Shown here: positions 1 to 64,000 of the stretch, one piece after another
Numbering within the stretch: the stretch's first letter is position 1
How the letters are laid out: every line of letters begins with the position of its first letter
Assembly: GCF_011516645.4 (NCBI RefSeq)
Contig: NZ_CP088285.1
Location: forward strand, 1,302,001 to 1,366,000
Origin: Bradyrhizobium septentrionale
GTDB taxonomy: Bacteria > Pseudomonadota > Alphaproteobacteria > Rhizobiales > Xanthobacteraceae
Direction of reading: 5' to 3'
Length of the DNA stretch: 64,000 bases
Notes under the pieces: model-generated
The model's input: only the letters and a program-made list of their open reading frames with translations
Databases searched by the model: none
What the model was told of the DNA's origin: nothing
Made by a program: the position numbers and the translations under genes

Positions 1-189
1 GGCTTCAACCTGATGCCGGATGTGCTGCCCACCGGATTGGAGGTTTTCGTCGATACAGTGGTGCCGATCCTGCAGCGCCGCGGCCTGTTCCGCACCGACT
101 ATGCCGGCACCACGCTGCGCGATCACTTCGGATTGCCGCGACCGGTCAGCCGGTTTGCGCAGGCGCCGGCGGCCGCGACAAGCGCTTGA
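1..189 (+). CDS. LLM-class flavin-dependent monooxygenase, C-terminal fragment (window edge)
   Basis: Open in frame 1 from the first base to a TGA at 187-189, giving the last 62 residues of a protein whose start lies outside the window. The end (NLMPDVLPTGLEVF... RRGLFRTDYAGTTLRDHFGL) closely matches the C-terminus of the complete enzyme at 10835-12175, so it is a paralogue of the NtaA/SnaA/DszA/DmoA group of bacterial luciferase-like monooxygenases. These use FMNH2 supplied by a separate reductase to cleave C-S or C-N bonds. Only 5 bp separate it from the convergent SsuD-like gene. The substrate cannot be read from this fragment. Confidence 0.75.
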   Translation, partial: GFNLMPDVLPTGLEVFVDTVVPILQRRGLFRTDYAGTTLRDHFGLPRPVSRFAQAPAAATSA

Positions 190-194
190 TCCGG

Positions 195-1265
195 TCACCG
201 CGAGCCGGCCAGGAGACCCGGCCTGTCATCGACTGGAGCCTGACGCACGCGCGGGATGATCTCCTTGGCAAAGCGCTCCATCTCGGCTTCGAACGGCTGG
301 AATTGCAGCATGAACAGTTCAATGCCGGCGGCATGAAATGCCCTGATACGCGCAGCCACCTCGTCATAGCTTCCGACCAGCCCGGCGGCCGTTCCGCCAT
401 TGCTGCCGACCCGCGCCGATTTCTGCATCGTCTGCATCATCACGACCTTGGGATCGGTGTTCTGCCTCTGGATCGCCTTGCTTGAGAGATCGAGCAACCT
501 TTCATAGGCCGCCTCGGCCTCGGCCTGCGTCTCGCGCGCGATCACAAAGGCGGACAGCCCAAACCGAAGTGGAGCCGCCGTTCTCGGCCGGACGGCAACA
601 TCGGCGATCAGGCCAGCAACGTCGTCGAGCGGCTGCCCATTGATGAACCAGACGTCGCCGTGCTCGGCGACCAAGGCACGCGCCGGCTCGGATTCACCGC
701 CGACATAGATCAGCGGCCGTGGCCGGTAGAGGCTTGCGGGCCGCAAGACGTAGTCCCTGATATCGAAATGCTCACCCTTGTAGGTCAGCCGCTCGCCCTG
801 CATCAGGCGCGACACCACGGTGACCCACTCGCGGCCGTAGGCATAACGGGCGTCGTGCTCCGCAAGGCCGATGCCTGCCTTGTCGAGCTCGGGCCGGTTC
901 CATGCATTGACCAGATTGATCGCAAAGCGGCCGCGGCTGATGTTCTCGATCCCGAGCGCAAGCTTCGCCAGCACAACCGGATGATAGAGATAGGGCTTGA
1001 TCGCGGCGATGATCTCGATCCGGCTGGTCAACGCGGCCAGTGCGGCCGCCGCGCTCCAGGCCTCGAGCTGATCGAGATCCTCCTGGTGCGGATTGATCGT
1101 GTGCTGCGCAATCAGCGTGGAGTCGTACCCCAGCGCCTCCGCCGCGAGCACGAGATCGCGGTTGCGTTCCCATGATGCATCATAGGGCTCATCGGGATCC
1201 TGATAGGCGGCGCGCGAACCGTGCACCAGCGCCCAGATGCCGAAGCGAAGCGGTCGTGTCGTCAT
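195..1265 (-). CDS. LLM-class monooxygenase, alkanesulfonate/dimethylsulfone type (SsuD/SfnG-like)
   Basis: A 356-residue protein starting MTTRPLRFGIWALVHGSR. I chose this ATG because GGAGA lies about 7 nt upstream; the longer open frame has no ribosome site. It is a luciferase-fold TIM barrel with family signatures: an early 'LAAEALGYDSTL' segment, 'NISRGRFAINLVNAW' around residue 120, and 'LIYVGGESEPARALVAEHGDVWF' in two adjoining blocks in the middle. The family uses reduced FMN and O2 to release sulfite or sulfinate from sulfonates or sulfones. The flavin reductase at 2786-3358 is the likely FMNH2 source, and the SsuABC transporter nearby could supply the substrate. It is divergent from the broken acyl-CoA-dehydrogenase-like gene, with palindromes between. 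E. coli SsuD is about 380 residues. SsuD and SfnG cannot be told apart by eye. Confidence 0.8.
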   Translation of the reverse strand: MTTRPLRFGIWALVHGSRAAYQDPDEPYDASWERNRDLVLAAEALGYDSTLIAQHTINPHQEDLDQLEAWSAAAALAALTSRIEIIAAIKPYLYHPVVLAKLALGIENISRGRFAINLVNAWNRPELDKAGIGLAEHDARYAYGREWVTVVSRLMQGERLTYKGEHFDIRDYVLRPASLYRPRPLIYVGGESEPARALVAEHGDVWFINGQPLDDVAGLIADVAVRPRTAAPLRFGLSAFVIARETQAEAEAAYERLLDLSSKAIQRQNTDPKVVMMQTMQKSARVGSNGGTAAGLVGSYDEVAARIRAFHAAGIELFMLQFQPFEAEMERFAKEIIPRVRQAPVDDRPGLLAGSR

Positions 1266-1420
1266 TGGCGATCTCCGAATTGCGTTTGCCGCTCCGCTTG
1301 TGTGGAAATCGCGGCGAGAGATCAAGCAACGGCGCATCAAAAGATTTTCCTTGCTGCTCGGCGCGCGCAGACAAATCAGAAAACTCCGAATCCCGCGACA
1401 ATTGAAAAACCGCTCTATTT

Positions 1421-1445
1421 CTGTCCACGAAAAATCGTGGGACAG
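1421..1445. promoter_or_regulatory. Hairpin in the divergent promoter region of the SsuD-like gene
   Basis: Near-perfect inverted repeat CTGTCCACGA, four A, TCGTGGGACAG (one bulged G). It sits in the 272-bp divergent interval 1266-1537. It may be an operator or lie in a 5' leader. There is no direct evidence for either. Confidence 0.35.
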
Positions 1446-1471
1446 TTTGCAACATGTGCACGATGCCGGCA

Positions 1472-1488
1472 TTCGACCTCAGGTCGAA
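1472..1488. promoter_or_regulatory. 17-bp palindrome, candidate operator
   Basis: Perfect dyad TTCGACCT-C-AGGTCGAA. It lies 50 bp upstream of the plus-strand start at 1538 and about 200 bp upstream of the SsuD-like start, in a divergent promoter region. That is a typical place for a shared operator. No regulator gene is in the immediate neighbourhood. Confidence 0.4.
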
Positions 1489-1537
1489 CAAGTAACCGAG
1501 CAAGATCACCAACCATCCCCATCCCAGGTCGACATCC

Positions 1538-2744
1538 ATGAACAAGCCCGTGCCCGCCACCTCGCTGCAACCGTCCGACCGCCTGGATAGCCGTCCCCCC
1601 GACATCGACGCGCTGCTGCGCCGCATCGCCGAGGGTGCGAGCAAGCGCGAGCGCGAGCGTGTCCTGCCATTCACTGAGATTGATCTCATCCGCAAGGCAC
1701 GTCTCGGCGCGCTACGGCTTCCGGTCGAGGCCGGCGGCGCGGGGGCGTCGATCCGCGCCCTGTTCGAGATGGTCATCCGGCTCGGCGCGGCCGACGCCAA
1801 TGTCGCGCACATCCTGCGCAACCATTTCAGCGTGGTCGAGCGGCTGGTGCGCCGGCCACAGGACGAGCAGCACCGGAAATGGCAAAAGGCCGTCGCCGAT
1901 GGAGCGATCATCGGACTCGCGGCCACCGAGCTCGATACGCCGAAGGTCGGCAATGTCACGCCGAACACGACGCTGACCGCCGATGGCGACGACTATCTCC
2001 TCAACGGCACCAAATACTACAGCACCGGCACGCTCTATTCGGACTATGCGCACCGCCGACACGACAGGCGCCAATGCGGCCGTGCTCATCCCGGTTGCCC
2101 GTGAAGGCATCGAACTGATCGACGATTGGGACGGGCTCGGACAGCGCCTGACCGCGACCGGCACCACACATTTCCGCAACGTGCGCGTCAAGCGTCAGGA
2201 GACCGTGTTCGATGCACCCGACGCCGGATACGGCATTCCCTACTCCAACACATTCGCGCAATTGTTCCTGACCGCCATCAACGCCGGCATCGCGCGGGCC
2301 GTGTTGCAGGACGCCACCGAGCTGGTGCGATCGCGCAAGCGGACCTTCTACTATGCGCCGAGCGAAATTCCGGCTGATGACCCGTTGCTGCAACAGACCA
2401 TCGGTCAGATCGCGAGCGGGGCGTTTGCGGCCGAGACCGTCGTGCTCGCGGCGGCGGAGGCGCTCGATGCCGCCACCGACGCGTTCGATGCCGGCGACGC
2501 CGCCCACAGGGCGGCGCTGCTCTCGGCAAAGGCAAAGCTCGTCGCCGACGAGTTTGCGATCCGCAGCGGCAGCCTGCTGTTTGACGTCGGCGGCGCGTCC
2601 GCCACCAAGAAGGCGACCAACTTCGACCGTCACTGGCGCAATGCGCGCACCCTGGCGTCGCACAATCCAAACACCTTCAAGGCCCGCTCGATCGGGCAAT
2701 TTGAGATCAGCGGCACGCCGCTACCTGCCAAGGGCTTCTTCTGA
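1538..2744 (+). pseudogene. Acyl-CoA-dehydrogenase-like sulfur monooxygenase (SfnB/DszC type), frameshifted
   Basis: The first reading frame runs from ATG 1538 to about 2053 and carries the N-terminal helical and middle beta domains (...AATELDTPKVGN...LLNGTKYYSTGTLYSDYAH). The C-terminal half (RTADTTGANAAVLIP... to ...PLPAKGFF) continues in the next frame to the stop at 2742-2744. The break falls at about 2046-2056, where a whole homologue would read smoothly across. The shift equals loss of 2 nt modulo 3. The family holds flavin-dependent, reductase-coupled oxygenases and desulfurization enzymes. The next gene is a flavin reductase 41 bp downstream, which fits. If the shift is real the protein lacks its C-terminal helical domain and is inactive. 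A sequencing error is possible, but three other genes nearby are also broken. Confidence 0.75.
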
Positions 2745-2785
2745 TCGGAAACGATCCGGCGAGGCGAAGAGAGGGGAGAGACTCG

Positions 2786-3358
2786 ATGAGCAAGCCGGAC
2801 CTCCATTTGGTCGATGCCGACCATGAGATCGAGCAGCAGTTTCGGCTCGTGATGCGCCGCCTCGCCGGCGGCGTTGCCATCATCACCGCGGGACAAGGCG
2901 ACGACATCACCGGGATGACCGTCACCTCGCTGACATCGCTCAGCGCCGCTCCCCCACGACTGCTGGTCAGCATCAACCGGCAGGCCTCGTGCTTTGCACC
3001 GATCGCCCGGCATCGGCAATTTGGCGTCAACATCCTCGGCTCCGACCAGCAGGCGCTGGCGGAGCGTTTCAGCAATGGCCGCCTGAAAGGCATGCAGCGT
3101 TTCGAGGGAACGGCCTGGACATATGGCCCTTCCGGCGTCCCGCTGCTGCAACACTCGCTGGCCATGGTCGAATGTCAGGTCGAGGAGATCATCGAGCGGC
3201 ATTCGCACGGCATCATCGTGGGTCGGCTCTCCAGCATGGAGCTATCGCATCGCCCGTCCGGCCTTACCTACTGGAATGGGCAATATGTGCAGATCGATCA
3301 CGAAGCCGACCTCGATCTCCTGGCCGAGGTCAGCATTCCCCTGGCGCATGTCCGTTAG
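2786..3358 (+). CDS. Flavin reductase-like (FMN-binding split-barrel) protein
   Basis: 190 residues, ATG preceded by a GGGGAGAGA ribosome site. Split-barrel flavin reductase domain over almost the whole length, with the family's 'VMRRLAGGVAIITA' start, 'GMTVTSLTSLSAAPPRLLVSI' region, 'FGVNILGSDQQALAERFS' and a late 'LTYWNGQY' strand. Members reduce free FMN with NAD(P)H and hand it to two-component monooxygenases, which fits the LLM enzymes and the acyl-CoA-dehydrogenase-like enzyme around it. It lies 41 bp after that broken gene and 18 bp before epsC, so the three are probably one transcript. Confidence 0.88.
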   Translation: MSKPDLHLVDADHEIEQQFRLVMRRLAGGVAIITAGQGDDITGMTVTSLTSLSAAPPRLLVSINRQASCFAPIARHRQFGVNILGSDQQALAERFSNGRLKGMQRFEGTAWTYGPSGVPLLQHSLAMVECQVEEIIERHSHGIIVGRLSSMELSHRPSGLTYWNGQYVQIDHEADLDLLAEVSIPLAHVR

Positions 3359-3376
3359 GACAGGGAAAGGCAAAGC

Positions 3377-4330
3377 ATGAAACGCGAAATGCCGCCACCG
3401 TCGCCTCCGGCGTCGGCCGGCGCGGTCAGCAGAGCACCGGGCCGCTGGCAGCTGGACCGGATTGTGGCCGAGTTGCGCACGTCCCGCGAAGAGACCCATA
3501 GTATCCGGCGGGACGGCGAGGCGCATCGTGCCCCTTCTCGCGACGCGCTGGAGGCGATCCTCGACGGCCTCACCGAGGCTCTATTCCCGCGACACTACGG
3601 CCAATCTGACCTTGACGGCGAGAACATCGACTATTTCGTCGGCAACACGCTAAGCACGGCACTGGATTCCCTCAGCGCGCAGATTCATCGCGGCGCATTG
3701 TTCGTTGGTGACGAGCTGGAGCCAGGCTTTGTGCACGAGGAGGCGATCGAGCTGACGCGGGCGTTCGCTACGCAGCTGCCGTCGGTCCGCGGACTTCTGA
3801 TCAACGATCTGCGGGCGGCATTTGTTGGAGACCCGGCAGCGCGGAACTTTCCCGAGATCCTGATTGGCTATCCCGGGATGACCGCCATCATCCACCATCG
3901 CCTTGCACATCTCCTCTACCAGGTCGGCGCACGGCTGGTCGCCCGCCTGATGTCGGAGATCGCACATACCCGGACCGGCATCGACATTCATCCCGGCGCC
4001 CAGATCGGCTCGGGCTTCTTCATCGATCACGGCACCGGCGTCGTGATCGGGGAGACTGCGATCATCGGTAACAACGTCCGTGTCTATCAGGCGGTCACGC
4101 TCGGCGCGCGGCATTTCCCGACCGACGACGAGGGACATGTAATCAAGGGCGATGCACGCCATCCAATCGTCGAAGACGATGTCGTCATTTACGCCGGCGC
4201 GACGATCCTCGGCCGGATCACGATCGGCCGCGGCTCGACCATCGGCGGCAATGTCTGGCTGACCAGGGATGTTCCGCCGAACAGCGTGGTGACCCAGGCC
4301 ACGGCGCGCAACACGCCGGCGTCTGGCTAG
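3377..4330 (+). CDS. epsC: Serine O-acetyltransferase, EpsC type
   Basis: 317 residues, ATG with an AGGGAAAGG site upstream. The N-terminal half is helical; the C-terminal half is a left-handed beta-helix with hexapeptide repeats ('GIDIHPGAQIGSGFFIDHGT', 'GVVIGETAIIGNNVRVYQ', 'YAGATILGRITIGRGSTIGG'). The catalytic histidines expected in the family are in 'DIHPG' and 'IDHGTG'. It makes O-acetylserine from serine and acetyl-CoA, the acceptor for sulfide in cysteine synthesis. Its place among sulfonate genes suggests that released sulfite is meant for cysteine. The length fits EpsC (about 310) rather than the shorter E. coli CysE. It ends directly in the inverted-repeat element at 4330. Confidence 0.9.
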   Translation: MKREMPPPSPPASAGAVSRAPGRWQLDRIVAELRTSREETHSIRRDGEAHRAPSRDALEAILDGLTEALFPRHYGQSDLDGENIDYFVGNTLSTALDSLSAQIHRGALFVGDELEPGFVHEEAIELTRAFATQLPSVRGLLINDLRAAFVGDPAARNFPEILIGYPGMTAIIHHRLAHLLYQVGARLVARLMSEIAHTRTGIDIHPGAQIGSGFFIDHGTGVVIGETAIIGNNVRVYQAVTLGARHFPTDDEGHVIKGDARHPIVEDDVVIYAGATILGRITIGRGSTIGGNVWLTRDVPPNSVVTQATARNTPASG

Positions 4331-4431
4331 AGCGTTTTCGAGCGAAGTGGACACCGGTTCGCGTGAAGAAAACGCGTCAAAACAAGAATCGAGAGCTTCG
4401 GTTCTGATTCAATCAGAACCGAAAATGCTCT
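4330..4431 (+). repeat. 102-bp intergenic inverted repeat, copy A
   Basis: The reverse complement matches 13090-13191 with one visible mismatch over 102 bp. The element holds a strong internal hairpin (CGGTTCTGATT / AATCAGAACCG) and a GC-rich half (ACACCGGTTCGCGTGAAG). It starts on the last base of the epsC stop codon and lies between convergent genes (epsC and ssuC), so it may also act as a two-way terminator. It resembles multi-copy palindromic intergenic elements of Bradyrhizobiaceae (recalled, not searched). Confidence 0.88.
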
Positions 4432-4445
4432 AGACGTTCCTTGTC

Positions 4446-5315
4446 TCAGGCTGCCACCGGCGCCTTCCAGCGCATGAAGTGCCGTTCGATCGCCTCGAGG
4501 ACGGCATTGAAGGCCAGGCCGATCACGGTGATTCCGAGAATGCCGAAATACATTTGCGGGATCAGGAAGCTGTACTGGCTGTTGATGATGAGATAACCGA
4601 GACCGGCCTTGGCCCCGACCATTTCGGATGCCACCAGCACCAGCATGGCCGATGCGCTGGCCAGGCGAATGCCGACGAAGATCGTGGGAAGCGCGGCAGG
4701 CAGGATCACCTTGCGGAACAGTTGCTGCGGGGTCGCTCCCATGGTCCGCGCCGATTTGATCAGCAAGGGGTCAACCTGCTTCACCGCGGCGATGGTGTTG
4801 AGCAACAACGGCCAGGCGCAGCTGTAGATCACCATCGTGACCTTCGACAGCTCACCGATCCCGAGCAGCAGGATGAACACCGGCAGCAGCGCCAGCGGCG
4901 CGGTGTTGCGGCAGATCTCGATGAACTGGTTCAGGAAATCGCCGAGCCGGGCGTACCAGCCGACGGCAAGGCCCAGCGGTACGATCAAGGCAACCGAGAT
5001 CAGAAATCCGCTCAGGGCCCGCAGCAGGCTGGCAGAAACATCGTCATAGAGTTCGCCGGTTTGCGCGAGCTGCCAGCCAGCCGCGATCACCTCCGAGAAC
5101 GGCGGCAGGAACACCGGATCGATCAGCCCAAGCCGCGGCGCGGCCTCCCAGGCGGCGAGCAGGACAATCAGTAACAACGAACGTCGCCCGCGCTCCGCCA
5201 GACCGCGGATGCCTGCGCGCAACCGACTCGTGATCGGCGACAGTCGGCCTTCCACCGCCTGCTCGCGCCGCCCATGCGCCAGTTCCAGCAATGTCAGCAT
5301 CTCGAGACTAGACAT
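4446..5315 (-). CDS. ssuC: ABC transporter permease, sulfonate/nitrate/taurine type
   Basis: 289 residues. The start (MSSLEMLTLLELAHGRR) is set by GGAGG 6 nt upstream, and it overlaps the ssuB stop by 8 nt. Several hydrophobic helices are visible (around residues 45-60, 95-115, 130-150, 200-260). The EAA-type cytoplasmic loop 'SARTMGATPQQLFRKVILPAALP' (in two parts) contacts the ATPase. It is the third gene of the minus-strand unit ssuA-ssuB-ssuC and should form the inner-membrane channel for an aliphatic sulfonate or similar anion. The exact ligand is not readable. Confidence 0.88.
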   Translation of the reverse strand: MSSLEMLTLLELAHGRREQAVEGRLSPITSRLRAGIRGLAERGRRSLLLIVLLAAWEAAPRLGLIDPVFLPPFSEVIAAGWQLAQTGELYDDVSASLLRALSGFLISVALIVPLGLAVGWYARLGDFLNQFIEICRNTAPLALLPVFILLLGIGELSKVTMVIYSCAWPLLLNTIAAVKQVDPLLIKSARTMGATPQQLFRKVILPAALPTIFVGIRLASASAMLVLVASEMVGAKAGLGYLIINSQYSFLIPQMYFGILGITVIGLAFNAVLEAIERHFMRWKAPVAA

Positions 5316-6174
5316 GGGCAACCTCCACAGCTTCGGGGCCCGCACGGCGTGCGCCGGTACCGTCCGCCAACTGGCCCTGCTGGGCCTTCCGCACTTCCTC
5401 GCGAAGCAGGCTCCAGACCTCGTGCCTCACGCGACCGAACTCCGGCAGCGAGCGCACATCCTCGGATTCGCTGCGCAAGCGCTCGGGGATATCGACCACC
5501 TGCTTGATCCGCCCCGGGCGCGAGGTCATCACCGCCACCCTTTGGCCGAGCACGACGGCCTCGTCGATGCCATGGGTGATGAAGATGATGGTCTTGCCGG
5601 TGGCGCGCCAGATCCGCAGCAGTTCCCCCTGCAGCGTCTCGCGCGTCTGCGCGTCGAGCGCGGCGAATGGCTCGTCCATCAGCAGCACCTCCGGATCATA
5701 GGCGAGGCTTCGCGCGATCGCGACACGCTGCTTCATGCCGCCGGAGAGCTCGTGCGGATAGCGGTCGGCAAAGCCGGACAAGCCGACCAGATCGAGGAAA
5801 TGCTCAGCAATCTCGCGCCGCTGCCTGGCCTTGAGGCCTGCGATGTCGAGCCCGAACTCGACGTTCTGCGCCGCAGTTCGCCACGGAAACAGGGCGTATT
5901 GCTGGAACACGATGCCGCGATCGCGTGCAGGTCCGGCGATCGGCCGGCCATCGAGCAGGATACGGCCGCTGGTCGGCGCGGTGAGCCCGCCCAGAAGGTC
6001 GAGCAATGTGGATTTGCCACAGCCGCTCGGACCGACCAGCGCGAGGAACTCGCCCGCACGAACATCCAGCGTGATGTCCTCCAGCGCGGTGAAGCGACCT
6101 GCCGGCCGGCCGCCTTCGCCTCGCGTCACAAACTCCTTGCGAACCTGCTCGAAGCGGATCTTGACCGAGTTCAT
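5308..6174 (-). CDS. ssuB: ABC transporter ATP-binding protein, sulfonate/nitrate/taurine type
   Basis: 288 residues, starting MNSVKIRFEQVRKEF with GGAGG upstream. Walker A 'GPSGCGKST' (about residues 48-56), Q-loop 'IVFQQYALFPWR', signature 'LSGGMKQR', Walker B 'EVLLMDEPFAALDA' and H-loop 'IIFITHG' are all intact. It energises uptake with SsuC and the binding protein. The start codon overlaps the ssuA stop (ATGA) and its own stop overlaps the ssuC start, so the three are translationally coupled. Confidence 0.92.
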   Translation of the reverse strand: MNSVKIRFEQVRKEFVTRGEGGRPAGRFTALEDITLDVRAGEFLALVGPSGCGKSTLLDLLGGLTAPTSGRILLDGRPIAGPARDRGIVFQQYALFPWRTAAQNVEFGLDIAGLKARQRREIAEHFLDLVGLSGFADRYPHELSGGMKQRVAIARSLAYDPEVLLMDEPFAALDAQTRETLQGELLRIWRATGKTIIFITHGIDEAVVLGQRVAVMTSRPGRIKQVVDIPERLRSESEDVRSLPEFGRVRHEVWSLLREEVRKAQQGQLADGTGARRAGPEAVEVAHV

Positions 6175-7226
6175 CTTGCCTCCGCGGTCTTGCCGGGACG
6201 GAAATAGTTGAACTCGTTGGTGTAGGTGTCGGACGCCTTGAGCTGCCCCGGCTTGAACAACCCGTCCTTGACCAGCCAGTCGATCCACACCTGGATCTCA
6301 CCATCCGAAATCACGCCGCCCTTGGACGCAACCCCGGTGCTCTTCCAGTACTTGATCGAGGATGCATCCTCGTTGCGCTTGCGCTCCGCGATGATCTTCT
6401 CGAACCGGGCCCGCACCTGTTCCGGCGGCGTCGTCTGCGCCCACTGGATCGCCTGCGAAATCCCTTCCACCAGCTTGCGGGCCGTGTTGGGATTGTCCTT
6501 GATGAACTTGTCCCGCAGCACATAGGCGCCGCCGGTGAACTGGCCGAACAGGTCGGTATCGGCGAACAGCGAGCGGATGCCGCCCCGCTCCAATGCCTTG
6601 TCGCGCAGCACGCCGCTGAGCACGCTGACTTCGACCTGACCTTGCCGCAAGGCCTGCTCGCTGCTGACCGGCGGGATCGCCACCAGCGTCACCTGCTTGG
6701 CTGCGCCGGCGCTGAGGCCGTTGCGGGCCAGATATTCGCGCAGCACGAATTCCAGATGCGCGCCCAGCGTGTTGACCGCAACCTTCTTGCCGATCAGGTC
6801 GCGTGCCGCCTTGATCGGGCTGTCTTCCTTGACGAAGTAGCCCTGATAGGTGTTGGCATCGGAGCCGTAGTAACCGACCACGGCCTTGATCGGCGCCCGC
6901 GCCGCGATCAGCTTGAGAATCGCGCCATAGAACGCACCACCGATGTCGATGTCGCCGGTGACGACGGTCTGGATGTCCTGCGGCCCACTGATCGTGTTGC
7001 CGACCCATTTGAGCTTGAGCGGCGCGAGATAGCCGAGATCTTCGGCGAGCTCGGTGAACGTCACCTGGCCGGCCCAGCCCTGGTAGCGGATCTCGGTCTT
7101 TTCGAGCGGCGGCTCGGCGAAAGCCGAGGCCGCCGGCCCCAGCGCCACAGCACCGGCCAGGATGAGCCGCGCGGCAGCGCGCGCGGCGAAACGCCGGGCG
7201 CGGAGAATTCGGATCAATGCATTCAT
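6171..7226 (-). CDS. ssuA: ABC transporter substrate-binding protein, sulfonate/nitrate/taurine type
   Basis: 351 residues. The ATG (MNALIRILRARRFAARAAAR) has GGGAAG upstream, and a cleavable signal peptide ends near 'ASAFA-EPP'. The mature part has NMT1/ABC-type periplasmic binding features: 'IRYQGWAGQVTFTELAEDLGY', 'GDIDIGGAFYGAILKLI' and 'GKKVAVNTLGAHLEFVLREYL'. It should capture an organosulfur or similar ligand in the periplasm for SsuBC. It lies 28 bp downstream of the TauD-like gene, so the transcription order is broken FMO, tauD-like, ssuA, ssuB, ssuC. Confidence 0.87.
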   Translation of the reverse strand: MNALIRILRARRFAARAAARLILAGAVALGPAASAFAEPPLEKTEIRYQGWAGQVTFTELAEDLGYLAPLKLKWVGNTISGPQDIQTVVTGDIDIGGAFYGAILKLIAARAPIKAVVGYYGSDANTYQGYFVKEDSPIKAARDLIGKKVAVNTLGAHLEFVLREYLARNGLSAGAAKQVTLVAIPPVSSEQALRQGQVEVSVLSGVLRDKALERGGIRSLFADTDLFGQFTGGAYVLRDKFIKDNPNTARKLVEGISQAIQWAQTTPPEQVRARFEKIIAERKRNEDASSIKYWKSTGVASKGGVISDGEIQVWIDWLVKDGLFKPGQLKASDTYTNEFNYFRPGKTAEAR

Positions 7227-7254
7227 GTTCGCAACTTCCCTCAATCGAACGAGA

Positions 7255-8184
7255 TCACGCCGCCTTCGCGGCCTGCTGTTTCGGTGCCTTGATGCGCGTC
7301 ACGCTGCGGCGGCCGTCGATCGACACCGGCACTTCGCCGTCGATCGTGGCACGGCGCACCACGCGGTGCTGATCGCCGTAGTCATTGACCGCATAGTGCT
7401 GGGTGGCGCGGTTGTCCCAGATCGCGACGTCGCCGGCCTGCCAGTTCCAGCGCACGGTGTTCTCGGGCGCCGTGATGTGCGACTGGAACAGGTCGAACAG
7501 CTTCTGGCCGTCGTATTTCGGCAGTCCGACGAAACGCTGGACGAAGTTGCCCAGCACCAGCGTCCGCTCACCGGTCTCGGGGTGAACGCGCACCACGGGA
7601 TGCTCGGTCTCGTAGACCGTGCCGGTGAACACTTCGTCGAAATGCTTGCGGTCGGCTTCGCTTGCTCGGGACTTGACGGCATAGTCATAGGCGTTGCTGT
7701 GAACCGCCCACAGCTCGTCGGCGAGCCGTTGCAGCGGTGCCGGCAGGTCGAGGTAAGCCGCCGCTGTATTCGACCAGACGGTGTCGCCGCCATAAGGCGG
7801 AATCACCACCCCGCGCAGCACCGAGATCTTCGGATAGGCGTCAACGAAGGTCACGTCGGTATGCCATTGATCCGCACGGCCGCCGCCGCGACCCGAATCC
7901 AGCTCGAGGATCGACGACGTCCCCTTGATTGCCCCGACCGTCGGATGCGGCACGAGCTTACCGAGCCGCACCGCAAAGCGCTCCTGCGCGGCGTCGTCGA
8001 GATGCCCCTGGTCGCGGAAGAAGATCACCTTGTGCTCGAGCAGCACCTGGTTGACGGCGCGGATGACCTCATCGGACAGATCGCCCGACAGCCTGACGTT
8101 CCTGATCTCCGCTCCAAGCCTCGCCGCGCGCTTGACGATGTCCGCGCGGGGAATGACGTTATCAATGGTCGTCGTGCTGCTCAT
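7255..8184 (-). CDS. TauD/TfdA-family Fe(II)/2-oxoglutarate dioxygenase
   Basis: 309 residues, start MSSTTTIDNVIPRADIVKR. The metal-binding H-x-D is in 'WHTDVTF' (about residues 107-113). The distal histidine is in 'DNRATQHYAVNDYG', followed by the 2-oxoglutarate-binding arginine in 'HRVVRRATIDG'. Family members hydroxylate the carbon next to sulfur in taurine or alkyl sulfates, or act on other acids, releasing sulfite or sulfate. Being first among intact genes before ssuABC supports an organosulfur substrate. Taurine, alkylsulfate and sulfonate remain equally possible. Confidence 0.87.
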   Translation of the reverse strand: MSSTTTIDNVIPRADIVKRAARLGAEIRNVRLSGDLSDEVIRAVNQVLLEHKVIFFRDQGHLDDAAQERFAVRLGKLVPHPTVGAIKGTSSILELDSGRGGGRADQWHTDVTFVDAYPKISVLRGVVIPPYGGDTVWSNTAAAYLDLPAPLQRLADELWAVHSNAYDYAVKSRASEADRKHFDEVFTGTVYETEHPVVRVHPETGERTLVLGNFVQRFVGLPKYDGQKLFDLFQSHITAPENTVRWNWQAGDVAIWDNRATQHYAVNDYGDQHRVVRRATIDGEVPVSIDGRRSVTRIKAPKQQAAKAA

Positions 8185-8287
8185 GACCGTGCTCTCACCA
8201 CCGCGATCTCCCAGACAAGGCTCCGCCATGCGCCGGTCGCGGGAGCGACGGCGGAGACAAACGAATTCAGTGCTGTGCTGCTATGCC

Positions 8288-9719
8288 CTACTCGGCCGCG
8301 ACGTACTCCGGTGGCCGCCACACCGCCGGCGCATAAAGCTCGGCGCCGAAGTCGTCGGCGATCGATCCGTTGATGCGCGCCTCGTGCGCCGGCAGATCGT
8401 CCAGAAACAGATCGCGACTGATCCGTGCCACAACGGCAGGAATGTCGCGCCTGAAGCTCGGGACATCGCCGACCGGCAAGCCAAAACTGACGAAGGCCGC
8501 CGGGTTGAAGACGTGAATGTCTTTCAGGAAGGGCGCGCGGCCGGGCCGCTTCTCCAGATATTCATGCCCCAATCCGAGATAGGGATATGCCGCCAGCGCC
8601 CCGTCCCTCTCATCGTCGCGCGGCGTGAACCGGTCGCGCCACAGCAGTATCTCGTCCGCGAAGTCGCGCAGTTCGGTCTGCGCGCCGAGGTTCACGGCAT
8701 ATCCGGTGCCGGCGATGGCAAAGTCGAACGCAAATTCACCCTGCGGCGTTACTGCGACGGCACGCCCGCCCTCTTGCCTCACCGCCTGCCATGGTGCGCC
8801 CAGATGGAGATGGAAATTGGGAAACGCGACAGCGCGCGCGATCGCATCCGCCGGCGGCGTCGAGCCGGCGCGGCGGAAGCGGATCGCCTGTTGCCAGCGC
8901 ACCGCATCCGGCAGCGCCCCGTAGTTGTCGTAGGCGCCCGGATAGCCCCGGATCCGGATCACCGGCAGCGAGGCCAGCGTTTCGCGCCGGGCATAGAGGT
9001 GGACGTCGCGCGCGCCGGCTTCGAGCGCGACGGCGGCGGCGTCGAATGCTGACGCGGCGCTCCCGACCACCGCGACCGATCGCCCTCGCAGGGCCCTGAA
9101 GTCGATCTTCTCCGAAGTATGCGCATGAAATTGCTTCGGCAGACTGCGCAGGGCCTCCGGAATATGGGCGCCGCCACTGCCGACAAAACCGGTCGCCAGC
9201 ACAAGCTTTCGCGTGGTTTCGACCGTCGTGCGACCGCCCTGCTCCAGATGCAGCCGCAGATGATCTCCCGCGGGTTCGATGCGAACCAGCCGCGTCCCAT
9301 AACGAACGACAACGCCCGTGACCTTGCGATACCAGTCGAGATAGGCCGCCCAGTCGAGCCGCAGAATGCGATCGAGCGCATCGTATGCGGCTGCGCCGTG
9401 CCTCGTACCAGGCCTGGAATCCGAGACCGGGCAGGCCAAGCTCGGGGCCCGGTAAGCTCTTGGGCGTGCGGAGCTTGTGCATCCGCGCACTCGTCAGCCA
9501 GACGCCTGACGTACTGCTGTCGGCCGCAGCATCGATCACGGAGACCTTGCCGATCCCGGCCCGCCGTAGCGCAAACGCAAATGCCGAGCCGGATTGTCCG
9601 CCGCCGACAATGACCGCATTGTGATCGATCCCGTCGCGATCGGGCACCCAGTTTTGCGGATCGGGTCCGATCAGGCGCAGGGCTTCGCGGGCAACGCTGT
9701 CGGGATCGGATTGCGGCAT
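8288..9719 (-). pseudogene. FAD/NAD(P)-dependent flavoprotein monooxygenase, frameshifted
   Basis: The N-terminus starts at ATG 9719 (MPQSDPDSVAREALRL) with the FAD Rossmann motif 'VIVGGGQSGSAFAFAL', and continues to '...LGFQAWYEAR'. The rest ('HGAAAYDALDRILRLDWAAY' onwards) reads in the next frame down to the stop at 8288. It includes the second dinucleotide fold 'SVAVVGSAASAFDAAAV'. The break is near 9395-9402 and corresponds to loss of 2 nt modulo 3. The whole protein would be about 475 residues, a class-B-type flavin monooxygenase or related oxidoreductase. It is upstream of and co-directional with the TauD-like gene, about 100 bp away. If the shift is real the second half is not made. 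Confidence 0.72.
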
Positions 9720-10117
9720 GTTGATCGGCCTCGCTTTGACGCTGCAAATCGTAAAAGCGAACGATCGCCAGTCAATGAAACGAAACCAGCTTTGTTTTCG
9801 ACGGCGCGCAACGATCGCTTCGCGGTCGACGCAGCCGTTGAAATATTTGCGGCGATCGTCGCCTTCCGTGCTCCAACTGCACGCAAAAACCGCAAGACAG
9901 CACCGCCCGATGCGCAAGATGAGCGCAAATCGCCCGCTGGTTTCATCGTGACGGCTGCACTCGTCTAACATCGCCGATCGACTCACAAGGTTCATGCTCG
10001 CTTCCGACGCAACAATGCAAGTTCATTTCATCGACAGGCTTGCGATCACCGACGTAGAGTCAAAGTCCAGCTCGCACGCCGAAGCGCGCGCGGCGCCGCA
10101 ATCATGGATCATCGAAC
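9720..10117. other. Divergent intergenic region, no gene seen
   Basis: 398 bp between the start of the broken flavoprotein gene (minus) and the broken methyltransferase gene (plus). It is somewhat less GC-rich than its neighbours and probably holds both promoters. I saw no convincing -35/-10 pair, sigma-54 element or long dyad. Confidence 0.5.
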
Positions 10118-10806
10118 ATGCCGCAAACGAGTGGCGCCATCAGTCTCGAACACGATACTCCGGAGCTGGCTCGCTCCTACGATGAAGCCGGGCTGGTCCA
10201 GTTCCGTCACGGCAAGTTCCTGATCGGACCGTTGGCGATCAAATCCGGCGAGCATGTCCTTGACATCGGGACCGGCACCGGCCGCCTCGCCGAATTCGTG
10301 GCAGATCTCGTCGGGCCGAACGGTCAGGTGATCGGCATCGATCCGCTCGCCGGCCGCATCGAGATCGCGCGGCTTCGCCAGTCGGACAATCTGCAATTCC
10401 ACACCGGCCGGGCCGAGGACCTCTCGCGCTTCGATGACCGCCAGTTCGATGCGGTCTATCTCAACAGCGTGTTCCATTGGATCGCCGACAAGGGCGGCGC
10501 CTTGCGGGAGATCCACCGGGCCTGACCGATGACGAGCTCAGGCCGTTGTTTGTCGCCGGCGGCTTCACCGATTACCGCAGCGAGTTGCGCGCGCTGACCG
10601 ACGTCCATGCGGACGCAAATTCGCTGCTCCGCTGGTCGGAAGCCAGCGCCTTCGGCAACTTTCTGGAGGCGTTCTCGCCGGCCGAACGCGAACAGGTCCG
10701 CAGCGCATTTGCCCGCCTGGTCGAAACCAAGAGAACGCCGGAGGGGCTGACCCTGGAGCGTTATTTGCGTTTCGCGTTTGCGCACAAGGCGCCGGCCGGC
10801 AACTGA
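10118..10806 (+). pseudogene. Class I SAM-dependent methyltransferase with internal deletion
   Basis: The N-terminal part (ATG 10118) has the SAM motif 'VLDIGTGTGRLAEFVADL', the acidic 'VIGIDPLAGRIEIA' and post-motif 'FDAVYLNSVFHWI', then stops at 10523-10525. The C-terminal part ('LTDDELRPLFVAGGFTDYR' to '...KAPAGN') is in another frame. The residues normally between 'EIHR' and this part (about 50, including the 'LKPGG' strand) are missing. So a deletion of roughly 150 bp, not a simple frameshift, is inferred near 10515-10522. The gene is 28 bp before an LLM monooxygenase gene. Confidence 0.68.
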
Positions 10807-10834
10807 CACCACCAACATTCTGCGGGCATCACGC

Positions 10835-12175
10835 ATGAGCGATCGACGGCTTTCTCTCAATCTCTTCATCTATCCGGGTGGCCATCACGAGGCGGCGTGG
10901 CGCTACAAGGGCTCCGCCGCGGACCGCATCCTCGACGTCACCTTTTATCAGGAGCTGGCGCAGAAGGCCGAGGCGCACAAATTCGACGCGATCTTCTTTG
11001 CCGACGGACCGGCCCTGGCCGACAATGTCCGCTACGCGCAGCGCTTCCGCTTCGAGCCGATCACCTGGCTCGCCGCAATTGCGGTCGCCACCAAGCGGAT
11101 CGGCCTGATCGCGACCGCGTCAACGACCTATAGCGAGCCTTACAACCTTGCCCGCCTGTTCGCCTCGCTCGACCATCTCAGCGGCGGCCGTGCCGGCTGG
11201 AACATCGTGACGACAAGCACGGCGCAGGCGGCGCAGAATTTCGGCCTGCCGGAGCATCCGCCGCATCACGAACGCTACGAGCGGGCGCGGGAATATCTCG
11301 ACGTCATCACCCGTCTTTGGGACAGCTGGGAAGACGACGCGCTGATCAACGACCCCGTCTCCGGGGTGTTTGCCGATACCGGCAAGATCCATGCGATCGA
11401 CCATTTCGGGAAGCATTTTCGGGTTCGCGGGCCGCTCAACATCTCGCGGACGCCGCAGGGACGGCCGGTCTACGTGCAGGCGGGCTCATCGGACGACGGC
11501 CGCGCCTTTGCCGCGCGCTTCGCGGAAGCGATCTTCACCGCGCATCAGACGCTGGCGAGCGCTCAGGAATTTTATGCCGACATCAAGCGTCAGGCGCGCG
11601 TGTTCGACCGCAGCCCCAATCAGATCAAGGTTCTGCCCGGCATCAGCCCGTTCATCGCCAGCACGCAAGCCGAGGCGGATCGGCTGCAGGACGAATTCAA
11701 TGAACTGATCCAGCCGGAATATTCGCTGACCCAGCTGCGCCAGATGATCGGGCTCGACCTTGCCGGCTTCGATCTCGACGGCCCGTTCCCGCGCCACCTG
11801 ATCGACACCAACGGTGCCCGCGGCGTGGCCAGCCGCTTCAAGCTCGTGGTCGACATCGTCGATCGCGAGAAGCCGACGATCCGCCAGCTGGTCCAGCGCC
11901 TCGCCGGCGCGCGCGGCCATTGGGTGATTGCGGGCCCGCCGGAGAAGATCGCCGACAATATCCAGACCTGGTTCGAGAACGGCGCCGCCGACGGTTTCAA
12001 CGTCATGCCGCCCTGGCTGCCCGGCGGATTCGATGTCTTTGCCGAGCAGGTCGTTCCGATCTTGCGCAAGCGCGGCCTGTTCCGCGACGACTACGCCGGC
12101 ACGACGCTGCGCGATCATTACGGCCTGAACCGGCCGCCGAGCGTCTTTTCCGGCTCGATTCAGGCGATCGCCTGA
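10835..12175 (+). CDS. LLM-class monooxygenase, NtaA/SnaA/DszA/DmoA family
   Basis: 446 residues, ATG at 10835 (MSDRRLSLNLFIYPGGHHEA). Luciferase-like barrel with the NtaA-group hallmarks 'HKFDAIFFADGPAL', 'LDHLSGGRAGWNIVTTSTAQAA' (two blocks), 'GRPVYVQAGSSDDGR' and the C-terminal 'RGLFRDDYAGTTLRDHYGL'. The group includes nitrilotriacetate, pristinamycin, dibenzothiophene sulfone and dimethylsulfide monooxygenases, all FMNH2-dependent. In this context a C-S bond is the more likely target. Its C-terminus is nearly the same as the fragment at 1-189, pointing to duplication. The length of about 450 is normal for the family. Confidence 0.88.
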   Translation: MSDRRLSLNLFIYPGGHHEAAWRYKGSAADRILDVTFYQELAQKAEAHKFDAIFFADGPALADNVRYAQRFRFEPITWLAAIAVATKRIGLIATASTTYSEPYNLARLFASLDHLSGGRAGWNIVTTSTAQAAQNFGLPEHPPHHERYERAREYLDVITRLWDSWEDDALINDPVSGVFADTGKIHAIDHFGKHFRVRGPLNISRTPQGRPVYVQAGSSDDGRAFAARFAEAIFTAHQTLASAQEFYADIKRQARVFDRSPNQIKVLPGISPFIASTQAEADRLQDEFNELIQPEYSLTQLRQMIGLDLAGFDLDGPFPRHLIDTNGARGVASRFKLVVDIVDREKPTIRQLVQRLAGARGHWVIAGPPEKIADNIQTWFENGAADGFNVMPPWLPGGFDVFAEQVVPILRKRGLFRDDYAGTTLRDHYGLNRPPSVFSGSIQAIA

Positions 12176-12246
12176 TCGCCTTACATTCCCCAGATCGTTC
12201 GGCCTTCCGCGGCAGATGCCGCCGCACGGCTCTCATCAAGGATGCA

Positions 12247-13075
12247 ATGACGACCATGCAGACTGCGCGCTTCTTCCGGCTTTCCGTTTTTCTGCTTCTT
12301 GGCGCCGTGATCGGTGCCACCGTGCGCGCCGAGACGCCTGCCAAGCCCGAGTTGAAAGTCGGTTTTGTCCCGGGCCCCTATATCGACGAGTTCAAGGTCG
12401 GCGTGGCGCCGGAGCTGCAGAACAAGGGCTATCGCATCAGATACGTCGAGTTCTCGACCGGGCTCGAGGCCAACAACGCGGTGTTCAAGGGCGAGATCGA
12501 TGCCAACGTGATGCAGCACACGATCTTCCTGAACTCCTACAACGAGCGGCAAAGCACCGATCTCGTCGGAATCGTCCACGTGCCGACGCCGCCGATGGGG
12601 CTCTACTCCAAGAAGCACCCGCCGGGCACGCCGATCAGGCCGGGCTCGACGATCGCGGTGCCCAACGATCCCGTCAATCTGCAGCGCGCATTGTGGATCC
12701 TGCGCGACCTCGGCCTCGTCGAGATCCGCGACTCAAAGCCGGTCGACGTCAGCGAGCTCGAACGTCATCAAGAACCCCGGCGGCATCAAGATCGTGCCGC
12801 TGGAAGCAGCCCAGGCGCCGCGCGCGCTCGACGACGTCGACTTCGCCGCGATCCAGGGCAATTTCGCGATCTACAGCGGGTTGAAGCTGACCAATGCGTT
12901 CGCGCTGGAAAGGATGACGACACCCTACATCAACGTGGTCGCCGTCAAGAAGGCCAATGCGGATGCGGCGTGGGCGCAGGACATCGTTGCCGGCTACAAA
13001 TCGCAGACCTTCAAGACCGCGATCCTCTCGGACCGCTTCTATGACGGGTTTGCCTTGCCGGACTACCTGAAGTGA
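12247..13075 (+). pseudogene. MetQ/NlpA-family substrate-binding protein, frameshifted
   Basis: Start MTTMQTARFFRLSVFLLL with AAGGA upstream, then a signal peptide ending near 'TVRA-ETPA'. The mature part has 'NKGYRIRYVEFSTGLEANNA' and 'IDANVMQHTIFLNSY', the typical N-domain of methionine-binding NlpA proteins. At about 12757-12761 the frame changes: '...VDVSELE' is followed in the next frame by 'NVIKNPGGIKIVPLEAAQAP' to '...FALPDYLK'. The shift is again loss of 2 nt modulo 3. No lipobox cysteine and no metN or metI genes are present. Without the second lobe no ligand would be held. It sits just before repeat copy B. Confidence 0.72.
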
Positions 13076-13089
13076 TGGCCCGGCCGTCC

Positions 13090-13191
13090 AGAGCATTTTC
13101 GGTTCTGATTGAATCAGAACCGAAGCTCTAGATTCTTGTTTTGACGCGTTTTCTTCACGCGAACCGGTGTCCACTTCGCTCGAAAACGCTC
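13090..13191 (-). repeat. 102-bp intergenic inverted repeat, copy B
   Basis: Inverted counterpart of 4330-4431 with one visible mismatch. Like copy A it lies between convergent genes (the MetQ-like pseudogene and phaC) and carries the same hairpin. Recombination between the two copies would invert the 8.7 kb that lies between them. Confidence 0.88.
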
Positions 13192-13242
13192 CAGAGCGCC
13201 GGAAACCATCCAACGCGGCGCTCACACGGCTCGCTATTGCTG

Positions 13243-14961
13243 TCAGTTCGCTTTCGCCTTCACGTATCGGCCCGGCGCGGATTCCCCTGGAGGATAGAGA
13301 TTGCTGCCGAGCTGCGGGCGGGCGGGCACCTGGTCTTCAGCCCACGGCTTGAGCCATGCGATCCAGTCGTTCCACCAGCTGCCCGGCTTTTCGGCCGCGC
13401 CCGCCCGCCATGCCGCCGGGTCGTCGCATCGCTCGTCCGACAGCCAGTAGCTTCGCTTGTTCTTCGAGGCGGGGTTGATCACGCCGGCAATATGCCCGCT
13501 CGCACCCAGCACAAAGCGGGTGTTGCCACTGAACAGGCCGGTGGTGCGATAGGCCGATCGCCATGGCACGATGTGATCCTCAACGGTCGCCAGGACATAG
13601 GCAGGCAGGTCGACCCGCCCCAGATCGACAGGCGTGCCGCACATCGTCAGGCGGTTCGGCTCCCGAAGGTTGTTCTCCAGGTACATGTTGCGGATGTACC
13701 AGCAATACATCGGCCCCGGCAGGTTGGTCACGTCGGCGTTCCAGAACAGAAGATCGAAACGTTCCGGCGATTTTCCCTTCAGATAGTTGTTGATCACGTT
13801 CGGCCAGATCAGCTCCTTCGACCGCAGGGTTTGAAACACAAACCCGAGCTCCGAGCCGCGGTAGATGCCGCCATTGCCGATGGTCTGCTCCCGCTGTCGC
13901 GTACTCTCCTCGTCCACGAACACGCCGAGGTCCCCCGGCTCGCGGAAGTCGAGCATCGTCGTCAGCAATGTCACGCAGGCGACAGACTCATCGCCCCGCG
14001 TGCGCAGGATCGCCAGCGCGGACGACAGGATAGTTCCCCCGACGCACCAGCCGACCACGTTGGCCTTGTCGGCACCGGAGATCGACCGGGCCACCTCGAT
14101 CGCACGCATAGCGCCCTGTTCGACGTAATCGTCCCAGGCAAAGTGCCCGCATGAGGCATCCGGATTGCGCCAGGAGACCATGAAGACGGTCAGGCCATGC
14201 TCGACCGCGAAACGGACGAAGGAATTGGCCGGCTGCAGGTCGAGAATGTAGAACTTGTTGATGCAGGGCGGCACGATCAGCAGCGGCCGTGCCGTCACCT
14301 GCTCGGTCGCCGGTTCATATTGAATGAGCTGAAACAGCTCGTTCTCGAAGACGACCGCGCCCCTTGATGTGGCGACGTCCTTTCCGACTTCGAAAGCCTC
14401 CTCATCGGTGATCGTCAGGCTGCCTCTGCCCAGATCGGTCATCAGGTTCTCGAGGCCGGCCTTGAGACTCTGACCTTCGCTGTCCGTCGCAAGCTTGATG
14501 ACGTCAGGATTGGTGGCAATGAAATTGGTCGGGCTCATCGCCTCGACAAGCTGACGCGTGAAGAAGCGCAGGCGAAGCTTTTCCTTCTCGTCGAGATCGA
14601 GCGCTTCAACGAAATCGACGCAATAGCGCGCGTTCAGCAAATAGCATTGCTTCAAAAGGCTATAGGCCGCGTTGTCCCGCCATTCCTCGGCGTTGAACCT
14701 GCGATCGCCACGCGCGGGCTCGATGCTCCCTTCGCTCGACACCCCGGACGCCGATCTGATGATGTGCTCGGTGAGCTGGTACAGGCGCTTGAGGTGCTCG
14801 GCCTGCAATTCGGCGAGGCGTCCCGACGAATTCAGGGTTGAGCCGAGGTTCGCCCCCTCGCGATCGACGTTCGTCGCCCACCCGAGCGACCGCCACAGGC
14901 TTTCCCCCGCTTTCATGAAACCCTCGACAAATTCGTCGGGCATGTTGAATGGCCGATTCAT
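13243..14961 (-). CDS. phaC: Class I poly(3-hydroxyalkanoate) synthase
   Basis: 572 residues, start MNRPFNMPDEFVEGFMKAG. Alpha/beta-hydrolase polymerase with the synthase lipase-like box 'GWCVGGT' (nucleophile Cys306). The family Asp is in 'VEDHIVPWRSAY' and the His in 'GASGHIAGVINP'. It polymerises (R)-3-hydroxybutyryl-CoA into intracellular PHB granules. Last gene of the minus-strand run that includes phaA, phaB, maeB, aceEF-lpdA and dctA. It is separated from dctD by 151 bp, so it may also have its own promoter. It matches class I size and needs no PhaE or PhaR partner. Confidence 0.93.
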   Translation of the reverse strand: MNRPFNMPDEFVEGFMKAGESLWRSLGWATNVDREGANLGSTLNSSGRLAELQAEHLKRLYQLTEHIIRSASGVSSEGSIEPARGDRRFNAEEWRDNAAYSLLKQCYLLNARYCVDFVEALDLDEKEKLRLRFFTRQLVEAMSPTNFIATNPDVIKLATDSEGQSLKAGLENLMTDLGRGSLTITDEEAFEVGKDVATSRGAVVFENELFQLIQYEPATEQVTARPLLIVPPCINKFYILDLQPANSFVRFAVEHGLTVFMVSWRNPDASCGHFAWDDYVEQGAMRAIEVARSISGADKANVVGWCVGGTILSSALAILRTRGDESVACVTLLTTMLDFREPGDLGVFVDEESTRQREQTIGNGGIYRGSELGFVFQTLRSKELIWPNVINNYLKGKSPERFDLLFWNADVTNLPGPMYCWYIRNMYLENNLREPNRLTMCGTPVDLGRVDLPAYVLATVEDHIVPWRSAYRTTGLFSGNTRFVLGASGHIAGVINPASKNKRSYWLSDERCDDPAAWRAGAAEKPGSWWNDWIAWLKPWAEDQVPARPQLGSNLYPPGESAPGRYVKAKAN

Positions 14962-15112
14962 GACGTCCCTCGCTAGGCAAGATTGACTGGTTCGCTTCCG
15001 ATTTCGGGCAGCTTCTAGCTGGCGCCCTTTGCCCTCGGATGCACCGAGAGCCTATTATGTTTCCGGGCGCTTGCGCGTGACCGATTTCAGCCGGTCCCGC
15101 CGCGCCGCAGTC

Positions 15113-16486
15113 TCAGGACCCGGAGCGGACAGCGCCCTCCCTGATCCCGTCGACGCTGACGGAGAGGCGCTTGATCTTGTCGTACAGTGTCTGCTTCGGG
15201 ATGCTCAGAAGCGCGGCGGTCGCCTGGACGTCGCCTTGCTTGCGGCGCAGCGCGTCCTCGATGATCGATCGCTCGATGTTCTCCAATTGCCGCGGCAATG
15301 ACATATCCGACGTCCCGAATCCCGCCTTGTTGATCGTCTTGCGGTCGAGCACACCAAGCACGAAACGATCGGCGACGTTGCGCAGTTCCCGCACATTGCC
15401 CGGCCACGAATAGGCCAGCAAATGCGACATGGTCTGCTCGTCCAGGATCGGCGCATCACGCTCGAACCGCCGCGCCGCGTCCAGGGTGAAATGCTCGAAC
15501 AGCAGAGGGATATCCTCGCGCCGCTCGCGCAGCGGTGGCAGCTCGATGAATGCGACGCCGAGGCGATAGTAGAGATCGGCACGAAACAGCCGCTTTTCGC
15601 TCAGTTCGAACAAATTGGCCTTGCTCGCGGCCACGACCCGGCAATCTACCGAGATCGGCTTGTTGGTTCCGACGCGCTCGATGGATCTGTCCTGCAGCGA
15701 CCTGAGCAACTTGACCTGGACGCTCAACGGCATGCTCTCGATCTCGTCGAGGAACAACGTCCCGCCATTGGCATATTCGATCTTTCCGATCCGTTGCCGG
15801 GTGGCGCCGGTGAACGCGCCCACCTCGTGGCCGAACAGCTCGCTCTCGACCAGCGATTCCGGAAGGCCGCCGCAATTCACCGCGACATAGTTGCCGCCGC
15901 GGCGACCGCTGTGATTGTGCAGGCAGCGCGCGACCACGTCCTTGCCGGTTCCGGTTTCACCATAGATCGTGACATCGACATTGGTCGTAGCCAAAGTGGA
16001 GACGAGCCGGCGCACTTCCTGGATCTGCGGCGATCGGCCCTGCAGGCTCGCCTCGATTCCCTGGCGATCCGCCAGGGCCGATCGCAGCGAACGAACCTCC
16101 AGGGTCAGCCGCCGCTTTTCTGCCGCGCGGCGCACCACCGAGATCAGTTGCTCCGAGGAGCACGGCTTCTCGATGAAGTCGTAGGCGCCGGCCCGCATCG
16201 CCTGCACGGCCATTGAGATATCACCGTGACCGGTGATCAGGATCACCGGGAGATCCTGGTCCAATCGACGCAGATCGGACAGCCATTCCAGGCCGCTCCG
16301 CCCGCGCAGGCGCACGTCGCAGACCACGACAAAGGGCATGTCGGCACGAACGGATCCGTTGGCGGTCTCGACCGAGGCAAATCCCGAGACCGAAAATCCC
16401 GCGAGCTCGAGCGCCTGGACGCCGCCGATCCGGACGTCGTCGTCGTCCTCGACATAGATCACGCCGATCGATTGGTCATCGCCCAT
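15113..16486 (-). CDS. dctD: C4-dicarboxylate response regulator, sigma-54 activator
   Basis: 457 residues. Receiver domain (residues 5-120) with phospho-acceptor Asp57 in 'VVVCDVRLRG' and Lys107. AAA+ domain with Walker A 'GETGTGKD' (176-183), sigma-54 contact loop 'GAFTGA' (223-228) and Walker B 'GGTLFLDEIESM'. C-terminal Fis-type helix-turn-helix ending 'AALLSIPKQTLYDKIKRL'. Activated by DctB, it should drive sigma-54 promoters of dicarboxylate genes; the sigma-54-type site upstream of aceE is a candidate target. The start overlaps the dctB stop by 11 bp. Confidence 0.9.
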   Translation of the reverse strand: MGDDQSIGVIYVEDDDDVRIGGVQALELAGFSVSGFASVETANGSVRADMPFVVVCDVRLRGRSGLEWLSDLRRLDQDLPVILITGHGDISMAVQAMRAGAYDFIEKPCSSEQLISVVRRAAEKRRLTLEVRSLRSALADRQGIEASLQGRSPQIQEVRRLVSTLATTNVDVTIYGETGTGKDVVARCLHNHSGRRGGNYVAVNCGGLPESLVESELFGHEVGAFTGATRQRIGKIEYANGGTLFLDEIESMPLSVQVKLLRSLQDRSIERVGTNKPISVDCRVVAASKANLFELSEKRLFRADLYYRLGVAFIELPPLRERREDIPLLFEHFTLDAARRFERDAPILDEQTMSHLLAYSWPGNVRELRNVADRFVLGVLDRKTINKAGFGTSDMSLPRQLENIERSIIEDALRRKQGDVQATAALLSIPKQTLYDKIKRLSVSVDGIREGAVRSGS

Positions 16487-18374
16487 GCGAAGCCGCCTCT
16501 GCTATCTCAGCCAATGGAAGGATCACGACAAACTCGGCACCATCAGGCATCAGGTTTCGCGCACGCAGTTCGCCGCCAAAAGAGCGCGCGATGTGGTTGG
16601 AGAGCATCAGGCCGAGGCCCAATCCCTTGCCGGCGGGCTTGGTCGTCACGAATGGCTCGAACATGCGCTGCAGAACGTCGGATGCGATCGCGGGCCCGCT
16701 GTTGCTGATCGCGATGCGGCAGCGCGCGGTCTGCGCCTCCTCCCTGCTCGCCCGGATCAGGATCGACTTCTGGTCGACGCTCTCCACCGCATCCAGCGCA
16801 TTGGCCACGATGTTGCACAACAGCTGCTCCAATCGCGTCTGATCGGCGACGACGGCCAGCTTCGCGTCGATCTCGGTCGCGACGGCGACCCCGCCGTCCT
16901 TGACTCGCCCGGCGAGTATCTTGAGCGCCTCGGCGACGGCCTGTTCGACGGAGACCGCACCAAGCGGGCTGCTCGACTTGTATGCGAACACCCGCAATTG
17001 GCTGGTCAGGCGTCCGAGCCGGCGGACCAGCTCGCCAATTCGGGTGAGATTTCCCCGGGCATCGCCGATCGACCCGCGGTCGACCAGCAGGACCGCATTG
17101 TCGGCAGCGGTCTGCAGCGCAGCCAGCGGCTGGTTCAGCTCGTGCACGATGCCGGCCGACATCTGGCCGAGCGCGGCCAGCTTGCCGGCGTGAACGAGTT
17201 CGTCCTGGGCGGCCCGCAATTCGGCGGTGCGCTCCTGCACCCTCGTCTCGAGCATGTCGTTGGCCGTCTGCAACGCGGCCTGGCTGGCCAACCGGTGCTT
17301 GATCTCTCTCCGGCGTTGCTCGACAAGGCCGAGCGCCAGCAGCGCAACGACGGCGACGAGACCCGATATGCCCCCGATGATGAGCGCGATCTGCCGTGTG
17401 GGCGCCTCGTCATCGAGAAGGACCAGGTTCCACAAACCGCGGTTGATCGGAAGCTCGCTGACCGTGTAGGCGGTTCCGTTCTGCGTGGTGATCCGCGCGG
17501 CGTCGCTCTCGGACTGGGCGGCGAAGGTCCATCCGAGCGGCGCCAGGTCGTGGTTTCCGTAGGGTTTGGACCGTGCAATGTCATCGCGCGTCTGGACCGA
17601 CAGCGGCGCCATCGGGCGGTAGCGCCACTCGTCGCGCGAGGCAAGGATCGTCACCTTGCGCTCGTCGACCAGCAGGATGTCGTTATCAGTGTTGCGCCAC
17701 GCTCGCTCGAACGAGTCCAGATTGACCTTGACGGTGGCGACGCCCTTCGTCGTGCCGCCCTGTTTCAGCGCATAGGACAGATAGTAGCCGGCGCGCGCCG
17801 TGGTGATACCGATACCGAAGAATGCCCCGCGGCCGCTCGCGAGTGCTTCGCTCACATAGGGGCGATACGACAGGTTTTCGCCGAAGGGTGTCCCGGGCTG
17901 GTCGAAATCGGCCGCGGCCAGCGTCGCGCCGGAGACGCCCAGGACATAGAGGTTGTCGGCGCCCGCAAGCAGGTTGATCGACTTCAGATACAGGCTGACG
18001 GTTTGCTGCAGTGCAGGATCATTGGGGGCCTCGAGCAGCCGGAACACACTGGGAGACGTCTCCAGCAGGGAGGGCAGGTATTCGAATCTCGAAAGATAAC
18101 CGTCGAGCCTGGCGGCCTCGACCGCCAGCCGCTGTTGCGCCGCGGCGTGCAAATGGTCGAGCCCGCGGCGGAACGTGATCGCATATCCGAGCCACGATGC
18201 CGCGGCGACCAGCGCAAGGGCAAGCGCGCCGCGAACCAGCCACCGCGTGGAAATGGGCATCACCAAACCGACTTTGGGAGGCCCCTTGATGTTCACCAGG
18301 GATGGAAGCTCCGTCATCTTGTGAACCAGCACAAAGCGGGGCGCGCCGGCCACTGCGGACGACCACTCACGCAT
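16476..18374 (-). CDS. dctB: C4-dicarboxylate sensor histidine kinase
   Basis: Up to 632 residues. One membrane helix (about 48-65) precedes a long periplasmic sensor region of double-PAS type ('NLYVLGVSGATLAAADF', 'RAGYYLSYALKQGG'), and a second helix follows at about 330-355. A coiled-coil linker, the H-box 'AGIVHELNQPLAAL' and ATP-binding N and G boxes ('NIVANALDAV', 'GKGLGLGLMLS') follow. It senses succinate, malate or fumarate and phosphorylates DctD. The start is uncertain: the upstream-most ATG overlaps the stop of the small cydB-like fragment (ATGCGTGA) but lacks a strong ribosome site, and M at 18260 is another choice. Confidence 0.88.
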   Translation of the reverse strand: MREWSSAVAGAPRFVLVHKMTELPSLVNIKGPPKVGLVMPISTRWLVRGALALALVAAASWLGYAITFRRGLDHLHAAAQQRLAVEAARLDGYLSRFEYLPSLLETSPSVFRLLEAPNDPALQQTVSLYLKSINLLAGADNLYVLGVSGATLAAADFDQPGTPFGENLSYRPYVSEALASGRGAFFGIGITTARAGYYLSYALKQGGTTKGVATVKVNLDSFERAWRNTDNDILLVDERKVTILASRDEWRYRPMAPLSVQTRDDIARSKPYGNHDLAPLGWTFAAQSESDAARITTQNGTAYTVSELPINRGLWNLVLLDDEAPTRQIALIIGGISGLVAVVALLALGLVEQRRREIKHRLASQAALQTANDMLETRVQERTAELRAAQDELVHAGKLAALGQMSAGIVHELNQPLAALQTAADNAVLLVDRGSIGDARGNLTRIGELVRRLGRLTSQLRVFAYKSSSPLGAVSVEQAVAEALKILAGRVKDGGVAVATEIDAKLAVVADQTRLEQLLCNIVANALDAVESVDQKSILIRASREEAQTARCRIAISNSGPAIASDVLQRMFEPFVTTKPAGKGLGLGLMLSNHIARSFGGELRARNLMPDGAEFVVILPLAEIAEAASHGR

Positions 18375-18522
18375 GGGCCAACTCTATGGTCTTGCCTCGG
18401 AATACGCGACAGGAAAATCCGGTGTGGGCGATGATGACCGGCAAGGTCACGCACGCCCCGGTCAGGATGACCTTGAGCGTGGCATGACTAACGGCGGCCT
18501 GCCGGACGGTGAGCTGGTCCAT
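18367..18522 (-). pseudogene. Fragment resembling the C-terminus of cytochrome bd oxidase subunit II
   Basis: A 51-codon open frame between ndh and dctB. It has one hydrophobic helix ('VILTGACVTLPVIIAHTGF') followed by 'CRVFRGK', which looks like the last transmembrane helix and tail of CydB/CioB (usually ...LPLILAYT..YWVFRGKV). No start of cydB and no cydA are nearby, so it is most simply a 3' remnant. It could instead be a small CydX-like membrane peptide. It has no clear ribosome site of its own and overlaps the dctB start. Confidence 0.45.
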
Positions 18523-18551
18523 CACGACATCGATCTCCTCCGCGAACGCAA

Positions 18552-19874
18552 TCAATGCAGCTTGACGTGCGGCTCGGTCCGCCGGGTGATCAGGCGGGCC
18601 AATGTGTCGAGCGCGACCTTCGCCGGACCATGCAGGGCGTATTCGTGCATCTTGTACAGCGACAGGTACATCATCCGGGCGAACATCCCCTCGAAGACCA
18701 GGCTGCCACCCACCAGCGCGCCCATCATCGAGCCGACCGTGCTGAATTCGCCGAGCGACACCAGCGACCCGAAGTCCCGGTAACGATAATCCTTGAGCGC
18801 CTCGCCTTGCAGAAGCCGCGGGATCTGCGAATAGAGGTGGGAGGCCTGCTGATGCGCCGCCTGGGCGCGCGGCGGCACATTGCCCCTTTCGCCCCATGAG
18901 CGGGCCGAACAGTCGCCTATCGCGAAGATGCTGTCGTCGCGCGTGGTCTGCAGGGTCGGCCGCACCACCAGCTGATTGATGCGGTTGGTTTCGAGGCCGG
19001 CGATATCCTTCAGGAAATCCGGTGCCTTGACTCCGGCGGCCCAGACGATCAGCTCGGCAGGAATCGTCCGGCCGTCCGTCAGGCTGACATGGTCGCAACC
19101 GACCTCGGAAACCTTGGCGCCGACCAAGAGATCGACGCCAAGCTTGACCAGCAGCTTCTCCGTCTCTTGCGAAACCCGTTCCGGCAGCGCGGGAAGCACC
19201 CGGTCCGCGGCCTCAATCAGCGTGATCCTGATGTCCTTGTGGGGATCGACCTGGTCGAGGCCATAGGCCACCACCTCCCGCGTCGTCCGGTGCAGCTCCG
19301 CCGCAAGCTCGACGCCGGTCGCGCCGGCGCCGATGATTGCGACCTTCAACTGGTGCTCCCCGAGCGGCCACGATTGGGCGTGGGCGCGGATGCACGCATT
19401 GACCATGCGTTCATGGAATCGTTTGGCATCGACCTGCGACTCCAGCTTGATCGCGTGATCCGCGACGCCGGGCGTGCCAAAGTCGTTGTTCTGGCTGCCG
19501 ACGGCGATGACAAGGACGTCATAGTCGAAGCTCCGCTTCGGCGTCACCTCGCGGCCTTCGGCATCGAGATAGGGCGCCACCTGCACCAGGCGCCGCTCCC
19601 GGTCGATCCCGATCATCTCGCCGATCCGGTAGCGGAAGCCGTGCCAATAGGATTGCGCGAGATAGTCGACCTCATGGGCGGCGATATCCATGCTGCCGGC
19701 CGCGATCTCGTGCAGCTTCGGCTTCCAGACATGGGTGCGGTTGCGCTCGATCAACGTGACCTCGAGCTTTCCCTTGCGGCCGTATTTGTCGCCGAGCCGG
19801 GTCGCGAGCTCCAGTCCGCCCGCTCCGCCGCCGACAATCACGACCCGCCGCTTTCCCGATTGCACCTCACTCAT
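18552..19874 (-). CDS. ndh: Type II NADH:quinone dehydrogenase
   Basis: 440 residues. FAD Rossmann motif near the N-terminus ('VVIVGGGAGGLELATRLG') and NADH fold in the middle ('VAIIGAGATGVELAAELH'). 'IFAIGDCSA' around residue 300 contacts FAD, and the C-terminal amphipathic end carries hydrophobic segments ('MMGALVGGSLVFEGMFARMM') for membrane attachment. It passes electrons from NADH to quinone without pumping protons. In this run it could drain NADH made by PDH and malic enzyme. 49 bp downstream of maeB and co-directional. Confidence 0.9.
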   Translation of the reverse strand: MSEVQSGKRRVVIVGGGAGGLELATRLGDKYGRKGKLEVTLIERNRTHVWKPKLHEIAAGSMDIAAHEVDYLAQSYWHGFRYRIGEMIGIDRERRLVQVAPYLDAEGREVTPKRSFDYDVLVIAVGSQNNDFGTPGVADHAIKLESQVDAKRFHERMVNACIRAHAQSWPLGEHQLKVAIIGAGATGVELAAELHRTTREVVAYGLDQVDPHKDIRITLIEAADRVLPALPERVSQETEKLLVKLGVDLLVGAKVSEVGCDHVSLTDGRTIPAELIVWAAGVKAPDFLKDIAGLETNRINQLVVRPTLQTTRDDSIFAIGDCSARSWGERGNVPPRAQAAHQQASHLYSQIPRLLQGEALKDYRYRDFGSLVSLGEFSTVGSMMGALVGGSLVFEGMFARMMYLSLYKMHEYALHGPAKVALDTLARLITRRTEPHVKLH

Positions 19875-19923
19875 GATGGCCTCGACCGATCGCGTTCACG
19901 TCCGCCCAATCATGTCCTTCCGG

Positions 19924-22200
19924 TCAGGCGCGCTCGGAAACCGCATCCGCGACGGCCACTGCAGCCATGTTCACGATACGGCGCACGGTGGAGGACGGCG
20001 TGAGAATATGCGCCGGCTTTGCCGCGCCGAGCAAAATCCCGCCGACCGTCAGCCCCTGCCCCGCGGCCATCCGCAACAGATTGTATGAGATGTTGGCGGC
20101 GTCCAAATTCGGCATCACCAGCACGTTGGCCGGACCGACAAAGCCGGAATCGGGAAATTCATGATCGAGCACGGACTGCGAAAGCGCCGCATCGCCGCGC
20201 ATCTCGCCCTCCACGGCCAGATCGGGCGACCGCTCGCGAATGATCGCGCGCGCCTCCCGCATCTTGTGCGCTTCCGGCACCGCCGAGCTCCCGAAGCTCG
20301 AATGCGACAGCAGCGCCACCCTCGGCGTGATGCCGAAGCGCTTGACCTCCTCCGCCGCCAGCAAGGCGATGTCGGCGACCTGCTCGGCGGTCGGATTGAG
20401 ATTGCAGTGGGTATCGCAAATGAAAAGCTGATGCTGCGGGAGTATGAGCATCTGCATCACGGCGAGTGTCCGCACGTTCTCCCGCGTTCCGATCACGTTG
20501 CGGATCGCCGCCAGATGATCCGCGGTCCGCCCGATCACGCCGCACAGCATCGCATCGCCGATGCCCCGTTCCAGCAGGATCGACGCCAGCACGGTCGCGT
20601 TGCTCCGCGTTTCCGAAAACGCCAGCGCGGCCGACACGCCGTCGCGCTTCCTGCGCAGATGGTAGACATCTGCGCACTGTGAATAGACTTCTGCATCGTG
20701 CGGATCGATGATCTCGCAGTCGGTGCCGGGCCTGAGCCGAAGCCCGAACGCCGCGATCCGATCATCGATCGTCGCCGGCCGGCCAAGCAGCAGCGGCCTG
20801 GCGATCCCCTCGTCGACGATGACCTGCGCCGCGCGCAGCACGCGCTCATCCTCGCCCTCCGCCAGAACGAGGGATTTTCCGCTTCTCTTGGCGATGGAAA
20901 AGACCGGCTGCATCGCGTTGCCGGATTGATAGACGAACCGGCCCAGTTGTTGGCGATAGGCATCCATATCGGCGATCGGACGTCGGGCGACGCCGCTGTC
21001 GGCCGCGGCCCTGGCCACCGCCGGCGCGATCATCTCGATCAGGCGCGGGTCGAACGGCTTGGGAATGAGGTAGTCGCGGCCGAAGCGAAGTCCCTCGCCC
21101 TTGTACGCGGCGGCAACGACTTCCGGTACCTCCGCCATGGCGAGGTCCGCGAGCGCGCGGACCGTCGCGAGCTTCATCTCCTCATTGATGGTGGTCGCCC
21201 CGCAGTCGAGCGCACCGCGGAAGATGAACGGGAAACAAAGCACATTGTTGATCTGGTTCGGGTAGTCCGAACGCCCGGTGCCGATGATCGCATCGGGACG
21301 CACCGCCAGCGCGTCCTCCGGCATGATTTCGGGAATCGGATTGGCCATCGCGAAGATCAGGGGATCGCGGGCCATCTTCTTGACCATGTCAGGCGTCAGC
21401 ACCTTGCCGGCCGACAGGCCAAGGAAGACGTCGGCGTCCGCAATGATGTCGTCCAGGCTTCGCGCATCCGTCTTGACGGCATAGCGCGCCTTGTTGTCGT
21501 CCATGCTTTCCACGCGGCCGGCATACACGACGCCCTTGGCGTCGGTCACGATGATCCGCTCGCGGCGCAATCCAAGGCTCACGATCAGATCGAGGCAGGC
21601 AAGCGCCGCGGCGCCTGCGCCGGAGCAGACCAGCTTGACGTCCGCGATGTCCTTCTTGACCAGCTTCAGTCCATTGAGGATCGCCGCGGCCGCGATGATC
21701 GCGGTGCCGTGCTGATCGTCGTGGAACACCGGTATCTTCATCCGCTCGCGGAGCTTCTTCTCGATGTAGAAGCATTCCGGTGCCTTGATGTCCTCCAGGT
21801 TGATGCCGCCGAAGGTCGGCTCCATCCTGGCGATCGTCTCGATCAGCGCGTCGGGGTCTTCCTCGGCGAGCTCGATGTCGAAAACGTCGATTCCGGCGAA
21901 CTTCTTGAACAGGCACGCCTTGCCTTCCATGACCGGTTTTCCGGCCAGCGCGCCGATATTGCCGAGGCCGAGCACCGCCGTGCCGTTGGTGATGACGGCG
22001 ACGAGATTGCTGCGCGCCGTCAGCACATCGGCTTGCAGCGGGTCCTGGGCGATGACCAGGCAAGGCTCCGCCACACCGGGTGAATACGCCAACGCCAGAT
22101 CGCGCTGGGTGGCCATTGCCGTGGTCGGCACCACGGAGATCTTTCCCGGCGTCGGCAGGCGATGATATTCGAGGGCGGCTTCCTTCAGATCTTGGTCCAT
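19924..22200 (-). CDS. maeB: NADP-dependent malic enzyme with phosphotransacetylase-like domain
   Basis: 758 residues from [16 protein letters not shown]; this ATG, the second of two adjacent, is better spaced from GGGGA. Malic enzyme part (residues 1-430) with '[20 protein letters not shown]' and '[17 protein letters not shown]', the metal/substrate block '[10 protein letters not shown]', and dinucleotide fold '[17 protein letters not shown]'. The C-terminal ~320 residues are a phosphate acetyl/butyryltransferase-like domain, regulatory in known MaeB proteins. It turns malate into pyruvate with CO2 and NADPH, providing substrate to AceEF and NADPH for PhaB. Size matches the hybrid form. Confidence 0.93.
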
Positions 22201-22340
22201 CATGTTCCCCGGCTTGATGTCTTCGTCCGAGGGGCCGCAATGCGCTTGCCCCTCGCTTTCGTTTTCGCCCTCGACCGACGCGAGGCAGGCCCGCGTCGAG
22301 CGCACGCGCCGTCACCCTTGCGGCGCGTTGCCGGAACAGC

Positions 22341-23066
22341 TCAGACCACGTGCTGGCCACCATTCGCCGAGATCGTCGAGCCGGTGATGAAGCCGGCATC
22401 GTCGGACGCCAGGAACAGCACCGCGCGCGCGATCTCGTGCGGTTCACCCAAGCGGCCGACCGGAATCTGAGGCAGGATGTTCTTGGCTACGATCTCCGGG
22501 TTGATCGCCTTGACCATCTCGGTGGCGATGTAGCCGGGACAGATCGCGTTGACCGTGATGCCGGCGCGCGCGCCTTCCTGGGCCAGCGCCTTCACGAAGC
22601 CGATGTCGCCTGCCTTGGCGGCGGAGTAGTTGACCTGGCCCATCTGGCCCTTCTGGCCGTTGATCGAGGAGATGCAGATCACCCGGCCGAACTTGCGCTC
22701 GCGCATGCCGTCCCACACCGGCCGCGTCATGTTGAACAGCGAGTTCAAATTGGTGTTGATGACCGCGTACCATTGCTCCGCCGTCATCTTGTGGAACATG
22801 CCGTCCTTGGTGATGCCAGCATTGTTGACCAGCACCTCCACCGGCCCGAGATCGGCCTCGACCTGCTTCAGGCCCGCGACGCACGCCTCGTAGTTCGAGA
22901 CATCCCATTTGTAGACGGCGATGCCGGTCTCGGACTTGAACTTCGCGGCCGCCTCGTCATTGCCGGCATAGCTCGCCGCCACCTTGTAGCCGGCTGCCTT
23001 GAGCGCGACCGAGATCGCCTCGCCGATGCCGCGCGTTCCGCCGGTCACCACTGCAACTCTGGACAT
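22341..23066 (-). CDS. phaB: Acetoacetyl-CoA reductase
   Basis: 241 residues, short-chain dehydrogenase with cofactor loop 'VTGGTRGIGEAIS' (residues 7-19) and 'NNAGITKDGMFHKM'. The catalytic Ser is in 'CISSINGQKGQMGQVNYSAAK', quoted here as two adjoining parts up to the Y-x3-K motif 'NYSAAK'. Strong similarity to PhbB of PHB producers. It reduces acetoacetyl-CoA to (R)-3-hydroxybutyryl-CoA with NADPH. 63 bp downstream of phaA; a 140-bp gap before maeB. Confidence 0.93.
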   Translation of the reverse strand: MSRVAVVTGGTRGIGEAISVALKAAGYKVAASYAGNDEAAAKFKSETGIAVYKWDVSNYEACVAGLKQVEADLGPVEVLVNNAGITKDGMFHKMTAEQWYAVINTNLNSLFNMTRPVWDGMRERKFGRVICISSINGQKGQMGQVNYSAAKAGDIGFVKALAQEGARAGITVNAICPGYIATEMVKAINPEIVAKNILPQIPVGRLGEPHEIARAVLFLASDDAGFITGSTISANGGQHVV

Positions 23067-23129
23067 GATTTGCTCCCAATTTTGATTGATTGCACCCGCC
23101 GGCCCTTGTTGAGGTGAGCTCGGCCTCGC

Positions 23130-24302
23130 TCAGCGCTCGACCGTCAGGGCGACGCCCATGCCGCCGCCGATACACAGCGTGGCGAGCCCCTTCTTCGCGC
23201 CACGCTTCTGCATTTCGAACAAGAGCGTCGTGAGCACGCGCGCACCGGACGCGCCGATCGGATGGCCGATGGCGATGGCGCCACCGTTCACGTTGACGAT
23301 CGACGGATCCCAGCCCATGTCCTTGTTGACGGCGATCGCCTGCGCCGCGAAGGCCTCGTTGGCTTCGACAAGATCGAGGTCTTTGACCTTCCAGCCGGCC
23401 TTTTCCAGCGCCTTGCGCGATGCCGGAATTGGCCCTGAACCCATCACCGCGGGATCGACGCCGGCGGTGGCCCACGAGACGATTTTCGCGAGCGGCGTCA
23501 GGCCGCGCTTGCTGGCTTCGTCGGCGCTCATCAACACCAGCGCGGCCGCGCCGTCGTTGAGACCCGAAGCGTTGCCGGCGGTCACCGTGCCTTCCTTGTT
23601 GAAGGCGGGCTTCAGCTTTGCAAGCGCGTCCAGCGTCGTGCCCGGGCGGATATATTCGTCCTGGTCGACAACGACATCGCCCTTCCTGGTCTTGACCGTG
23701 ACCGGGACGATCTCGTCCTTGAACCGGCCGCCCTTCTGCGCATCCTCGGCCTTGTTCTGCGAGCCGGTGGCGAACGCATCCTGCTCCTCCCTTGTGATCT
23801 GCCATCTGGCGGCGATGTTCTCCGCCGTGACACCCATGTGGTAGCCGTGGAAGGCATCGAGCAGGCCGTCCTTCAACATCGAGTCGACGAACTTGACGTC
23901 GCCCATCTTGGTGCCGCCGCGCATATGCGACAGATGCGGCGCCATCGACATCGACTCCATGCCGCCGGCGACGATGATCCTGGCGTCGCCATTGGCGATC
24001 TGCTGCAGGCCAAGCGCTACCGACCGCAGGCCCGAGCCGCAGAGCTGGTTCATGCCCCACGCCGTCTTCTCCTGCGGAATGCCGGCTGCCATCGCGGCCT
24101 GCCGCGCCGGGTTCTGACCCTCACCGCCGGACAGCACCTGGCCCAGGATGACCTCGTCGACGTCCTCAGGCGACACTTTGGCGCGCTCGAGCGCCCCCTT
24201 GATCGCGATCGCCCCGAGTTCGTGGGCGGGTATCGTCCCGAACGCTCCGTTGAAGGAGCCCACCGGTGTCCGCGCCGCGGAGACCACAACCACGTCCGTC
24301 AT
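23130..24302 (-). CDS. phaA: Acetyl-CoA C-acetyltransferase (beta-ketothiolase)
   Basis: 390 residues, start [19 protein letters not shown] with GGGAG upstream. Acyl-acceptor Cys in '[11 protein letters not shown]' (near residue 89), His in '[10 protein letters not shown]' and second Cys in '[10 protein letters not shown]'. It joins two acetyl-CoA into acetoacetyl-CoA, the first PHB step. Follows dctA with 66 bp between, same strand. Length and motifs are standard. Confidence 0.93.
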
Positions 24303-24368
24303 GACCAACTCCCTTGATATACTTCTGATGAACTGGCGGTGATCGTCGGCGACCACCTTCAGTATTCG

Positions 24369-25703
24369 CTAGCCTGTCGTTACGGCAACTTCGATGTCGC
24401 TCGGATCAATGTCGCGATCGAGCCCGGCACGCAGCTTCTCGCGGTCGAGTTCGCCTTCCCACCACGCCACGACGACGCAAGCAACACCGTTGCCGCACAG
24501 ATTGGTCAGTGCCCGACACTCGCTCATGAACTTGTCGATGCCGAGTACGATCGCCATGCCGGGAAGCAGCTCAGGCCTGACAGCCGCGAGCGTGCCTGCG
24601 AGCGTGATGAAGCCGGCGCCGGTGATTCCCGAGGCGCCCTTCGACGTCAGCATGGCAACGATGAGGATCGTCATTTGCTCACCGAAGCTGAGCTCGACAT
24701 TCATCGCCTGGGCGATGAACAGCGTCGCCAGGGTCATGTAGATGTTGGTGCCGTCGAGGTTGAAGGAGTAGCCGGTGGGCACGACGAGGCCGACGACCGA
24801 CTTGGAGCAGCCGAGACGCTCCAGCTTTTCCATCAACTGCGGAAGCGCGCTCTCCGAGGATGACGTGCCGAGCACGATCAGCAGCTCGTCCTTGATGTAT
24901 TTGAGGAACTTGAAGATGGAGAAACCAGCGATGCGGGCGATGATGCCGAGCCCGACGACCACGAACAGCAGCGCGGTGAGATAGAAGGTCGCGATCAGAC
25001 CGGCGAGATTGCCGAGCGCCTGGGGCCCATAGCGGCCGATCGTGTAGGCCATTGCACCAAAAGCGCCGATCGGCGCGACCTTGACGACGATCGAGATGAC
25101 GCCGAACATCGCATGCGCGACGTCGTCGATCATCGAACGGACCGTGTGAGCCCGTTCGCCGAGCCCCATCAGCGCGAAGCCGAACAGGATGGCAAACAGC
25201 AGCACCTGCAGGATCTCGCCCTGGGCGAACGCTCCGACCACGGTGTCCGGAATGATGTGCAGGACGAAGTCGACCGACTTCATCTCGCTCGCCTGCTTGG
25301 CATAGCCGGCGACCGCCGCGGCGTTCGACTGGCCCTGGAACCCTGTTCCCGGATGCAGCACGTTGGCGACGATCAGGCCCAGCGCCAGCGCAAAGGTCGA
25401 GACGACCTCGAAATAGACCAGCGACTTGATCGCGACGCGGCCCACTTTCTTCACTTCGGAAATATGGGCGATGCCGGAGACGACCGTGCAGAAGATGATC
25501 GGCGCAATGGCCATCTTGATGAGCTTGACGAAGCCGTCGCCCATCGCCTTGATCCAGTCATTCTTGGCGAGATCAGGCCAGAGCCAGCCGACAATAACGC
25601 CGAGCACGATCGCCGCGAGCACCTGAACGTACAGAATCCGGTAAAACGGCTTCTTCTGCGTGACAGGCAACGTTCCGGACGTCGCAGTGGTCGTTGCAGA
25701 CAT
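24369..25703 (-). CDS. dctA: C4-dicarboxylate:H+/Na+ symporter
   Basis: 444 residues, start [18 protein letters not shown] with GGGAGAA 7 nt upstream. DAACS-family transporter with about eight membrane helices and two re-entrant loops. The Ser-rich '[16 protein letters not shown]', '[11 protein letters not shown]', '[12 protein letters not shown]' and '[13 protein letters not shown]' motifs are all present. It imports succinate, fumarate and malate. Only 48 bp separate it from the upstream lpdA, so it probably lacks its own sigma-54 promoter and is read from the aceE promoter, unlike the classical dctA/dctBD layout. Confidence 0.93.
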
Positions 25704-25751
25704 TGTGTCTTCTCCCTGATCTCTCTGTGCCTGCGTATCGGCAGGCAAACG

Positions 25752-27503
25752 TCATTTCTTCTTCTGTGGCGGCAGATCGGTGCAGTGGCCTTCGAAGACC
25801 TCCGCCGCCATGCCGATGGACTCGCCGAGCGTCGGGTGCGGATGAATGGTCTTGCCGATATCCGCCGGCTCGCATCCCATCTCGATCGCAAGGCAGATTT
25901 CGCTGATCAGATCGCCCGCATGCGTGCCGACGATCCCGCCGCCGATGACGCGATGGGTTGTCGTGTCGAACAGCAGCTTGGTGAAACCCTCGTCGCGTCC
26001 GTTGGCGATGGCCCGGCCGGACGCCGCCCAAGGAAAGACCGCCTTGCCGAACTTGATGCCCTCGGCCTTGCACTGCTCCTCGGTCTTGCCGGCCCAGGCC
26101 ACTTCGGGATCGGTGTAGGCGACGGACGGAATCTGTCGCGCATCGAAATACGACTTCTCGCCGTGTGCCACTTCGGCCGCCACATGACCTTCATGCACGG
26201 CCTTGTGCGCCAGCATCGGCTGCCCCACGACGTCGCCAATGGCAAAGATGTGCGCCACGTTGGTGCGCATCTGCCTGTCGACGTCGATGAAGCCGCGATC
26301 CGTGACCGCGACACCGGCCTTGTCGGCACCGATCTTCTTGCCGTTCGGGCTGCGACCGACCGACACCAGGACGAGGTCATAGAGCTGCGGTCCCGCGGGG
26401 GCTTGCTCGCCTTCGAAGCTGACCTCGATCCCGGCTTCGGTGGCCTTCCCGCCGACCGTCTTGGTCTTCAGCATCACCTTGTCGAAGCGATGCGTGTTCA
26501 TCTTGTCCCAGACCTTGACCAGGTCACGGTCGGCGCCCTGCATCAGGCCGTCGAGCATTTCGACGACGTCGATGCGTACCCCGAGGGTCGAATAGACCGT
26601 CGCCATTTCGAGCCCGATGATGCCGCCGCCAATCACCAGCATGCGCTTCGGGATCGACTTCAGCTCCAGCGCGCCGGTCGAATCGACGATGCGCGGATCC
26701 TCGGGCAGGAAAGGCAGCTTCACGGCCTCGCTGCCGGCGGCGATGATCGCCTTGGCGAACCTGATCGTTTTCTTGCCGCCCGCCACGGCGACCTCCAGAT
26801 GATGCGGGTCGAGGAAGGCACCGACGCCGGTCACCACCTCGACCTTGCGGGCCTTGGCCATCCCGGCGAGCCCGCCCGTCAGCTTCTTGATCACGCCGTC
26901 CTTGAAAGCGCGCAGCTTGCCCAGGTCGATCTGCGGCGCGCCAAAGGAGATCCCGTGGTCCGGGAGATGCTTGACCTCGTCGACGACGGACGCCGTATGC
27001 AGCAGCGCCTTGCTCGGGATACAGCCGACGTTGAGACACACGCCTCCGAGCGTGTCGTAGCGCTCGACCAGCACGGTCTTCATGCCGAGATCGGCGGCGC
27101 GGAAGGCGGCCGAATAGCCGCCGGGACCGGCGCCCAGCACCAGCACGTCGCATTCGATCTCCGCCTTGCCGGAATAGGACGCCGCAGTGGGCGCAACCGG
27201 CGGCGGAGCGGCGGCCGGCTGCGATGCAGGCGCTGGCGCGGGTGCCGGCGCAGCCGCGGCGCCCGCGGTCTCCAGCACGAGGATCGTCGACCCTTCGCTC
27301 ACCTTGTCGTCGACCTTGACCCTGACTTCCTTGACGACGCCGGCATGCGAGGATGGGATCTCCATCGACGCCTTGTCGGACTCGACCATGATGAGGCTGG
27401 TATCAACCGCGACGGTCTCGCCGGGCTTCACCATGACCTCGATGACGGCCACGTCCTTGAAGTCGCCGATATCGGGGACCTTGACTTCGATCTGCTGAGC
27501 CAT
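25752..27503 (-). CDS. lpdA: Dihydrolipoyl dehydrogenase (E3) with N-terminal lipoyl domain
   Basis: 583 residues. Residues 1-80 are a lipoyl domain with the lipoylation site '[11 protein letters not shown]'. An Ala/Pro linker (82-115) joins it to a complete E3: FAD motif '[19 protein letters not shown]', redox disulfide '[13 protein letters not shown]', NAD fold '[17 protein letters not shown]', and C-terminal His-Glu pair in 'HPHPTLGES'. It reoxidises dihydrolipoyl groups of the pyruvate dehydrogenase complex. E3 with a fused lipoyl domain is known from PDH clusters with AceE-type E1. 17 bp after aceF. Confidence 0.92.
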
Positions 27504-27520
27504 GCTGCTCTCCCCCGATC

Positions 27521-29089
27521 TCAGAACAACACGCGCCGCAGATCGGCGAGCACATTGGCGAAGTAGACGTTGAAACGTGCGGCGGCCGCGCCGTCGATGA
27601 CGCGATGATCCCAGGACAACGAGAGCGGCAGAGTGAGGCGCGAGGTCCAGGTCTTGCCGTCGGCCGAATGCTGCTTCCAGTATCCCTTGCACACGCCCAT
27701 GATCGCGACTTCCGGAGCGTTGATGATCGGCGTGAAGTAGATGCCGCCGATGCCGCCGAGCGACGAGATCGAGAAGGTGCCGCCCTGCATCTGGTCCGGC
27801 TTGATCTTGCCCTCGCGCGCCAGCTTGGCGAGCGCGTTCATCTCGTTCGCGATCTCCGGCACCGATTTCTTGTCGGCATCGCGGATCACCGGCACCATCA
27901 GGCCGTTCGGCGTGTCCGCGGCAAATCCGATGTGCCAGTAGTTCTTGTAGACCAGCGTGTCGCCGTCGAGACTGGCATTGAACTCCGGGAATTTCTGCAG
28001 TGTCGCGACCGCCGCCTTCACCATGAACGGCAGCAGCGAGAGCTTGACGCCGCTCTTCTCCAGCTCCTTGTTCATCTTCACCCGGAATTGCTCGAGATCG
28101 GTGATATCGGCCTCGTCATGGGTCGTGACGTGCGGAATGACGACCCAGTTGCGGTGCAGGTTAGCTGCAGAAATCTTCTTGATGCGGCCGAGCTCCTTGC
28201 GCTCGACCGGTCCGAATTTCGCGAAATCGACCTTGGGCCAGGGCAGCAGATCGATGCCGCCGACGCCGCCCCCGCTCGCCGCCGCAGCCTGCGGCTTGGC
28301 GGCTGGCGCTCCGCCCTTGGCAAAGGTCTCGACATCCTCGCGCAGGATGCGGCCGTGATTGCCCGAGCCCTTGACCTTGCCGAGATCGACACCCATTTCG
28401 CGCGCCAGCTTGCGCACGGCCGGACCGGCATAGGCGAGCGCAAACGCCTTCTCGTCGACCCCGCCGGCCTGCGCCACGGCAGCGGCGGCGGGTGCCGACG
28501 TTGCCGGTGCCGGCGCAGGCGCGACAGAGCTCGCCGCGGCCGATGCATCGCTGGTCGCAAGCACGAGAATGATCGCGCCTTCGCTGACCTTGTCACCGGT
28601 CTTCACCTTGATCTCGCGCACGGTGCCCGAGAGCGGCGCCGGCACTTCCATCGTCGCCTTGTCCGACTCGAGCGCGATCAGCGGATCCTCGGCTTTGACG
28701 CTGTCGCCGGGCTTGACGAAGATCTCGATGACTGGAACGTCCTTGAAGTCGCCGATGTCGGGGACACGCACCTCGGCGATACCCGCCGGGGCGCTGACGG
28801 GCGAAGGCGGCGCGCTGACGACGGGGCGCGTTTCGGCCTGCTCGGCGCCCGCGCCCTCGAACTGCACGATCACCACGCCTTCGCTCACCTTGTCGCCAAC
28901 CTTGACGACCACCGACTTCACCACGCCATCGCGCGGCGACGGCACCTCCATGGTCGCCTTGTCGGACTCCAGCGCGACCAGCGGATCCTCGGCCTTCACC
29001 TTGTCGCCCGGCTTGACGAAAACCTCGATGACCGGGACGTCCTTGAAGTCACCAATATCGGGAACCTTGATGTCGATCAGACCACTCAT
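27521..29089 (-). CDS. aceF: Pyruvate dehydrogenase E2, dihydrolipoyl acetyltransferase
   Basis: 522 residues. Two tandem lipoyl domains, each with '[10 protein letters not shown]' (around residues 43 and 148), and Ala/Pro linkers. A peripheral-subunit-binding domain follows ('[20 protein letters not shown]', about 218-255). The C-terminal acetyltransferase core has the catalytic '[16 protein letters not shown]'. It moves acetyl groups from lipoyl to CoA and is the core of the complex. 24 bp after aceE and before lpdA in the same operon. Confidence 0.93.
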
Positions 29090-29113
29090 CGCTCTGCCCT
29101 CGGCTCCCCTGCC

Positions 29114-31801
29114 TCACACGGTCCATGGCGCCGCGCGCCCGGCGTCGATCTGATATTTGGCGATGGCCTCGGCCACGATTGCGGGCTTGATGGTTCCCTC
29201 ATCGGCGAGCGCCTTGAGTGCCGCGACGGCGACATAGTGGCGGTCGACCTCGAAGAATTTCCGGAGCTTGACGCGATAGTCGCTGCGGCCGAACCCGTCG
29301 GTGCCAAGCACGACGTAGCGGCGGCCGGCGGCCTGCACATATTCCCGGATCTGGTCGGGGTAGTTGCGCATATAGTCGGTCGACGCCACGACCGGCCCCG
29401 AATGCCCCTCGAGCTGCGCTTCCACCCAGCTCTTGCGGCGCGGCTCGGTCGGATGCAACAGGTTCCAGCGCTCTGCCGCCATGCCGTCACGACGCAGTTC
29501 GTTGAAGCTGGTTGCGCTCCAGACGTCCGCGGTCACGCCGAAGTCCGCCTTGAGCAGATCGGCCGCCGCGATCACCTCGCGCAGGATCGTGCCCGAGCCG
29601 ACCAGCTGGACGCGGAGTCCCTTCTTCGCGGTCTCGCCGCCGTTCTTCAGGAGGTAGAGGCCTTTGAGAATTCCCTCCTCGGCGCCCGTGCCTGCGTCAG
29701 CCAGCGCCGGGTGCTGATAATTCTCGTTCATCAGGGTGATGTAGTAGTAGACGTCCTCCTGCGCCTCATACATGCGGCGCATGCCTTCGCGGACGATGGT
29801 CACGACCTCATAGGCGAAGGTCGGATCGTAAGAGACGCAGTTCGGGATCGTCGCCGCGAGCACGTGGCTGTGGCCGTCTTCATGCTGTAAGCCTTCGCCG
29901 TTCAGCGTTGTGCGGCCGGCCGTGCCGCCCAGCAGGAAGCCGCGCGCCCGCATGTCGCCTGCGAGCCAGGCGAGGTCACCCACCCGCTGCAAGCCGAACA
30001 TCGAGTAGTAGATGTAGAACGGGATCATCGGCACGTTGTTGGTCGAGTAGGACGTCGCCGCGACGATCCAGCTCGACATCGCGCCACCTTCGTTGATGCC
30101 CTCCTGGAAGACCTGCCCGCTCTTGTCCTCGCGGTAGTACATCAGCTGATCGGCATCCTGCGGCCTGTAGAGCTGGCCCACCGACGAATAGATGCCGAGT
30201 TGCCGGAACATACCCTCCATGCCGAAGGTGCGGGATTCGTCCGGCACGATCGGCACGATGTGCTTGCCGATCGCCTTGTCGCGCACGAGGGCGCCGAGCA
30301 ACTGCACGAACGCCATCGTGGTCGAGATCTCGCGGTCTCCGGTGTTTTCGAGCAGCCGCTGGAACGTCGAGAGCGGCGGAATTTGCAAGGACGCTGATTT
30401 CCGCCGGCGTTGCGGCAGGTAGCCGCCGAGCTTTTCGCGCTGCGCCCGGAAATACTTCATTTCCGGGCTGTCTTCCGGCAGTCGAAGGAAAGGCACCTTG
30501 GCCAGGTCCGCGTCGGCGACCGGTACCTGGAAGCGGTCACGGAAGCCGCGCAGCGCGTCCTGCGTCATCTTCTTCGCCTGGTGGGCGATCATCTGGCCTT
30601 CGCCGGACTCGCCCATGCCGTAGCCTTTGACGGTTTTCGGCAGAATGACCGTGGGCTGACCCTTGTGGTTCACGGCCGCGGTGTAAGCGGCAAAGACCTT
30701 CTCGGGATCATGGCCGCCGCGCGCGAGCTGCCAGATATCGTCGTCGCTCATATCGGCGACGAGCTGCTTGGTTTCCTCGTACTTGCCGAAGAAGTGCTCG
30801 CGGATATAGGCGCCGCTCTTACTCTTGAAGTCCTGGTATTCGCCGTCGACGCATTCTTCCATGAGCCTGAGCAGCAGCCCGCTCTTGTCCTTTTGCAGCA
30901 GACGGTCCCACCCCGAGCCCCACAGCACCTTGATGACGTTCCAGCCCGCACCGCGGAAGATGCTTTCGAGCTCCTGCACGATCTTGCCGTTGCCGCGAAC
31001 GGGTCCATCGAGCCGCTGCAGGTTGCAGTTGATGACGAAGATCAGATTGTCGAGGTTCTCGCGGCCGGCGAGCGAGATCGCGCCGAGCGATTCCGGCTCG
31101 TCGGTTTCGCCGTCGCCCATGAACGCCCAGACCTTGCGGTTGGACGTCTCGGCCAGCTTGCGGTTCTCGAGATATTTCAGGAAGCGCGCCTGATAGATCG
31201 CCATCAAGGGCCCGAGCCCCATCGACACCGTCGGGAACTGCCAGAAGTCCGGCATCAACCAGGGATGCGGATAGCTCGACAGCCCCTTGCCGCTGGTCTC
31301 CTGCCTGAAGCTGAGCAGTTGCTCCTCGCTCAACCGCCCTTCAAGGAAAGCGCGCGCATAGATGCCGGGCGAGCAGTGCCCCTGGACAAATATCAGGTCG
31401 CCGCCATGGGCATCGGTCGGCGCGTGCCAGAAATGGCCAAAGCCGATGTCATAGAGTGTGGCGGCCGACTGGAAGCTCGCGATATGGCCGCCGAGCTCCG
31501 AGCTTTCCTTGTTGGCGCGCAGAATGATCGCAAGGGCGTTCCAGCGGATGATGGAGCGAAGCTTGTGCTCGATCGCGCGATCGCCCGGCAGCGCCGGCTG
31601 CTGGTCCAGCGGGATCGTGTTGCAATAGGGCGTTGTCAGCGACTGCTCGATCTGAAGGCCGCCGCGGCGCGCCGCCTCGAGCATCGCATTGACCACGAAC
31701 TCGGCGCGTTCATTGCCGCGATGCCCCTGGACTGCCGACAAGGCGTCAAGCCAATCCCGGGTTTCCTGCGGGTCCTGATCGTGAGCGTCCGCGATCGTCA
31801 T
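29114..31801 (-). CDS. aceE: Pyruvate dehydrogenase E1, homodimeric AceE type
   Basis: 895 residues starting MTIADAHDQDPQETRDWL, with GGAGAAGG just upstream. Single-chain E1 with ThDP/Mg motif 'GDGETDEPESLGAISLAGRE' (around 230-250), 'NLQRLDGPVRGNGKIVQELE', 'VKGYGMGESGEG' and late 'NENYQHPAL'. It decarboxylates pyruvate and acetylates lipoyl-E2. Bradyrhizobium-type bacteria usually use a two-subunit PdhA/PdhB E1 as the core enzyme, so this AceE set is likely an additional, condition-specific complex. First gene of the long minus-strand run. Confidence 0.94.
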   Translation of the reverse strand: MTIADAHDQDPQETRDWLDALSAVQGHRGNERAEFVVNAMLEAARRGGLQIEQSLTTPYCNTIPLDQQPALPGDRAIEHKLRSIIRWNALAIILRANKESSELGGHIASFQSAATLYDIGFGHFWHAPTDAHGGDLIFVQGHCSPGIYARAFLEGRLSEEQLLSFRQETSGKGLSSYPHPWLMPDFWQFPTVSMGLGPLMAIYQARFLKYLENRKLAETSNRKVWAFMGDGETDEPESLGAISLAGRENLDNLIFVINCNLQRLDGPVRGNGKIVQELESIFRGAGWNVIKVLWGSGWDRLLQKDKSGLLLRLMEECVDGEYQDFKSKSGAYIREHFFGKYEETKQLVADMSDDDIWQLARGGHDPEKVFAAYTAAVNHKGQPTVILPKTVKGYGMGESGEGQMIAHQAKKMTQDALRGFRDRFQVPVADADLAKVPFLRLPEDSPEMKYFRAQREKLGGYLPQRRRKSASLQIPPLSTFQRLLENTGDREISTTMAFVQLLGALVRDKAIGKHIVPIVPDESRTFGMEGMFRQLGIYSSVGQLYRPQDADQLMYYREDKSGQVFQEGINEGGAMSSWIVAATSYSTNNVPMIPFYIYYSMFGLQRVGDLAWLAGDMRARGFLLGGTAGRTTLNGEGLQHEDGHSHVLAATIPNCVSYDPTFAYEVVTIVREGMRRMYEAQEDVYYYITLMNENYQHPALADAGTGAEEGILKGLYLLKNGGETAKKGLRVQLVGSGTILREVIAAADLLKADFGVTADVWSATSFNELRRDGMAAERWNLLHPTEPRRKSWVEAQLEGHSGPVVASTDYMRNYPDQIREYVQAAGRRYVVLGTDGFGRSDYRVKLRKFFEVDRHYVAVAALKALADEGTIKPAIVAEAIAKYQIDAGRAAPWTV

Positions 31802-31993
31802 TGCCTTCTCCATTGCATGCCAAGCCCAAGTCACGCGCCCGCGTTCATTGCGACCCGCGTTCGTGCGGAAGCGCGCAATGCAAAACCGTCGATGTCCCGG
31901 TCGCTTTAGGTGATGACCTGAGTGTTGGCTGGCATCTGAACGTCCCCTCGCACTGAATATTCTGGAGCTGTCGCTCCTTTTGGCAGGTACCGA

Positions 31994-32009
31994 AGCAGCA
32001 TTCGTGCCA
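31994..32009 (-). promoter_or_regulatory. Candidate sigma-54 promoter of the aceE operon
   Basis: On the minus strand TGGCACGAATGCTGCT: the -24 GG and -12 GC are exactly 10 nt apart, and the -24 half is the full consensus TGGCACG. It lies about 190 bp upstream of the aceE start. DctD, a sigma-54 activator, is encoded in the same gene run. Confidence 0.5.
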
Positions 32010-32139
32010 GACCGCGCGATGCGCAATCGATCGCCGGGATGTCGCTCAGTTTGCTTGGTTTTGCCGTTCATGCCAGCGCACCCGCCACCGCGTCGGGATC
32101 GGATCCGTCTGAAGGTCCGGAAAACCGGGCGGAGCGGTC

Positions 32140-32155
32140 ATCCGAAATTTCGGAT
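32140..32155. promoter_or_regulatory. 16-bp palindrome upstream of the candidate sigma-54 site
   Basis: Perfect dyad ATCCGAAATTTCGGAT, about 130 bp upstream of the -24 element as read on the minus strand, a normal enhancer distance for a sigma-54 activator. It is also about 280 bp from the lipA start, so it could serve either gene. Ownership by DctD is inference. Confidence 0.4.
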
Positions 32156-32433
32156 CATTCTGGGCGACGCGCCCGAAGACCTGGGGCGATGCCATCTCCC
32201 CTGCGCACGCGGAGCGAGAGCGTCCCCGCACAGGCCGCACGCGGTCACCAACCGACAGCAGCGCGGAACGACAAATTCAAGTTGACGAGCTTCGCCTCGA
32301 TGCCTGAATGTCCGCGATCAAGCGCGCATCAGCGTTCTCATCACGCGATGGCATGCGCAATTCGGAACGTGTCGCACGGTTTGAGCGGGGTCGCTGGCAT
32401 GGTCGGCTCTCGCACATCACGAGGTTGGGGCGC

Positions 32434-33402
32434 ATGACAGTGATACTCGATCTCCTCAACAACGATCCGCGGACCAAGCTGCGGGCCGACAGGCCGCGCC
32501 ATCCCGAAAAGGCCAACCGCCCCGACACACCGCTGCAGAGCAAGCCGGCATGGATCCGCGTGAAGGCGCCCGGCTCGGCCGAATGGGCCGAGACGCGGCG
32601 CATCGTGCGCGAGAACAAGCTCGTGACCGTCTGCGAGGAAGCTGGCTGTCCCAACATCGGCGAATGCTGGACGAAGAAGCACGCGACCTTCATGATCATG
32701 GGCGACACCTGCACGCGTGCCTGCGCCTTCTGCAATGTGCGCACCGGCCTGCCCGGTCCGCTCGACGCCGATGAGCCCAGCAAGGTCGCCGAAGCAGTAG
32801 CCAAGTTGGGACTGGAGCACGTGGTCGTCACCTCGGTCGATCGCGACGATCTGGCCGACGGGGGCGCCGCCCATTTCGCTGCGACCATTGCCGCTATTCG
32901 CGCGACCAGTCCCGGCACGTCGATCGAAATCCTCACCCCGGATTTTCTGCGCAAGAGTGGCGCGCTCGAAAGCGTTGTTGCGGCAAGCCCTGACGTGTTC
33001 AACCACAATCTGGAGACGGTGCCGTCGAAGTATCTGACGGTGCGCCCGGGCGCGCGCTATTTCCATTCGGTCCGGCTGCTGCAGCGCGTGAAGGAACTCG
33101 ACGCACGGATCTTCACCAAATCGGGGATCATGCTCGGCCTCGGCGAAGACCGGAGCGAGGTGCTGCAATTGATGGACGATCTGCGCTCCGCCGAGGTCGA
33201 TTTCCTGACCATCGGCCAGTATCTCCAACCGACGCGCAAGCACCACCCGGTCGTCAGCTTCGTGCCGCCTGACGAATTCGAAGCCTATGAGAAGACCGCG
33301 TATGCCAAGGGCTTCCTGATGGTCTCGGCCACGCCGCTGACGCGCTCATCGCACCACGCAGGCGACGACTTCCGCAAATTGCGTGAGCGCAGACATCGCT
33401 AG
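32434..33402 (+). CDS. lipA: Lipoyl synthase
   Basis: 322 residues, start [19 protein letters not shown]. Radical-SAM enzyme with the auxiliary-cluster cysteines in '[12 protein letters not shown]', the radical-SAM triad 'CTRACAFCN', and the C-terminal '[10 protein letters not shown]' serine. It inserts two sulfur atoms into octanoyl groups on lipoyl domains. Placed divergently to aceE-aceF-lpdA, whose E2 and E3 carry three lipoyl domains per set, it is probably a dedicated second copy next to a housekeeping lipA elsewhere. No lipB is visible here. Confidence 0.92.
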
Positions 33403-33913
33403 CCGCTGGCTGCGATGGGCCAGCACGCCGTATTTGATGGAAGGAGTCCCGCCAACTGGCCGGCGGCGAGGTCGCAGCGCGCCTTTGCGCACATTTTTGG
33501 CAGCGGGGGAGCGCTACCGCCCTTTGCCCGATGCTGCGCCGCACTACAGCGGGCTCTGGCCCGGACTTTCGAACACGTCGAGCCGCGGCCCGGCGGAACC
33601 TCGATCGCCACCTTTGCTAGAACCATTCAAAACGTATAGGCTGATCTGGTCAACGGGCTTGGGAGAAAAGCCTGGGACGTTGGGGACGTGGGACGCTGAA
33701 GGGTTGTTTGATCGGAAGGCGCGATCGTCTTCACTGCGGGTGCGACGGGTAGGGAATTCGATTCAGGCGCCGTCACGGCGGCCTGGAAGGGTCTTACCGT
33801 CGAACTTTGCGTGAGCGAACCGGCAGTTGCGGCAGGCACCCCCCGCATTCAGGTGAATGATCGCAGGGCCCGTCATGAGCGGGTCCGGCATCTTTCACGT
33901 CGGAGGAGCCGGG
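33403..33913. other. Intergenic region between lipA and the AcoR-like gene
   Basis: 511 bp. No gene with believable composition. It holds the hairpin repeat at 33498-33518 and an odd GGGACGT repeat (33674-33680, 33683-33689 and a partial third copy to 33695). The promoter of the regulator at 33914 should be here, but I could not assign it. Confidence 0.5.
33498..33518 (+). repeat. Intergenic hairpin repeat, copy 1
   Basis: TGGCAGCG, GGGGAG loop, CGCTACC. It matches 56882-56902 at 19 of 21 positions, and flanking bases are loosely alike. Two related hairpins in separate intergenic regions suggest a dispersed element. Confidence 0.5.
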
Positions 33914-35839
33914 ATGGACCAACGAGAAGTGCTGGCGGCGTGGGAGAAGTTCGTCGAGCGCGGAGCGTTGTCATCCGACCTGAGATCATCGGTAGCAGCG
34001 TCGTGGCAGCGATCCAGGAACCATCACGTCACCGTCGACCGTGCGCGAGCGCCACTCGTGGCAGACGCCGAGCTGTTTCGCCATCGCTCCAAGTACGCGT
34101 CGCTCCGTCATGCCGCCCGCTGCGCGCTCGAGAATTCAAGAACATTCTTGCGCGATGCAAACTCAATCATGATCCTCACTGATCCGAGTGGGCTGATCAT
34201 CGATACGCAGGGTGACGACAGGGTCATTGACGCCGGCCGCGCAGTCCATCTCGAACACGGAGGTCGCTGGAGCGAGGCCGACATCGGCACCAACGCGATT
34301 GGCGCCGCGATAGCGGAATCGAAACCCGTCCAAATTCACGGTACAGAGCATTTCTGCTCGAAGGTGCAGCGGTGGACCTGCGCTGCCGTCCCGGTTCATG
34401 ACCCGACCGACGGCGAACTGCTTGGCGTGGTCGATATCTCGGGTCCTGCAAGCACCTTCAATCCGCAGAGCCTGGCTTTGGCCGTCGCGGTCGGCCATCA
34501 CGTGGAAAGCGTCCTCGCCCAATCGGTCCGACAGGAACATGAGGAGTTGCTTTGCCGCTTTCTCGCCAAGAGATCGCAATGGGCGAACGATGAATGCATC
34601 GTGCTCGATCGCCGCGGCATGATCCTGCACGCCACCGAGCGTGCCCTGAACGCGCTCCAGCATGATCGCCACGGCATTCACAACGACGCGCCAACCCGCT
34701 TTTTGAAGACGGTTCCGTTCGATAAGTGGCCGAGCAGGTTGAAGGAGTTGCTTCCCAACGCGAGCTTCAACTTCGTCGAGAACGAGCGCTCCGGCATCGG
34801 CGCCATCGTGGTGCTGCATGCGCGACGACGCCAGTTGATCACGCATCGCGACGTCCAGAAATCGAGATCCGAATCTGAAGGCCGCGAGACCGCGAGCTCA
34901 TCATCCGCCCGAAAGGATTCAAAGCCGGAACCACTGTCTCTTCAGAGCCCGGCTGCCGGCTTCGTTGCGCGCGACCCCGCGGTCCGGGCCATCGTCCGTC
35001 AAGTCGAGACCGCGGCAGTACGCAAGATGCCCATCCTGATCCGCGGCGAGACCGGAACCGGCAAGGAACAGCTTGCCCGCCACGCCCATATGGCGAGTGG
35101 GCGAACCGGCGCGTTCATCCCCGTGAATTGCGCCGCCCTGCCGGAAAGCCTGATCGAGAGCGAGCTGTTTGGCTATGCCGAGGGAGCATTCACCGGGGCG
35201 CGGCGCGGCGGCGCGATTGGACTGGTCAGGGAGGCCGACGGCGGCACGCTGTTCCTTGACGAAATCGGCGACATGCCCGTCGCGCTGCAGGCGGTGCTTC
35301 TGCGCCTGCTCGACGACTGGACCGTGCGCCCCGTCGGCGGCGTCAGATCGAAGGTCGATGTCTTTCTGATCTCCGCCACCAACGCCAGGTTGGACAAGGC
35401 CATCGCCGAAGGCCGGTTCCGATCCGACCTGCTCTATCGTCTCAATACGCTCGAGGTCACTCTGCCGCGACTCCGGGATCGTAACGACTTTGATGCCATC
35501 GTTCGCCATCTGCTCAATACGATCGACCCGACTTGCGAGATCACGCCGACCGACATTGCGCATCTCGCCGCACGTCCCTGGCCTGGCAACGTCCGCGAGC
35601 TCCGCAACGTTCTGGCGCGATTCAGCCTTGCCGCTGTGGACGGATCAATCAACGAAGCAAGCGCGGAAAACATCGTTCACCCCGCCGGAACTGAGTCCGG
35701 ATCACTCCACGACATCCATCGCGCGCGAATCCTGGTGGTCTATGCCGAGACCGCCGGAAACGTCAGCGAAACCGCGCGCCGTCTCGGCGTCTCAAGAAAC
35801 ACCATCTATCGCGCTCTCGGGCAGAAGAAGCCCGAGTGA
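33914..35839 (+). CDS. AcoR/MimR-like sigma-54 transcription activator (copy 1)
   Basis: 641 residues from MDQREVLAAWEKFVERG, chosen for GGAGGAG 6 nt upstream. N-terminal GAF-type sensor region (about 75-205, 'GGRWSEADIGTNAIGAAIA'). Central AAA+ domain with 'GETGTGKEQLARHAH', an intact sigma-54 loop 'GAFTGA' and 'GGTLFLDEIGDM'. C-terminal Fis helix-turn-helix 'NVSETARRLGVSRNTIYRAL'. Activators of this type control propane, acetone, acetoin and butanol genes. It faces groEL convergently at the far end of the monooxygenase operon and is closely related to the gene at 46184. Confidence 0.87.
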   Translation: MDQREVLAAWEKFVERGALSSDLRSSVAASWQRSRNHHVTVDRARAPLVADAELFRHRSKYASLRHAARCALENSRTFLRDANSIMILTDPSGLIIDTQGDDRVIDAGRAVHLEHGGRWSEADIGTNAIGAAIAESKPVQIHGTEHFCSKVQRWTCAAVPVHDPTDGELLGVVDISGPASTFNPQSLALAVAVGHHVESVLAQSVRQEHEELLCRFLAKRSQWANDECIVLDRRGMILHATERALNALQHDRHGIHNDAPTRFLKTVPFDKWPSRLKELLPNASFNFVENERSGIGAIVVLHARRRQLITHRDVQKSRSESEGRETASSSSARKDSKPEPLSLQSPAAGFVARDPAVRAIVRQVETAAVRKMPILIRGETGTGKEQLARHAHMASGRTGAFIPVNCAALPESLIESELFGYAEGAFTGARRGGAIGLVREADGGTLFLDEIGDMPVALQAVLLRLLDDWTVRPVGGVRSKVDVFLISATNARLDKAIAEGRFRSDLLYRLNTLEVTLPRLRDRNDFDAIVRHLLNTIDPTCEITPTDIAHLAARPWPGNVRELRNVLARFSLAAVDGSINEASAENIVHPAGTESGSLHDIHRARILVVYAETAGNVSETARRLGVSRNTIYRALGQKKPE

Positions 35840-35935
35840 TGCCATAGTGCCTCGAACCGCCGGATGCCGCGAGTATCGCAGCATGCCCGGCTATGGACGG
35901 AGCGCCGGTCGCTTCGAACCGATGATCCGTTCCGT

Positions 35936-37564
35936 TCAAAGCAGCTCAGCACCGCCACCTCGGGCCGGGCCAGCGGTCGGATCGTAATCATCCGGCTTCT
36001 TGGCGATCAAGGTCTGCGTCGTCAGGATCAGTCCGGCCACCGATGCCGCATTGCGAACGGCGCTGTAGCAAACCTTGACCGGGTCGATGATGCCAGCTTC
36101 GACAAGATCGACCGCCGAGCCATTGCGCACGTCGAGCCCGTGGCCATTCGTGGCCTTGGCAATTTTCGCAACCTCCGCCTCTCCGTTCAGGCCGGCATTG
36201 GCGGCAATGTAGAACAGCGGCCGACTGAGCGCGCGTTGCAGCAACTCGGCGCCCTGCCTGGCGCCTCCGTCCAGACGATCGATCAATTCGTCGAGCCTTG
36301 CAGCGATCCTGAGCAAGGCCACTCCGCCACCCGGCACAATGCCTTCCTCGAGCGCGGCGCGGGTCGCGTTGATGGCATCCTCGATCAACTGGGTCCGGCG
36401 TTTTTGCTCGACCGGCGTCGCGCCGCCGGCGAGAATCATCGCAGTGCCGCCGGACAGTTTTGCGATGCGCTCCTGGAACTTGTCCCGCTCGATATTTTCG
36501 GGAGCGGCATCGTATTGGCGCAACACCTGTTCGCGTCGCGCCGCGATGGTCTTCTGATCGCCACCTCCCGCCGTGATCAGGGTCTTCGAGGCGGAAATGC
36601 GCACCTGGCGCGCGGACCCAAGATCGTGCAGCTCCGCCTTCTCGAGCCTTCCGCCCAGATCGGCCGAGATGACGCGCCCTCCGGTCGTGATCGCAATATC
36701 CTCGAGCATCGCCTTGCGCCAATGGCCGAACTCCGGCGGATGAATCGCGGCGACCTTGAAATTGGATTTCTCCCGACGCGCCAGCAATTGCATGATGACC
36801 GACGGCGCCACTTCCTCGGCGATGATCAGCAAAGGTCGCCCGCTCTTCTCGATGAGCGAGATCACACCGGCGAGTTGCTCCCCGGCCTGGATCTTGAGAT
36901 CGGTCATGACGATGAACGGATTGTCGAGAACCACCTGCATTTTCTCGACGTCGGTGACCATGTGGTGTGAAAGATAGCCGCGATCGAAGGCCATGCCTTC
37001 AACGATTTCCAGCGTCGTCTCGACCGTGTTGCCGAACTCCACCGCGACGATTCCGTGATTGCCGGCGCGCTCGAAGGCTTCGCCCACCATGTCGCCAAGC
37101 GCTGTGTCGTTGGCGGCAATGCTCGCGACAGCCCGCAGGCCGGCAGGCCCCTGCAGCGGTCTCGCCGACCGTCGCAACGCCGTGATGGTCTCGGTAACCG
37201 CCAGTTCCAGCCCTTCAACCAGCTCGACCGGATTGGCGCCGGCCGCCAGACATTTCAGGCCTTCCTGCACAAGAACATCGGCGAGCACGGTGGCCGTGGT
37301 GGTGCCGTCCCCCGCCACCTCATTGGTTCGCGCTGAAACCTCGCGCAACACCTGAGCGCCCATATTCTCAAACGGGCATTCAAGTTCGATTTCGCTGGCA
37401 ATGCTGACGCCATCGCGCGACACGATCGGCGTGCCGATCGGTCGGTCCATGATCGCGTTCATGCCCTTCGGACCCAGCGTCCCGCGTACCGCCTTGGCGA
37501 GCTTGGCGACGCCCCGGCCCAGCGCGGCCCGCGCAGCTTCATCGTGCAACATGATCTTCGGCAT
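35936..37564 (-). CDS. GroEL-like chaperonin of the propane monooxygenase operon
   Basis: 542 residues. Conserved GroEL features: 'GPKGMNAIMD', the ATP-binding 'AGDGTTTATVLADVL' (GDGTTT at 85-90), 'EEGIVPGGGVALL' and a C-terminal 'DVRNGSAVDLVEAGIIDPVK'. It ends 'RGGGAELL' and lacks the Gly-Met tail of housekeeping GroEL. No groES is nearby. GroEL paralogues are typical of prm/mim clusters, where the chaperonin is needed to fold the hydroxylase (MimG in mycobacteria). 77 bp after the DUF59 gene. Confidence 0.92.
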   Translation of the reverse strand: MPKIMLHDEAARAALGRGVAKLAKAVRGTLGPKGMNAIMDRPIGTPIVSRDGVSIASEIELECPFENMGAQVLREVSARTNEVAGDGTTTATVLADVLVQEGLKCLAAGANPVELVEGLELAVTETITALRRSARPLQGPAGLRAVASIAANDTALGDMVGEAFERAGNHGIVAVEFGNTVETTLEIVEGMAFDRGYLSHHMVTDVEKMQVVLDNPFIVMTDLKIQAGEQLAGVISLIEKSGRPLLIIAEEVAPSVIMQLLARREKSNFKVAAIHPPEFGHWRKAMLEDIAITTGGRVISADLGGRLEKAELHDLGSARQVRISASKTLITAGGGDQKTIAARREQVLRQYDAAPENIERDKFQERIAKLSGGTAMILAGGATPVEQKRRTQLIEDAINATRAALEEGIVPGGGVALLRIAARLDELIDRLDGGARQGAELLQRALSRPLFYIAANAGLNGEAEVAKIAKATNGHGLDVRNGSAVDLVEAGIIDPVKVCYSAVRNAASVAGLILTTQTLIAKKPDDYDPTAGPARGGGAELL

Positions 37565-37641
37565 TCTAAATCCCCGACTTTGCCTTGAGGTCGTCTGGTC
37601 TGGACTGGTTCTCGATGCTGCGCACCGGCATTACGGCCCTG

Positions 37642-38430
37642 CTACGTACCGGGCGATGCCGGCATCGTCCTCGATTTCGGTACGAACGGTGTCTCGAGGT
37701 CGAACCGCACGGCAAGCAGGCCACGGCACAGCGCGCCGTTGAATTCGGCATTGATACCGACGCGCCGTAGATTCGATACGTATCCGGCAAGGCTGTCGGC
37801 GCTTAGCCGTGCTCCGTTCGCATCGACAAAGGCAGGCCCATCGCCGCTTGCCGGGCCTACGACGGCACGCCGCTCAAGATAGCGCTGAATCAGCCTCTCA
37901 CCTGCATCGTCGAGCGGCAGGCAACCCAGCTCCCTCAACGTCAGGTCCACGATCTCCGTCGGCGACTGCCCCAGCGCAACGAGGTGGCTGAGCAGTGCAA
38001 CCTGCCGGCGCTGGAACGCCTTGACGAGGAATGTCTGACGCAGATCATCGAGGCTGCCATCGGCCTCGGCGCCAAACGTTTCCTGGAACGAGCGTCCCTG
38101 GGCGAGGCCCGCATTGATCTTGTCGGCATACATGTGCTCACCCAAGACCACGCTGACGCCCTTGACCCAGTCCAACGCGCCGACGGCCCGGCGCATGTCG
38201 TCTGCCATCAGGAATGAGAAATTTGCCGCGCACCAATAGGTCGGCAAGCGAAACTCGATGTGGACGTGGTCCTTCGAATCGACATCGGCCTTGGTCACGA
38301 AATTCAACTCGGTGACGGACTCGTCGAGTTCCGGATCCATCACGCCCTGCAAGCAGGCCCATATCTGGGACTGCTTGTCATCCGACGAGCGGCTTCTCGG
38401 CCGCTCCCTCCCCTCAACGCCACGCTTCAT
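37642..38430 (-). CDS. DUF59/MIP18-family protein of the propane monooxygenase operon
   Basis: 262 residues; start MKRGVEGRERPRSRSSDD with a GAGGTGAGG site. The N-terminal 100 residues match the DUF59/MIP18/PaaD fold ('CLQGVMDPELDESVTELNFV', 'RLPTYWCAANFSFLMADDM', 'VSVVLGEHMYADKIN'). The C-terminal 150 residues are unfamiliar. Relatives act in iron-sulfur or di-iron centre maturation, so a role in loading iron into the hydroxylase is a reasonable guess. It follows the amidohydrolase by 4 bp. Confidence 0.72.
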   Translation of the reverse strand: MKRGVEGRERPRSRSSDDKQSQIWACLQGVMDPELDESVTELNFVTKADVDSKDHVHIEFRLPTYWCAANFSFLMADDMRRAVGALDWVKGVSVVLGEHMYADKINAGLAQGRSFQETFGAEADGSLDDLRQTFLVKAFQRRQVALLSHLVALGQSPTEIVDLTLRELGCLPLDDAGERLIQRYLERRAVVGPASGDGPAFVDANGARLSADSLAGYVSNLRRVGINAEFNGALCRGLLAVRFDLETPFVPKSRTMPASPGT

Positions 38431-38434
38431 GACC

Positions 38435-39478
38435 TCACCTCGGCGCGTGAACGGCTTCGGGCAAGTGGGCATAGCCGCCGCCGGCCCGGATCTTCTTCTT
38501 CTGCGCCTCGACATCGATGCCGTAGATGCGGGCGGCGTTAAGGCCGAGAATTTTGGTCTTGGCCTCCATCGACAATACCGAACCGGTCTCCTTGGTGACG
38601 TCGGCCGGGATCTCGAATGCCATGAACTTGTCGATCAGCCATTTCGGCGTCCAGATGCCGTAATCGCTGCCGTAAAGGATCTTGTCCGGTCCAACCCAGA
38701 ACAACAGTTCGGAAATCACATGGGCGAAATAACCCGGCCGCGAATGGATGAAGGGCAGCGCCACCGCGAGACCCGCATAAACGTTGGTCTCCTGCGTCGC
38801 GATCCAGCAGAAATCGTCAAGCCGCGGCAAGCCGCAATGCTCGACGATGAAATTCAGATCCTGGAACGAGGTCGCGACATCATCAATATCGGCCACATCG
38901 AACGCATCGCGGTTGAGCGGGATGATCGTCGGCCCTTTGTGGACGTGGATGTTCTTGATGCCAAGCTTTTGCGCGGCCTCGAGATACTGGTAGGACGCCT
39001 TGTCGGTCAGCTTGTAGCCCTTCGATTCGCCGCGCCATTCCGCGGTGTAGAGCTTGACGCCCTTGAGTTTGTGCTTCTCGGACAGCGCATGAAGATCCTC
39101 CAGGCCCTTGGTGCCGTCACGCGGATCGAACGCGCCATTCAGGATGAAGCGATCCGGATGGCTCTTCTTCATCGCCGCATTTCGTTCGGTGGTGTTGAAA
39201 CCACTTTTGTAGAAATCGGTGAGATAGGTCGGTTGCAGGATCGCCATGTCGTCATAGCCGGTGACGAACAGGTCGTCGAACATCGTCGTGGCGTCGTATT
39301 TCTCGAACTTCTCCTTCTCCCATTTCTCCGAGGGCGGGCTCAGGTTCGAGTGGTAGGCGTAGAAGCAGTCGATGAACTGCTTGCCGTGGATGTTCTTCTG
39401 GTTTGCCGGACTTCCATCCCAGAAATGCGTATGCCCATCGATGACAAATATCTCTTCACCCTTGGCTGTCCTGTACAT
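38435..39478 (-). CDS. Amidohydrolase-2 family metal hydrolase
   Basis: 347 residues, ACMSD-like TIM barrel. Metal-binding H-x-H in 'IDGHTHFWDG' (His16, His18), further His in 'NIHVHKGPT' and 'IVEHCGLPRL', and the late Asp in 'LYGSDYGIW'. Genes of this family recur in propane monooxygenase clusters of actinobacteria and methanotroph relatives. Their substrate is not established to my knowledge. It lies between prmD and the DUF59 gene and is probably cotranscribed, with a hairpin in the 111-bp gap before it. Confidence 0.82.
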   Translation of the reverse strand: MYRTAKGEEIFVIDGHTHFWDGSPANQKNIHGKQFIDCFYAYHSNLSPPSEKWEKEKFEKYDATTMFDDLFVTGYDDMAILQPTYLTDFYKSGFNTTERNAAMKKSHPDRFILNGAFDPRDGTKGLEDLHALSEKHKLKGVKLYTAEWRGESKGYKLTDKASYQYLEAAQKLGIKNIHVHKGPTIIPLNRDAFDVADIDDVATSFQDLNFIVEHCGLPRLDDFCWIATQETNVYAGLAVALPFIHSRPGYFAHVISELLFWVGPDKILYGSDYGIWTPKWLIDKFMAFEIPADVTKETGSVLSMEAKTKILGLNAARIYGIDVEAQKKKIRAGGGYAHLPEAVHAPR

Positions 39479-39548
39479 GGCGTTTCTCCCGATCCCGCTG
39501 GATGGCGTATTGTTATGAGGCGCGCGATTGATGTCGTCGAATGAGCCC

Positions 39549-39567
39549 GGCCGGCGTCGCGCCGGCC
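39549..39567. terminator. Intercistronic hairpin after prmD
   Basis: GGCCGGCG, loop TCG, CGCCGGCC: 8-bp perfect GC stem with no U-run on the minus transcript. It is more likely a stability or partial termination element than a strong terminator. Confidence 0.4.
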
Positions 39568-39589
39568 AGGGTTTGTCCGCAGCCGGCCG

Positions 39590-39946
39590 TCAGACGATGT
39601 ATTTCATCATCTCGTTCATGTCGCCGAACAGCATGACGGTGTTGTCATCCGTCATCACCATGCGGCCGTAATGCGTCGAGGTCGAGATCTCGAAGAGATG
39701 CGGGGTCATGACCCGGCCGAGCTCTTCCGAAATCTCGTCCATCTTGAATTCCATCTTGCCGTCGCCATCGATGCGGATCATCGCCGGCATGTACGTCACC
39801 TTGATGTGGTCGTGACGGCTCATGACCTCGGCAATGGCGCGCGCCTCGACACTATCGTTCATCGTGACCCCGCATTGATGCGACACCGTGTCCTCGAACG
39901 TGATGTCCTTCATCGATTTGAAGATGTTGTCATTCTCGTGCAGCAT
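39590..39946 (-). CDS. prmD: Propane monooxygenase coupling protein
   Basis: 118 residues from MLHENDNIFKSMKDITFED; AGGAG lies upstream of this ATG. MmoB/DmpM-type regulatory protein: 'DSVEARAIAEVMSRHDHIKV', 'PAMIRIDGDGKMEF' and 'GRVMTPHLFEISTSTHYGRM' fit the family. It has no cofactor and binds the hydroxylase to speed turnover. 44 bp downstream of prmC. Confidence 0.88.
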   Translation of the reverse strand: MLHENDNIFKSMKDITFEDTVSHQCGVTMNDSVEARAIAEVMSRHDHIKVTYMPAMIRIDGDGKMEFKMDEISEELGRVMTPHLFEISTSTHYGRMVMTDDNTVMLFGDMNEMMKYIV

Positions 39947-39990
39947 GTCGATCTCCTGAAGAATTGAGTGAAGATGTGAAGCAGTGTTGG

Positions 39991-41094
39991 TTACGACGCG
40001 AGATTTGCCGGAACCGTCAGGCCGAGCTCGCCAGCGATGCCCCTGATGCGATTCTTTGCTTGCGCCAGCGCGTCGGCGAAAGCCGCGACCTTGACACGCG
40101 GCTGCGACCAGATCGGCTGCAGATGATTGGCCGCATCGAGCGCGAGATCGGCATGCTTGGCCAGCCATTTGTTGAACAACGCAAGGTTCTGCGCCGCGTA
40201 GGTCGGATCGGTGCCGAGGATGTGGAACAGCTCGACGGTGTTGGCGAGATTGCGCTCATAGTCGGCTTCCGCGGCGGAGACGACAGCCGGAGTGATGAAG
40301 TCGTTCTGCGCAGATGCCGCCTGCATCAGGAAGCCTGAACGGAAGAGTTCTCCGATAAGCGGCTCGAACACCACATTGGTCGCGAAATATTGCTCCAGAT
40401 AGTCGTTCGAACCCATCACCGACTCAACCGACTTGCGCACGCCTTGCCAGATCGGATCTTCCAGCCAGTGCTTCTTGCCGGCGGCGATGTCGAAGCCTGG
40501 AAGGTCGAGGCCGATTTCGCTCAGATAGAGAGTGATGTCCTGCGCGAAGCGAAGCTTGTAGGACGAGTTGGTCAGGATCGCATTGTTGACCATCTGCGTG
40601 TAGCCGTAGCGTTGCGCCTGCATCGTGGAGGTGCCGAGACCGAACTCGGCATGCTTGTAGGCGCCGAGATGGTTCTGCAAAATCTTCACCCAGGCGGGAT
40701 CGAAGCGGGTCGGCGCTCCCGATTTCCGGCCATTCTCGATGGTGTTCTGCACCATGCCGCAGATCGTCGACTGGCGCTGATAGTGCGTGCGCTCCCATTC
40801 CTGGTCGACGGCGCGGAACTTGTGCCAGTTCGAACTTTTCGCAGCGGTCCAATCCTTGGAATAGGTCGGCGTTCCGTCCGGGAAGGAGATGATCCAGTCC
40901 TGCAGCAGATAGCGCTCCGGATCCGGTTGGACGTCGACCGTCATGTCCTCGTAGTGGGTCGCCTTGCGGCCCTTGGGTTCAAAGTAGTTGTACTTGCGGC
41001 TGTCGGAGCCCGGGAACACTGCGGCCCCCGCCGCCCCGGATTTGACGATTGCTGCCGGTTTGGTCGCTGCTGCTCTGCTTGCTTGCGCGCTCAT
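39991..41094 (-). CDS. prmC: Propane monooxygenase hydroxylase, small (beta) subunit
   Basis: 367 residues, AAGGGAG ribosome site. Ferritin-like fold of the beta subunit without di-iron ligands: 'PERYLLQDWIISFPDGTPTY', 'YQRQSTICGMVQNTIENG', 'KHAEFGLGTSTMQAQRYGYT'. It pairs with PrmA in the hydroxylase. Order prmA, prmB, prmC, prmD matches known propane monooxygenases. Confidence 0.9.
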   Translation of the reverse strand: MSAQASRAAATKPAAIVKSGAAGAAVFPGSDSRKYNYFEPKGRKATHYEDMTVDVQPDPERYLLQDWIISFPDGTPTYSKDWTAAKSSNWHKFRAVDQEWERTHYQRQSTICGMVQNTIENGRKSGAPTRFDPAWVKILQNHLGAYKHAEFGLGTSTMQAQRYGYTQMVNNAILTNSSYKLRFAQDITLYLSEIGLDLPGFDIAAGKKHWLEDPIWQGVRKSVESVMGSNDYLEQYFATNVVFEPLIGELFRSGFLMQAASAQNDFITPAVVSAAEADYERNLANTVELFHILGTDPTYAAQNLALFNKWLAKHADLALDAANHLQPIWSQPRVKVAAFADALAQAKNRIRGIAGELGLTVPANLAS

Positions 41095-41143
41095 TGCTCA
41101 CTCCCTTTTGCCATTCTGTTCTGCGACGAACTTTTGAACGCCG

Positions 41144-42187
41144 TCATCGCACCGCCGGCGTAAACTTGTCGAAGTAGATGTGGTCAGGCTCGACCCCGCT
41201 CATTTGCAGGACGGGCAACACGGCGTCGATCATCGGAGTCGGCCCGCACGCGTACGCGTCGATGGCGCCGCTGAATCGCTCCTCGCGCAGATGGCGCTGC
41301 ACGACCTCGTGGATCAACCCGGTCTCGCCGTCCCAGCCGTCATCCGCCTCCGCGTGCGACAGCGCCGGCACGAATTTGAAGTCGTCGAGCCGCACCGCGA
41401 TAGCTGCGAGCTCCTCGAGGTAGAACAGGTCGGCGCGCGTGCGGGCTCCGTAGAAAAACCGCACCGGCCTCTGCTCCCCGCTCCCGATGTGATCGGCCAG
41501 GATCGACCACAGCGGCGACATCCCCGAGCCGCCGCCGATCAGCAGCATCGGACCCGGGCGCTCTTCACGCCGGAAGCAGGTACCGTACGGCCCCTTGGCG
41601 GTCACGGCGTCATCGACGCCCAATTTCCCGTCGAGCTGGGACGAAAACGCCCCGTTCGGATATTTCTTGATGATGAAGCGGAGACGGGTGCTCTCGCTGG
41701 GCGGGTTCGCCATCGAAAAGGCGCGGGTGATGGTGCCGTCCTGAAGCGTCAGATCTACATACTGACCGGCCCAGAACTTCATCGGCCGCTCGATCTCGAT
41801 CTCCAGCAATCTGATGTCCGACGTCAGCGCGTGGATCGCAGCTACGCGCCCGGCAAATGCCTTCACCGCGATCGAACGGCTCAGCAGGTCTTCGTCATAG
41901 TTGAGCAGTTCGACACTGATATCGCTGTAGACGTGCGTACGGCACAACAGCACATGTCCGGTCTCGCTCTCGTAGTCCGGTAAGGCGAAGGTCGAGTACT
42001 TCAGCAGTTCGATGTCGCCGTCGACGAGTTTCGATTTGCAGCTGCCGCACTGGCCTTCCTTGCAGCCGTGCATCAGCGAGATGCCCTGACGAAACGCAGC
42101 GTCAAGGACGGTCTCGCCCTCCTCCACTTCCATCTCGATACCCACTGGCTCGAAACGAACCTTGTGAACCCGCACGTCCGTCATCAT
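41144..42187 (-). CDS. prmB: Propane monooxygenase reductase
   Basis: 347 residues; two adjacent ATGs (42187, 42184) with AAGG upstream. N-terminal plant-type 2Fe-2S ferredoxin with Cys42, Cys47, Cys50 and Cys82 (C-x4-C-x2-C-x31-C). FAD domain with 'RAFSMANPP' (Arg155, Ser158). NAD domain with 'GGGSGMSPL' (218-226). It transfers electrons from NADH to the di-iron hydroxylase. The gap to prmA holds two hairpins. Confidence 0.92.
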   Translation of the reverse strand: MMTDVRVHKVRFEPVGIEMEVEEGETVLDAAFRQGISLMHGCKEGQCGSCKSKLVDGDIELLKYSTFALPDYESETGHVLLCRTHVYSDISVELLNYDEDLLSRSIAVKAFAGRVAAIHALTSDIRLLEIEIERPMKFWAGQYVDLTLQDGTITRAFSMANPPSESTRLRFIIKKYPNGAFSSQLDGKLGVDDAVTAKGPYGTCFRREERPGPMLLIGGGSGMSPLWSILADHIGSGEQRPVRFFYGARTRADLFYLEELAAIAVRLDDFKFVPALSHAEADDGWDGETGLIHEVVQRHLREERFSGAIDAYACGPTPMIDAVLPVLQMSGVEPDHIYFDKFTPAVR

Positions 42188-42230
42188 CTGGGCCTTGTCA
42201 TGGCAGTTGAACAGAACGATCGACAAAACG

Positions 42231-42272
42231 CTTGCCGACCCCGGCAAGAGGGGCCGCAAGGAGCGGCCCCTC
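42231..42272. terminator. Two tandem hairpins between prmA and prmB
   Basis: Hairpin 1: GAGGGGCCGC, AAGGA, GCGGCCCCTC (42248-42272, 10-bp perfect stem). Hairpin 2: CTTGCCG, ACCC, CGGCAAG (42231-42248). No U-run follows on the minus strand. The pair sits right after the hydroxylase stop and before the reductase start, a place where transcript processing or partial termination would lower reductase expression. Confidence 0.45.
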
Positions 42273-42282
42273 CCGTCGTCAT

Positions 42283-43953
42283 TTAGTTGCAGGGATTGAT
42301 CTTGAAGCCCTTGCGATATTCAGCCGTCGCGACCTCGCGTTCGGCGGGCGAAAGTGCCCTGAAGCCACGCAGCGGACTGCCAAGCGTGTGTCCGCGCACG
42401 TGATCGAGCGTCCACATGTCCTTGGCGTCGAAGCGCAGATGCGGTTGCGCGATCATGGTCTTGCCGTCAGGCCGGACAAAACCGAGATCCTTGATCGCAT
42501 CGGCGACATCCCAGCCGTGATAGCAATCTTCCCATTCGCGGCGACCGCTGAAGCGGCCCATGGCCGGCGTCGCCCGCCCCTCGTATTCGGCGGCGAACGC
42601 CACCTTGTGGGTCCAACGGCAGCCTTCCGAGCAATAGGTGTAGATCTTGCCGTCGACCTCGTCACAGACGAAGTCTTCACGGATCAGGCACGGAACCATG
42701 CAGCTCCAGCACCGATGCGGGTAGGAGTAGCCCACTTCGCTGTTGAAGAGGATGTTGGTTTCGCCGGGTACGCTGAGCTTTGCGTGCCACTTCCAGAAGT
42801 CGCCGAATTCGGCGTACCAGCCCGGATATTTGTGCTCGAACCACTCGAAGTCCCGCTCGGTCTGGGCCTCGATGCGCCAGAAGTTCACCGACCAGCCGAC
42901 CGTGAAGAACTGCGCGGTCTTGTGGACATAGTTCTTCTTGACGATCCGATCCCAGGCGGCGGCGACGTCATCGTGATGGATCTTGATGCCGTACTTCTCG
43001 AGCGGCAACATGTAGGTCCGGTAATAGTCTTCGTAGATCCAGCGGTGCCATAGCTCGGCGTAGGACTCCTTGTTCTTGTCGCGGTTGGTCGTGCCGTACT
43101 CGATGAACGTCCCGATCGCGGCATCGACAATCGCGTGATTCTGCCAGAAGGCGTATTTCAGGTCGCGCTCCAGCAACTGGTGGTTCGACGGATCGTTGAT
43201 CATCGCCATCAGCATCGAGTGACCGTTACCGATGTGGCGGGATTCGTCCGACTGAACCGACAGGAATACCGTCGGCAGCGCGTAGTCGCCGTTGCGGGCG
43301 GCTTCTGACGGCATCGCCACGAACAGCGTATTGGTGAAGGCGGTTTCCGCAACGACGGTCAGATAGACGTTGGCCGCGGTGATTGCGTCACCGGTCAGGA
43401 AGCCCTCGGCGAACTGGCGGCCGATCGTGGTCGCATAGCACTTGCCGAACGCGGCTTCCGTGATATCGAACCCTGCCGGGTCGATGTAGTTCTCCATGTA
43501 CCACTTCTTGAGGTTCATCTGGATCGTCGAGTGACGGAACTCATCGACCATCTGCATGGTGAAGCCGGTGCGCAATTCCTCGCCGGGGGCCAGCCGCCCG
43601 ACCATCGCCATCGAACGCGCCGCCGAGATCTCCGGGAACGGGATGATCGCCAGGAACAGCTTCATCCACTCGACCCATCGCGGCTCGACATTGCGGAACA
43701 TGTCGCCGCGCAACGCCGCGTCCAGCGCACCATAGACGCGGTTGTCCTTTTCTTCTTGCATCGGGAAATACGATCGCAGGACCTGCTTCATCGGGTCGCG
43801 CGGCGTCTTCGATATCTTGTAGTCGGTCGGGAAGGTCATCGCCTCCTGCACGTAGCTCGGCGTCCAGCCAAGGTCCGCGACACGGTTGGCCGCCTCAGCG
43901 ATGCTGATGCCTTTCTGCGCGGTTATCTTGTTCAGTGTCAGACTTGCAGTCAT
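42283..43953 (-). CDS. prmA: Propane monooxygenase hydroxylase, large (alpha) subunit
   Basis: 556 residues from MTASLTLNKITAQKGISIAE; AAAGGAG lies 7 nt upstream. Soluble di-iron monooxygenase alpha subunit with predicted iron ligands Glu108 ('IPFPEISAARS'), Glu138/His141 ('VDEFRHS'), Glu203 ('VVAETAFTN') and Glu237/His240 ('SDESRHIGNG'). A Cys-rich YHS-like segment follows ('HRCWSCMVPC' and 'YTYCSEGCRW', about 425-470). It hydroxylates propane, probably at C2, and related enzymes also oxidise acetone, phenol and other small molecules. No frameshift; the key residues are all in place. Confidence 0.92.
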   Translation of the reverse strand: MTASLTLNKITAQKGISIAEAANRVADLGWTPSYVQEAMTFPTDYKISKTPRDPMKQVLRSYFPMQEEKDNRVYGALDAALRGDMFRNVEPRWVEWMKLFLAIIPFPEISAARSMAMVGRLAPGEELRTGFTMQMVDEFRHSTIQMNLKKWYMENYIDPAGFDITEAAFGKCYATTIGRQFAEGFLTGDAITAANVYLTVVAETAFTNTLFVAMPSEAARNGDYALPTVFLSVQSDESRHIGNGHSMLMAMINDPSNHQLLERDLKYAFWQNHAIVDAAIGTFIEYGTTNRDKNKESYAELWHRWIYEDYYRTYMLPLEKYGIKIHHDDVAAAWDRIVKKNYVHKTAQFFTVGWSVNFWRIEAQTERDFEWFEHKYPGWYAEFGDFWKWHAKLSVPGETNILFNSEVGYSYPHRCWSCMVPCLIREDFVCDEVDGKIYTYCSEGCRWTHKVAFAAEYEGRATPAMGRFSGRREWEDCYHGWDVADAIKDLGFVRPDGKTMIAQPHLRFDAKDMWTLDHVRGHTLGSPLRGFRALSPAEREVATAEYRKGFKINPCN

Positions 43954-44136
43954 TTCCAGCTCCTTTGAACGTTGCGTTGCTTCCGGCATTCTCGCTTTTG
44001 ATCCCAGGTCAAAACCCCTGGTTCGCACTGTTGAAATTCTCGGCCGCAAAACTCACTTTGAGTCCGTTAAATGGATTGATCGATCTGCTGATTTCGTCGT
44101 TCCCACCAACCCAGCTTCCCGGCGCTGGCGGTCTCG

Positions 44137-44376
44137 TCACCCTCCGCTGGCTCGCTTGATGAGAGGCTTTCCTTCGGCGACGAATTTCGCCGAGAGAACC
44201 AGTGCGCCGGTGGCGAAATCCTTGCCGTGCGCGGCGATCATGGCCTCCGTGATCTCGGCCAGCTGAATGAAGAAAGCGTCTTTCGACCTGGCTTCCTCGC
44301 TCATGTCCGGTTGCGGAGACGGCATGTGTGGCTGTTCCTTTGATGCAATCATGGTTGCGTTGTTCCTGCTCATCAT
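44137..44376 (-). CDS. Small unknown protein of the propane monooxygenase operon (79 aa)
   Basis: Not recognised. Sequence is polar with an amphipathic helix region ('AFFIQLAEITEAMIAAHGKD') and 'GALVLSAKFVAEGKPLIKR' at the end. It begins with an ATGA overlap with the preceding gene. A better-spaced AAAGGA precedes a second ATG (MPSPQPDM, 44325), so the true start may be there. 183 bp separate it from prmA. Position suggests an accessory role for the hydroxylase. Confidence 0.6.
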   Translation of the reverse strand: MMSRNNATMIASKEQPHMPSPQPDMSEEARSKDAFFIQLAEITEAMIAAHGKDFATGALVLSAKFVAEGKPLIKRASGG

Positions 44377-44798
44377 GCGTGCCCCGAACGTTGGTGGTCG
44401 CCGGACGAAGGACTGTTGTCGATCTCACGCAGCGACGTGTTGAGCCATTCACGTTCGGCCACCAGGCGTCGGTGCTCCTCCCGGAGCATCTCCAGGCGCG
44501 CGATCACCCGCTCCAGTTCGGCAAGCGCGTCGCTTCCGGGCTCGGCGCGCGCCGCGCCACGCACGGCGCAGGCGAGTTCGATTTCGGCTCCGCCGCGCGC
44601 ATGCTCATTCTTGATTTGCATCTCGTTGTTATCGACCATCTCGTCGACCAGCCTGTCCCGAGCGATCATCCGATCGCGGGCGCGCTGCAGTTCAGCAGCT
44701 TCCTCGACGGTGATCGGCGGCTGGCGTCGGCTGTCCTTTGTCACTCGCGCAACTCTCGTTCGATGATCTGGTCCGAAGCTTCGCATGTCGCGGTACAT
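44373..44798 (-). CDS. Small unknown coiled-coil protein of the propane monooxygenase operon (141 aa)
   Basis: Not recognised. Rich in Arg, Glu and Leu with probable coiled-coil stretches (about residues 30-60 and 90-125, for example 'LAELERVIARLEMLREEHRR'). Begins 3 bp after the adh stop and overlaps the next small gene by 4 bp, so it is translated from the same transcript. No cofactor motif is visible. Confidence 0.6.
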   Translation of the reverse strand: MYRDMRSFGPDHRTRVARVTKDSRRQPPITVEEAAELQRARDRMIARDRLVDEMVDNNEMQIKNEHARGGAEIELACAVRGAARAEPGSDALAELERVIARLEMLREEHRRLVAEREWLNTSLREIDNSPSSGDHQRSGHA

Positions 44799-44801
44799 GC
44801 C

Positions 44802-45845
44802 CTACGGGATCAGGACCGCACGGCCATGAATGCGTCCATGATGCAGATCATGGAGCGCGTCATTGGCCTCGCTCAGCCTGTATTCCCTGGTGTGGAGTTC
44901 GACGAGGCCGCGGTCCGCGAGCGCCATCAACTCGACCAGCTCGGCATATGTTCCGACCAGGTTGCCGACGATGGTCTTTTCCGACGTGATCATGTCGATG
45001 GTCGGGATATCGATCTTCCCGCCATACCCGACAATGTAGTAGTAGCCGGCGTTCGCCGTCATCGACAGGCCCTTGGCGATAGCGTCACCTTCGCCGACAA
45101 AATCGATCACGGCCTCCGCGCCGCGCCCGCCGGTCAGCGCCAGCACGGCCTCGACTTCATTGCCGTCTGCCTTCACGACATGATGCGCACCGCACTTCTT
45201 GGCGAGTTCGAGGGACTGTTCGGCGCGATCGACCACGATGATTTCTGCCGCGCAGAGCGCTGCGAGAACCTGGATGCCGATATGGCCCAGCCCACCGGCG
45301 CCGATCACCGCGACATATTCGCCGGGCAGCAGATGGCGGGATGCCTTCTTCGCGGCGCGATAAGCCGTCAGCCCGGCATCGGTGTAGGGAGCAACATCCT
45401 TCGGTGCGAGCGACTTCGGCAGCTTGATCAGAGAGCGCTGCCCCGTCAGCAGATACTGCGCATAGCCGCCATTGGCATTGATGCCGGGAAATGAGCTGTC
45501 CAGCGCATGCATATCGTCGCCACGCCGGCATGCGAGACAATGCCCGCTGGTCACCAGCGGATGGCAAATCACGCTGTCGCCAACCTTGACCCCTTCGACA
45601 CCCGGGCCGATCGCTTCGACCCAGCCGGCGTTCTCGTGGCCCATGATGTATGGAAGCTTGACGTCGACCTTGCTGCGCCAGATGCCTTCAACGATGTGCA
45701 GATCGGTGCGGCAGACACCGGCACCGCCGATGCGCACGATCACGTCCATCGGGCGCGAGATCTTCGGGTCAGTCACGTCCTGGAATTTGACGAACTCCTT
45801 CGCCGTCAGCTTCTCGTCGAACTCATGAAGCACCGCCGCTTTCAT
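44802..45845 (-). CDS. Zinc-type medium-chain alcohol dehydrogenase
   Basis: 347 residues from MKAAVLHEFDEKLTAKEF; GGAGG 7 nt upstream. Catalytic zinc residues Cys45 ('GAGVCRTDLH') and His70-Glu71 ('GHEN'). NAD fold 'VIGAGGLGHIG' (182-187 GAGGLG). The structural-zinc lobe keeps only 'CLAC' (103, 106) followed by 'RRGDDMHALD', so two of the usual four cysteines are missing. It should oxidise the alcohol from the monooxygenase, 2-propanol or 1-propanol, with NAD. First gene after the sigma-54 promoter. Confidence 0.9.
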   Translation of the reverse strand: MKAAVLHEFDEKLTAKEFVKFQDVTDPKISRPMDVIVRIGGAGVCRTDLHIVEGIWRSKVDVKLPYIMGHENAGWVEAIGPGVEGVKVGDSVICHPLVTSGHCLACRRGDDMHALDSSFPGINANGGYAQYLLTGQRSLIKLPKSLAPKDVAPYTDAGLTAYRAAKKASRHLLPGEYVAVIGAGGLGHIGIQVLAALCAAEIIVVDRAEQSLELAKKCGAHHVVKADGNEVEAVLALTGGRGAEAVIDFVGEGDAIAKGLSMTANAGYYYIVGYGGKIDIPTIDMITSEKTIVGNLVGTYAELVELMALADRGLVELHTREYRLSEANDALHDLHHGRIHGRAVLIP

Positions 45846-45914
45846 TGAACAGCCTCCCCGGCAAAATTTTTTACTCTGTCGATCTGACGCGATCGCCATC
45901 CCGCTAGATAGTTC

Positions 45915-45931
45915 AGCAAGGGCTGTGCCAA
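45915..45931 (-). promoter_or_regulatory. Sigma-54 promoter of the adh-prm operon
   Basis: Minus strand TTGGCACAGCCCTTGCT: -24 GG and -12 GC spaced by 10 nt with near-perfect consensus (TGGCAC-N5-TTGC). It lies 70 bp upstream of the adh start. Both flanking genes encode sigma-54 activators of the type that use such promoters. Confidence 0.8.
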
Positions 45932-46015
45932 GCGCACAACGGCCTGATCTTTCTATTGTTCTTGCCGTCGCGGGAGTGCTCGCGCCGATCCGCCTCGGAG
46001 CAGACTTTGCGCGCG

Positions 46016-46036
46016 ACTGTTCCGAGACGGAACAGT
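46016..46036. promoter_or_regulatory. Palindromic candidate enhancer for the AcoR-like activators
   Basis: ACTGTTCC-N5-GGAACAGT, perfect 8-bp arms, 85 bp upstream of the -24 element. It is the only strong dyad I found in the 338-bp divergent interval (45846-46183). Distance and symmetry suit a Fis-type activator site. It could also control the regulator gene on the other side. Confidence 0.55.
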
Positions 46037-46183
46037 TTGGCGGCTGCAACAGCGCGTGAGCAGAAATTTGGATTTTCAGTTGTTTGATCTATGATCACGA
46101 CAACCGCGCCACGCGCGAGAACGACCCGAACCGGGCTACGACCAAGAGGAATTCGCCAAGCAGCGACTCCGGGAGGAGCTAGG

Positions 46184-48061
46184 ATGCTGACCGCCAGCCG
46201 ACGCATGGACAATGCTTGGATGACGCTCGATCACCGCGGCGCGCCGCCGGCAGAGCTTCTGTCAGCCGATATCTACGACAGCTGGATGCGCTGCATTTCG
46301 CTTGGTCTCGATACATTGCGCCCTCCATCGCCCGAGTTCGTGAGCACCGCAGTTCTGCGCCAGGAGCAGCAGCGCTGTTCACTGATTCGCGGCCTCGCGC
46401 TCGCGGAGATGCACACGCTGCATCAGCAGATTGCCGGCTCCAATTTCATGATCGCCTTTGCGAATGCCGACGGCCTGCTGCTCGACATCATCTCGGACTC
46501 GAGCTTCAGTGATGCCTCGAACGCCGCGAGCATTCGGCCCGGCACCATCTGGACCGAAGCCATTTGCGGCACCAACGGCCTCGGCACCGCCGCGTATCTC
46601 AAGCGGGCCATCGTCGTTCACGGGGGCGAGCACTTCTTCTCGCGCTACAACAATCTTACTTGCATCGCGGCGCCGATCTTCGCGCCCGATGGCGAACTGG
46701 CCGGAATACTGGACGCGTCATCGGATTGCATGTCGCGGCAGGCGCATACCCAGGCACTCGTCGCGATGGCCGCAACCCAGATCGAGAATGGTCTGTTCCG
46801 CGAGCATCACCGCGGAAACATCCTGATCGCTTTCCATAACCGCGGCGAGTATCTGCATACGTTGAGCGCGGGCCTGCTGGCCGTCGATAACGAGGGCAGG
46901 ATCCTTGCAGCCAACAGGGCCGCAAGCGTCCTGCTGCATGGCCTGCCAGCCTCGCCGGGTCGTCGCTTCGCCGACGTCTTTCGTACGAAATTCAGCGCCT
47001 TTGTCGATGAAGGCCGGCGCAAGGAACGCCAGCGCCTCGAGGACGAGGTCGGTAGCCAGTTCGTCGCAACAATCGAGAACGCACGCCAGTTCTCGATGAT
47101 GCAAGCGATCTCGCGGCCACGCCCGCCGACGCCCAAGGACGTCGCCACCCAGTTCGTCTCCGCCGATCCGGCGATCGCATCCGTTGTCCAACGGGTGGGA
47201 GTCGCTGCGGTCCGCAAGATGCCGATCCTGATCCGTGGCGAAACCGGCACCGGCAAGGAGCAACTCGCGCGCCATGCTCATGCCGCCAGTGGACGGGCCG
47301 GCGCTTTCGTCCCGGTGAATTGCGCAGCGCTCCCCGACAGCCTGATCGAGGCGGAGTTGTTCGGCTATGCTGAGGGGGCTTTCACGGGAGCGAAAAAGGG
47401 CGGCGCTGCGGGACTGTTCAAGGAAGCGGACGGCGGAACGCTTTTCCTCGACGAGATCGGCGACATGCCAGTGACGCTGCAGGCCGTACTGCTGCGTTTT
47501 CTGGACGATTGGACTGTCCGGCCGGTCGGCGGCACCAAACGTCAGGTCGACGTCCTCCTGGTGTCTGCCACCAATGCCAATCTCGACGACTCGATTGCGA
47601 AGGGCCGATTCCGATCGGATTTGCTGTTTCGCCTCAACACGCTGGAGGTGACGTTGCCGCCTTTGCGCGAGCGTTCCGATTTCGCCGAGATCGCGCGCCA
47701 TTTGATCCACAAGATCGATCCCTTGATGGATTTGACCGAAGGGGCGATCGATCATTTGGCCGAACTCGATTGGGGTGGAAACATCCGCGAACTGCGCAAC
47801 GTGCTTTCCCGATTGTCGCTGGCCGAGCCGGGAGATCTGATCGACGAGACATCGGTCGAGTCCGTACTTGCACATTCAGGCGGTGAGCGCCTGGCTGGGA
47901 AGGCGGCGGGTGGTGGGCTCAAGGCCAATCTGCATGAGATTCAGCGCTCGCATGTGCTGACCGCGTACGCCGAAACCGGCAACAACATCAGCAAGACGGC
48001 GCGCCGCCTTGGCGTGTCGCGCAATACGATCTATCGCGCCCTGCGCGGCAACAAGGACTAG
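46184..48061 (+). CDS. AcoR/MimR-like sigma-54 transcription activator (copy 2)
   Basis: 625 residues from MLTASRRMDNAWMTLDH; GGAGGAG 6 nt upstream. Same layout as the copy at 33914: GAF-type N-terminal domain ('AICGTNGLGTAAYLKRAIVV'), PAS-like region about 250-300 ('LLAVDNEGRILAANRAAS'), AAA+ domain with 'GETGTGKEQLARHAH', 'GAFTGAKKGG' and 'GGTLFLDEIGDM', and helix-turn-helix 'ISKTARRLGVSRNTIYRAL'. It is divergent from adh and the most likely direct activator of the prm operon. Confidence 0.9.
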   Translation: MLTASRRMDNAWMTLDHRGAPPAELLSADIYDSWMRCISLGLDTLRPPSPEFVSTAVLRQEQQRCSLIRGLALAEMHTLHQQIAGSNFMIAFANADGLLLDIISDSSFSDASNAASIRPGTIWTEAICGTNGLGTAAYLKRAIVVHGGEHFFSRYNNLTCIAAPIFAPDGELAGILDASSDCMSRQAHTQALVAMAATQIENGLFREHHRGNILIAFHNRGEYLHTLSAGLLAVDNEGRILAANRAASVLLHGLPASPGRRFADVFRTKFSAFVDEGRRKERQRLEDEVGSQFVATIENARQFSMMQAISRPRPPTPKDVATQFVSADPAIASVVQRVGVAAVRKMPILIRGETGTGKEQLARHAHAASGRAGAFVPVNCAALPDSLIEAELFGYAEGAFTGAKKGGAAGLFKEADGGTLFLDEIGDMPVTLQAVLLRFLDDWTVRPVGGTKRQVDVLLVSATNANLDDSIAKGRFRSDLLFRLNTLEVTLPPLRERSDFAEIARHLIHKIDPLMDLTEGAIDHLAELDWGGNIRELRNVLSRLSLAEPGDLIDETSVESVLAHSGGERLAGKAAGGGLKANLHEIQRSHVLTAYAETGNNISKTARRLGVSRNTIYRALRGNKD

Positions 48062-48156
48062 CACAATCGCGGCGAAGGCGCCGCGACGACTCGATCCGGC
48101 TGTAACTGGAGGCGCTGAAGTCCAGCCCCTCGCCGGGTTCAATTGGGAGTGTCGCC

Positions 48157-48579
48157 ATGTTCGAACCGGAAAACAGTCTCGAAGCCCTGATGCAGGCTGC
48201 CGCAAGGGACGCCAGCATCGTTCCCGCATTCTATCGCGCCTTGCTCGAGACGGAGATTTACATTCTGACGCCGGAAGCGCCGATGAAGCCTGGACGCCGT
48301 CGCTCGCTCAAATTTCAGGAAGAGATCAACGTCGCAACGGTCGACTTCCAGAACATGAGATGGCACCCCACCTTCACCTCAAAGAAGCGCATCTACGACT
48401 ATATAAAGCAGCCTGAGGTGTGCCTTGGCGCCGCTGCGCGCAATCTGTTCGAAATGTTGCCCGACTCTAATTTCTGGCTCAATCCGTTGTCCGAATGTCA
48501 GAAGCCGCTGCCCGCCACCGAAATCGCTCTCCTCATGAGTGGCAAGATCTTCGGCATGGCGGTGAAGTCTGCGCGATAG
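48157..48579 (+). CDS. SseB-family N-terminal domain protein
   Basis: 140 residues, GGGAGT ribosome site. The start 'MFEPENSLEALMQAA' and 'FYRALLETEIYILTPE' fit the SseB ('enhanced serine sensitivity') N-terminal domain. The function of this family is poorly known. It follows the activator gene by 95 bp on the same strand and may share its transcript; a link to propane metabolism is not established. Confidence 0.65.
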   Translation: MFEPENSLEALMQAAARDASIVPAFYRALLETEIYILTPEAPMKPGRRRSLKFQEEINVATVDFQNMRWHPTFTSKKRIYDYIKQPEVCLGAAARNLFEMLPDSNFWLNPLSECQKPLPATEIALLMSGKIFGMAVKSAR

Positions 48580-48644
48580 GCGCGGCGCCCGTGCGACATT
48601 GCGCCCATCCGGTTTGCTTCAACAGCGGTTCATAGCCGCACTTG

Positions 48645-49361
48645 TCAGACGTTGTCGGGCTCAGGCCGATCAACGGGCCTGAGGCGGTCATCGATGTAGC
48701 GCCTGAGCGCCGCGGCCGCGTTCAGCATGTGCGCACGCATCCTGCGCGATGCTGAATCGCCATCGCCCTCCGCGATCGCCTGCATGATGGCCTCATGCTC
48801 CTCGCGAGACCGCCGAATACGATCGCCCTGGCGCAATTGGGTTCGACGGAAGGCGCTGAGACGGGCGCGGACATCTTGCGCTTGCTCCGCAAGGAACGAG
48901 TTGTGCGTCGCCCGATAGATGCATTCGTGGAATTGCCGGTTGAAGGCATCATAGGCATCAACGTCGTTCGCCTCGACCATCGCACGCGATCCGTCGTGGA
49001 GCTCGATCAGGTGACTTCGCTCGAGCGGCGTCATGCGAAAGGTCGCAAGCCTGACGCACATCGCCTCCACCTCGGCGCTGGTCTCGAACATGTCCATGAT
49101 GCGCTCGGGTGTCATGCGTGCAACGACGACCCCACGACGCCCACGGACCTCCACCAACCCGCTGACGGCGAGCTGCCGGAGAGCCTCCCGCACCGGAGTC
49201 CGGGAAGCCCCAAAGCGATCGGCAAGCTGCTGTTCTTCCAACGCCGACCCGGCGACGAGCGCGCCGGATGCTATCTCGTCTGTGAGCGCGTTTCGGATGC
49301 GGTCGGAAAGCAGACCACCATCGTCTTCCGCTTCGGCTACGACTTTCAAGAAGCTCACCAT
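48645..49361 (-). CDS. GntR-family (FCD) regulator of malonate genes, MdcY-like
   Basis: 238 residues. N-terminal winged helix ('LADRFGASRTPVREALRQLA') and C-terminal FCD ligand domain with metal-binding type His/Asp ('LIELHDGSRAMVEANDVDAY'). Last gene after madL-madM on the minus strand, 2 bp after the madM stop. FadR/FCD regulators near mdc genes act as malonate-responsive repressors. The operator candidates lie in the madL-mdcA interval. Confidence 0.85.
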   Translation of the reverse strand: MVSFLKVVAEAEDDGGLLSDRIRNALTDEIASGALVAGSALEEQQLADRFGASRTPVREALRQLAVSGLVEVRGRRGVVVARMTPERIMDMFETSAEVEAMCVRLATFRMTPLERSHLIELHDGSRAMVEANDVDAYDAFNRQFHECIYRATHNSFLAEQAQDVRARLSAFRRTQLRQGDRIRRSREEHEAIMQAIAEGDGDSASRRMRAHMLNAAAALRRYIDDRLRPVDRPEPDNV

Positions 49362-49363
49362 TT

Positions 49364-50128
49364 TCAGTTACCCGTGATCGCGCGCACTGCGAAATACAGG
49401 ACCGAGGGGGCAACCAGACACCCCAAGCCGGTATGAAATGTCGCAGTCAACGCGCCATACGGGACCAGACGCCGATCGGTTGCCGCAAGCCCTCCGGAAA
49501 CGCCGCTGACCGTTCCCATCAAGCCGCCGAACACCATTGCGCTGCGCGGATTGTCGAGGCCGATCATCTTCGCCACGAAGGGCGTACCGATCATCACGAT
49601 CACTGCCTTGAATACACCGGTCGCGATCGAGAGCGCAATGACCGGTGAGGATGCGCCGATCGCCGCCCCCGTGACCGGCCCCACGATATAGGTAACCGCG
49701 CCGGCACCGATCGTCGTCAATGATTCGGCGTCGGTGTAGCCAAACGCCGCGGCGACGATGACGCCCAGAATGAACGGAACGACGGTTCCCAATCCGAGTG
49801 CAATCGCACCGATCACGCCGGCCTTGCGCGCTTGATCGACATCGACCTCGAAGGCGGTGGCGACGATGGCAAAGTCCCGGAGCATCGCCCCTCCCATCAG
49901 GCCGATCCCGGCGAGCGCCGGCAGGTCGGCCACACCCTTTTCACCGCCGGTGGAGATGCCTCCGAAAAAGGCCAGCACGAGACCCAGCATGATCGCGATC
50001 GCCGAGCCGTGAATGCGCCCGAAGGTGAGATATTTCGAGATTGATCCGGATATCCACATCAGGATTCCGACGGCGGCGAACGCGGTCACCAGCGAATTGG
50101 CGGTGAGAACGTGAGACATCATGTTCAT
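49364..50128 (-). CDS. madM: Malonate transporter subunit MadM
   Basis: 254 residues, hydrophobic with about eight helices and Gly-rich motifs ('FGGLMGTVSGVSGGLAATDR', 'PYGALTATFHTGLGCLVAP'). Matches MadM of the sodium-coupled MadLM malonate carrier. The start overlaps the madL stop (ATGA), so the two subunits are coupled. Confidence 0.88.
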   Translation of the reverse strand: MNMMSHVLTANSLVTAFAAVGILMWISGSISKYLTFGRIHGSAIAIMLGLVLAFFGGISTGGEKGVADLPALAGIGLMGGAMLRDFAIVATAFEVDVDQARKAGVIGAIALGLGTVVPFILGVIVAAAFGYTDAESLTTIGAGAVTYIVGPVTGAAIGASSPVIALSIATGVFKAVIVMIGTPFVAKMIGLDNPRSAMVFGGLMGTVSGVSGGLAATDRRLVPYGALTATFHTGLGCLVAPSVLYFAVRAITGN

Positions 50129-50565
50129 CCGATCCTCCCGGACTTGAAGTGAGGCACCGGCGCGGCGAGCACCTCAGCCTCTCGCGCCTCGATCTCGTCC
50201 ATCGTCTCGACACGACCGCTGAACCGACCGATCAGGGCCACCATCGCGAAACACACCGCGACCGCCCCGATCCCCGCAATGACGACGATCGGACCGCCTT
50301 TTGCAGCAGCGACCACGTTCTGCTGCGCCGCCATCGCGACCACGATTGGAATGTAGAAGCTGCCCCAGAACTCGACGCCGGTCTTGAGCCCATGGCTGAG
50401 CAGGCCGCGCCGCGCCAGCCAGAGCCGGGCCGCGATCAGGAACATCATCGCAATGCCGACGCCGCCGACATTGGCCTTAACGCCGAGGGCAACGCCGAGC
50501 AGGTCTCCCAACAGGCCTCCGAGCAGGGTGCAAATCGCGAGCAGTGCAACGCCGGAAATGGTCAC
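50125..50565 (-). CDS. madL: Malonate transporter subunit MadL
   Basis: 146 residues from a GTG start (MTISGVALLAICTLLGGLLG) with GGGAGG 6 nt upstream. Four or five membrane helices. Works with MadM to import malonate for the decarboxylase across the divide. The GTG overlaps the stop of a short upstream open frame (50562-50630). Confidence 0.85.
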   Translation of the reverse strand: MTISGVALLAICTLLGGLLGDLLGVALGVKANVGGVGIAMMFLIAARLWLARRGLLSHGLKTGVEFWGSFYIPIVVAMAAQQNVVAAAKGGPIVVIAGIGAVAVCFAMVALIGRFSGRVETMDEIEAREAEVLAAPVPHFKSGRIG

Positions 50566-50630
50566 GGGCGCCTCCCCTCAGAGAATGAGGCGCGATGCCC
50601 CTGGCTTGGACGCCTTGTATGCATTCGCAT
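50562..50630 (-). CDS. Possible leader peptide upstream of madL (22 aa)
   Basis: ATG at 50630 follows AGGAGG by 9 nt, a better ribosome site than that of madL. The frame encodes MRMHTRRPSQGHRASFSEG plus RRP and stops at a TGA overlapping the madL GTG. Basic and without membrane character. It may couple translation to madL. I cannot exclude that it is chance. Confidence 0.35.
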   Translation of the reverse strand: MRMHTRRPSQGHRASFSEGRRP

Positions 50631-50676
50631 CTCAAATTTCCTCCTATGTATGCGAATATCGATCGCTTATGAATTT

Positions 50677-50686
50677 GTGTATACAC
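50677..50686. promoter_or_regulatory. GTGTATACAC dyad, candidate GntR operator
   Basis: Ten-base perfect dyad 4 bp before the -35 box of the mdcA promoter. The core TATAC resembles FCD/GntR operators (such as the MdcY-type ATTGTATACAAT). It also lies in the madL promoter region, so one repressor could hold both arms. Confidence 0.5.
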
Positions 50687-50689
50687 TAA

Positions 50690-50718
50690 TTGACAATGCA
50701 ATACAATACGAATACATT
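50690..50718 (+). promoter_or_regulatory. Sigma-70 promoter of the mdc operon
   Basis: TTGACA (50690-50695), 17-bp spacer, TACATT (50713-50718), about 40 bp upstream of the mdcA ATG. The interval is AT-rich against a GC-rich background. An ATTCGCAT / ATGCGAAT inverted pair (50623-50630, 50650-50657) lies on the madL side. Confidence 0.65.
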
Positions 50719-50758
50719 GATGTCTGTCGAAGCCAATCCCGCATGCCAAGGAGCCGAG

Positions 50759-52405
50759 ATGAGCGATTGGGGTATGCAAAAGGCCGCCCTCGGAGAGCGC
50801 CTGGCGGCCGGTCAACGGCACGCAAAGGGCAAGATTGTTCCGATCCCGAGCCTGCCTGCGTTTCTGAAGGCGGTGATCCGATCCGGCGATCGGGTGTGCC
50901 TCGAGGGCGACAATCAGAAGCAGGCCGACATCCTCGCCTCGGCGCTGGCGAACCTCGATCCCGCGGACATCCGCGACCTGCACATGGTGCAATCGGGCGT
51001 GGTCCTGCCCGCGCACCTCGACATCTTCGACAAGGGAATCGCGCGACGGCTCGACTTTTCCTATTCAGGGCCGCAGTCGGCCCGCATCGCGCGGATGCTG
51101 TTCGGGGGAAAGATCGAACTCGGCGCCGTCCATACCTATCTCGAGCTGTTCGCCCGCTACTTCATCGACCTGACGCCGAACGTCGCTTTGATCGCGGCTG
51201 TCAGTGCCGACAAGGACGGCAATCTCTATACGGGGCCCAATACCGAGGACACTCCGACTGTCGTCGAGGCGACGAGTTACAAGAACGGTGTCGTCGTGGC
51301 GCAAGTCACCGAGATCGTCGACAAGGTCCCGCGCGTCGACATCCCCGGCGACCTCGTGCATTTTGTGGTCGAAGCTGGCCGACCGTTCTACGTCGAGCCG
51401 CTCTTCACCCGCGACCCGGCAGCCATCACTGAAACCCAGATCCTGACGGCGATGCTGGCCATCAAGGGAATCTACGCGCCTTACGGCGCGCGTCGGCTCA
51501 ATCACGGAATCGGCTTCAATACCGCCGCGATCGAGTTGCTGCTGCCGACCTATGGCGAGAAGCTCGGCCTCAAGGGCAAGGTTTGCACCCACTTCGCGCT
51601 CAATCCGCATCCCACGATGATTCCGGCGATCGAAGCCGGATGGGTCGACCAGATCCATTGCTTCGGATCGGAAGTCGGCATGGAGGATTACGTCGCCGCG
51701 CGCTCCGATATCTTCTTCACCGGGCCTGACGGATCGCTGCGCTCCAACCGTGCCTTCTGCCAGACGGCGGGCCTCTATGCCTGCGACATGTTCATCGGAT
51801 CGACGCTTCAAATCGACCTCGAAGGCCACAGCTCGACGGTGACGACCAGCCGCATCGCAGGCTTTGGCGGCGCGCCCAACATGGGCTCCGACCCTCGCGG
51901 CCGCCGTCACCCGAGCGAACCCTGGCTCAAGGCGGGCGCCGAGGCCGCGCCCGACTCCTCCCCTGCGCTGCGCCGCGGCCGCAAGCTCGTGGTGCAGATT
52001 GGAGAGACCTTTGGTGACCGCAATGTCCCGCTCTTCGTCGAGCAGCTGGATGCGCTTGAACTGGCGCGCAAACTCGATCTCGATCTGGCGCCGGTGATGG
52101 TCTACTCCGACGACGTGACGCACATCGTTACCGAGGAAGGCATCGCCAACCTCCTGATGTGCCGCAACAAGGACGAGCGCGAGCAGGCCATCCGCGGCGT
52201 TGCCGGCTACACCGACGTCGGCCGGGCGCGTGATGCGAAGCTCGTCGAGCAGCTCAGGCAGCGCGGCGTGATCCGGCGCCCTGAAGATCTCGACATAGAT
52301 CCGCTCGACGCCGACCGGCGCCTGCTGGCGGCCCGCTCGATCAAGGATCTCATGCTGGCTTCCGGCGGCCTCTACCGTCCGCCCAGCCGCTTCCGGAACT
52401 GGTGA
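50759..52405 (+). CDS. mdcA: Malonate decarboxylase alpha subunit (acetyl-S-ACP:malonate ACP transferase)
   Basis: 548 residues from MSDWGMQKAALGERLAAGQR; AAGGAG 5 nt upstream. CoA-transferase-like fold with 'AVSADKDGNLYTGPNTEDTP', 'GIGFNTAAIELLLPTYGEKL' and 'GGAPNMGSDPRGRRH'. It exchanges acetyl for malonyl on the MdcC carrier. First gene of mdcACDEGBH. Length fits the family (about 550). Confidence 0.93.
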   Translation: MSDWGMQKAALGERLAAGQRHAKGKIVPIPSLPAFLKAVIRSGDRVCLEGDNQKQADILASALANLDPADIRDLHMVQSGVVLPAHLDIFDKGIARRLDFSYSGPQSARIARMLFGGKIELGAVHTYLELFARYFIDLTPNVALIAAVSADKDGNLYTGPNTEDTPTVVEATSYKNGVVVAQVTEIVDKVPRVDIPGDLVHFVVEAGRPFYVEPLFTRDPAAITETQILTAMLAIKGIYAPYGARRLNHGIGFNTAAIELLLPTYGEKLGLKGKVCTHFALNPHPTMIPAIEAGWVDQIHCFGSEVGMEDYVAARSDIFFTGPDGSLRSNRAFCQTAGLYACDMFIGSTLQIDLEGHSSTVTTSRIAGFGGAPNMGSDPRGRRHPSEPWLKAGAEAAPDSSPALRRGRKLVVQIGETFGDRNVPLFVEQLDALELARKLDLDLAPVMVYSDDVTHIVTEEGIANLLMCRNKDEREQAIRGVAGYTDVGRARDAKLVEQLRQRGVIRRPEDLDIDPLDADRRLLAARSIKDLMLASGGLYRPPSRFRNW

Positions 52406-52415
52406 GGAGTTTTGC

Positions 52416-52733
52416 ATGGAAACGCTCAGCTTCAGACTATCTGCCCCGACGCGCGCCGGCGGCACCCGCATGCAGGCGATCGTCGGCGTCGTCGCCTCCG
52501 GCAATCTCGAGGTGCTGCTGGAACGCGCTTCGCCGGCCGACACCTGCGTGATCGACATCGCGACCGCGGCCCACGGCTTCGGCGCGGTGTGGGACGCCGT
52601 CGTGCGCGACTTCGTCGCCCGCCGCCCTGCCGGTGGCTTGCGTATCTCCATCAATGACGGCGGAGCCCGGCCCGACACGGTCGCGCTGCGCCTCGCGCAA
52701 GGCATCCGCAAGATCGAGGAGCCGGAACGATGA
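52416..52733 (+). CDS. mdcC: Malonate decarboxylase acyl-carrier protein (delta subunit)
   Basis: 105 residues, GGAG upstream. The prosthetic-group serine is predicted at Ser28 in 'VASGNLEVLLER'. It carries 2'-(5''-phosphoribosyl)-3'-dephospho-CoA, put on by MdcB and MdcG. The stop overlaps the mdcD start (ATGA). Confidence 0.88.
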   Translation: METLSFRLSAPTRAGGTRMQAIVGVVASGNLEVLLERASPADTCVIDIATAAHGFGAVWDAVVRDFVARRPAGGLRISINDGGARPDTVALRLAQGIRKIEEPER

Positions 52734-53644
52734 CCGCGGCCACAGCCAATACGGTTTCGCTGAGCTGGTACGAGGCGAGCGCCCGGCAGCGCATAGAAGC
52801 GCTGGTCGATGCCGGCAGCTTTGCCGAATTCATCGGTCCCGAGCAGCGCGAGATGAGCCCGCATCTGGCGATCTTCGACCTGCCGGAGCAGTTCGACGAC
52901 GGCATCGTCGTCGGACGCGGTCGCCTGGAAGGATCGCCGGTGCTCGTCGCAGCGCAGGAAGGTCGCTTCATGGGAGGCGCCTTCGGTGAGGTCCACGGCG
53001 CCAAGCTCACCGGCCTGCTGCGCGCGGCACGCACACTGAACCAGGATGTGCTGATCCTGTTCGACACCGGCGGCGTTCGTCTCCAGGAGGCCAACGCCGG
53101 CGAGCTCGCGATCTCGGAAATCATCCGCGCGGTGGTCGAGGCGCGGCGCGCGGGCGTCAACGTGATCGGACTGATCGGCGGACGCGCCGGATGCTATGGC
53201 GGCGGCAGCCTGATCGCCGGCAGCTGCTCACGCCTCGTCGTTTCCGAGCAGGGGCGGATCAGCGTCAGCGGCCCCGAGGTGATCGAGACCAACAAGGGCG
53301 TCGAGGAATTCGACTCACGCGATCGGGCCCTGGTCTGGCGCACGATGGGAGGCAAGCACCGCTACCTCATCGGCGGCGCCGACACGTTCGTTGACGACGA
53401 GGCGCTGGCGTTTCGACAGGCGGCGATCGATGCACTCAGGATCAGGCGCGATTGCGGCGTAACGGTTCTCGAAGCCGAGCAGAAGCGCCTGGAACGGCGC
53501 CTGCAGCGCTTCGGAGCGTCCAAGGATGCCGTCGAGATCTGGCAGGCGCTGGGCGTCGGTCAGCCGGCCGATATCCCCTCACTTTCGACCGACGCGTTCC
53601 TTCGCGCGGCAAGCAACAGGGAGAACGCCGATGACGCTCGATGA
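52730..53644 (+). CDS. mdcD: Malonate decarboxylase beta subunit
   Basis: 304 residues. Crotonase/carboxyltransferase fold: 'GRFMGGAFGEVHGAKLTGLL', 'FDTGGVRLQEANAGELAIS', 'GGRAGCYGGGSLIAG'. With MdcE it decarboxylates malonyl-S-ACP to acetyl-S-ACP without biotin. It overlaps mdcE by 14 nt. Confidence 0.92.
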   Translation: MTAATANTVSLSWYEASARQRIEALVDAGSFAEFIGPEQREMSPHLAIFDLPEQFDDGIVVGRGRLEGSPVLVAAQEGRFMGGAFGEVHGAKLTGLLRAARTLNQDVLILFDTGGVRLQEANAGELAISEIIRAVVEARRAGVNVIGLIGGRAGCYGGGSLIAGSCSRLVVSEQGRISVSGPEVIETNKGVEEFDSRDRALVWRTMGGKHRYLIGGADTFVDDEALAFRQAAIDALRIRRDCGVTVLEAEQKRLERRLQRFGASKDAVEIWQALGVGQPADIPSLSTDAFLRAASNRENADDAR

Positions 53645-54368
53645 CATTCTGGCGAGCCTGTTCCCCGGCGGCAGCGATATCGACGTCACCGCCGCGATGA
53701 TCGCGGGAAAGGCGGTCCTTCCCGGTGCAGGGCCGGTCCACGTGCTCGGCATCACGCAGGGACAGCCGCTCGGCGTGGACGAGGCGATTGTGCTCGCAGG
53801 ACGCGTGATCGAGATCGTCAGATCAGGCGATCGGGCTCCGATCCTGTTCCTGGTGGATTCCTCAAGCCAGCGCATGAGCCGACGCGACGAATTGCTCGGC
53901 CTCAGCGAATACCTGTCGCATCTCGCCAAAGCCTTGCTGCTGGCGGAAGCGGAAGGCCACCGCACCGTCGCCCTGCTCTACGGCGGCAGCGCGGCCGGAG
54001 CGTTCATCGCGACCGCGCTTGCCGCCGGCACGCTGGTCGCGCTGCCCGGCGCGCATCCCGCGGTGATGGATCTGCCGTCGATGGCGCGGGTCACCAAACT
54101 TCCGATCGATGTGCTCAAGGCCAAGGCGGAAGCAACACCAGTGTTCGCTCCGGGCCTCGAGAACATGGTGCAGACCGGCGGCATTCACGTCGTCTGGGAC
54201 GAAAATGCCCCTTTGGCGCCGCAGCTTGCGGCCGTGCTGCAAAGGCCGCAAGGACAGGATGATCGCGGCCGGCTCGGCGCCGAACGCGGCGGACGGCGGA
54301 AAGCGGCCGAACTGGCTGAGCGAGTTGCCGTCGCGGCAGCCTTAGATCGGGGATCGCAAGATGGTTGA
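53631..54368 (+). CDS. mdcE: Malonate decarboxylase gamma subunit
   Basis: 245 residues from MTLDDILASLFPGGSDIDVT. Carboxyltransferase partner of MdcD: 'FLVDSSSQRMSRRDELLGLS', 'ALLYGGSAAGAFIATALAAG', 'LPGAHPAVMDLPSMARVTKL'. The stop overlaps the mdcG start by 8 nt. Confidence 0.91.
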   Translation: MTLDDILASLFPGGSDIDVTAAMIAGKAVLPGAGPVHVLGITQGQPLGVDEAIVLAGRVIEIVRSGDRAPILFLVDSSSQRMSRRDELLGLSEYLSHLAKALLLAEAEGHRTVALLYGGSAAGAFIATALAAGTLVALPGAHPAVMDLPSMARVTKLPIDVLKAKAEATPVFAPGLENMVQTGGIHVVWDENAPLAPQLAAVLQRPQGQDDRGRLGAERGGRRKAAELAERVAVAAALDRGSQDG

Positions 54369-55008
54369 AGCTCTCGCGCGCCACAGCATGGTGAAGGCCT
54401 CGGCATCTGGATGGACCGCCGTGATGAGCCGATATCCCCAACTCGCCGGCGAGCCGATCGTCGCAGGCTGGGCGCACGTCGGCCGTCCCCTCATCGTTCG
54501 CCGGCCGGCTTGCAGCGATACTGCCGGCATGATTCCGCTCGGTCTGCCACTGCCGCCGAGCCACGGCAAACGGCGCATTGCGATCTCGCTCGCCGCGGCC
54601 GATATCGTCGCATCCGCCCCGCCCCCATTGCTGGCCGACGCGGCCGCGACGGCGCCCGCAGCTTGGCGCGAGACGATCGACGAGCTCCTCCAGCTTTTGC
54701 CGGAGACCCGCACCTTTGGCAGCCTGGCCTGGCAGCATCTCACCGGCCTTCCCTATCTTTCGAACAGTTCGGACCTTGATCTGCTCTGGCCGCTGTCGGC
54801 AGCCGAACAAGGCGATACTCTGCCGTCCGACATCGCCCGGATTGCACAACGGGCGCCGATGCGGCTGGACGGTGAGATCGTCGGTCCGGCAGGAGGGGTT
54901 CAATGGCGCGAACTGACCGGCACTGACGAGGACGAAGTGCTTGTGAAAGGCCCGACCGGGGTCACCAGCACGACGCGTGCAGCCTTTCTCGCAGGTCACG
55001 TGTCATGA
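54361..55008 (+). CDS. mdcG: Phosphoribosyl-dephospho-CoA transferase (malonate decarboxylase holo-ACP synthase)
   Basis: 215 residues. Nucleotidyltransferase-like 'YLSNSSDLDLLWPL' (the two Asp are the metal site) around residue 138. It links the triphosphoribosyl-dephospho-CoA made by MdcB to the serine of MdcC. Overlaps both neighbours (ATGGTTGA and ATGA). Confidence 0.88.
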   Translation: MVEALARHSMVKASASGWTAVMSRYPQLAGEPIVAGWAHVGRPLIVRRPACSDTAGMIPLGLPLPPSHGKRRIAISLAAADIVASAPPPLLADAAATAPAAWRETIDELLQLLPETRTFGSLAWQHLTGLPYLSNSSDLDLLWPLSAAEQGDTLPSDIARIAQRAPMRLDGEIVGPAGGVQWRELTGTDEDEVLVKGPTGVTSTTRAAFLAGHVS

Positions 55009-55853
55009 ACGTTGCTCTCAAATGGCAATCGCTGCCGGGATCCGCGCTTGATGCGGAGCAGCTCGGCCATCTGGCTTCGTCTTGCCTGAAGCTCGAAGTC
55101 GAGACCTATCCCAAGCCGGGGCTGGTCAGCCATGTCGACAATGGCGCCCATGGCGACATGGACGCCGAGCTCCTGTGCCGCAGCGCTGAGACCCTGAAGC
55201 CGTTCTTCAGCGATCTGGCAGCCGCAGGCGCCGAGGGCGCCGGCATGAACCGGTTGCGCGCGATCGGAGTTGCGGCGGAGCGCGCCATGCTCGCTGCAAC
55301 CTGCGGCGTCAACACGCATCGCGGCGCGATCTTCGGATTAGGCCTGCTCTGCGCCGCGGCCGGATATCGTGGCGCGCTCGGCATCCGCAAATCCCTCGGC
55401 GACCTGGTGTCGCGGCGCTGGGACAAAGACATCCTTTCAGGTCCGATATCGCTGCGCAGCCATGGCGCCGTCGCCTCGCGGCGCTACGGCGCCGGCGGCG
55501 CCAGGGCGGAAGCGGCCGATGGCTTTCCGTCGGTGTATGACATCGCCCTTCCCGCGCTGCATGCGGCGCGGAAGCTCGTTCCTCATGATGAGGAAGCGGT
55601 CCGCATTCAGACATGCATGACGCTCATCGCCGACGTCACCGACACCAACCTGTTGCATCGGGGCGGACCGGAGGGATTGCGCTTTGCGCAGGCCAGCGCA
55701 TCCGCATTTCTGGCGGCAGGAGGCATCGGATCTGCCGGCTGGCGGGGACGAGCGATCGACATTCATCGCGCATTCGTGGCACGCAATCTGAGCCCGGGCG
55801 GCTCGGCGGACCTGCTGGCCATGGCCCTCTTCGTCGATCGACTGGAACGCTGA
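55005..55853 (+). CDS. mdcB: Triphosphoribosyl-dephospho-CoA synthase
   Basis: 282 residues. CitG/MdcB family motifs 'EVETYPKPGLVSHVDNGAHG', 'GVNTHRGAIFGLGLLCAAAG', 'TNLLHRGGPEGL' and 'SPGGSADLLAMALFVD'. It makes the prosthetic-group precursor from ATP and dephospho-CoA. Stop TGA and mdcH start share one base. Confidence 0.9.
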   Translation: MNVALKWQSLPGSALDAEQLGHLASSCLKLEVETYPKPGLVSHVDNGAHGDMDAELLCRSAETLKPFFSDLAAAGAEGAGMNRLRAIGVAAERAMLAATCGVNTHRGAIFGLGLLCAAAGYRGALGIRKSLGDLVSRRWDKDILSGPISLRSHGAVASRRYGAGGARAEAADGFPSVYDIALPALHAARKLVPHDEEAVRIQTCMTLIADVTDTNLLHRGGPEGLRFAQASASAFLAAGGIGSAGWRGRAIDIHRAFVARNLSPGGSADLLAMALFVDRLER

Positions 55854-56773
55854 TGCTTGCACTGCTCTGCGGCGGACAAGGTACCCTCTCGGACAAGATC
55901 TTCGATCTGGTCGCGGAGCAGCCCGCCGCGGAGCCGGTTTTTGCCGCGGCAACCACCTGTCTCGGCGAAGACCCACGGCAACTCGTCAGGACACAAAGCG
56001 TGGACGAATTGTCCGCCAACCGTGTCAGCCAGATCCTTACCGTCACGTCGGTGCTCGCGATCCACGCCTGCATTGCCGACCTGCTGCCTGAACAGACCGC
56101 CGTCACAGGTTACAGCGTTGGTGAGATGGCGGCCTGGAGCATCGCCGGAATATGGACAGCCGACGAAGCCCTGCGACTGACGGATGTTCGTGCGCGCCAG
56201 ATGGACCGCGCGGCCGGACCAGGTGGCCGCCTCGGCTACGTCCGCGGGCTCGACCGGGTCACGCTCGAACGTCTGCTTGAAAACCACCGCTGCGAGATCG
56301 CGATCAAGAACCCCGAGCTCCTGTTCGTGATCGGAGGCGCAGAGCGCGACGTCATCGAGCTCTGCCGGGATGCGACAAGACAGGGCGCCGCGCGCACCGG
56401 CCTTCTCGCCGTGAAAATCGCGTCGCACACGTCACACCTCGCGCAGGCCTGCGCGCCGCTGCAACAGGCGCTCGACCGCAGCAGACGCGCCCCCGTCGCA
56501 AGCGGGCTGATCCTGCTATCCGGGGGCGACGGCGAGCGCATCTTCTCTGCAGGGAGTGCAACAGTGAAGCTCGCAGACCAGGTCGCGTGCCCCATCGACT
56601 GGGAAGCGACCTTGGAAGCCCTCGCGGAGCTGGGAGTCACCAGGGTGCTGGACCTCGGCCCAGGACATGCGCTTGCAGAGATGGCGCGGGCCTTCCTGCC
56701 ATCCATTCGGTGCTACGCCACGGACGGATTTCACACGGTCGACGGCTTGCGAAGCTGGGTTGCTTCCAACTAG
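55853..56773 (+). CDS. mdcH: Malonate decarboxylase malonyl-CoA:ACP transacylase (epsilon subunit)
   Basis: 306 residues from MLALLCGGQGTLSDKIFDLV. FabD-like fold with active Ser in 'GYSVGEMAAWS' and a His in 'KIASHTSHLAQA'. It primes holo-MdcC with malonyl groups. Last gene of the operon; no mdcR, mdcF or mdcLM follows. Confidence 0.9.
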   Translation: MLALLCGGQGTLSDKIFDLVAEQPAAEPVFAAATTCLGEDPRQLVRTQSVDELSANRVSQILTVTSVLAIHACIADLLPEQTAVTGYSVGEMAAWSIAGIWTADEALRLTDVRARQMDRAAGPGGRLGYVRGLDRVTLERLLENHRCEIAIKNPELLFVIGGAERDVIELCRDATRQGAARTGLLAVKIASHTSHLAQACAPLQQALDRSRRAPVASGLILLSGGDGERIFSAGSATVKLADQVACPIDWEATLEALAELGVTRVLDLGPGHALAEMARAFLPSIRCYATDGFHTVDGLRSWVASN

Positions 56774-57120
56774 CCGGCACGCATGACTTTAGACGTGGAG
56801 TGTCAAAGCAGGCGACGCAGAGGTGGCCGCCCAAAATGCCCTGCTCGGCGAAGCCGCTTACAACGGGTGTGTGGGGAAAGGTGGTAGCGGGAGAGCGCTA
56901 CCATCGTTCCCCCCGACCGCTTTCCGCTGAATTTTTGGTGTGGCCTAAAGCGCGAGCCTCTAGCGGCGCGCTGCCTAATTTCGCATCCAGACCGGCGCAC
57001 CAATCCAGAGCGACAGCTCCGCATTGAAATAAAATTTGATGGGATAAGTCTAAAAGACGACTTGATCCTTTATCTTTCTTTGGCCTTGCGACGTTCCAGC
57101 CATTCGATAGGTAAGCAGTA
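56774..57120. other. Intergenic region after mdcH
   Basis: 347 bp without a credible gene. It contains the hairpin at 56882-56902 and, towards its right end, an AT-rich stretch unlike its neighbours. No U-run terminator was seen after mdcH. Confidence 0.5.
56882..56902 (+). repeat. Intergenic hairpin repeat, copy 2
   Basis: TGGTAGCG, GGAGAG loop, CGCTACC (A follows, making an 8-bp stem). 19 of 21 positions match 33498-33518. Its first 14 bases also equal the terminal 14 bases of the tRNA-Met gene at 57740-57753. Confidence 0.5.
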
Positions 57121-57297
57121 ATGACCGATCAACAATTGGCTCTTCAGGCCGTCAGCGAAGCCCAATGCATACTGAACGAATACCTTCAGCCCCGCCCCCA
57201 CGACAATGAGCGCATCCTCGACAGGTTGGTGGAGGTTCTTGAGCGGCCCGGTTTGATAGTTGCAGTGAGCCGGTTGCAGCAACGAAGTAGTCTCTGA
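57121..57297 (+). CDS. Small conserved Bradyrhizobium-type protein (58 aa)
   Basis: ATG to TGA open frame: MTDQQLALQAVSEAQCILNE and a further 38 residues ending 'RLQQRSSL'. It resembles short proteins of unknown function that recur in Bradyrhizobium ('MTDQ.LA..A.SEAQ.IL..Y..P...'). Mostly helical and acidic in its first half. The ribosome site is weak. The base composition is lower in GC than the operons to the left. Confidence 0.6.
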   Translation: MTDQQLALQAVSEAQCILNEYLQPRPHDNERILDRLVEVLERPGLIVAVSRLQQRSSL

Positions 57298-57305
57298 GTG
57301 CTCAG

Positions 57306-57662
57306 ATGACGAAACAATTTCCATTAATTCCTTTGGCCGCTTGCATCGCTACATTCTTGTTAGGGGGAACGCCAACTGCGCAGGCGAAACAACAATGCAG
57401 TGCCGCGATGCCACCAAATCGGCACGAGTATTGGTCTTGGCGCCTCATCGACGGACGAAAATGCTGGTACAAAGGCAAGCCCATGCTTTCAAAATCATTA
57501 TTGGAGTGGCCTGTGCAGGTTTCGACGCGGCCGCGCCCCACTGAAGAGCTTGCAAGCGCCCTCATAGAGAAGCCTAGCGATCCGATAAATTCAGAAGAGT
57601 TGGCGCCGACGCACGGGAATACTTTCGATGCCCTTTGGCGCACCAGGGTTGAACAGCGGTAG
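57306..57662 (+). CDS. Small secreted protein of unknown function (118 aa)
   Basis: Sec signal peptide (hydrophobic 'LIPLAACIATFLLGG', likely cut after 'TAQA'). Mature part has two cysteines and an aromatic motif, 'YWSWRLIDGRKCWYKGKPML', that I recall from several small Bradyrhizobium exported proteins. 8 bp after the 58-aa gene. Function unknown. Confidence 0.65.
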   Translation: MTKQFPLIPLAACIATFLLGGTPTAQAKQQCSAAMPPNRHEYWSWRLIDGRKCWYKGKPMLSKSLLEWPVQVSTRPRPTEELASALIEKPSDPINSEELAPTHGNTFDALWRTRVEQR

Positions 57663-57739
57663 ACCTTGACCTTCAAATTGAGCGAGGCCGAGATTGCTAC
57701 CCAGCCCTTTTCCGAACATGGCTATGTCGGGGGGAACGT

Positions 57740-57816
57740 TGGTAGCGGGAGAGGGACTTGAACCCCCGACCCCAGGATTATGATTCCCGTGCTCTAACCA
57801 GCTGAGCTACCCCGCC
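57740..57816 (-). tRNA. tRNA-Met (CAU), elongator type
   Basis: 77 nt on the minus strand with encoded 3' CCA. Acceptor GGCGGGG / TCCCGCT, D-arm 'AGCTCAGCTGGTTAGAGC', anticodon loop ATCATAA (anticodon CAT), T-arm 'GGGGGTTCAAGTCCCTC'. CAU could also be a tRNA-Ile2 substrate for lysidine synthase, but the body resembles rhizobial elongator tRNA-Met. Confidence 0.92.
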
Positions 57817-57915
57817 ATGGGCTCGCGAACGTCGGCGTGCAGCCGCGGGTGCGAACGGGCGGCATATAAAGAGTGGCATGCTCGCCTGTCAAGCAAAGGC
57901 GGACATGTCAGCAAC

Positions 57916-58287
57916 TTATTGCAGACAGAGGCTATTTCGGCGGACCGAGCGGTCGCCGCCGGGGCTGCCGGGCGGTGGAATCACAGGCGTGTTGCCGCCT
58001 TGCGGGGTCGGCGCCCGCATCTCGGGATCGACGCCGGCCGGCGGGCACAGCACGCCGTCGGATTTGGCGAGCTTGTCGCCCAGCGCCTGCCCGGTGGTGG
58101 TTCCCTCCGGAACTGCCCCACCGGGATGCGAAGGCTGTTGCGGCGCGCAATTCGCAGCGGCACGTTGCGGCGCCGGCGGCGCGGTCTGCGCCTGCGGAGT
58201 GGCGGGCCCGGGCGGCGCCTGCGCGGCGGCCACAATTGGCGCCAGCATCAGCACACAGGACAAAGCGAGTGTTCGATTGATCCTCAT
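57916..58287 (-). CDS. Exported proline-rich protein of unknown function (123 aa)
   Basis: Start MRINRTLALSCVLMLAPIVA, a clear signal peptide ending 'AAA-QAPPG'. The rest is rich in Pro, Ala, Gly and Gln and probably disordered ('PGPATPQAQTAPPAPQR'), with 'GALGDKLAKSDGVLCPPAG'-like text near the middle as the only ordered candidate. No recognised domain. The start has no clear Shine-Dalgarno. Confidence 0.55.
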   Translation of the reverse strand: MRINRTLALSCVLMLAPIVAAAQAPPGPATPQAQTAPPAPQRAAANCAPQQPSHPGGAVPEGTTTGQALGDKLAKSDGVLCPPAGVDPEMRAPTPQGGNTPVIPPPGSPGGDRSVRRNSLCLQ

Positions 58288-58340
58288 GAGGAGAAAACCG
58301 TGACGACGCGCCGATGTTCCCTTTGAAAATCGCCGCAACC

Positions 58341-58979
58341 TCACGATTTGCGGAAACGGATCAGCGAGAAGTGGCCCATCGGCGGCATCGGCCGACGCTC
58401 CGCGAGGCTGACACCGCCATGCTTGGCCGCCCAATCGGTCAGCCGCTCCCAGGGAAATTCCGGACGCCAGCCGAGCCGCCGCGCCAACGGCGCAAAGGCG
58501 AGCTCGAAGATGCGGCGCGGACCGCTCTCGGCGCCGATGTGATTGACCAGGATCAATTCGCCGCCCGGCTTCAGCACGCGAACAAAATCATCCAGCGTCG
58601 CCTCGGGATCCGGCACCGCGGTGATGACGTATTGCGCGACCACAGCGTCGAAGAACGAATCCGGAAATGCGAGGTTCTTGGCGTCCATCACCGCCAGCGT
58701 CTCGACATTGGAGAGGCCCAGCGCGCGCACGCGCTTGAGCGCCCGCCGCAGCATCGGTTCTGAAATATCGACGCCGCACAGTCTTGTGGTGCGCGCATAT
58801 TCCGACAGCGACAGCCCGGTGCCGACGCCGACATCGAGCACGCGCCCGCCGATCCGGTCGGCCTCCGCAATCGTCGACTGACGGCCCTGATCGAACACCT
58901 TGCCGAACACCAGATCGTAGATCGGTGCCCAGCGGCCATACGCCTTTTCGACCCCCTCGCGGTCGATGTCCCCAGCCAT
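58341..58979 (-). CDS. Class I SAM-dependent methyltransferase, PmtA-like
   Basis: 212 residues. SAM motif 'RVLDVGVGTGLSLSEYA' near residue 46, acidic 'LCGVDISEPMLRRALKR', 'FFDAVVAQYVITAVPDPE' and 'RVLKPGGELILVNHIGAES'. The N-terminal 'YGRWAPIYDLVFGKVFDQG' is typical of Rhodobacter-type phosphatidylethanolamine N-methyltransferases, so a role in phosphatidylcholine synthesis is likely but not proven. 24 bp downstream of mnmA's stop region is the next gene boundary, same strand. Confidence 0.75.
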   Translation of the reverse strand: MAGDIDREGVEKAYGRWAPIYDLVFGKVFDQGRQSTIAEADRIGGRVLDVGVGTGLSLSEYARTTRLCGVDISEPMLRRALKRVRALGLSNVETLAVMDAKNLAFPDSFFDAVVAQYVITAVPDPEATLDDFVRVLKPGGELILVNHIGAESGPRRIFELAFAPLARRLGWRPEFPWERLTDWAAKHGGVSLAERRPMPPMGHFSLIRFRKS

Positions 58980-59003
58980 TCCCTGCCCCGAATTTTCTTT
59001 GAT

Positions 59004-60194
59004 CTATCCGCGAACCGCTTCGGCAAGCGCCGCATCCCGTACAGCCGCCCGCGCGACGCGGCTCGCGCTCGCACTCCTGATGAAGCCGCCGCCGAGCACA
59101 CGCGCCTGCCCCGAGGCTGCGTCGTAGAACACGCAGGCCTGGCCGGGCGACACGCCCTCCTCGCCGGCGACGAGCTCGACCTCATAGCCGCCATCGGCGG
59201 CGCGCAACCACGCCGGCTGCGGCGCACGCGTCGAACGCACGCGGACATACATCTCGATGCCCTCGCCGATCACGCGATCCAGCGCGCCGTCGCCGATCCA
59301 GTTGACGTCGCGCAGCGCGATGCGATCCATCCGCAGCGCCTCGCGCGGCCCGACCACGACACGGCGCGTCGCCGCATCGAGCTTGACCACATAGAGCGGA
59401 CTGCCCGAGGCAATGCCGAGGCCCTTGCGCTGGCCGACGGTGAAATGAACGATGCCCTGGTGCTGACCGACGACATGGCCGTCGAGATCGACGATATCGC
59501 CCGGCGCGATCGCATTCGGCTTCAGCCGTCCGATGATATCGGTGTAGCGGCCGGTCGGCACGAAGCAAATGTCCTGGCTGTCCTGCTTGTCGGCGACCTC
59601 GAGCTCGAAGCGCCGCGCCAGCTCGCGGGCCTGCGGCTTGGTCATGTCGCCGAGCGGGAAGCGCAGGAAGTCGAGCTGCTCGCGGGTGGTGGCGAACAGG
59701 AAATAGCTCTGGTCGCGGTCGGCATCCGCCGCGCAAGTCAGCGAGCGCGATCCGTCGGCCAGCCGGCGCGAGGCGACATAGTGGCCGGTGGCGAGCGCCT
59801 GCGCACCGAGCTCGCGCGCGGTTGCGAGCAGATCACGGAACTTGACCGAACGGTTGCACTCGATGCACGGCACCGGCGTCTCGCCGAGCGCGTAGCTGTC
59901 GGCGAAATTGTCGATCACGGATTCCTTGAACCGGCTTTCATAGTCGAGCACGTAATGCGGGATGCCGATCCGCTCGGCGACATTGCGCGCGTCGTGGATG
60001 TCGCGGCCGGCGCAGCAGGCACCCTTGCGATGGGTCGCGGCGCCATGGTCGTAGAGCTGCAGCGTGATCCCGACCACGTCGTAGCCCTGCGACTTCAACA
60101 GCGCAGCCGTCACCGACGAGTCGACGCCGCCGGACATGGCGACGACGATCCGTGTGTCTTCAGGGCGGCCTTCGAGATCCAGACTATTGAGCAT
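59004..60194 (-). CDS. mnmA: tRNA 2-thiouridylase
   Basis: 396 residues from [20 protein letters not shown]; a longer frame begins with GTG at 60236, but this ATG fits related proteins. PP-loop '[15 protein letters not shown]', catalytic Cys in '[10 protein letters not shown]' and second Cys in '[11 protein letters not shown]', C-terminal beta barrel. It adds sulfur to U34 of Lys, Glu and Gln tRNAs. Core gene, intact. Confidence 0.93.
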
Positions 60195-60553
60195 CTTCAA
60201 GGGGTCATTGAGCAGTGTCGCGGCGAGCTTACGCACTCCGCGACGAAATTGGAAAAGCCTTTTATCCAGAAAGCCTTAGAACGAATCCACGGCGGCTTCG
60301 GTCGGTTCAGGACGCGTTGGAGGCCACCTTTAATATAGGCCGTATTCCGGTGAGGCAATCCGGCGGAAACGACGCCTTGTCGCGCGCGGACGGCAAATCT
60401 TGCCGCCGGGCAAAAAGGAGACCCGTCGGGAACCTGTTCCGGTCCATGAACGCGACACGTAACCATTTGAAATAGCTGAGTATTTATTGCGCGCCATGAT
60501 TGGCCCGCTCCTTGCTGACAAAAGCCCGGAAGTCTCATTTGCGAGGGTTGGCA
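60195..60553. other. Divergent mnmA-fliK intergenic region
   Basis: 359 bp. No gene or clear promoter was recognised. An AT-rich stretch ('GAGTATTTATTGCG') about 70 bp before the fliK GTG is the best promoter area. Confidence 0.45.
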
Positions 60554-62140
60554 GTGGTCAGCGTCACGTCGGAAGCATTGGCAAGCCGGTCTTTTCAGGG
60601 CACGACGCCGCGGTCGTCGCGGCCCGACCCCGCCGCGCAGGCGGGGAACGACGGCTTTGCCGCGCTGGTCGACAGCAGCACTGTGTCCAGCAACGACTCG
60701 AGCCGCTACGACTCGCAACCGGCGCCGTCGCGCCGCTCCGACGATTCGTCCTCGACGACGGATACGCGGTCCCGCGACACCACGACGGCCCCCGACCGGA
60801 CGCGGGATTCCAGCAATTCGCCTGACGACAAGAAGGTCGACAGCGACAGCGACGCGCCGCGCAAGACCAAGTCGAAATCGAAGTCGGATGACGCGAGCAC
60901 CGATACGCCATCCACCGATGACACGCCGCCCACGACGCAAGCCGTTCCGCAGCCCAATCCATCCAGTGCTGCCACGGCCGCCGCGGTGATTGCTGCCGCG
61001 ACCGCTGCACCAGCAGCTGACCCGGCAGCGACGGCCACCACGCCGTCCGACCAGCCGGCCGCACCGCTTGCAATCGCGGCCGCGGCGATAGCGGCGAGCG
61101 CTGCCATCGCCGGCACCGGAGCGCCGGGCAGCAGCGGGGCGCCTGCCGGCGCCGACACCGCAACGGCGGCGGCCACGACGGCGAATGCCGGCAAGGTCGC
61201 CAAGGCGGCCGGCGTCAAGACCGAGACTCCAGTCATCACCACAGCCGATGCAACAACGGCCGAGGGCGCAGCGACAGCGACCGGCGACGCGACGCTCGCT
61301 GCAACAATTGCCGCCGGAACGCCGACGAAGACGACGACGCAGGCCAAGGTCCAGGTGACCGCGAAGGACGCGACCGCCACGGCACCTGCAGACCAGGACA
61401 GCGCAGCCACGGGCAGCAGCAGCGCCGCACCGGCTGCGCCCACCACCATCGTTCCCGCGGCCGCGCCGGCGGCCGCCGTTGCCGGCAAGGCAAAGGCTAC
61501 CGACGGTGCCGCCGATGCGATCAAGGCCGATGCGAGTGGCGACGGCAGCGCCGCGCCGACGCCGCCAGTCGGCGGCCACACGGCTGCGTCGACCCAGCTC
61601 ACCACGCCCGATCCCTCCGCGCAGGCTGCGAACGCAGCTCAGCCGCAACTCACGACCACGCAGACGACGCCATCCGCGACCGCGCAATTGACCGTGACCA
61701 CCGCCGCGCAAAGCGCCGCCGTGCCGCTCAGCGGGCTTGCGATGCAGATCGCGGCCTCCGCGAAGAGCGGCAAGAGCCGCTTCGAGATCCGGCTCGACCC
61801 CGCCGAGCTCGGCCGCATCGACGTCCGCATCGATGTCGATCGCAACGGCCAGGTGACCTCGCATCTCACCGTCGAACGCCCCGAGACGCTGTCGATGCTG
61901 CGCCAGGACGCCAACCAGCTGCAGCGCGCGCTCGACAATGCCGGCCTGTCGACCGGCAATGGCGGATTGCAGTTCAGCCTGCGCAACCAGTCGCAGTCGG
62001 GCCAAAACAACAATGGCCAGTCCAACCCGAACGCCCACCGTTTGATCGTCGCCGAGGAGGACAGCGTTCCCGCCGCGGTGGCGGGCCGCTCCTACGGACG
62101 CGCAACCGGCGCCCTCGGCGGCGTCGATATCAGAGTCTAA
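60554..62140 (+). CDS. fliK: Flagellar hook-length control protein
   Basis: 528 residues from a GTG (MVSVTSEALASRSFQG) with GAGGG 7 nt upstream; a TTG at 60500 is the alternative. Long Ala/Thr/Ser/Asp-rich, low-complexity N-terminal two-thirds, as expected of the molecular ruler. The conserved C-terminal domain (about 395-480) has 'FEIRLDPAELGRIDVRIDVD' and 'VERPETLSMLRQDANQLQRA'. It is exported and switches export specificity from hook to filament. Directly upstream of flgD. Confidence 0.88.
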   Translation: MVSVTSEALASRSFQGTTPRSSRPDPAAQAGNDGFAALVDSSTVSSNDSSRYDSQPAPSRRSDDSSSTTDTRSRDTTTAPDRTRDSSNSPDDKKVDSDSDAPRKTKSKSKSDDASTDTPSTDDTPPTTQAVPQPNPSSAATAAAVIAAATAAPAADPAATATTPSDQPAAPLAIAAAAIAASAAIAGTGAPGSSGAPAGADTATAAATTANAGKVAKAAGVKTETPVITTADATTAEGAATATGDATLAATIAAGTPTKTTTQAKVQVTAKDATATAPADQDSAATGSSSAAPAAPTTIVPAAAPAAAVAGKAKATDGAADAIKADASGDGSAAPTPPVGGHTAASTQLTTPDPSAQAANAAQPQLTTTQTTPSATAQLTVTTAAQSAAVPLSGLAMQIAASAKSGKSRFEIRLDPAELGRIDVRIDVDRNGQVTSHLTVERPETLSMLRQDANQLQRALDNAGLSTGNGGLQFSLRNQSQSGQNNNGQSNPNAHRLIVAEEDSVPAAVAGRSYGRATGALGGVDIRV

Positions 62141-62150
62141 GGAATTCACG

Positions 62151-62870
62151 ATGTCAGTCGATGCAACCATGCCGACGCCCGTCGTCTCAGCACCGGGCAC
62201 CAGCAACGGAACGAGCTCCGGAAGCAGCAGCAGCTCCGGCAGCGGCTTGACGACGTCGTCGCAGGGCATTGCCGACAATTTCCAGACCTTCCTGACACTG
62301 CTCACGACCCAGTTGCAGAACCAGAACCCGCTCGATCCACTCGACACCAACCAGTTCACCCAGCAACTCGTGCAGTTCGCCGGCGTCGAGCAGCAGCTGA
62401 AATCCAACGATCAGCTGAAGTCGCTGATCGAGATCGAGAAGAGCGCGCAGTCGACGCAGGCGCTGGTCTATGTCGGCAACACCGTCGCGGTCGACGGCAG
62501 CAAGACGCAGTTCGACAAATCGGCGACCTGGAATCTGGTGTCCCCGCAAGCCACCAGCGCCACCATCACGATCACGACCTCGACCGGCCAGACCGCCTAT
62601 TCCGGCAATTTCAGCCTGAAGCAGGGCAATGCCAGCTTCGTCTGGGACGGCAAGGGCAATGACGGCACGCAGTGGCCGGCCGGCACCTACACGCTGACCG
62701 CCACCGGCAAGGATTCCAGTGGCAAGGACCTCGCGATTTCCACCGAAGTGCAGGGCGTCGTCGACTCCGTCGACCTGACCGCCTCGCCACCGCTGCTCTC
62801 GATCGGCGGGCAGACCTACACTACCGACAAGATCAAGCGCGTGGTGCGCGGCACGTCGAGCTCGAGCTAG
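62151..62870 (+). CDS. flgD: Flagellar hook assembly (scaffolding) protein
   Basis: 239 residues, AAGGA upstream, 10 bp after fliK. N-terminal 'FQTFLTLLTTQLQNQNPLDP' and 'DTNQFTQQLVQFAGVEQQLK' are the FlgD signature; the C-terminal half has the FlgD Ig-like/Tudor fold ('FVWDGKGNDGTQWPAGTYTL'). It caps the growing hook. A Ser/Gly-rich start (residues 15-40) is unstructured. Confidence 0.93.
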   Translation: MSVDATMPTPVVSAPGTSNGTSSGSSSSSGSGLTTSSQGIADNFQTFLTLLTTQLQNQNPLDPLDTNQFTQQLVQFAGVEQQLKSNDQLKSLIEIEKSAQSTQALVYVGNTVAVDGSKTQFDKSATWNLVSPQATSATITITTSTGQTAYSGNFSLKQGNASFVWDGKGNDGTQWPAGTYTLTATGKDSSGKDLAISTEVQGVVDSVDLTASPPLLSIGGQTYTTDKIKRVVRGTSSSS

Positions 62871-62930
62871 CCGCAACCTGCGGGCGCTGCGCGCGTTGTC
62901 GTTCGCTAGCGCGCCGCATACGCACATGTC

Positions 62931-62950
62931 GTCCCGGCGAAGGCCGGGAC
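62931..62950. repeat. REP-like hairpin downstream of flgD
   Basis: GTCCCGGC, GAAG, GCCGGGAC: 8-bp perfect stem and tetraloop. It may also end the fliK-flgD transcript, though no U-run follows. Confidence 0.6.
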
Positions 62951-63111
62951 CCATACGCCGCAGCAGATGTGGCTGACGGGACTCGTCGTTCCAGCGGTGC
63001 ATAACAATCGGCATCTGTGGTTGTGGGTACCGGCCTGCGCCGGGACGACACCGAGTGTGTGGCGCCGACGATGGCGATGGTTCTCGATTCACTGTCAAAC
63101 AACGCGGTGTC

Positions 63112-63207
63112 ATCACCCGCGAAAGCGGGTGATCCAGTATTCCAGAGGCAGCGGTGCTTGAACCGAGAGGCCGTGGCGTACTGGATCGCCCGGTCGAGCC
63201 GGGCGAT
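63112..63207. repeat. Composite palindromic intergenic element
   Basis: Two hairpins, ATCACCCGC-GAAA-GCGGGTGAT (63112-63133) and ATCGCCCGG-TCGAG-CCGGGCGAT (63185-63207), joined by an outer CCAGTA / TACTGG pairing. The whole can fold as a cruciform. The form recalls repeated elements of Bradyrhizobiaceae. Confidence 0.65.
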
Positions 63208-63239
63208 GACAGTGAGGATGGGGATACACTTCCGCGTTC

Positions 63240-63640
63240 TCGCGGCATGATTTGCCCGAGCTTTGCTTGTCGTGCCGCCCTCTCCTCAAACAGAGGGCGC
63301 AGGGAAAGCCGGGTGCCGATCGCACCCATGGGCCCCGAGCAATGGGTAGAAAGCTCGGGGGTAGGACCACAGGTGTAACCGGAGCAATCCGGCTTTCCCT
63401 GCGCGATGGGTTACGGCTTACTTCGTGCTCTCCCCGGCGAGACTGGGCTTGTTTGTCACCGCTTTTCGCAAACGCAGCGCGTTTGCGAAGAGGACACCGG
63501 CCGCTAGGGCGTCAGGACCACACGACTTCACCGTCCGCCTCACGCGCACTCGTCAGTTGCGCAATCGGCGTCCACCGCATCTCACCGCAACACCCGTGAC
63601 GATCGCGAAGCGCCCCTCGATCGGGTAAGACGAACAGTTC
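63240..63640. repeat. Probable multi-copy Bradyrhizobium intergenic element
   Basis: Contains hairpin CGCCCTCT / AGAGGGCG (63276-63299) and long inverted arms GCGCAGGGAAAGCCGG (63297-63312) and CCGGCTTTCCCTGCGC (63389-63404), then a stretch with 'GCGTCAGGACCAC' and 'GTGACGATCGCG'. I recall near-identical text recurring in Bradyrhizobium genomes, often mis-annotated as small proteins. Not searched here. Confidence 0.55.
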
Positions 63641-63701
63641 ATACACTGAGTTGGGTATTCCGGGAAACCGAAATGTTTTTGCTGCCGAGGATTGACAAGT
63701 T

Positions 63702-63887
63702 TTGCTGAGTTGCCCGTCGTGTCGAATTGGCAACACCGGTTGCCATCACGATCTCCAGGGAGATAGAAGCGCCAGCGGCGTGCCTGTGATGCAAGGTCTT
63801 GCAATGGATGTCCTGCCTGAGCGACACTCTCAATTCCGGATGATTGCCGCCCTCACTGCTCCCGCGCGCGATGAGTTGATCGAATGA
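63702..63887 (+). CDS. Small hypothetical protein (61 aa), uncertain
   Basis: Open from a TTG. Two CPSC/GCHHD-like Cys/His pairs ('CPSCRIGNTGCHHD') at the start suggest a metal site; then 'MDVLPERHSQFRMIAALTAP'. The stop overlaps the start of the next gene (ATGA). The TTG start and weak ribosome site leave doubt. Confidence 0.35.
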   Translation: MLSCPSCRIGNTGCHHDLQGDRSASGVPVMQGLAMDVLPERHSQFRMIAALTAPARDELIE

Positions 63888-64000
63888 AGCCAGCTCCGGG
63901 CCATCGACGGCCAATCCACCACTCGCCAATTTTCTGGATCGGCATCGCACTGTGCCTCGCAGCGATCGCGATCTACCTGTGGTCCGACGATCTTTCCTGG
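63884..64000 (+). CDS. Small membrane protein, truncated by the window end
   Basis: ATG overlapping the preceding stop; 39 residues visible. Basic N-terminus (MKPAPGHRRPIHHSP) followed by one hydrophobic helix ('IFWIGIALCLAAIAIYL') and 'WSDDLSW'. Unknown function. Confidence 0.55.
   Translation, partial: MKPAPGHRRPIHHSPIFWIGIALCLAAIAIYLWSDDLSW

Follow-up and report, generated by a model that had tools for sequence, protein, structure and literature searches.

The minus strand of the window, a stretch of 64,000 nucleotides covering positions 1302001-1366000 of a 10.4-Mb Bradyrhizobium septentrionale genome, carries at 13243-31801 a run of eleven genes, aceE-aceF-lpd-dctA-phaA-phaB-maeB-ndh2-dctB-dctD-phaC. 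Every frame is open over its full length, as a sequence-only reading had it. Judging by comparison of genomes, this run is a recurring module, spread more widely than that reading supposed, and not a chance neighbourhood. Probably, it is the local copy of a horizontally transferred unit, controlled by DctBD and sigma-54, that would convert C4-dicarboxylates to acetyl-CoA and PHB, with the surplus NADH leaving via a type II NADH dehydrogenase (NDH-2).

Most of the products were assigned by scores above the cut-offs of family models. AceE (29114-31801; this and all following genes of the run on the minus strand) is the E1 of a homodimeric pyruvate dehydrogenase (PDH; TIGR00759); the longest version of its ORF reaches 32071, and the family match begins at residue 97 of that version, in agreement with the start at 31801 proposed from the sequence alone. 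AceF (27521-29089; TIGR01348) is the PDH E2 with two lipoyl domains (PF00364 twice, PF02817, PF00198), and Lpd (25752-27503, start inferred; TIGR01350) is a dihydrolipoyl dehydrogenase with an N-terminal lipoyl domain (PF00364 at ORF residues 69-140). These are followed by the C4-dicarboxylate symporter DctA, with a putative substrate (24369-25703, start inferred; PRK01663, PF00375), the acetyl-CoA acetyltransferase PhaA (23130-24302, start inferred; TIGR01930), the acetoacetyl-CoA reductase PhaB (22341-23066; TIGR01829) and, at the far end, the class I PHA synthase PhaC (13243-14961; TIGR01838). The PhaA and PhaB products score below the cut-offs of the narrower equivalog models, NF042967 and NF042966, respectively. 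A motif scan finds three lipoyl ESDKA sites, two in AceF and one in Lpd, together with HRVIDG in AceF, CLNVGC in Lpd, LCGSGLRS and one further motif in the thiolase, YSAAK in PhaB, SGAGAA in MaeB, HELNQP in DctB, GAFTGA in DctD and GWCVG, the G-x-C-x-G box, in PhaC.

The remaining four products were assigned largely from solved relatives. MaeB (19924-22203, start inferred), a malic enzyme fused to a PTA-like domain, scores 1094.5 bits against PRK12861 (NADP-dependent malic enzyme), below the cut-off of 1178, and its best solved relatives carry the name NADP-dependent malic enzyme; the predicted protein clearly belongs to the malic enzyme class, with a putative dependence on NADP. The flavoprotein Ndh2 (18552-19874) is a putative type II NADH dehydrogenase, with the best solved relatives being NADH dehydrogenase-like SAOUHSC_00878 (5na1, 3.6e-41) and YjlD (9pxk, 2e-37); no NCBIfam model above its cut-off is among the matches listed, and a simple pattern for the quinone-site motif found nothing. 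The sensor part of the DctB kinase (16476-18374) matches the DctB structure 3e4o (1.8e-17) and 3by9, which is named only 'Sensor protein' (7.8e-25). DctD (15113-16486; PF00158, PF02954) is a sigma-54 activator the receiver of which matches the C4-dicarboxylate regulators 1qkk and 1l5y at 127 and 125 bits, with the next receiver-only chain at 72 bits; longer chains of the NtrC type outscore these owing to the ATPase domain. No NCBIfam DctB or DctD model above cut-off is among the matches listed for these two proteins. On the strength of the sensor and receiver matches, they form a DctB/DctD two-component system with a putative response to C4-dicarboxylates.

Several of these functions are duplicated in the same genome. 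A PdhA above its family cut-off is encoded elsewhere, so the AceEF-Lpd PDH of the run is an extra one. There is also a second MaeB (55% identity), and DctA has seven further full-length relatives (38-78%). For DctD, the best paralogue in the genome reaches 42% compared with 63-66% for the DctD of betaproteobacterial modules.

Altogether, AceE at >=91% identity was found in 16 of the 146 sampled genomes of the genus, including that of the window, and at 72% in one further genome. We compared the loci of the 15 other >=91% carriers and of the 72% one, surroundings included; G001, the contig of which ends just past aceF, was excluded from the order counts, leaving 14 informative sister loci. The order aceE-aceF-lpd-dctA-maeB-ndh2-dctB-dctD, on the conservation of which in relatives the one-module idea had been staked beforehand, is intact in all 14. 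The phaA-phaB pair lies between dctA and maeB in 13 of the 14, phaC follows dctD in 12, a thioesterase match is present in 11 and a phasin in 10, and a TAXI receptor adjoins a different dctA (52-56%) in seven. In 12 of the 14, cydA-cydB are located between ndh2 and dctB; two of these 12 have frame changes in the cyd genes (both genes in G012, cydB in G019), which may reflect decay or an assembly fault. Most of the sister loci are thus bigger than the window copy, which has no cydAB, phasin or thioesterase and hence does not encode an NDH-2 plus cytochrome bd branch; G069 likewise has no cydAB. A single cytochrome bd gene is encoded elsewhere in the window's genome, with 48% identity to the CydA of the sister loci. 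In G023, parts of the module are rearranged, with aceE-aceF-lpd-maeB-dctA-ndh2-dctB-dctD on one strand, phaC, cydB, cydA, phaB and phaA on the opposite one, and lipA beyond. The nearest named relative by AceE, Bradyrhizobium sp. Ec3.3 (L004; 93%), has aceE-aceF-lpd at 90-93% and no other module genes within 22.7 kb. In Bradyrhizobium sp. URHD0069 (AceE 74%), aceE-aceF-lpd-maeB-ndh2-phaC-phaA run to where the stretch ends, and dctA and TAXI lie opposite.

PHB is apparently not an invariant product of the module. In the stretches read, G145 keeps the dicarboxylate/PDH/NDH-2 core and has no phaA, phaB, phaC or cyd genes, and phaC is missing from G021 and from Variovorax. These cases, along with the dctBD-dctA-maeB-PDH-NDH-2 core common to all 14 informative sisters, could be taken to indicate that the module serves general fast oxidation of C4-dicarboxylates to acetyl-CoA with venting of NADH, the pha genes being optional riders and storage beside the point. 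However, phaA-phaB occur not only in 13 of the 14 sisters but also in G023, Pelomonas, C. oxalaticus, Variovorax, Ideonella, Skermanella, G206 and Microvirga, URHD0069 has phaA where its stretch ends, and the phasin of the 10 sister loci has an expected role in granules. We consider pure oxidation rather unlikely, albeit a serious contender. Of the proposal that the run is a single-purpose carbon-storage module, the module stands, and 'single-purpose storage' proves slightly too narrow, given the loci that are short of pha genes.

Within the run, the genes are tightly spaced: with the starts chosen from the family matches, the gaps from aceE to phaC are, in order, ~24, 17, 48, 66, 63, 137, 49, 177, -11 (an overlap) and 151 bp, so that seven of the ten are below 70 bp, much as had been described. 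The three longer gaps, before maeB (137 bp), dctB (177 bp) and phaC (151 bp), could provide room for additional promoters. Terminator-like sites number 11, no excess over the shuffle mean of 11.8, and a sigma-70 promoter scan of the sequence gave nothing above shuffles.

A sigma-54 promoter element of the -24/-12 type, CTGGCACGAATGCTGCT (31994-32010, minus strand), lies 0.2 kb upstream of aceE and agrees with the consensus at 12 of 13 positions; a strict TTGC pattern misses it, and permitting C at that place produces the match. Its core 16-mer is unchanged in 14 of the 15 sister loci and differs by one base in the remaining one, with the flanking region drifting. Farther upstream, 144 bp from the element in the window, is the palindrome TCCGAAATTTCGGA (32141-32154, minus strand), which we propose to be an upstream activating sequence. 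The sister form, TCCGANNTTTCGG, is found in 14 of the 15 sisters, with a single base altered in the other, 142-145 bp before the -24 element. Among these loci, the strict palindrome TCCGN6CGGA is confined to the window and one sister; in the other 14 of the 15 sisters, which therefore have a near-palindrome only, the final A is G. The combination of a -24/-12 promoter with an upstream palindromic site, as expected of a putative sigma-54/DctD regulon, is thus present in the window. Promoter and near-palindrome occur as a pair exactly once per genome in 14 of the 16 module genomes searched (reversed control, 0), the exceptions being G019, the locus with the altered base, and G023, with none in either.

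Similar elements accompany more distant copies. Scanning 20 loci whose AceE belongs to the module region of the tree gave ten (the window, L008, L009, L010, L011, G023, L193, L194, L195 and L196) with a sigma-54-like site at >=11/13 no more than 500 bp from the aceE match, against a background of 1.6% of stretches; of the other ten, which include Ideonella, Microvirga and G206, one (L006) reaches 10/13 and nine have no site at >=10. Among nine AceE loci outside that region, none reaches 11/13 and two reach 10. The strict palindrome is located 109-129 bp before the promoter in three Variovorax, Methylobacterium Leaf104 and G023 (background, 1.8% of 600-bp stretches), and was not found in C. oxalaticus, Pelomonas, Skermanella or URHD0069. 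The promoter before aceE supports a putative common control of the module genes, possibly on a single transcript. DctD, which alone among sigma-54 activators was present in all informative sisters, is inferred to be the activator, with putative binding at the near-palindrome.

Divergent from aceE lies lipA (32308-33402, plus strand; TIGR00510 above cut-off), the lipoyl synthase gene, which occupies this position in 13 of the 15 sister loci (the exceptions are G069 and G145); LipA would likely supply the three lipoyl domains of the neighbouring PDH. Still farther upstream, the window contains an AcoR-like regulator (33857-35839) and a propane/acetone-type monooxygenase region (37642-48061). The run might be viewed as part of that adjoining region and governed by the AcoR-like regulator, which also belongs to the class of sigma-54 activators. 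Yet in the 15 sister loci (15 kb each; 5.5 kb for G024), the upstream stretches contain no AcoR, GroEL or monooxygenase genes while the promoter and near-palindrome are conserved, so we reject this link as very unlikely.

Beyond the genus, parts of the module, some of them rearranged, are found in Pelomonas, Variovorax, Cupriavidus oxalaticus, Ideonella, Skermanella and Microvirga, and are plasmid-borne in four of these; thus, the set that had been proposed as one module recurs in other families and classes, and in other orders too. Pelomonas sp. Root1237 has, on one strand of ~23 kb, aceE-aceF-lpd-maeB-lipA-dctA-ndh2-phaC-phaA-phaB-cydA-cydB-dctB-dctD, and a C. oxalaticus plasmid has all fourteen genes in the identical order, so that in both lipA is inside the run. 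Ten of the fourteen are present in each of Variovorax boronicumulans and two Variovorax paradoxus plasmids, ten in G206 (same class, outside the order) and nine in Ideonella. A Microvirga ossetica plasmid carries eight on one strand, with phaC, TAXI and thioesterase opposite. In the Skermanella mucosa plasmid pSM-1, as annotated by others, a one-strand run consists of aceE, aceF, lpdA, malic enzyme, dicarboxylate symporter, NAD(P)/FAD oxidoreductase, thiolase, phbB, cydA, cydB, phaC, TAXI, SLC13 permease, YoaK, thioesterase, an ATP-binding (kinase-like) protein and a sigma-54 regulator. In the stretches compared, the Ideonella, Microvirga and URHD0069 copies had no dctBD next to them. Smaller subsets, again within the stretches compared, include aceE-aceF-lpd-maeB in L007, L074, L009 and L010, aceE-aceF-lpd in L013, and dctB-dctD ~4 kb before aceE-aceF-lpd-maeB in L045 (Filomicrobium); two G149 stretches were left out as belonging to a different contig from L008. 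Several of the families are individually common, as would be the case for a chance neighbourhood of unrelated central-metabolism genes, but since 8-14 of the same families sit together within ~30 kb in several lineages, and on plasmids as well, that explanation is next to negligible.

AceE is rare in the class, being detected in any form (E<=1e-200) in 11 of the 385 sampled genomes, the window's own included. The AceE relatives in sister, alpha- and betaproteobacterial modules share 71-97% identity. In an AceE tree of 109 rows, a starred fork of 23 rows unites the Bradyrhizobium copies with the six betaproteobacterial ones. The module copies all fall in a single region, which they share with Methylobacterium and Hyphomicrobiaceae and from which the AceE of Ralstonia, Cupriavidus sp. 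BIS7 and Paraburkholderia are separate; the wider fork, which takes in one Propionibacteriaceae row, has a support of 92, too low for a star. Horizontal transfer of the module between classes appears to be the simplest reading of this topology. Not all of the genes seem to have travelled together. AceE, AceF, Lpd, MaeB, NDH-2, CydA, CydB and DctD of the window or sister loci show 63-86% identity to the betaproteobacterial copies compared with ~46-61% for DctA, PhaA, PhaB, PhaC, DctB and LipA, and the window DctA has a nearer relative, a paralogue at 78%, within its own genome; these six may therefore have been swapped locally.

The genomic distribution also bears on the role of the module. The run had been linked to bacteroids fed on malate, and the module could have evolved for nodules, an oxygen-poor setting in which carbon comes mainly as malate. 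Bacteroids on malate are described as using malic enzyme and PDH, and PHB as increasing at low oxygen (PMC8324050); moreover, nifH above cut-off is present in the window genome, and by their records Microvirga ossetica comes from nodules and two Variovorax come from the roots of legumes. However, nifH is found in 12 of the 17 module genomes and in 81 of the 129 others (Fisher p=0.60), module carriers without nifH above cut-off being G007, G012, G069, G086 and G109; furthermore, large copies reside in Pelomonas, C. oxalaticus (sewage sludge) and Skermanella (oil-contaminated desert), and Ideonella is a carrier as well. Because nifH is about equally common with and without it, the module is not a symbiosis marker, and yet it may well work in nodules. 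The bacteroid-only role is rejected on this distribution, and an origin for nodules seems improbable. A rhizosphere role fits the root or nodule origin of some carriers, with others coming from sludge or oil-contaminated desert in a small sample.

Returning to the transferred, DctBD-controlled unit that we favor, its working can be sketched as follows. DctB would detect external C4-dicarboxylates, and phosphorylated DctD, bound at the near-palindrome ~144 bp upstream, would fire the -24/-12 promoter before aceE, inducing the DctA importer, malic enzyme, the dedicated AceEF-Lpd PDH, PhaA, PhaB, PhaC and NDH-2. Two malate give two pyruvate, two CO2 and two NAD(P)H, and then two acetyl-CoA, two further CO2 and two NADH; two acetyl-CoA yield one 3-hydroxybutyrate unit at the expense of one NAD(P)H. 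The predicted net outcome per two malate would be one 3-hydroxybutyrate unit, four CO2 and three surplus NAD(P)H. NDH-2 passes electrons from NADH to quinone without pumping, and bd oxidase passes them from quinone to oxygen. NDH-2, joined by cytochrome bd in many other copies, would send the surplus to oxygen with a small ATP gain, and because the surplus NADH would leave by this non-pumping route, carbon could be hoarded without a requirement for growth or the TCA cycle. In the window copy, which has no cydAB, the oxygen end must rely on an oxidase encoded elsewhere. As to the cofactors, which in our scheme are putative, a review presents rhizobial PhaB as NADH-dependent (PMC6305480).

A bolder version of this scheme, to which we give somewhat less than even credence, is that of a self-contained plasmid-borne unit in which one DctBD/sigma-54 switch commands the whole path from C4-dicarboxylates to PHB, and which brings along a PDH, a lipoyl synthase and a low-yield chain from NADH to oxygen of its own. 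The proton gradient of the bd oxidase would pay for uptake by DctA. Root and soil bacteria could then stockpile dicarboxylates whether or not they grow, need ATP or run the TCA cycle, and the unit would spread between classes.

All the enzymes of the unit are already known, and it resembles several familiar systems in part. With the rhizobial dctA-dctBD system, in which dctA is regulated by DctBD according to a review (PMC6305480), it shares the symporter, DctB and DctD, a sigma-54 activator with GAFTGA and a -24/-12 promoter. Here, in contrast, dctA lies within the run and the promoter precedes the PDH genes, so that import, catabolism and storage would have one switch. Like phaCAB operons, which encode thiolase, reductase and class I synthase, it contains these three genes and, in most sister copies, a phasin, but links them to a source of acetyl-CoA, an importer, a sensor and an NADH outlet of its own. 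Housekeeping aceEF-lpd operons of Burkholderiales and others likewise encode homodimeric E1, E2 and often lipoyl-Lpd; however, they belong to other branches of the AceE tree, and no sigma-54-like site at >=11 was found in the nine loci scanned. In Azotobacter vinelandii, respiratory protection involves an NDH-II plus cytochrome bd branch with a low proton yield, 2 H+ per half O2 versus 10 in the coupled branch (PMC8686835). The unit has NDH-2 in common with it and, in 12 of the 14 sisters, bd oxidase genes; unlike that branch, this one is encoded with the carbon pathway that it would relieve, its carriers need not fix nitrogen, and the window has no bd genes. We found no description in the open-access literature (PMC) of the assembly, the sigma-54 switch before PDH, the transfer between classes or the inclusion of an NADH outlet.

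If the proposed scheme is correct, carbon storage would be a transferable, separately switched trait and not merely an overflow of central metabolism, and pyruvate dehydrogenase itself would answer to a dicarboxylate sensor. With the NADH outlet belonging to the same gene set as the pathway, and natural variants in which it is intact, decaying or absent, one could test directly whether PHB is a redox sink or a carbon sink. The module would also offer a ready-made route, already transferred in nature, by which cheap dicarboxylates become bioplastic.

MaeB was tried as a module marker in 300 genomes of the order of G148 and proved uninformative, being common there (at least 207 of the 300). Among the four best further MaeB matches listed, G658 and G722 have no other module genes, G568 has aceF-lpd-maeB plus a partial dctA on a contig ending at 5.7 kb, and G608 has an ndh2 relative ~10 kb from maeB on the other strand.

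The divergent lipA, the sigma-54 promoter, the near-palindrome upstream of it and the larger versions in most sister species are all absent from the sequence-only reading, as is a conserved leader ORF, MPANTQVIT (31906-31935, minus strand). This ORF consists of 9 codons (10 in one locus) and follows a GAGGG stretch in 16 of 16 loci, ending in three different stop codons.

Between the sigma-54 promoter and aceE lies a leader ORF of nine codons, MPANTQVIT (31906–31935, minus strand), with a GAGGG stretch ahead of it. This ORF is present in all 16 loci compared, and its stop codon varies, being TAA, TAG or TGA.

The composition of the sister loci, that is, the surroundings of related AceE proteins in other genomes of the genus, varies as well. 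Where a sister locus includes a TAXI receptor, as seven of them do (for example L098, turned, 6161–7135), its dctA is a different one (52–56%), as if transporter and receptor had been swapped in together. Among the bd oxidase genes of the sister loci, the reading frame shifts within the matches to both cydA and cydB in one genome (G012; L106, 15335–17732) and within the cydB match in another (G019; L109, 2304–3304); these frame changes may mean that the bd genes are decaying or that the assemblies are faulty.

A second, distant type of homodimeric AceE, at 50–57% to the window AceE, is encoded in 16 of 146 sampled genomes of the genus. At the two loci of this type that were inspected (L112 and L113), aceF and lpd adjoin; the other parts of the unit were not found there, except for a partial lpd match in L112.

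Relatives of the NDH-2 occur in other settings. A close relative (71%) is encoded on plasmid pHG1 of Cupriavidus necator H16 (L094, 16559–17938), 2 kb beyond the CO2-fixation operon and with an IS element in front, and another, on a Variovorax plasmid, lies downstream of tartrate and succinate-semialdehyde dehydrogenase genes. Catabolic clusters in general may use this type of NDH-2 to dispose of NADH. A search of a plasmid collection also retrieved relatives at 47–49% in records from E. coli, Klebsiella, Salmonella and Serratia.

Elsewhere in the window, there are two genes for luciferase-like FMN monooxygenases (195–1472 and 10778–12175), the second adjoined by an NlpA lipoprotein gene. The region at 35936–48061 encompasses a GroEL-like gene and genes for an amidohydrolase, two PF02332 hydroxylase subunits, a reductase and an alcohol dehydrogenase, along with a second sigma-54 activator of the GAF type; the set resembles a propane/acetone monooxygenase cluster. 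A strict -24/-12 site (45915–45930, minus strand) lies close to where the alcohol dehydrogenase ORF begins.
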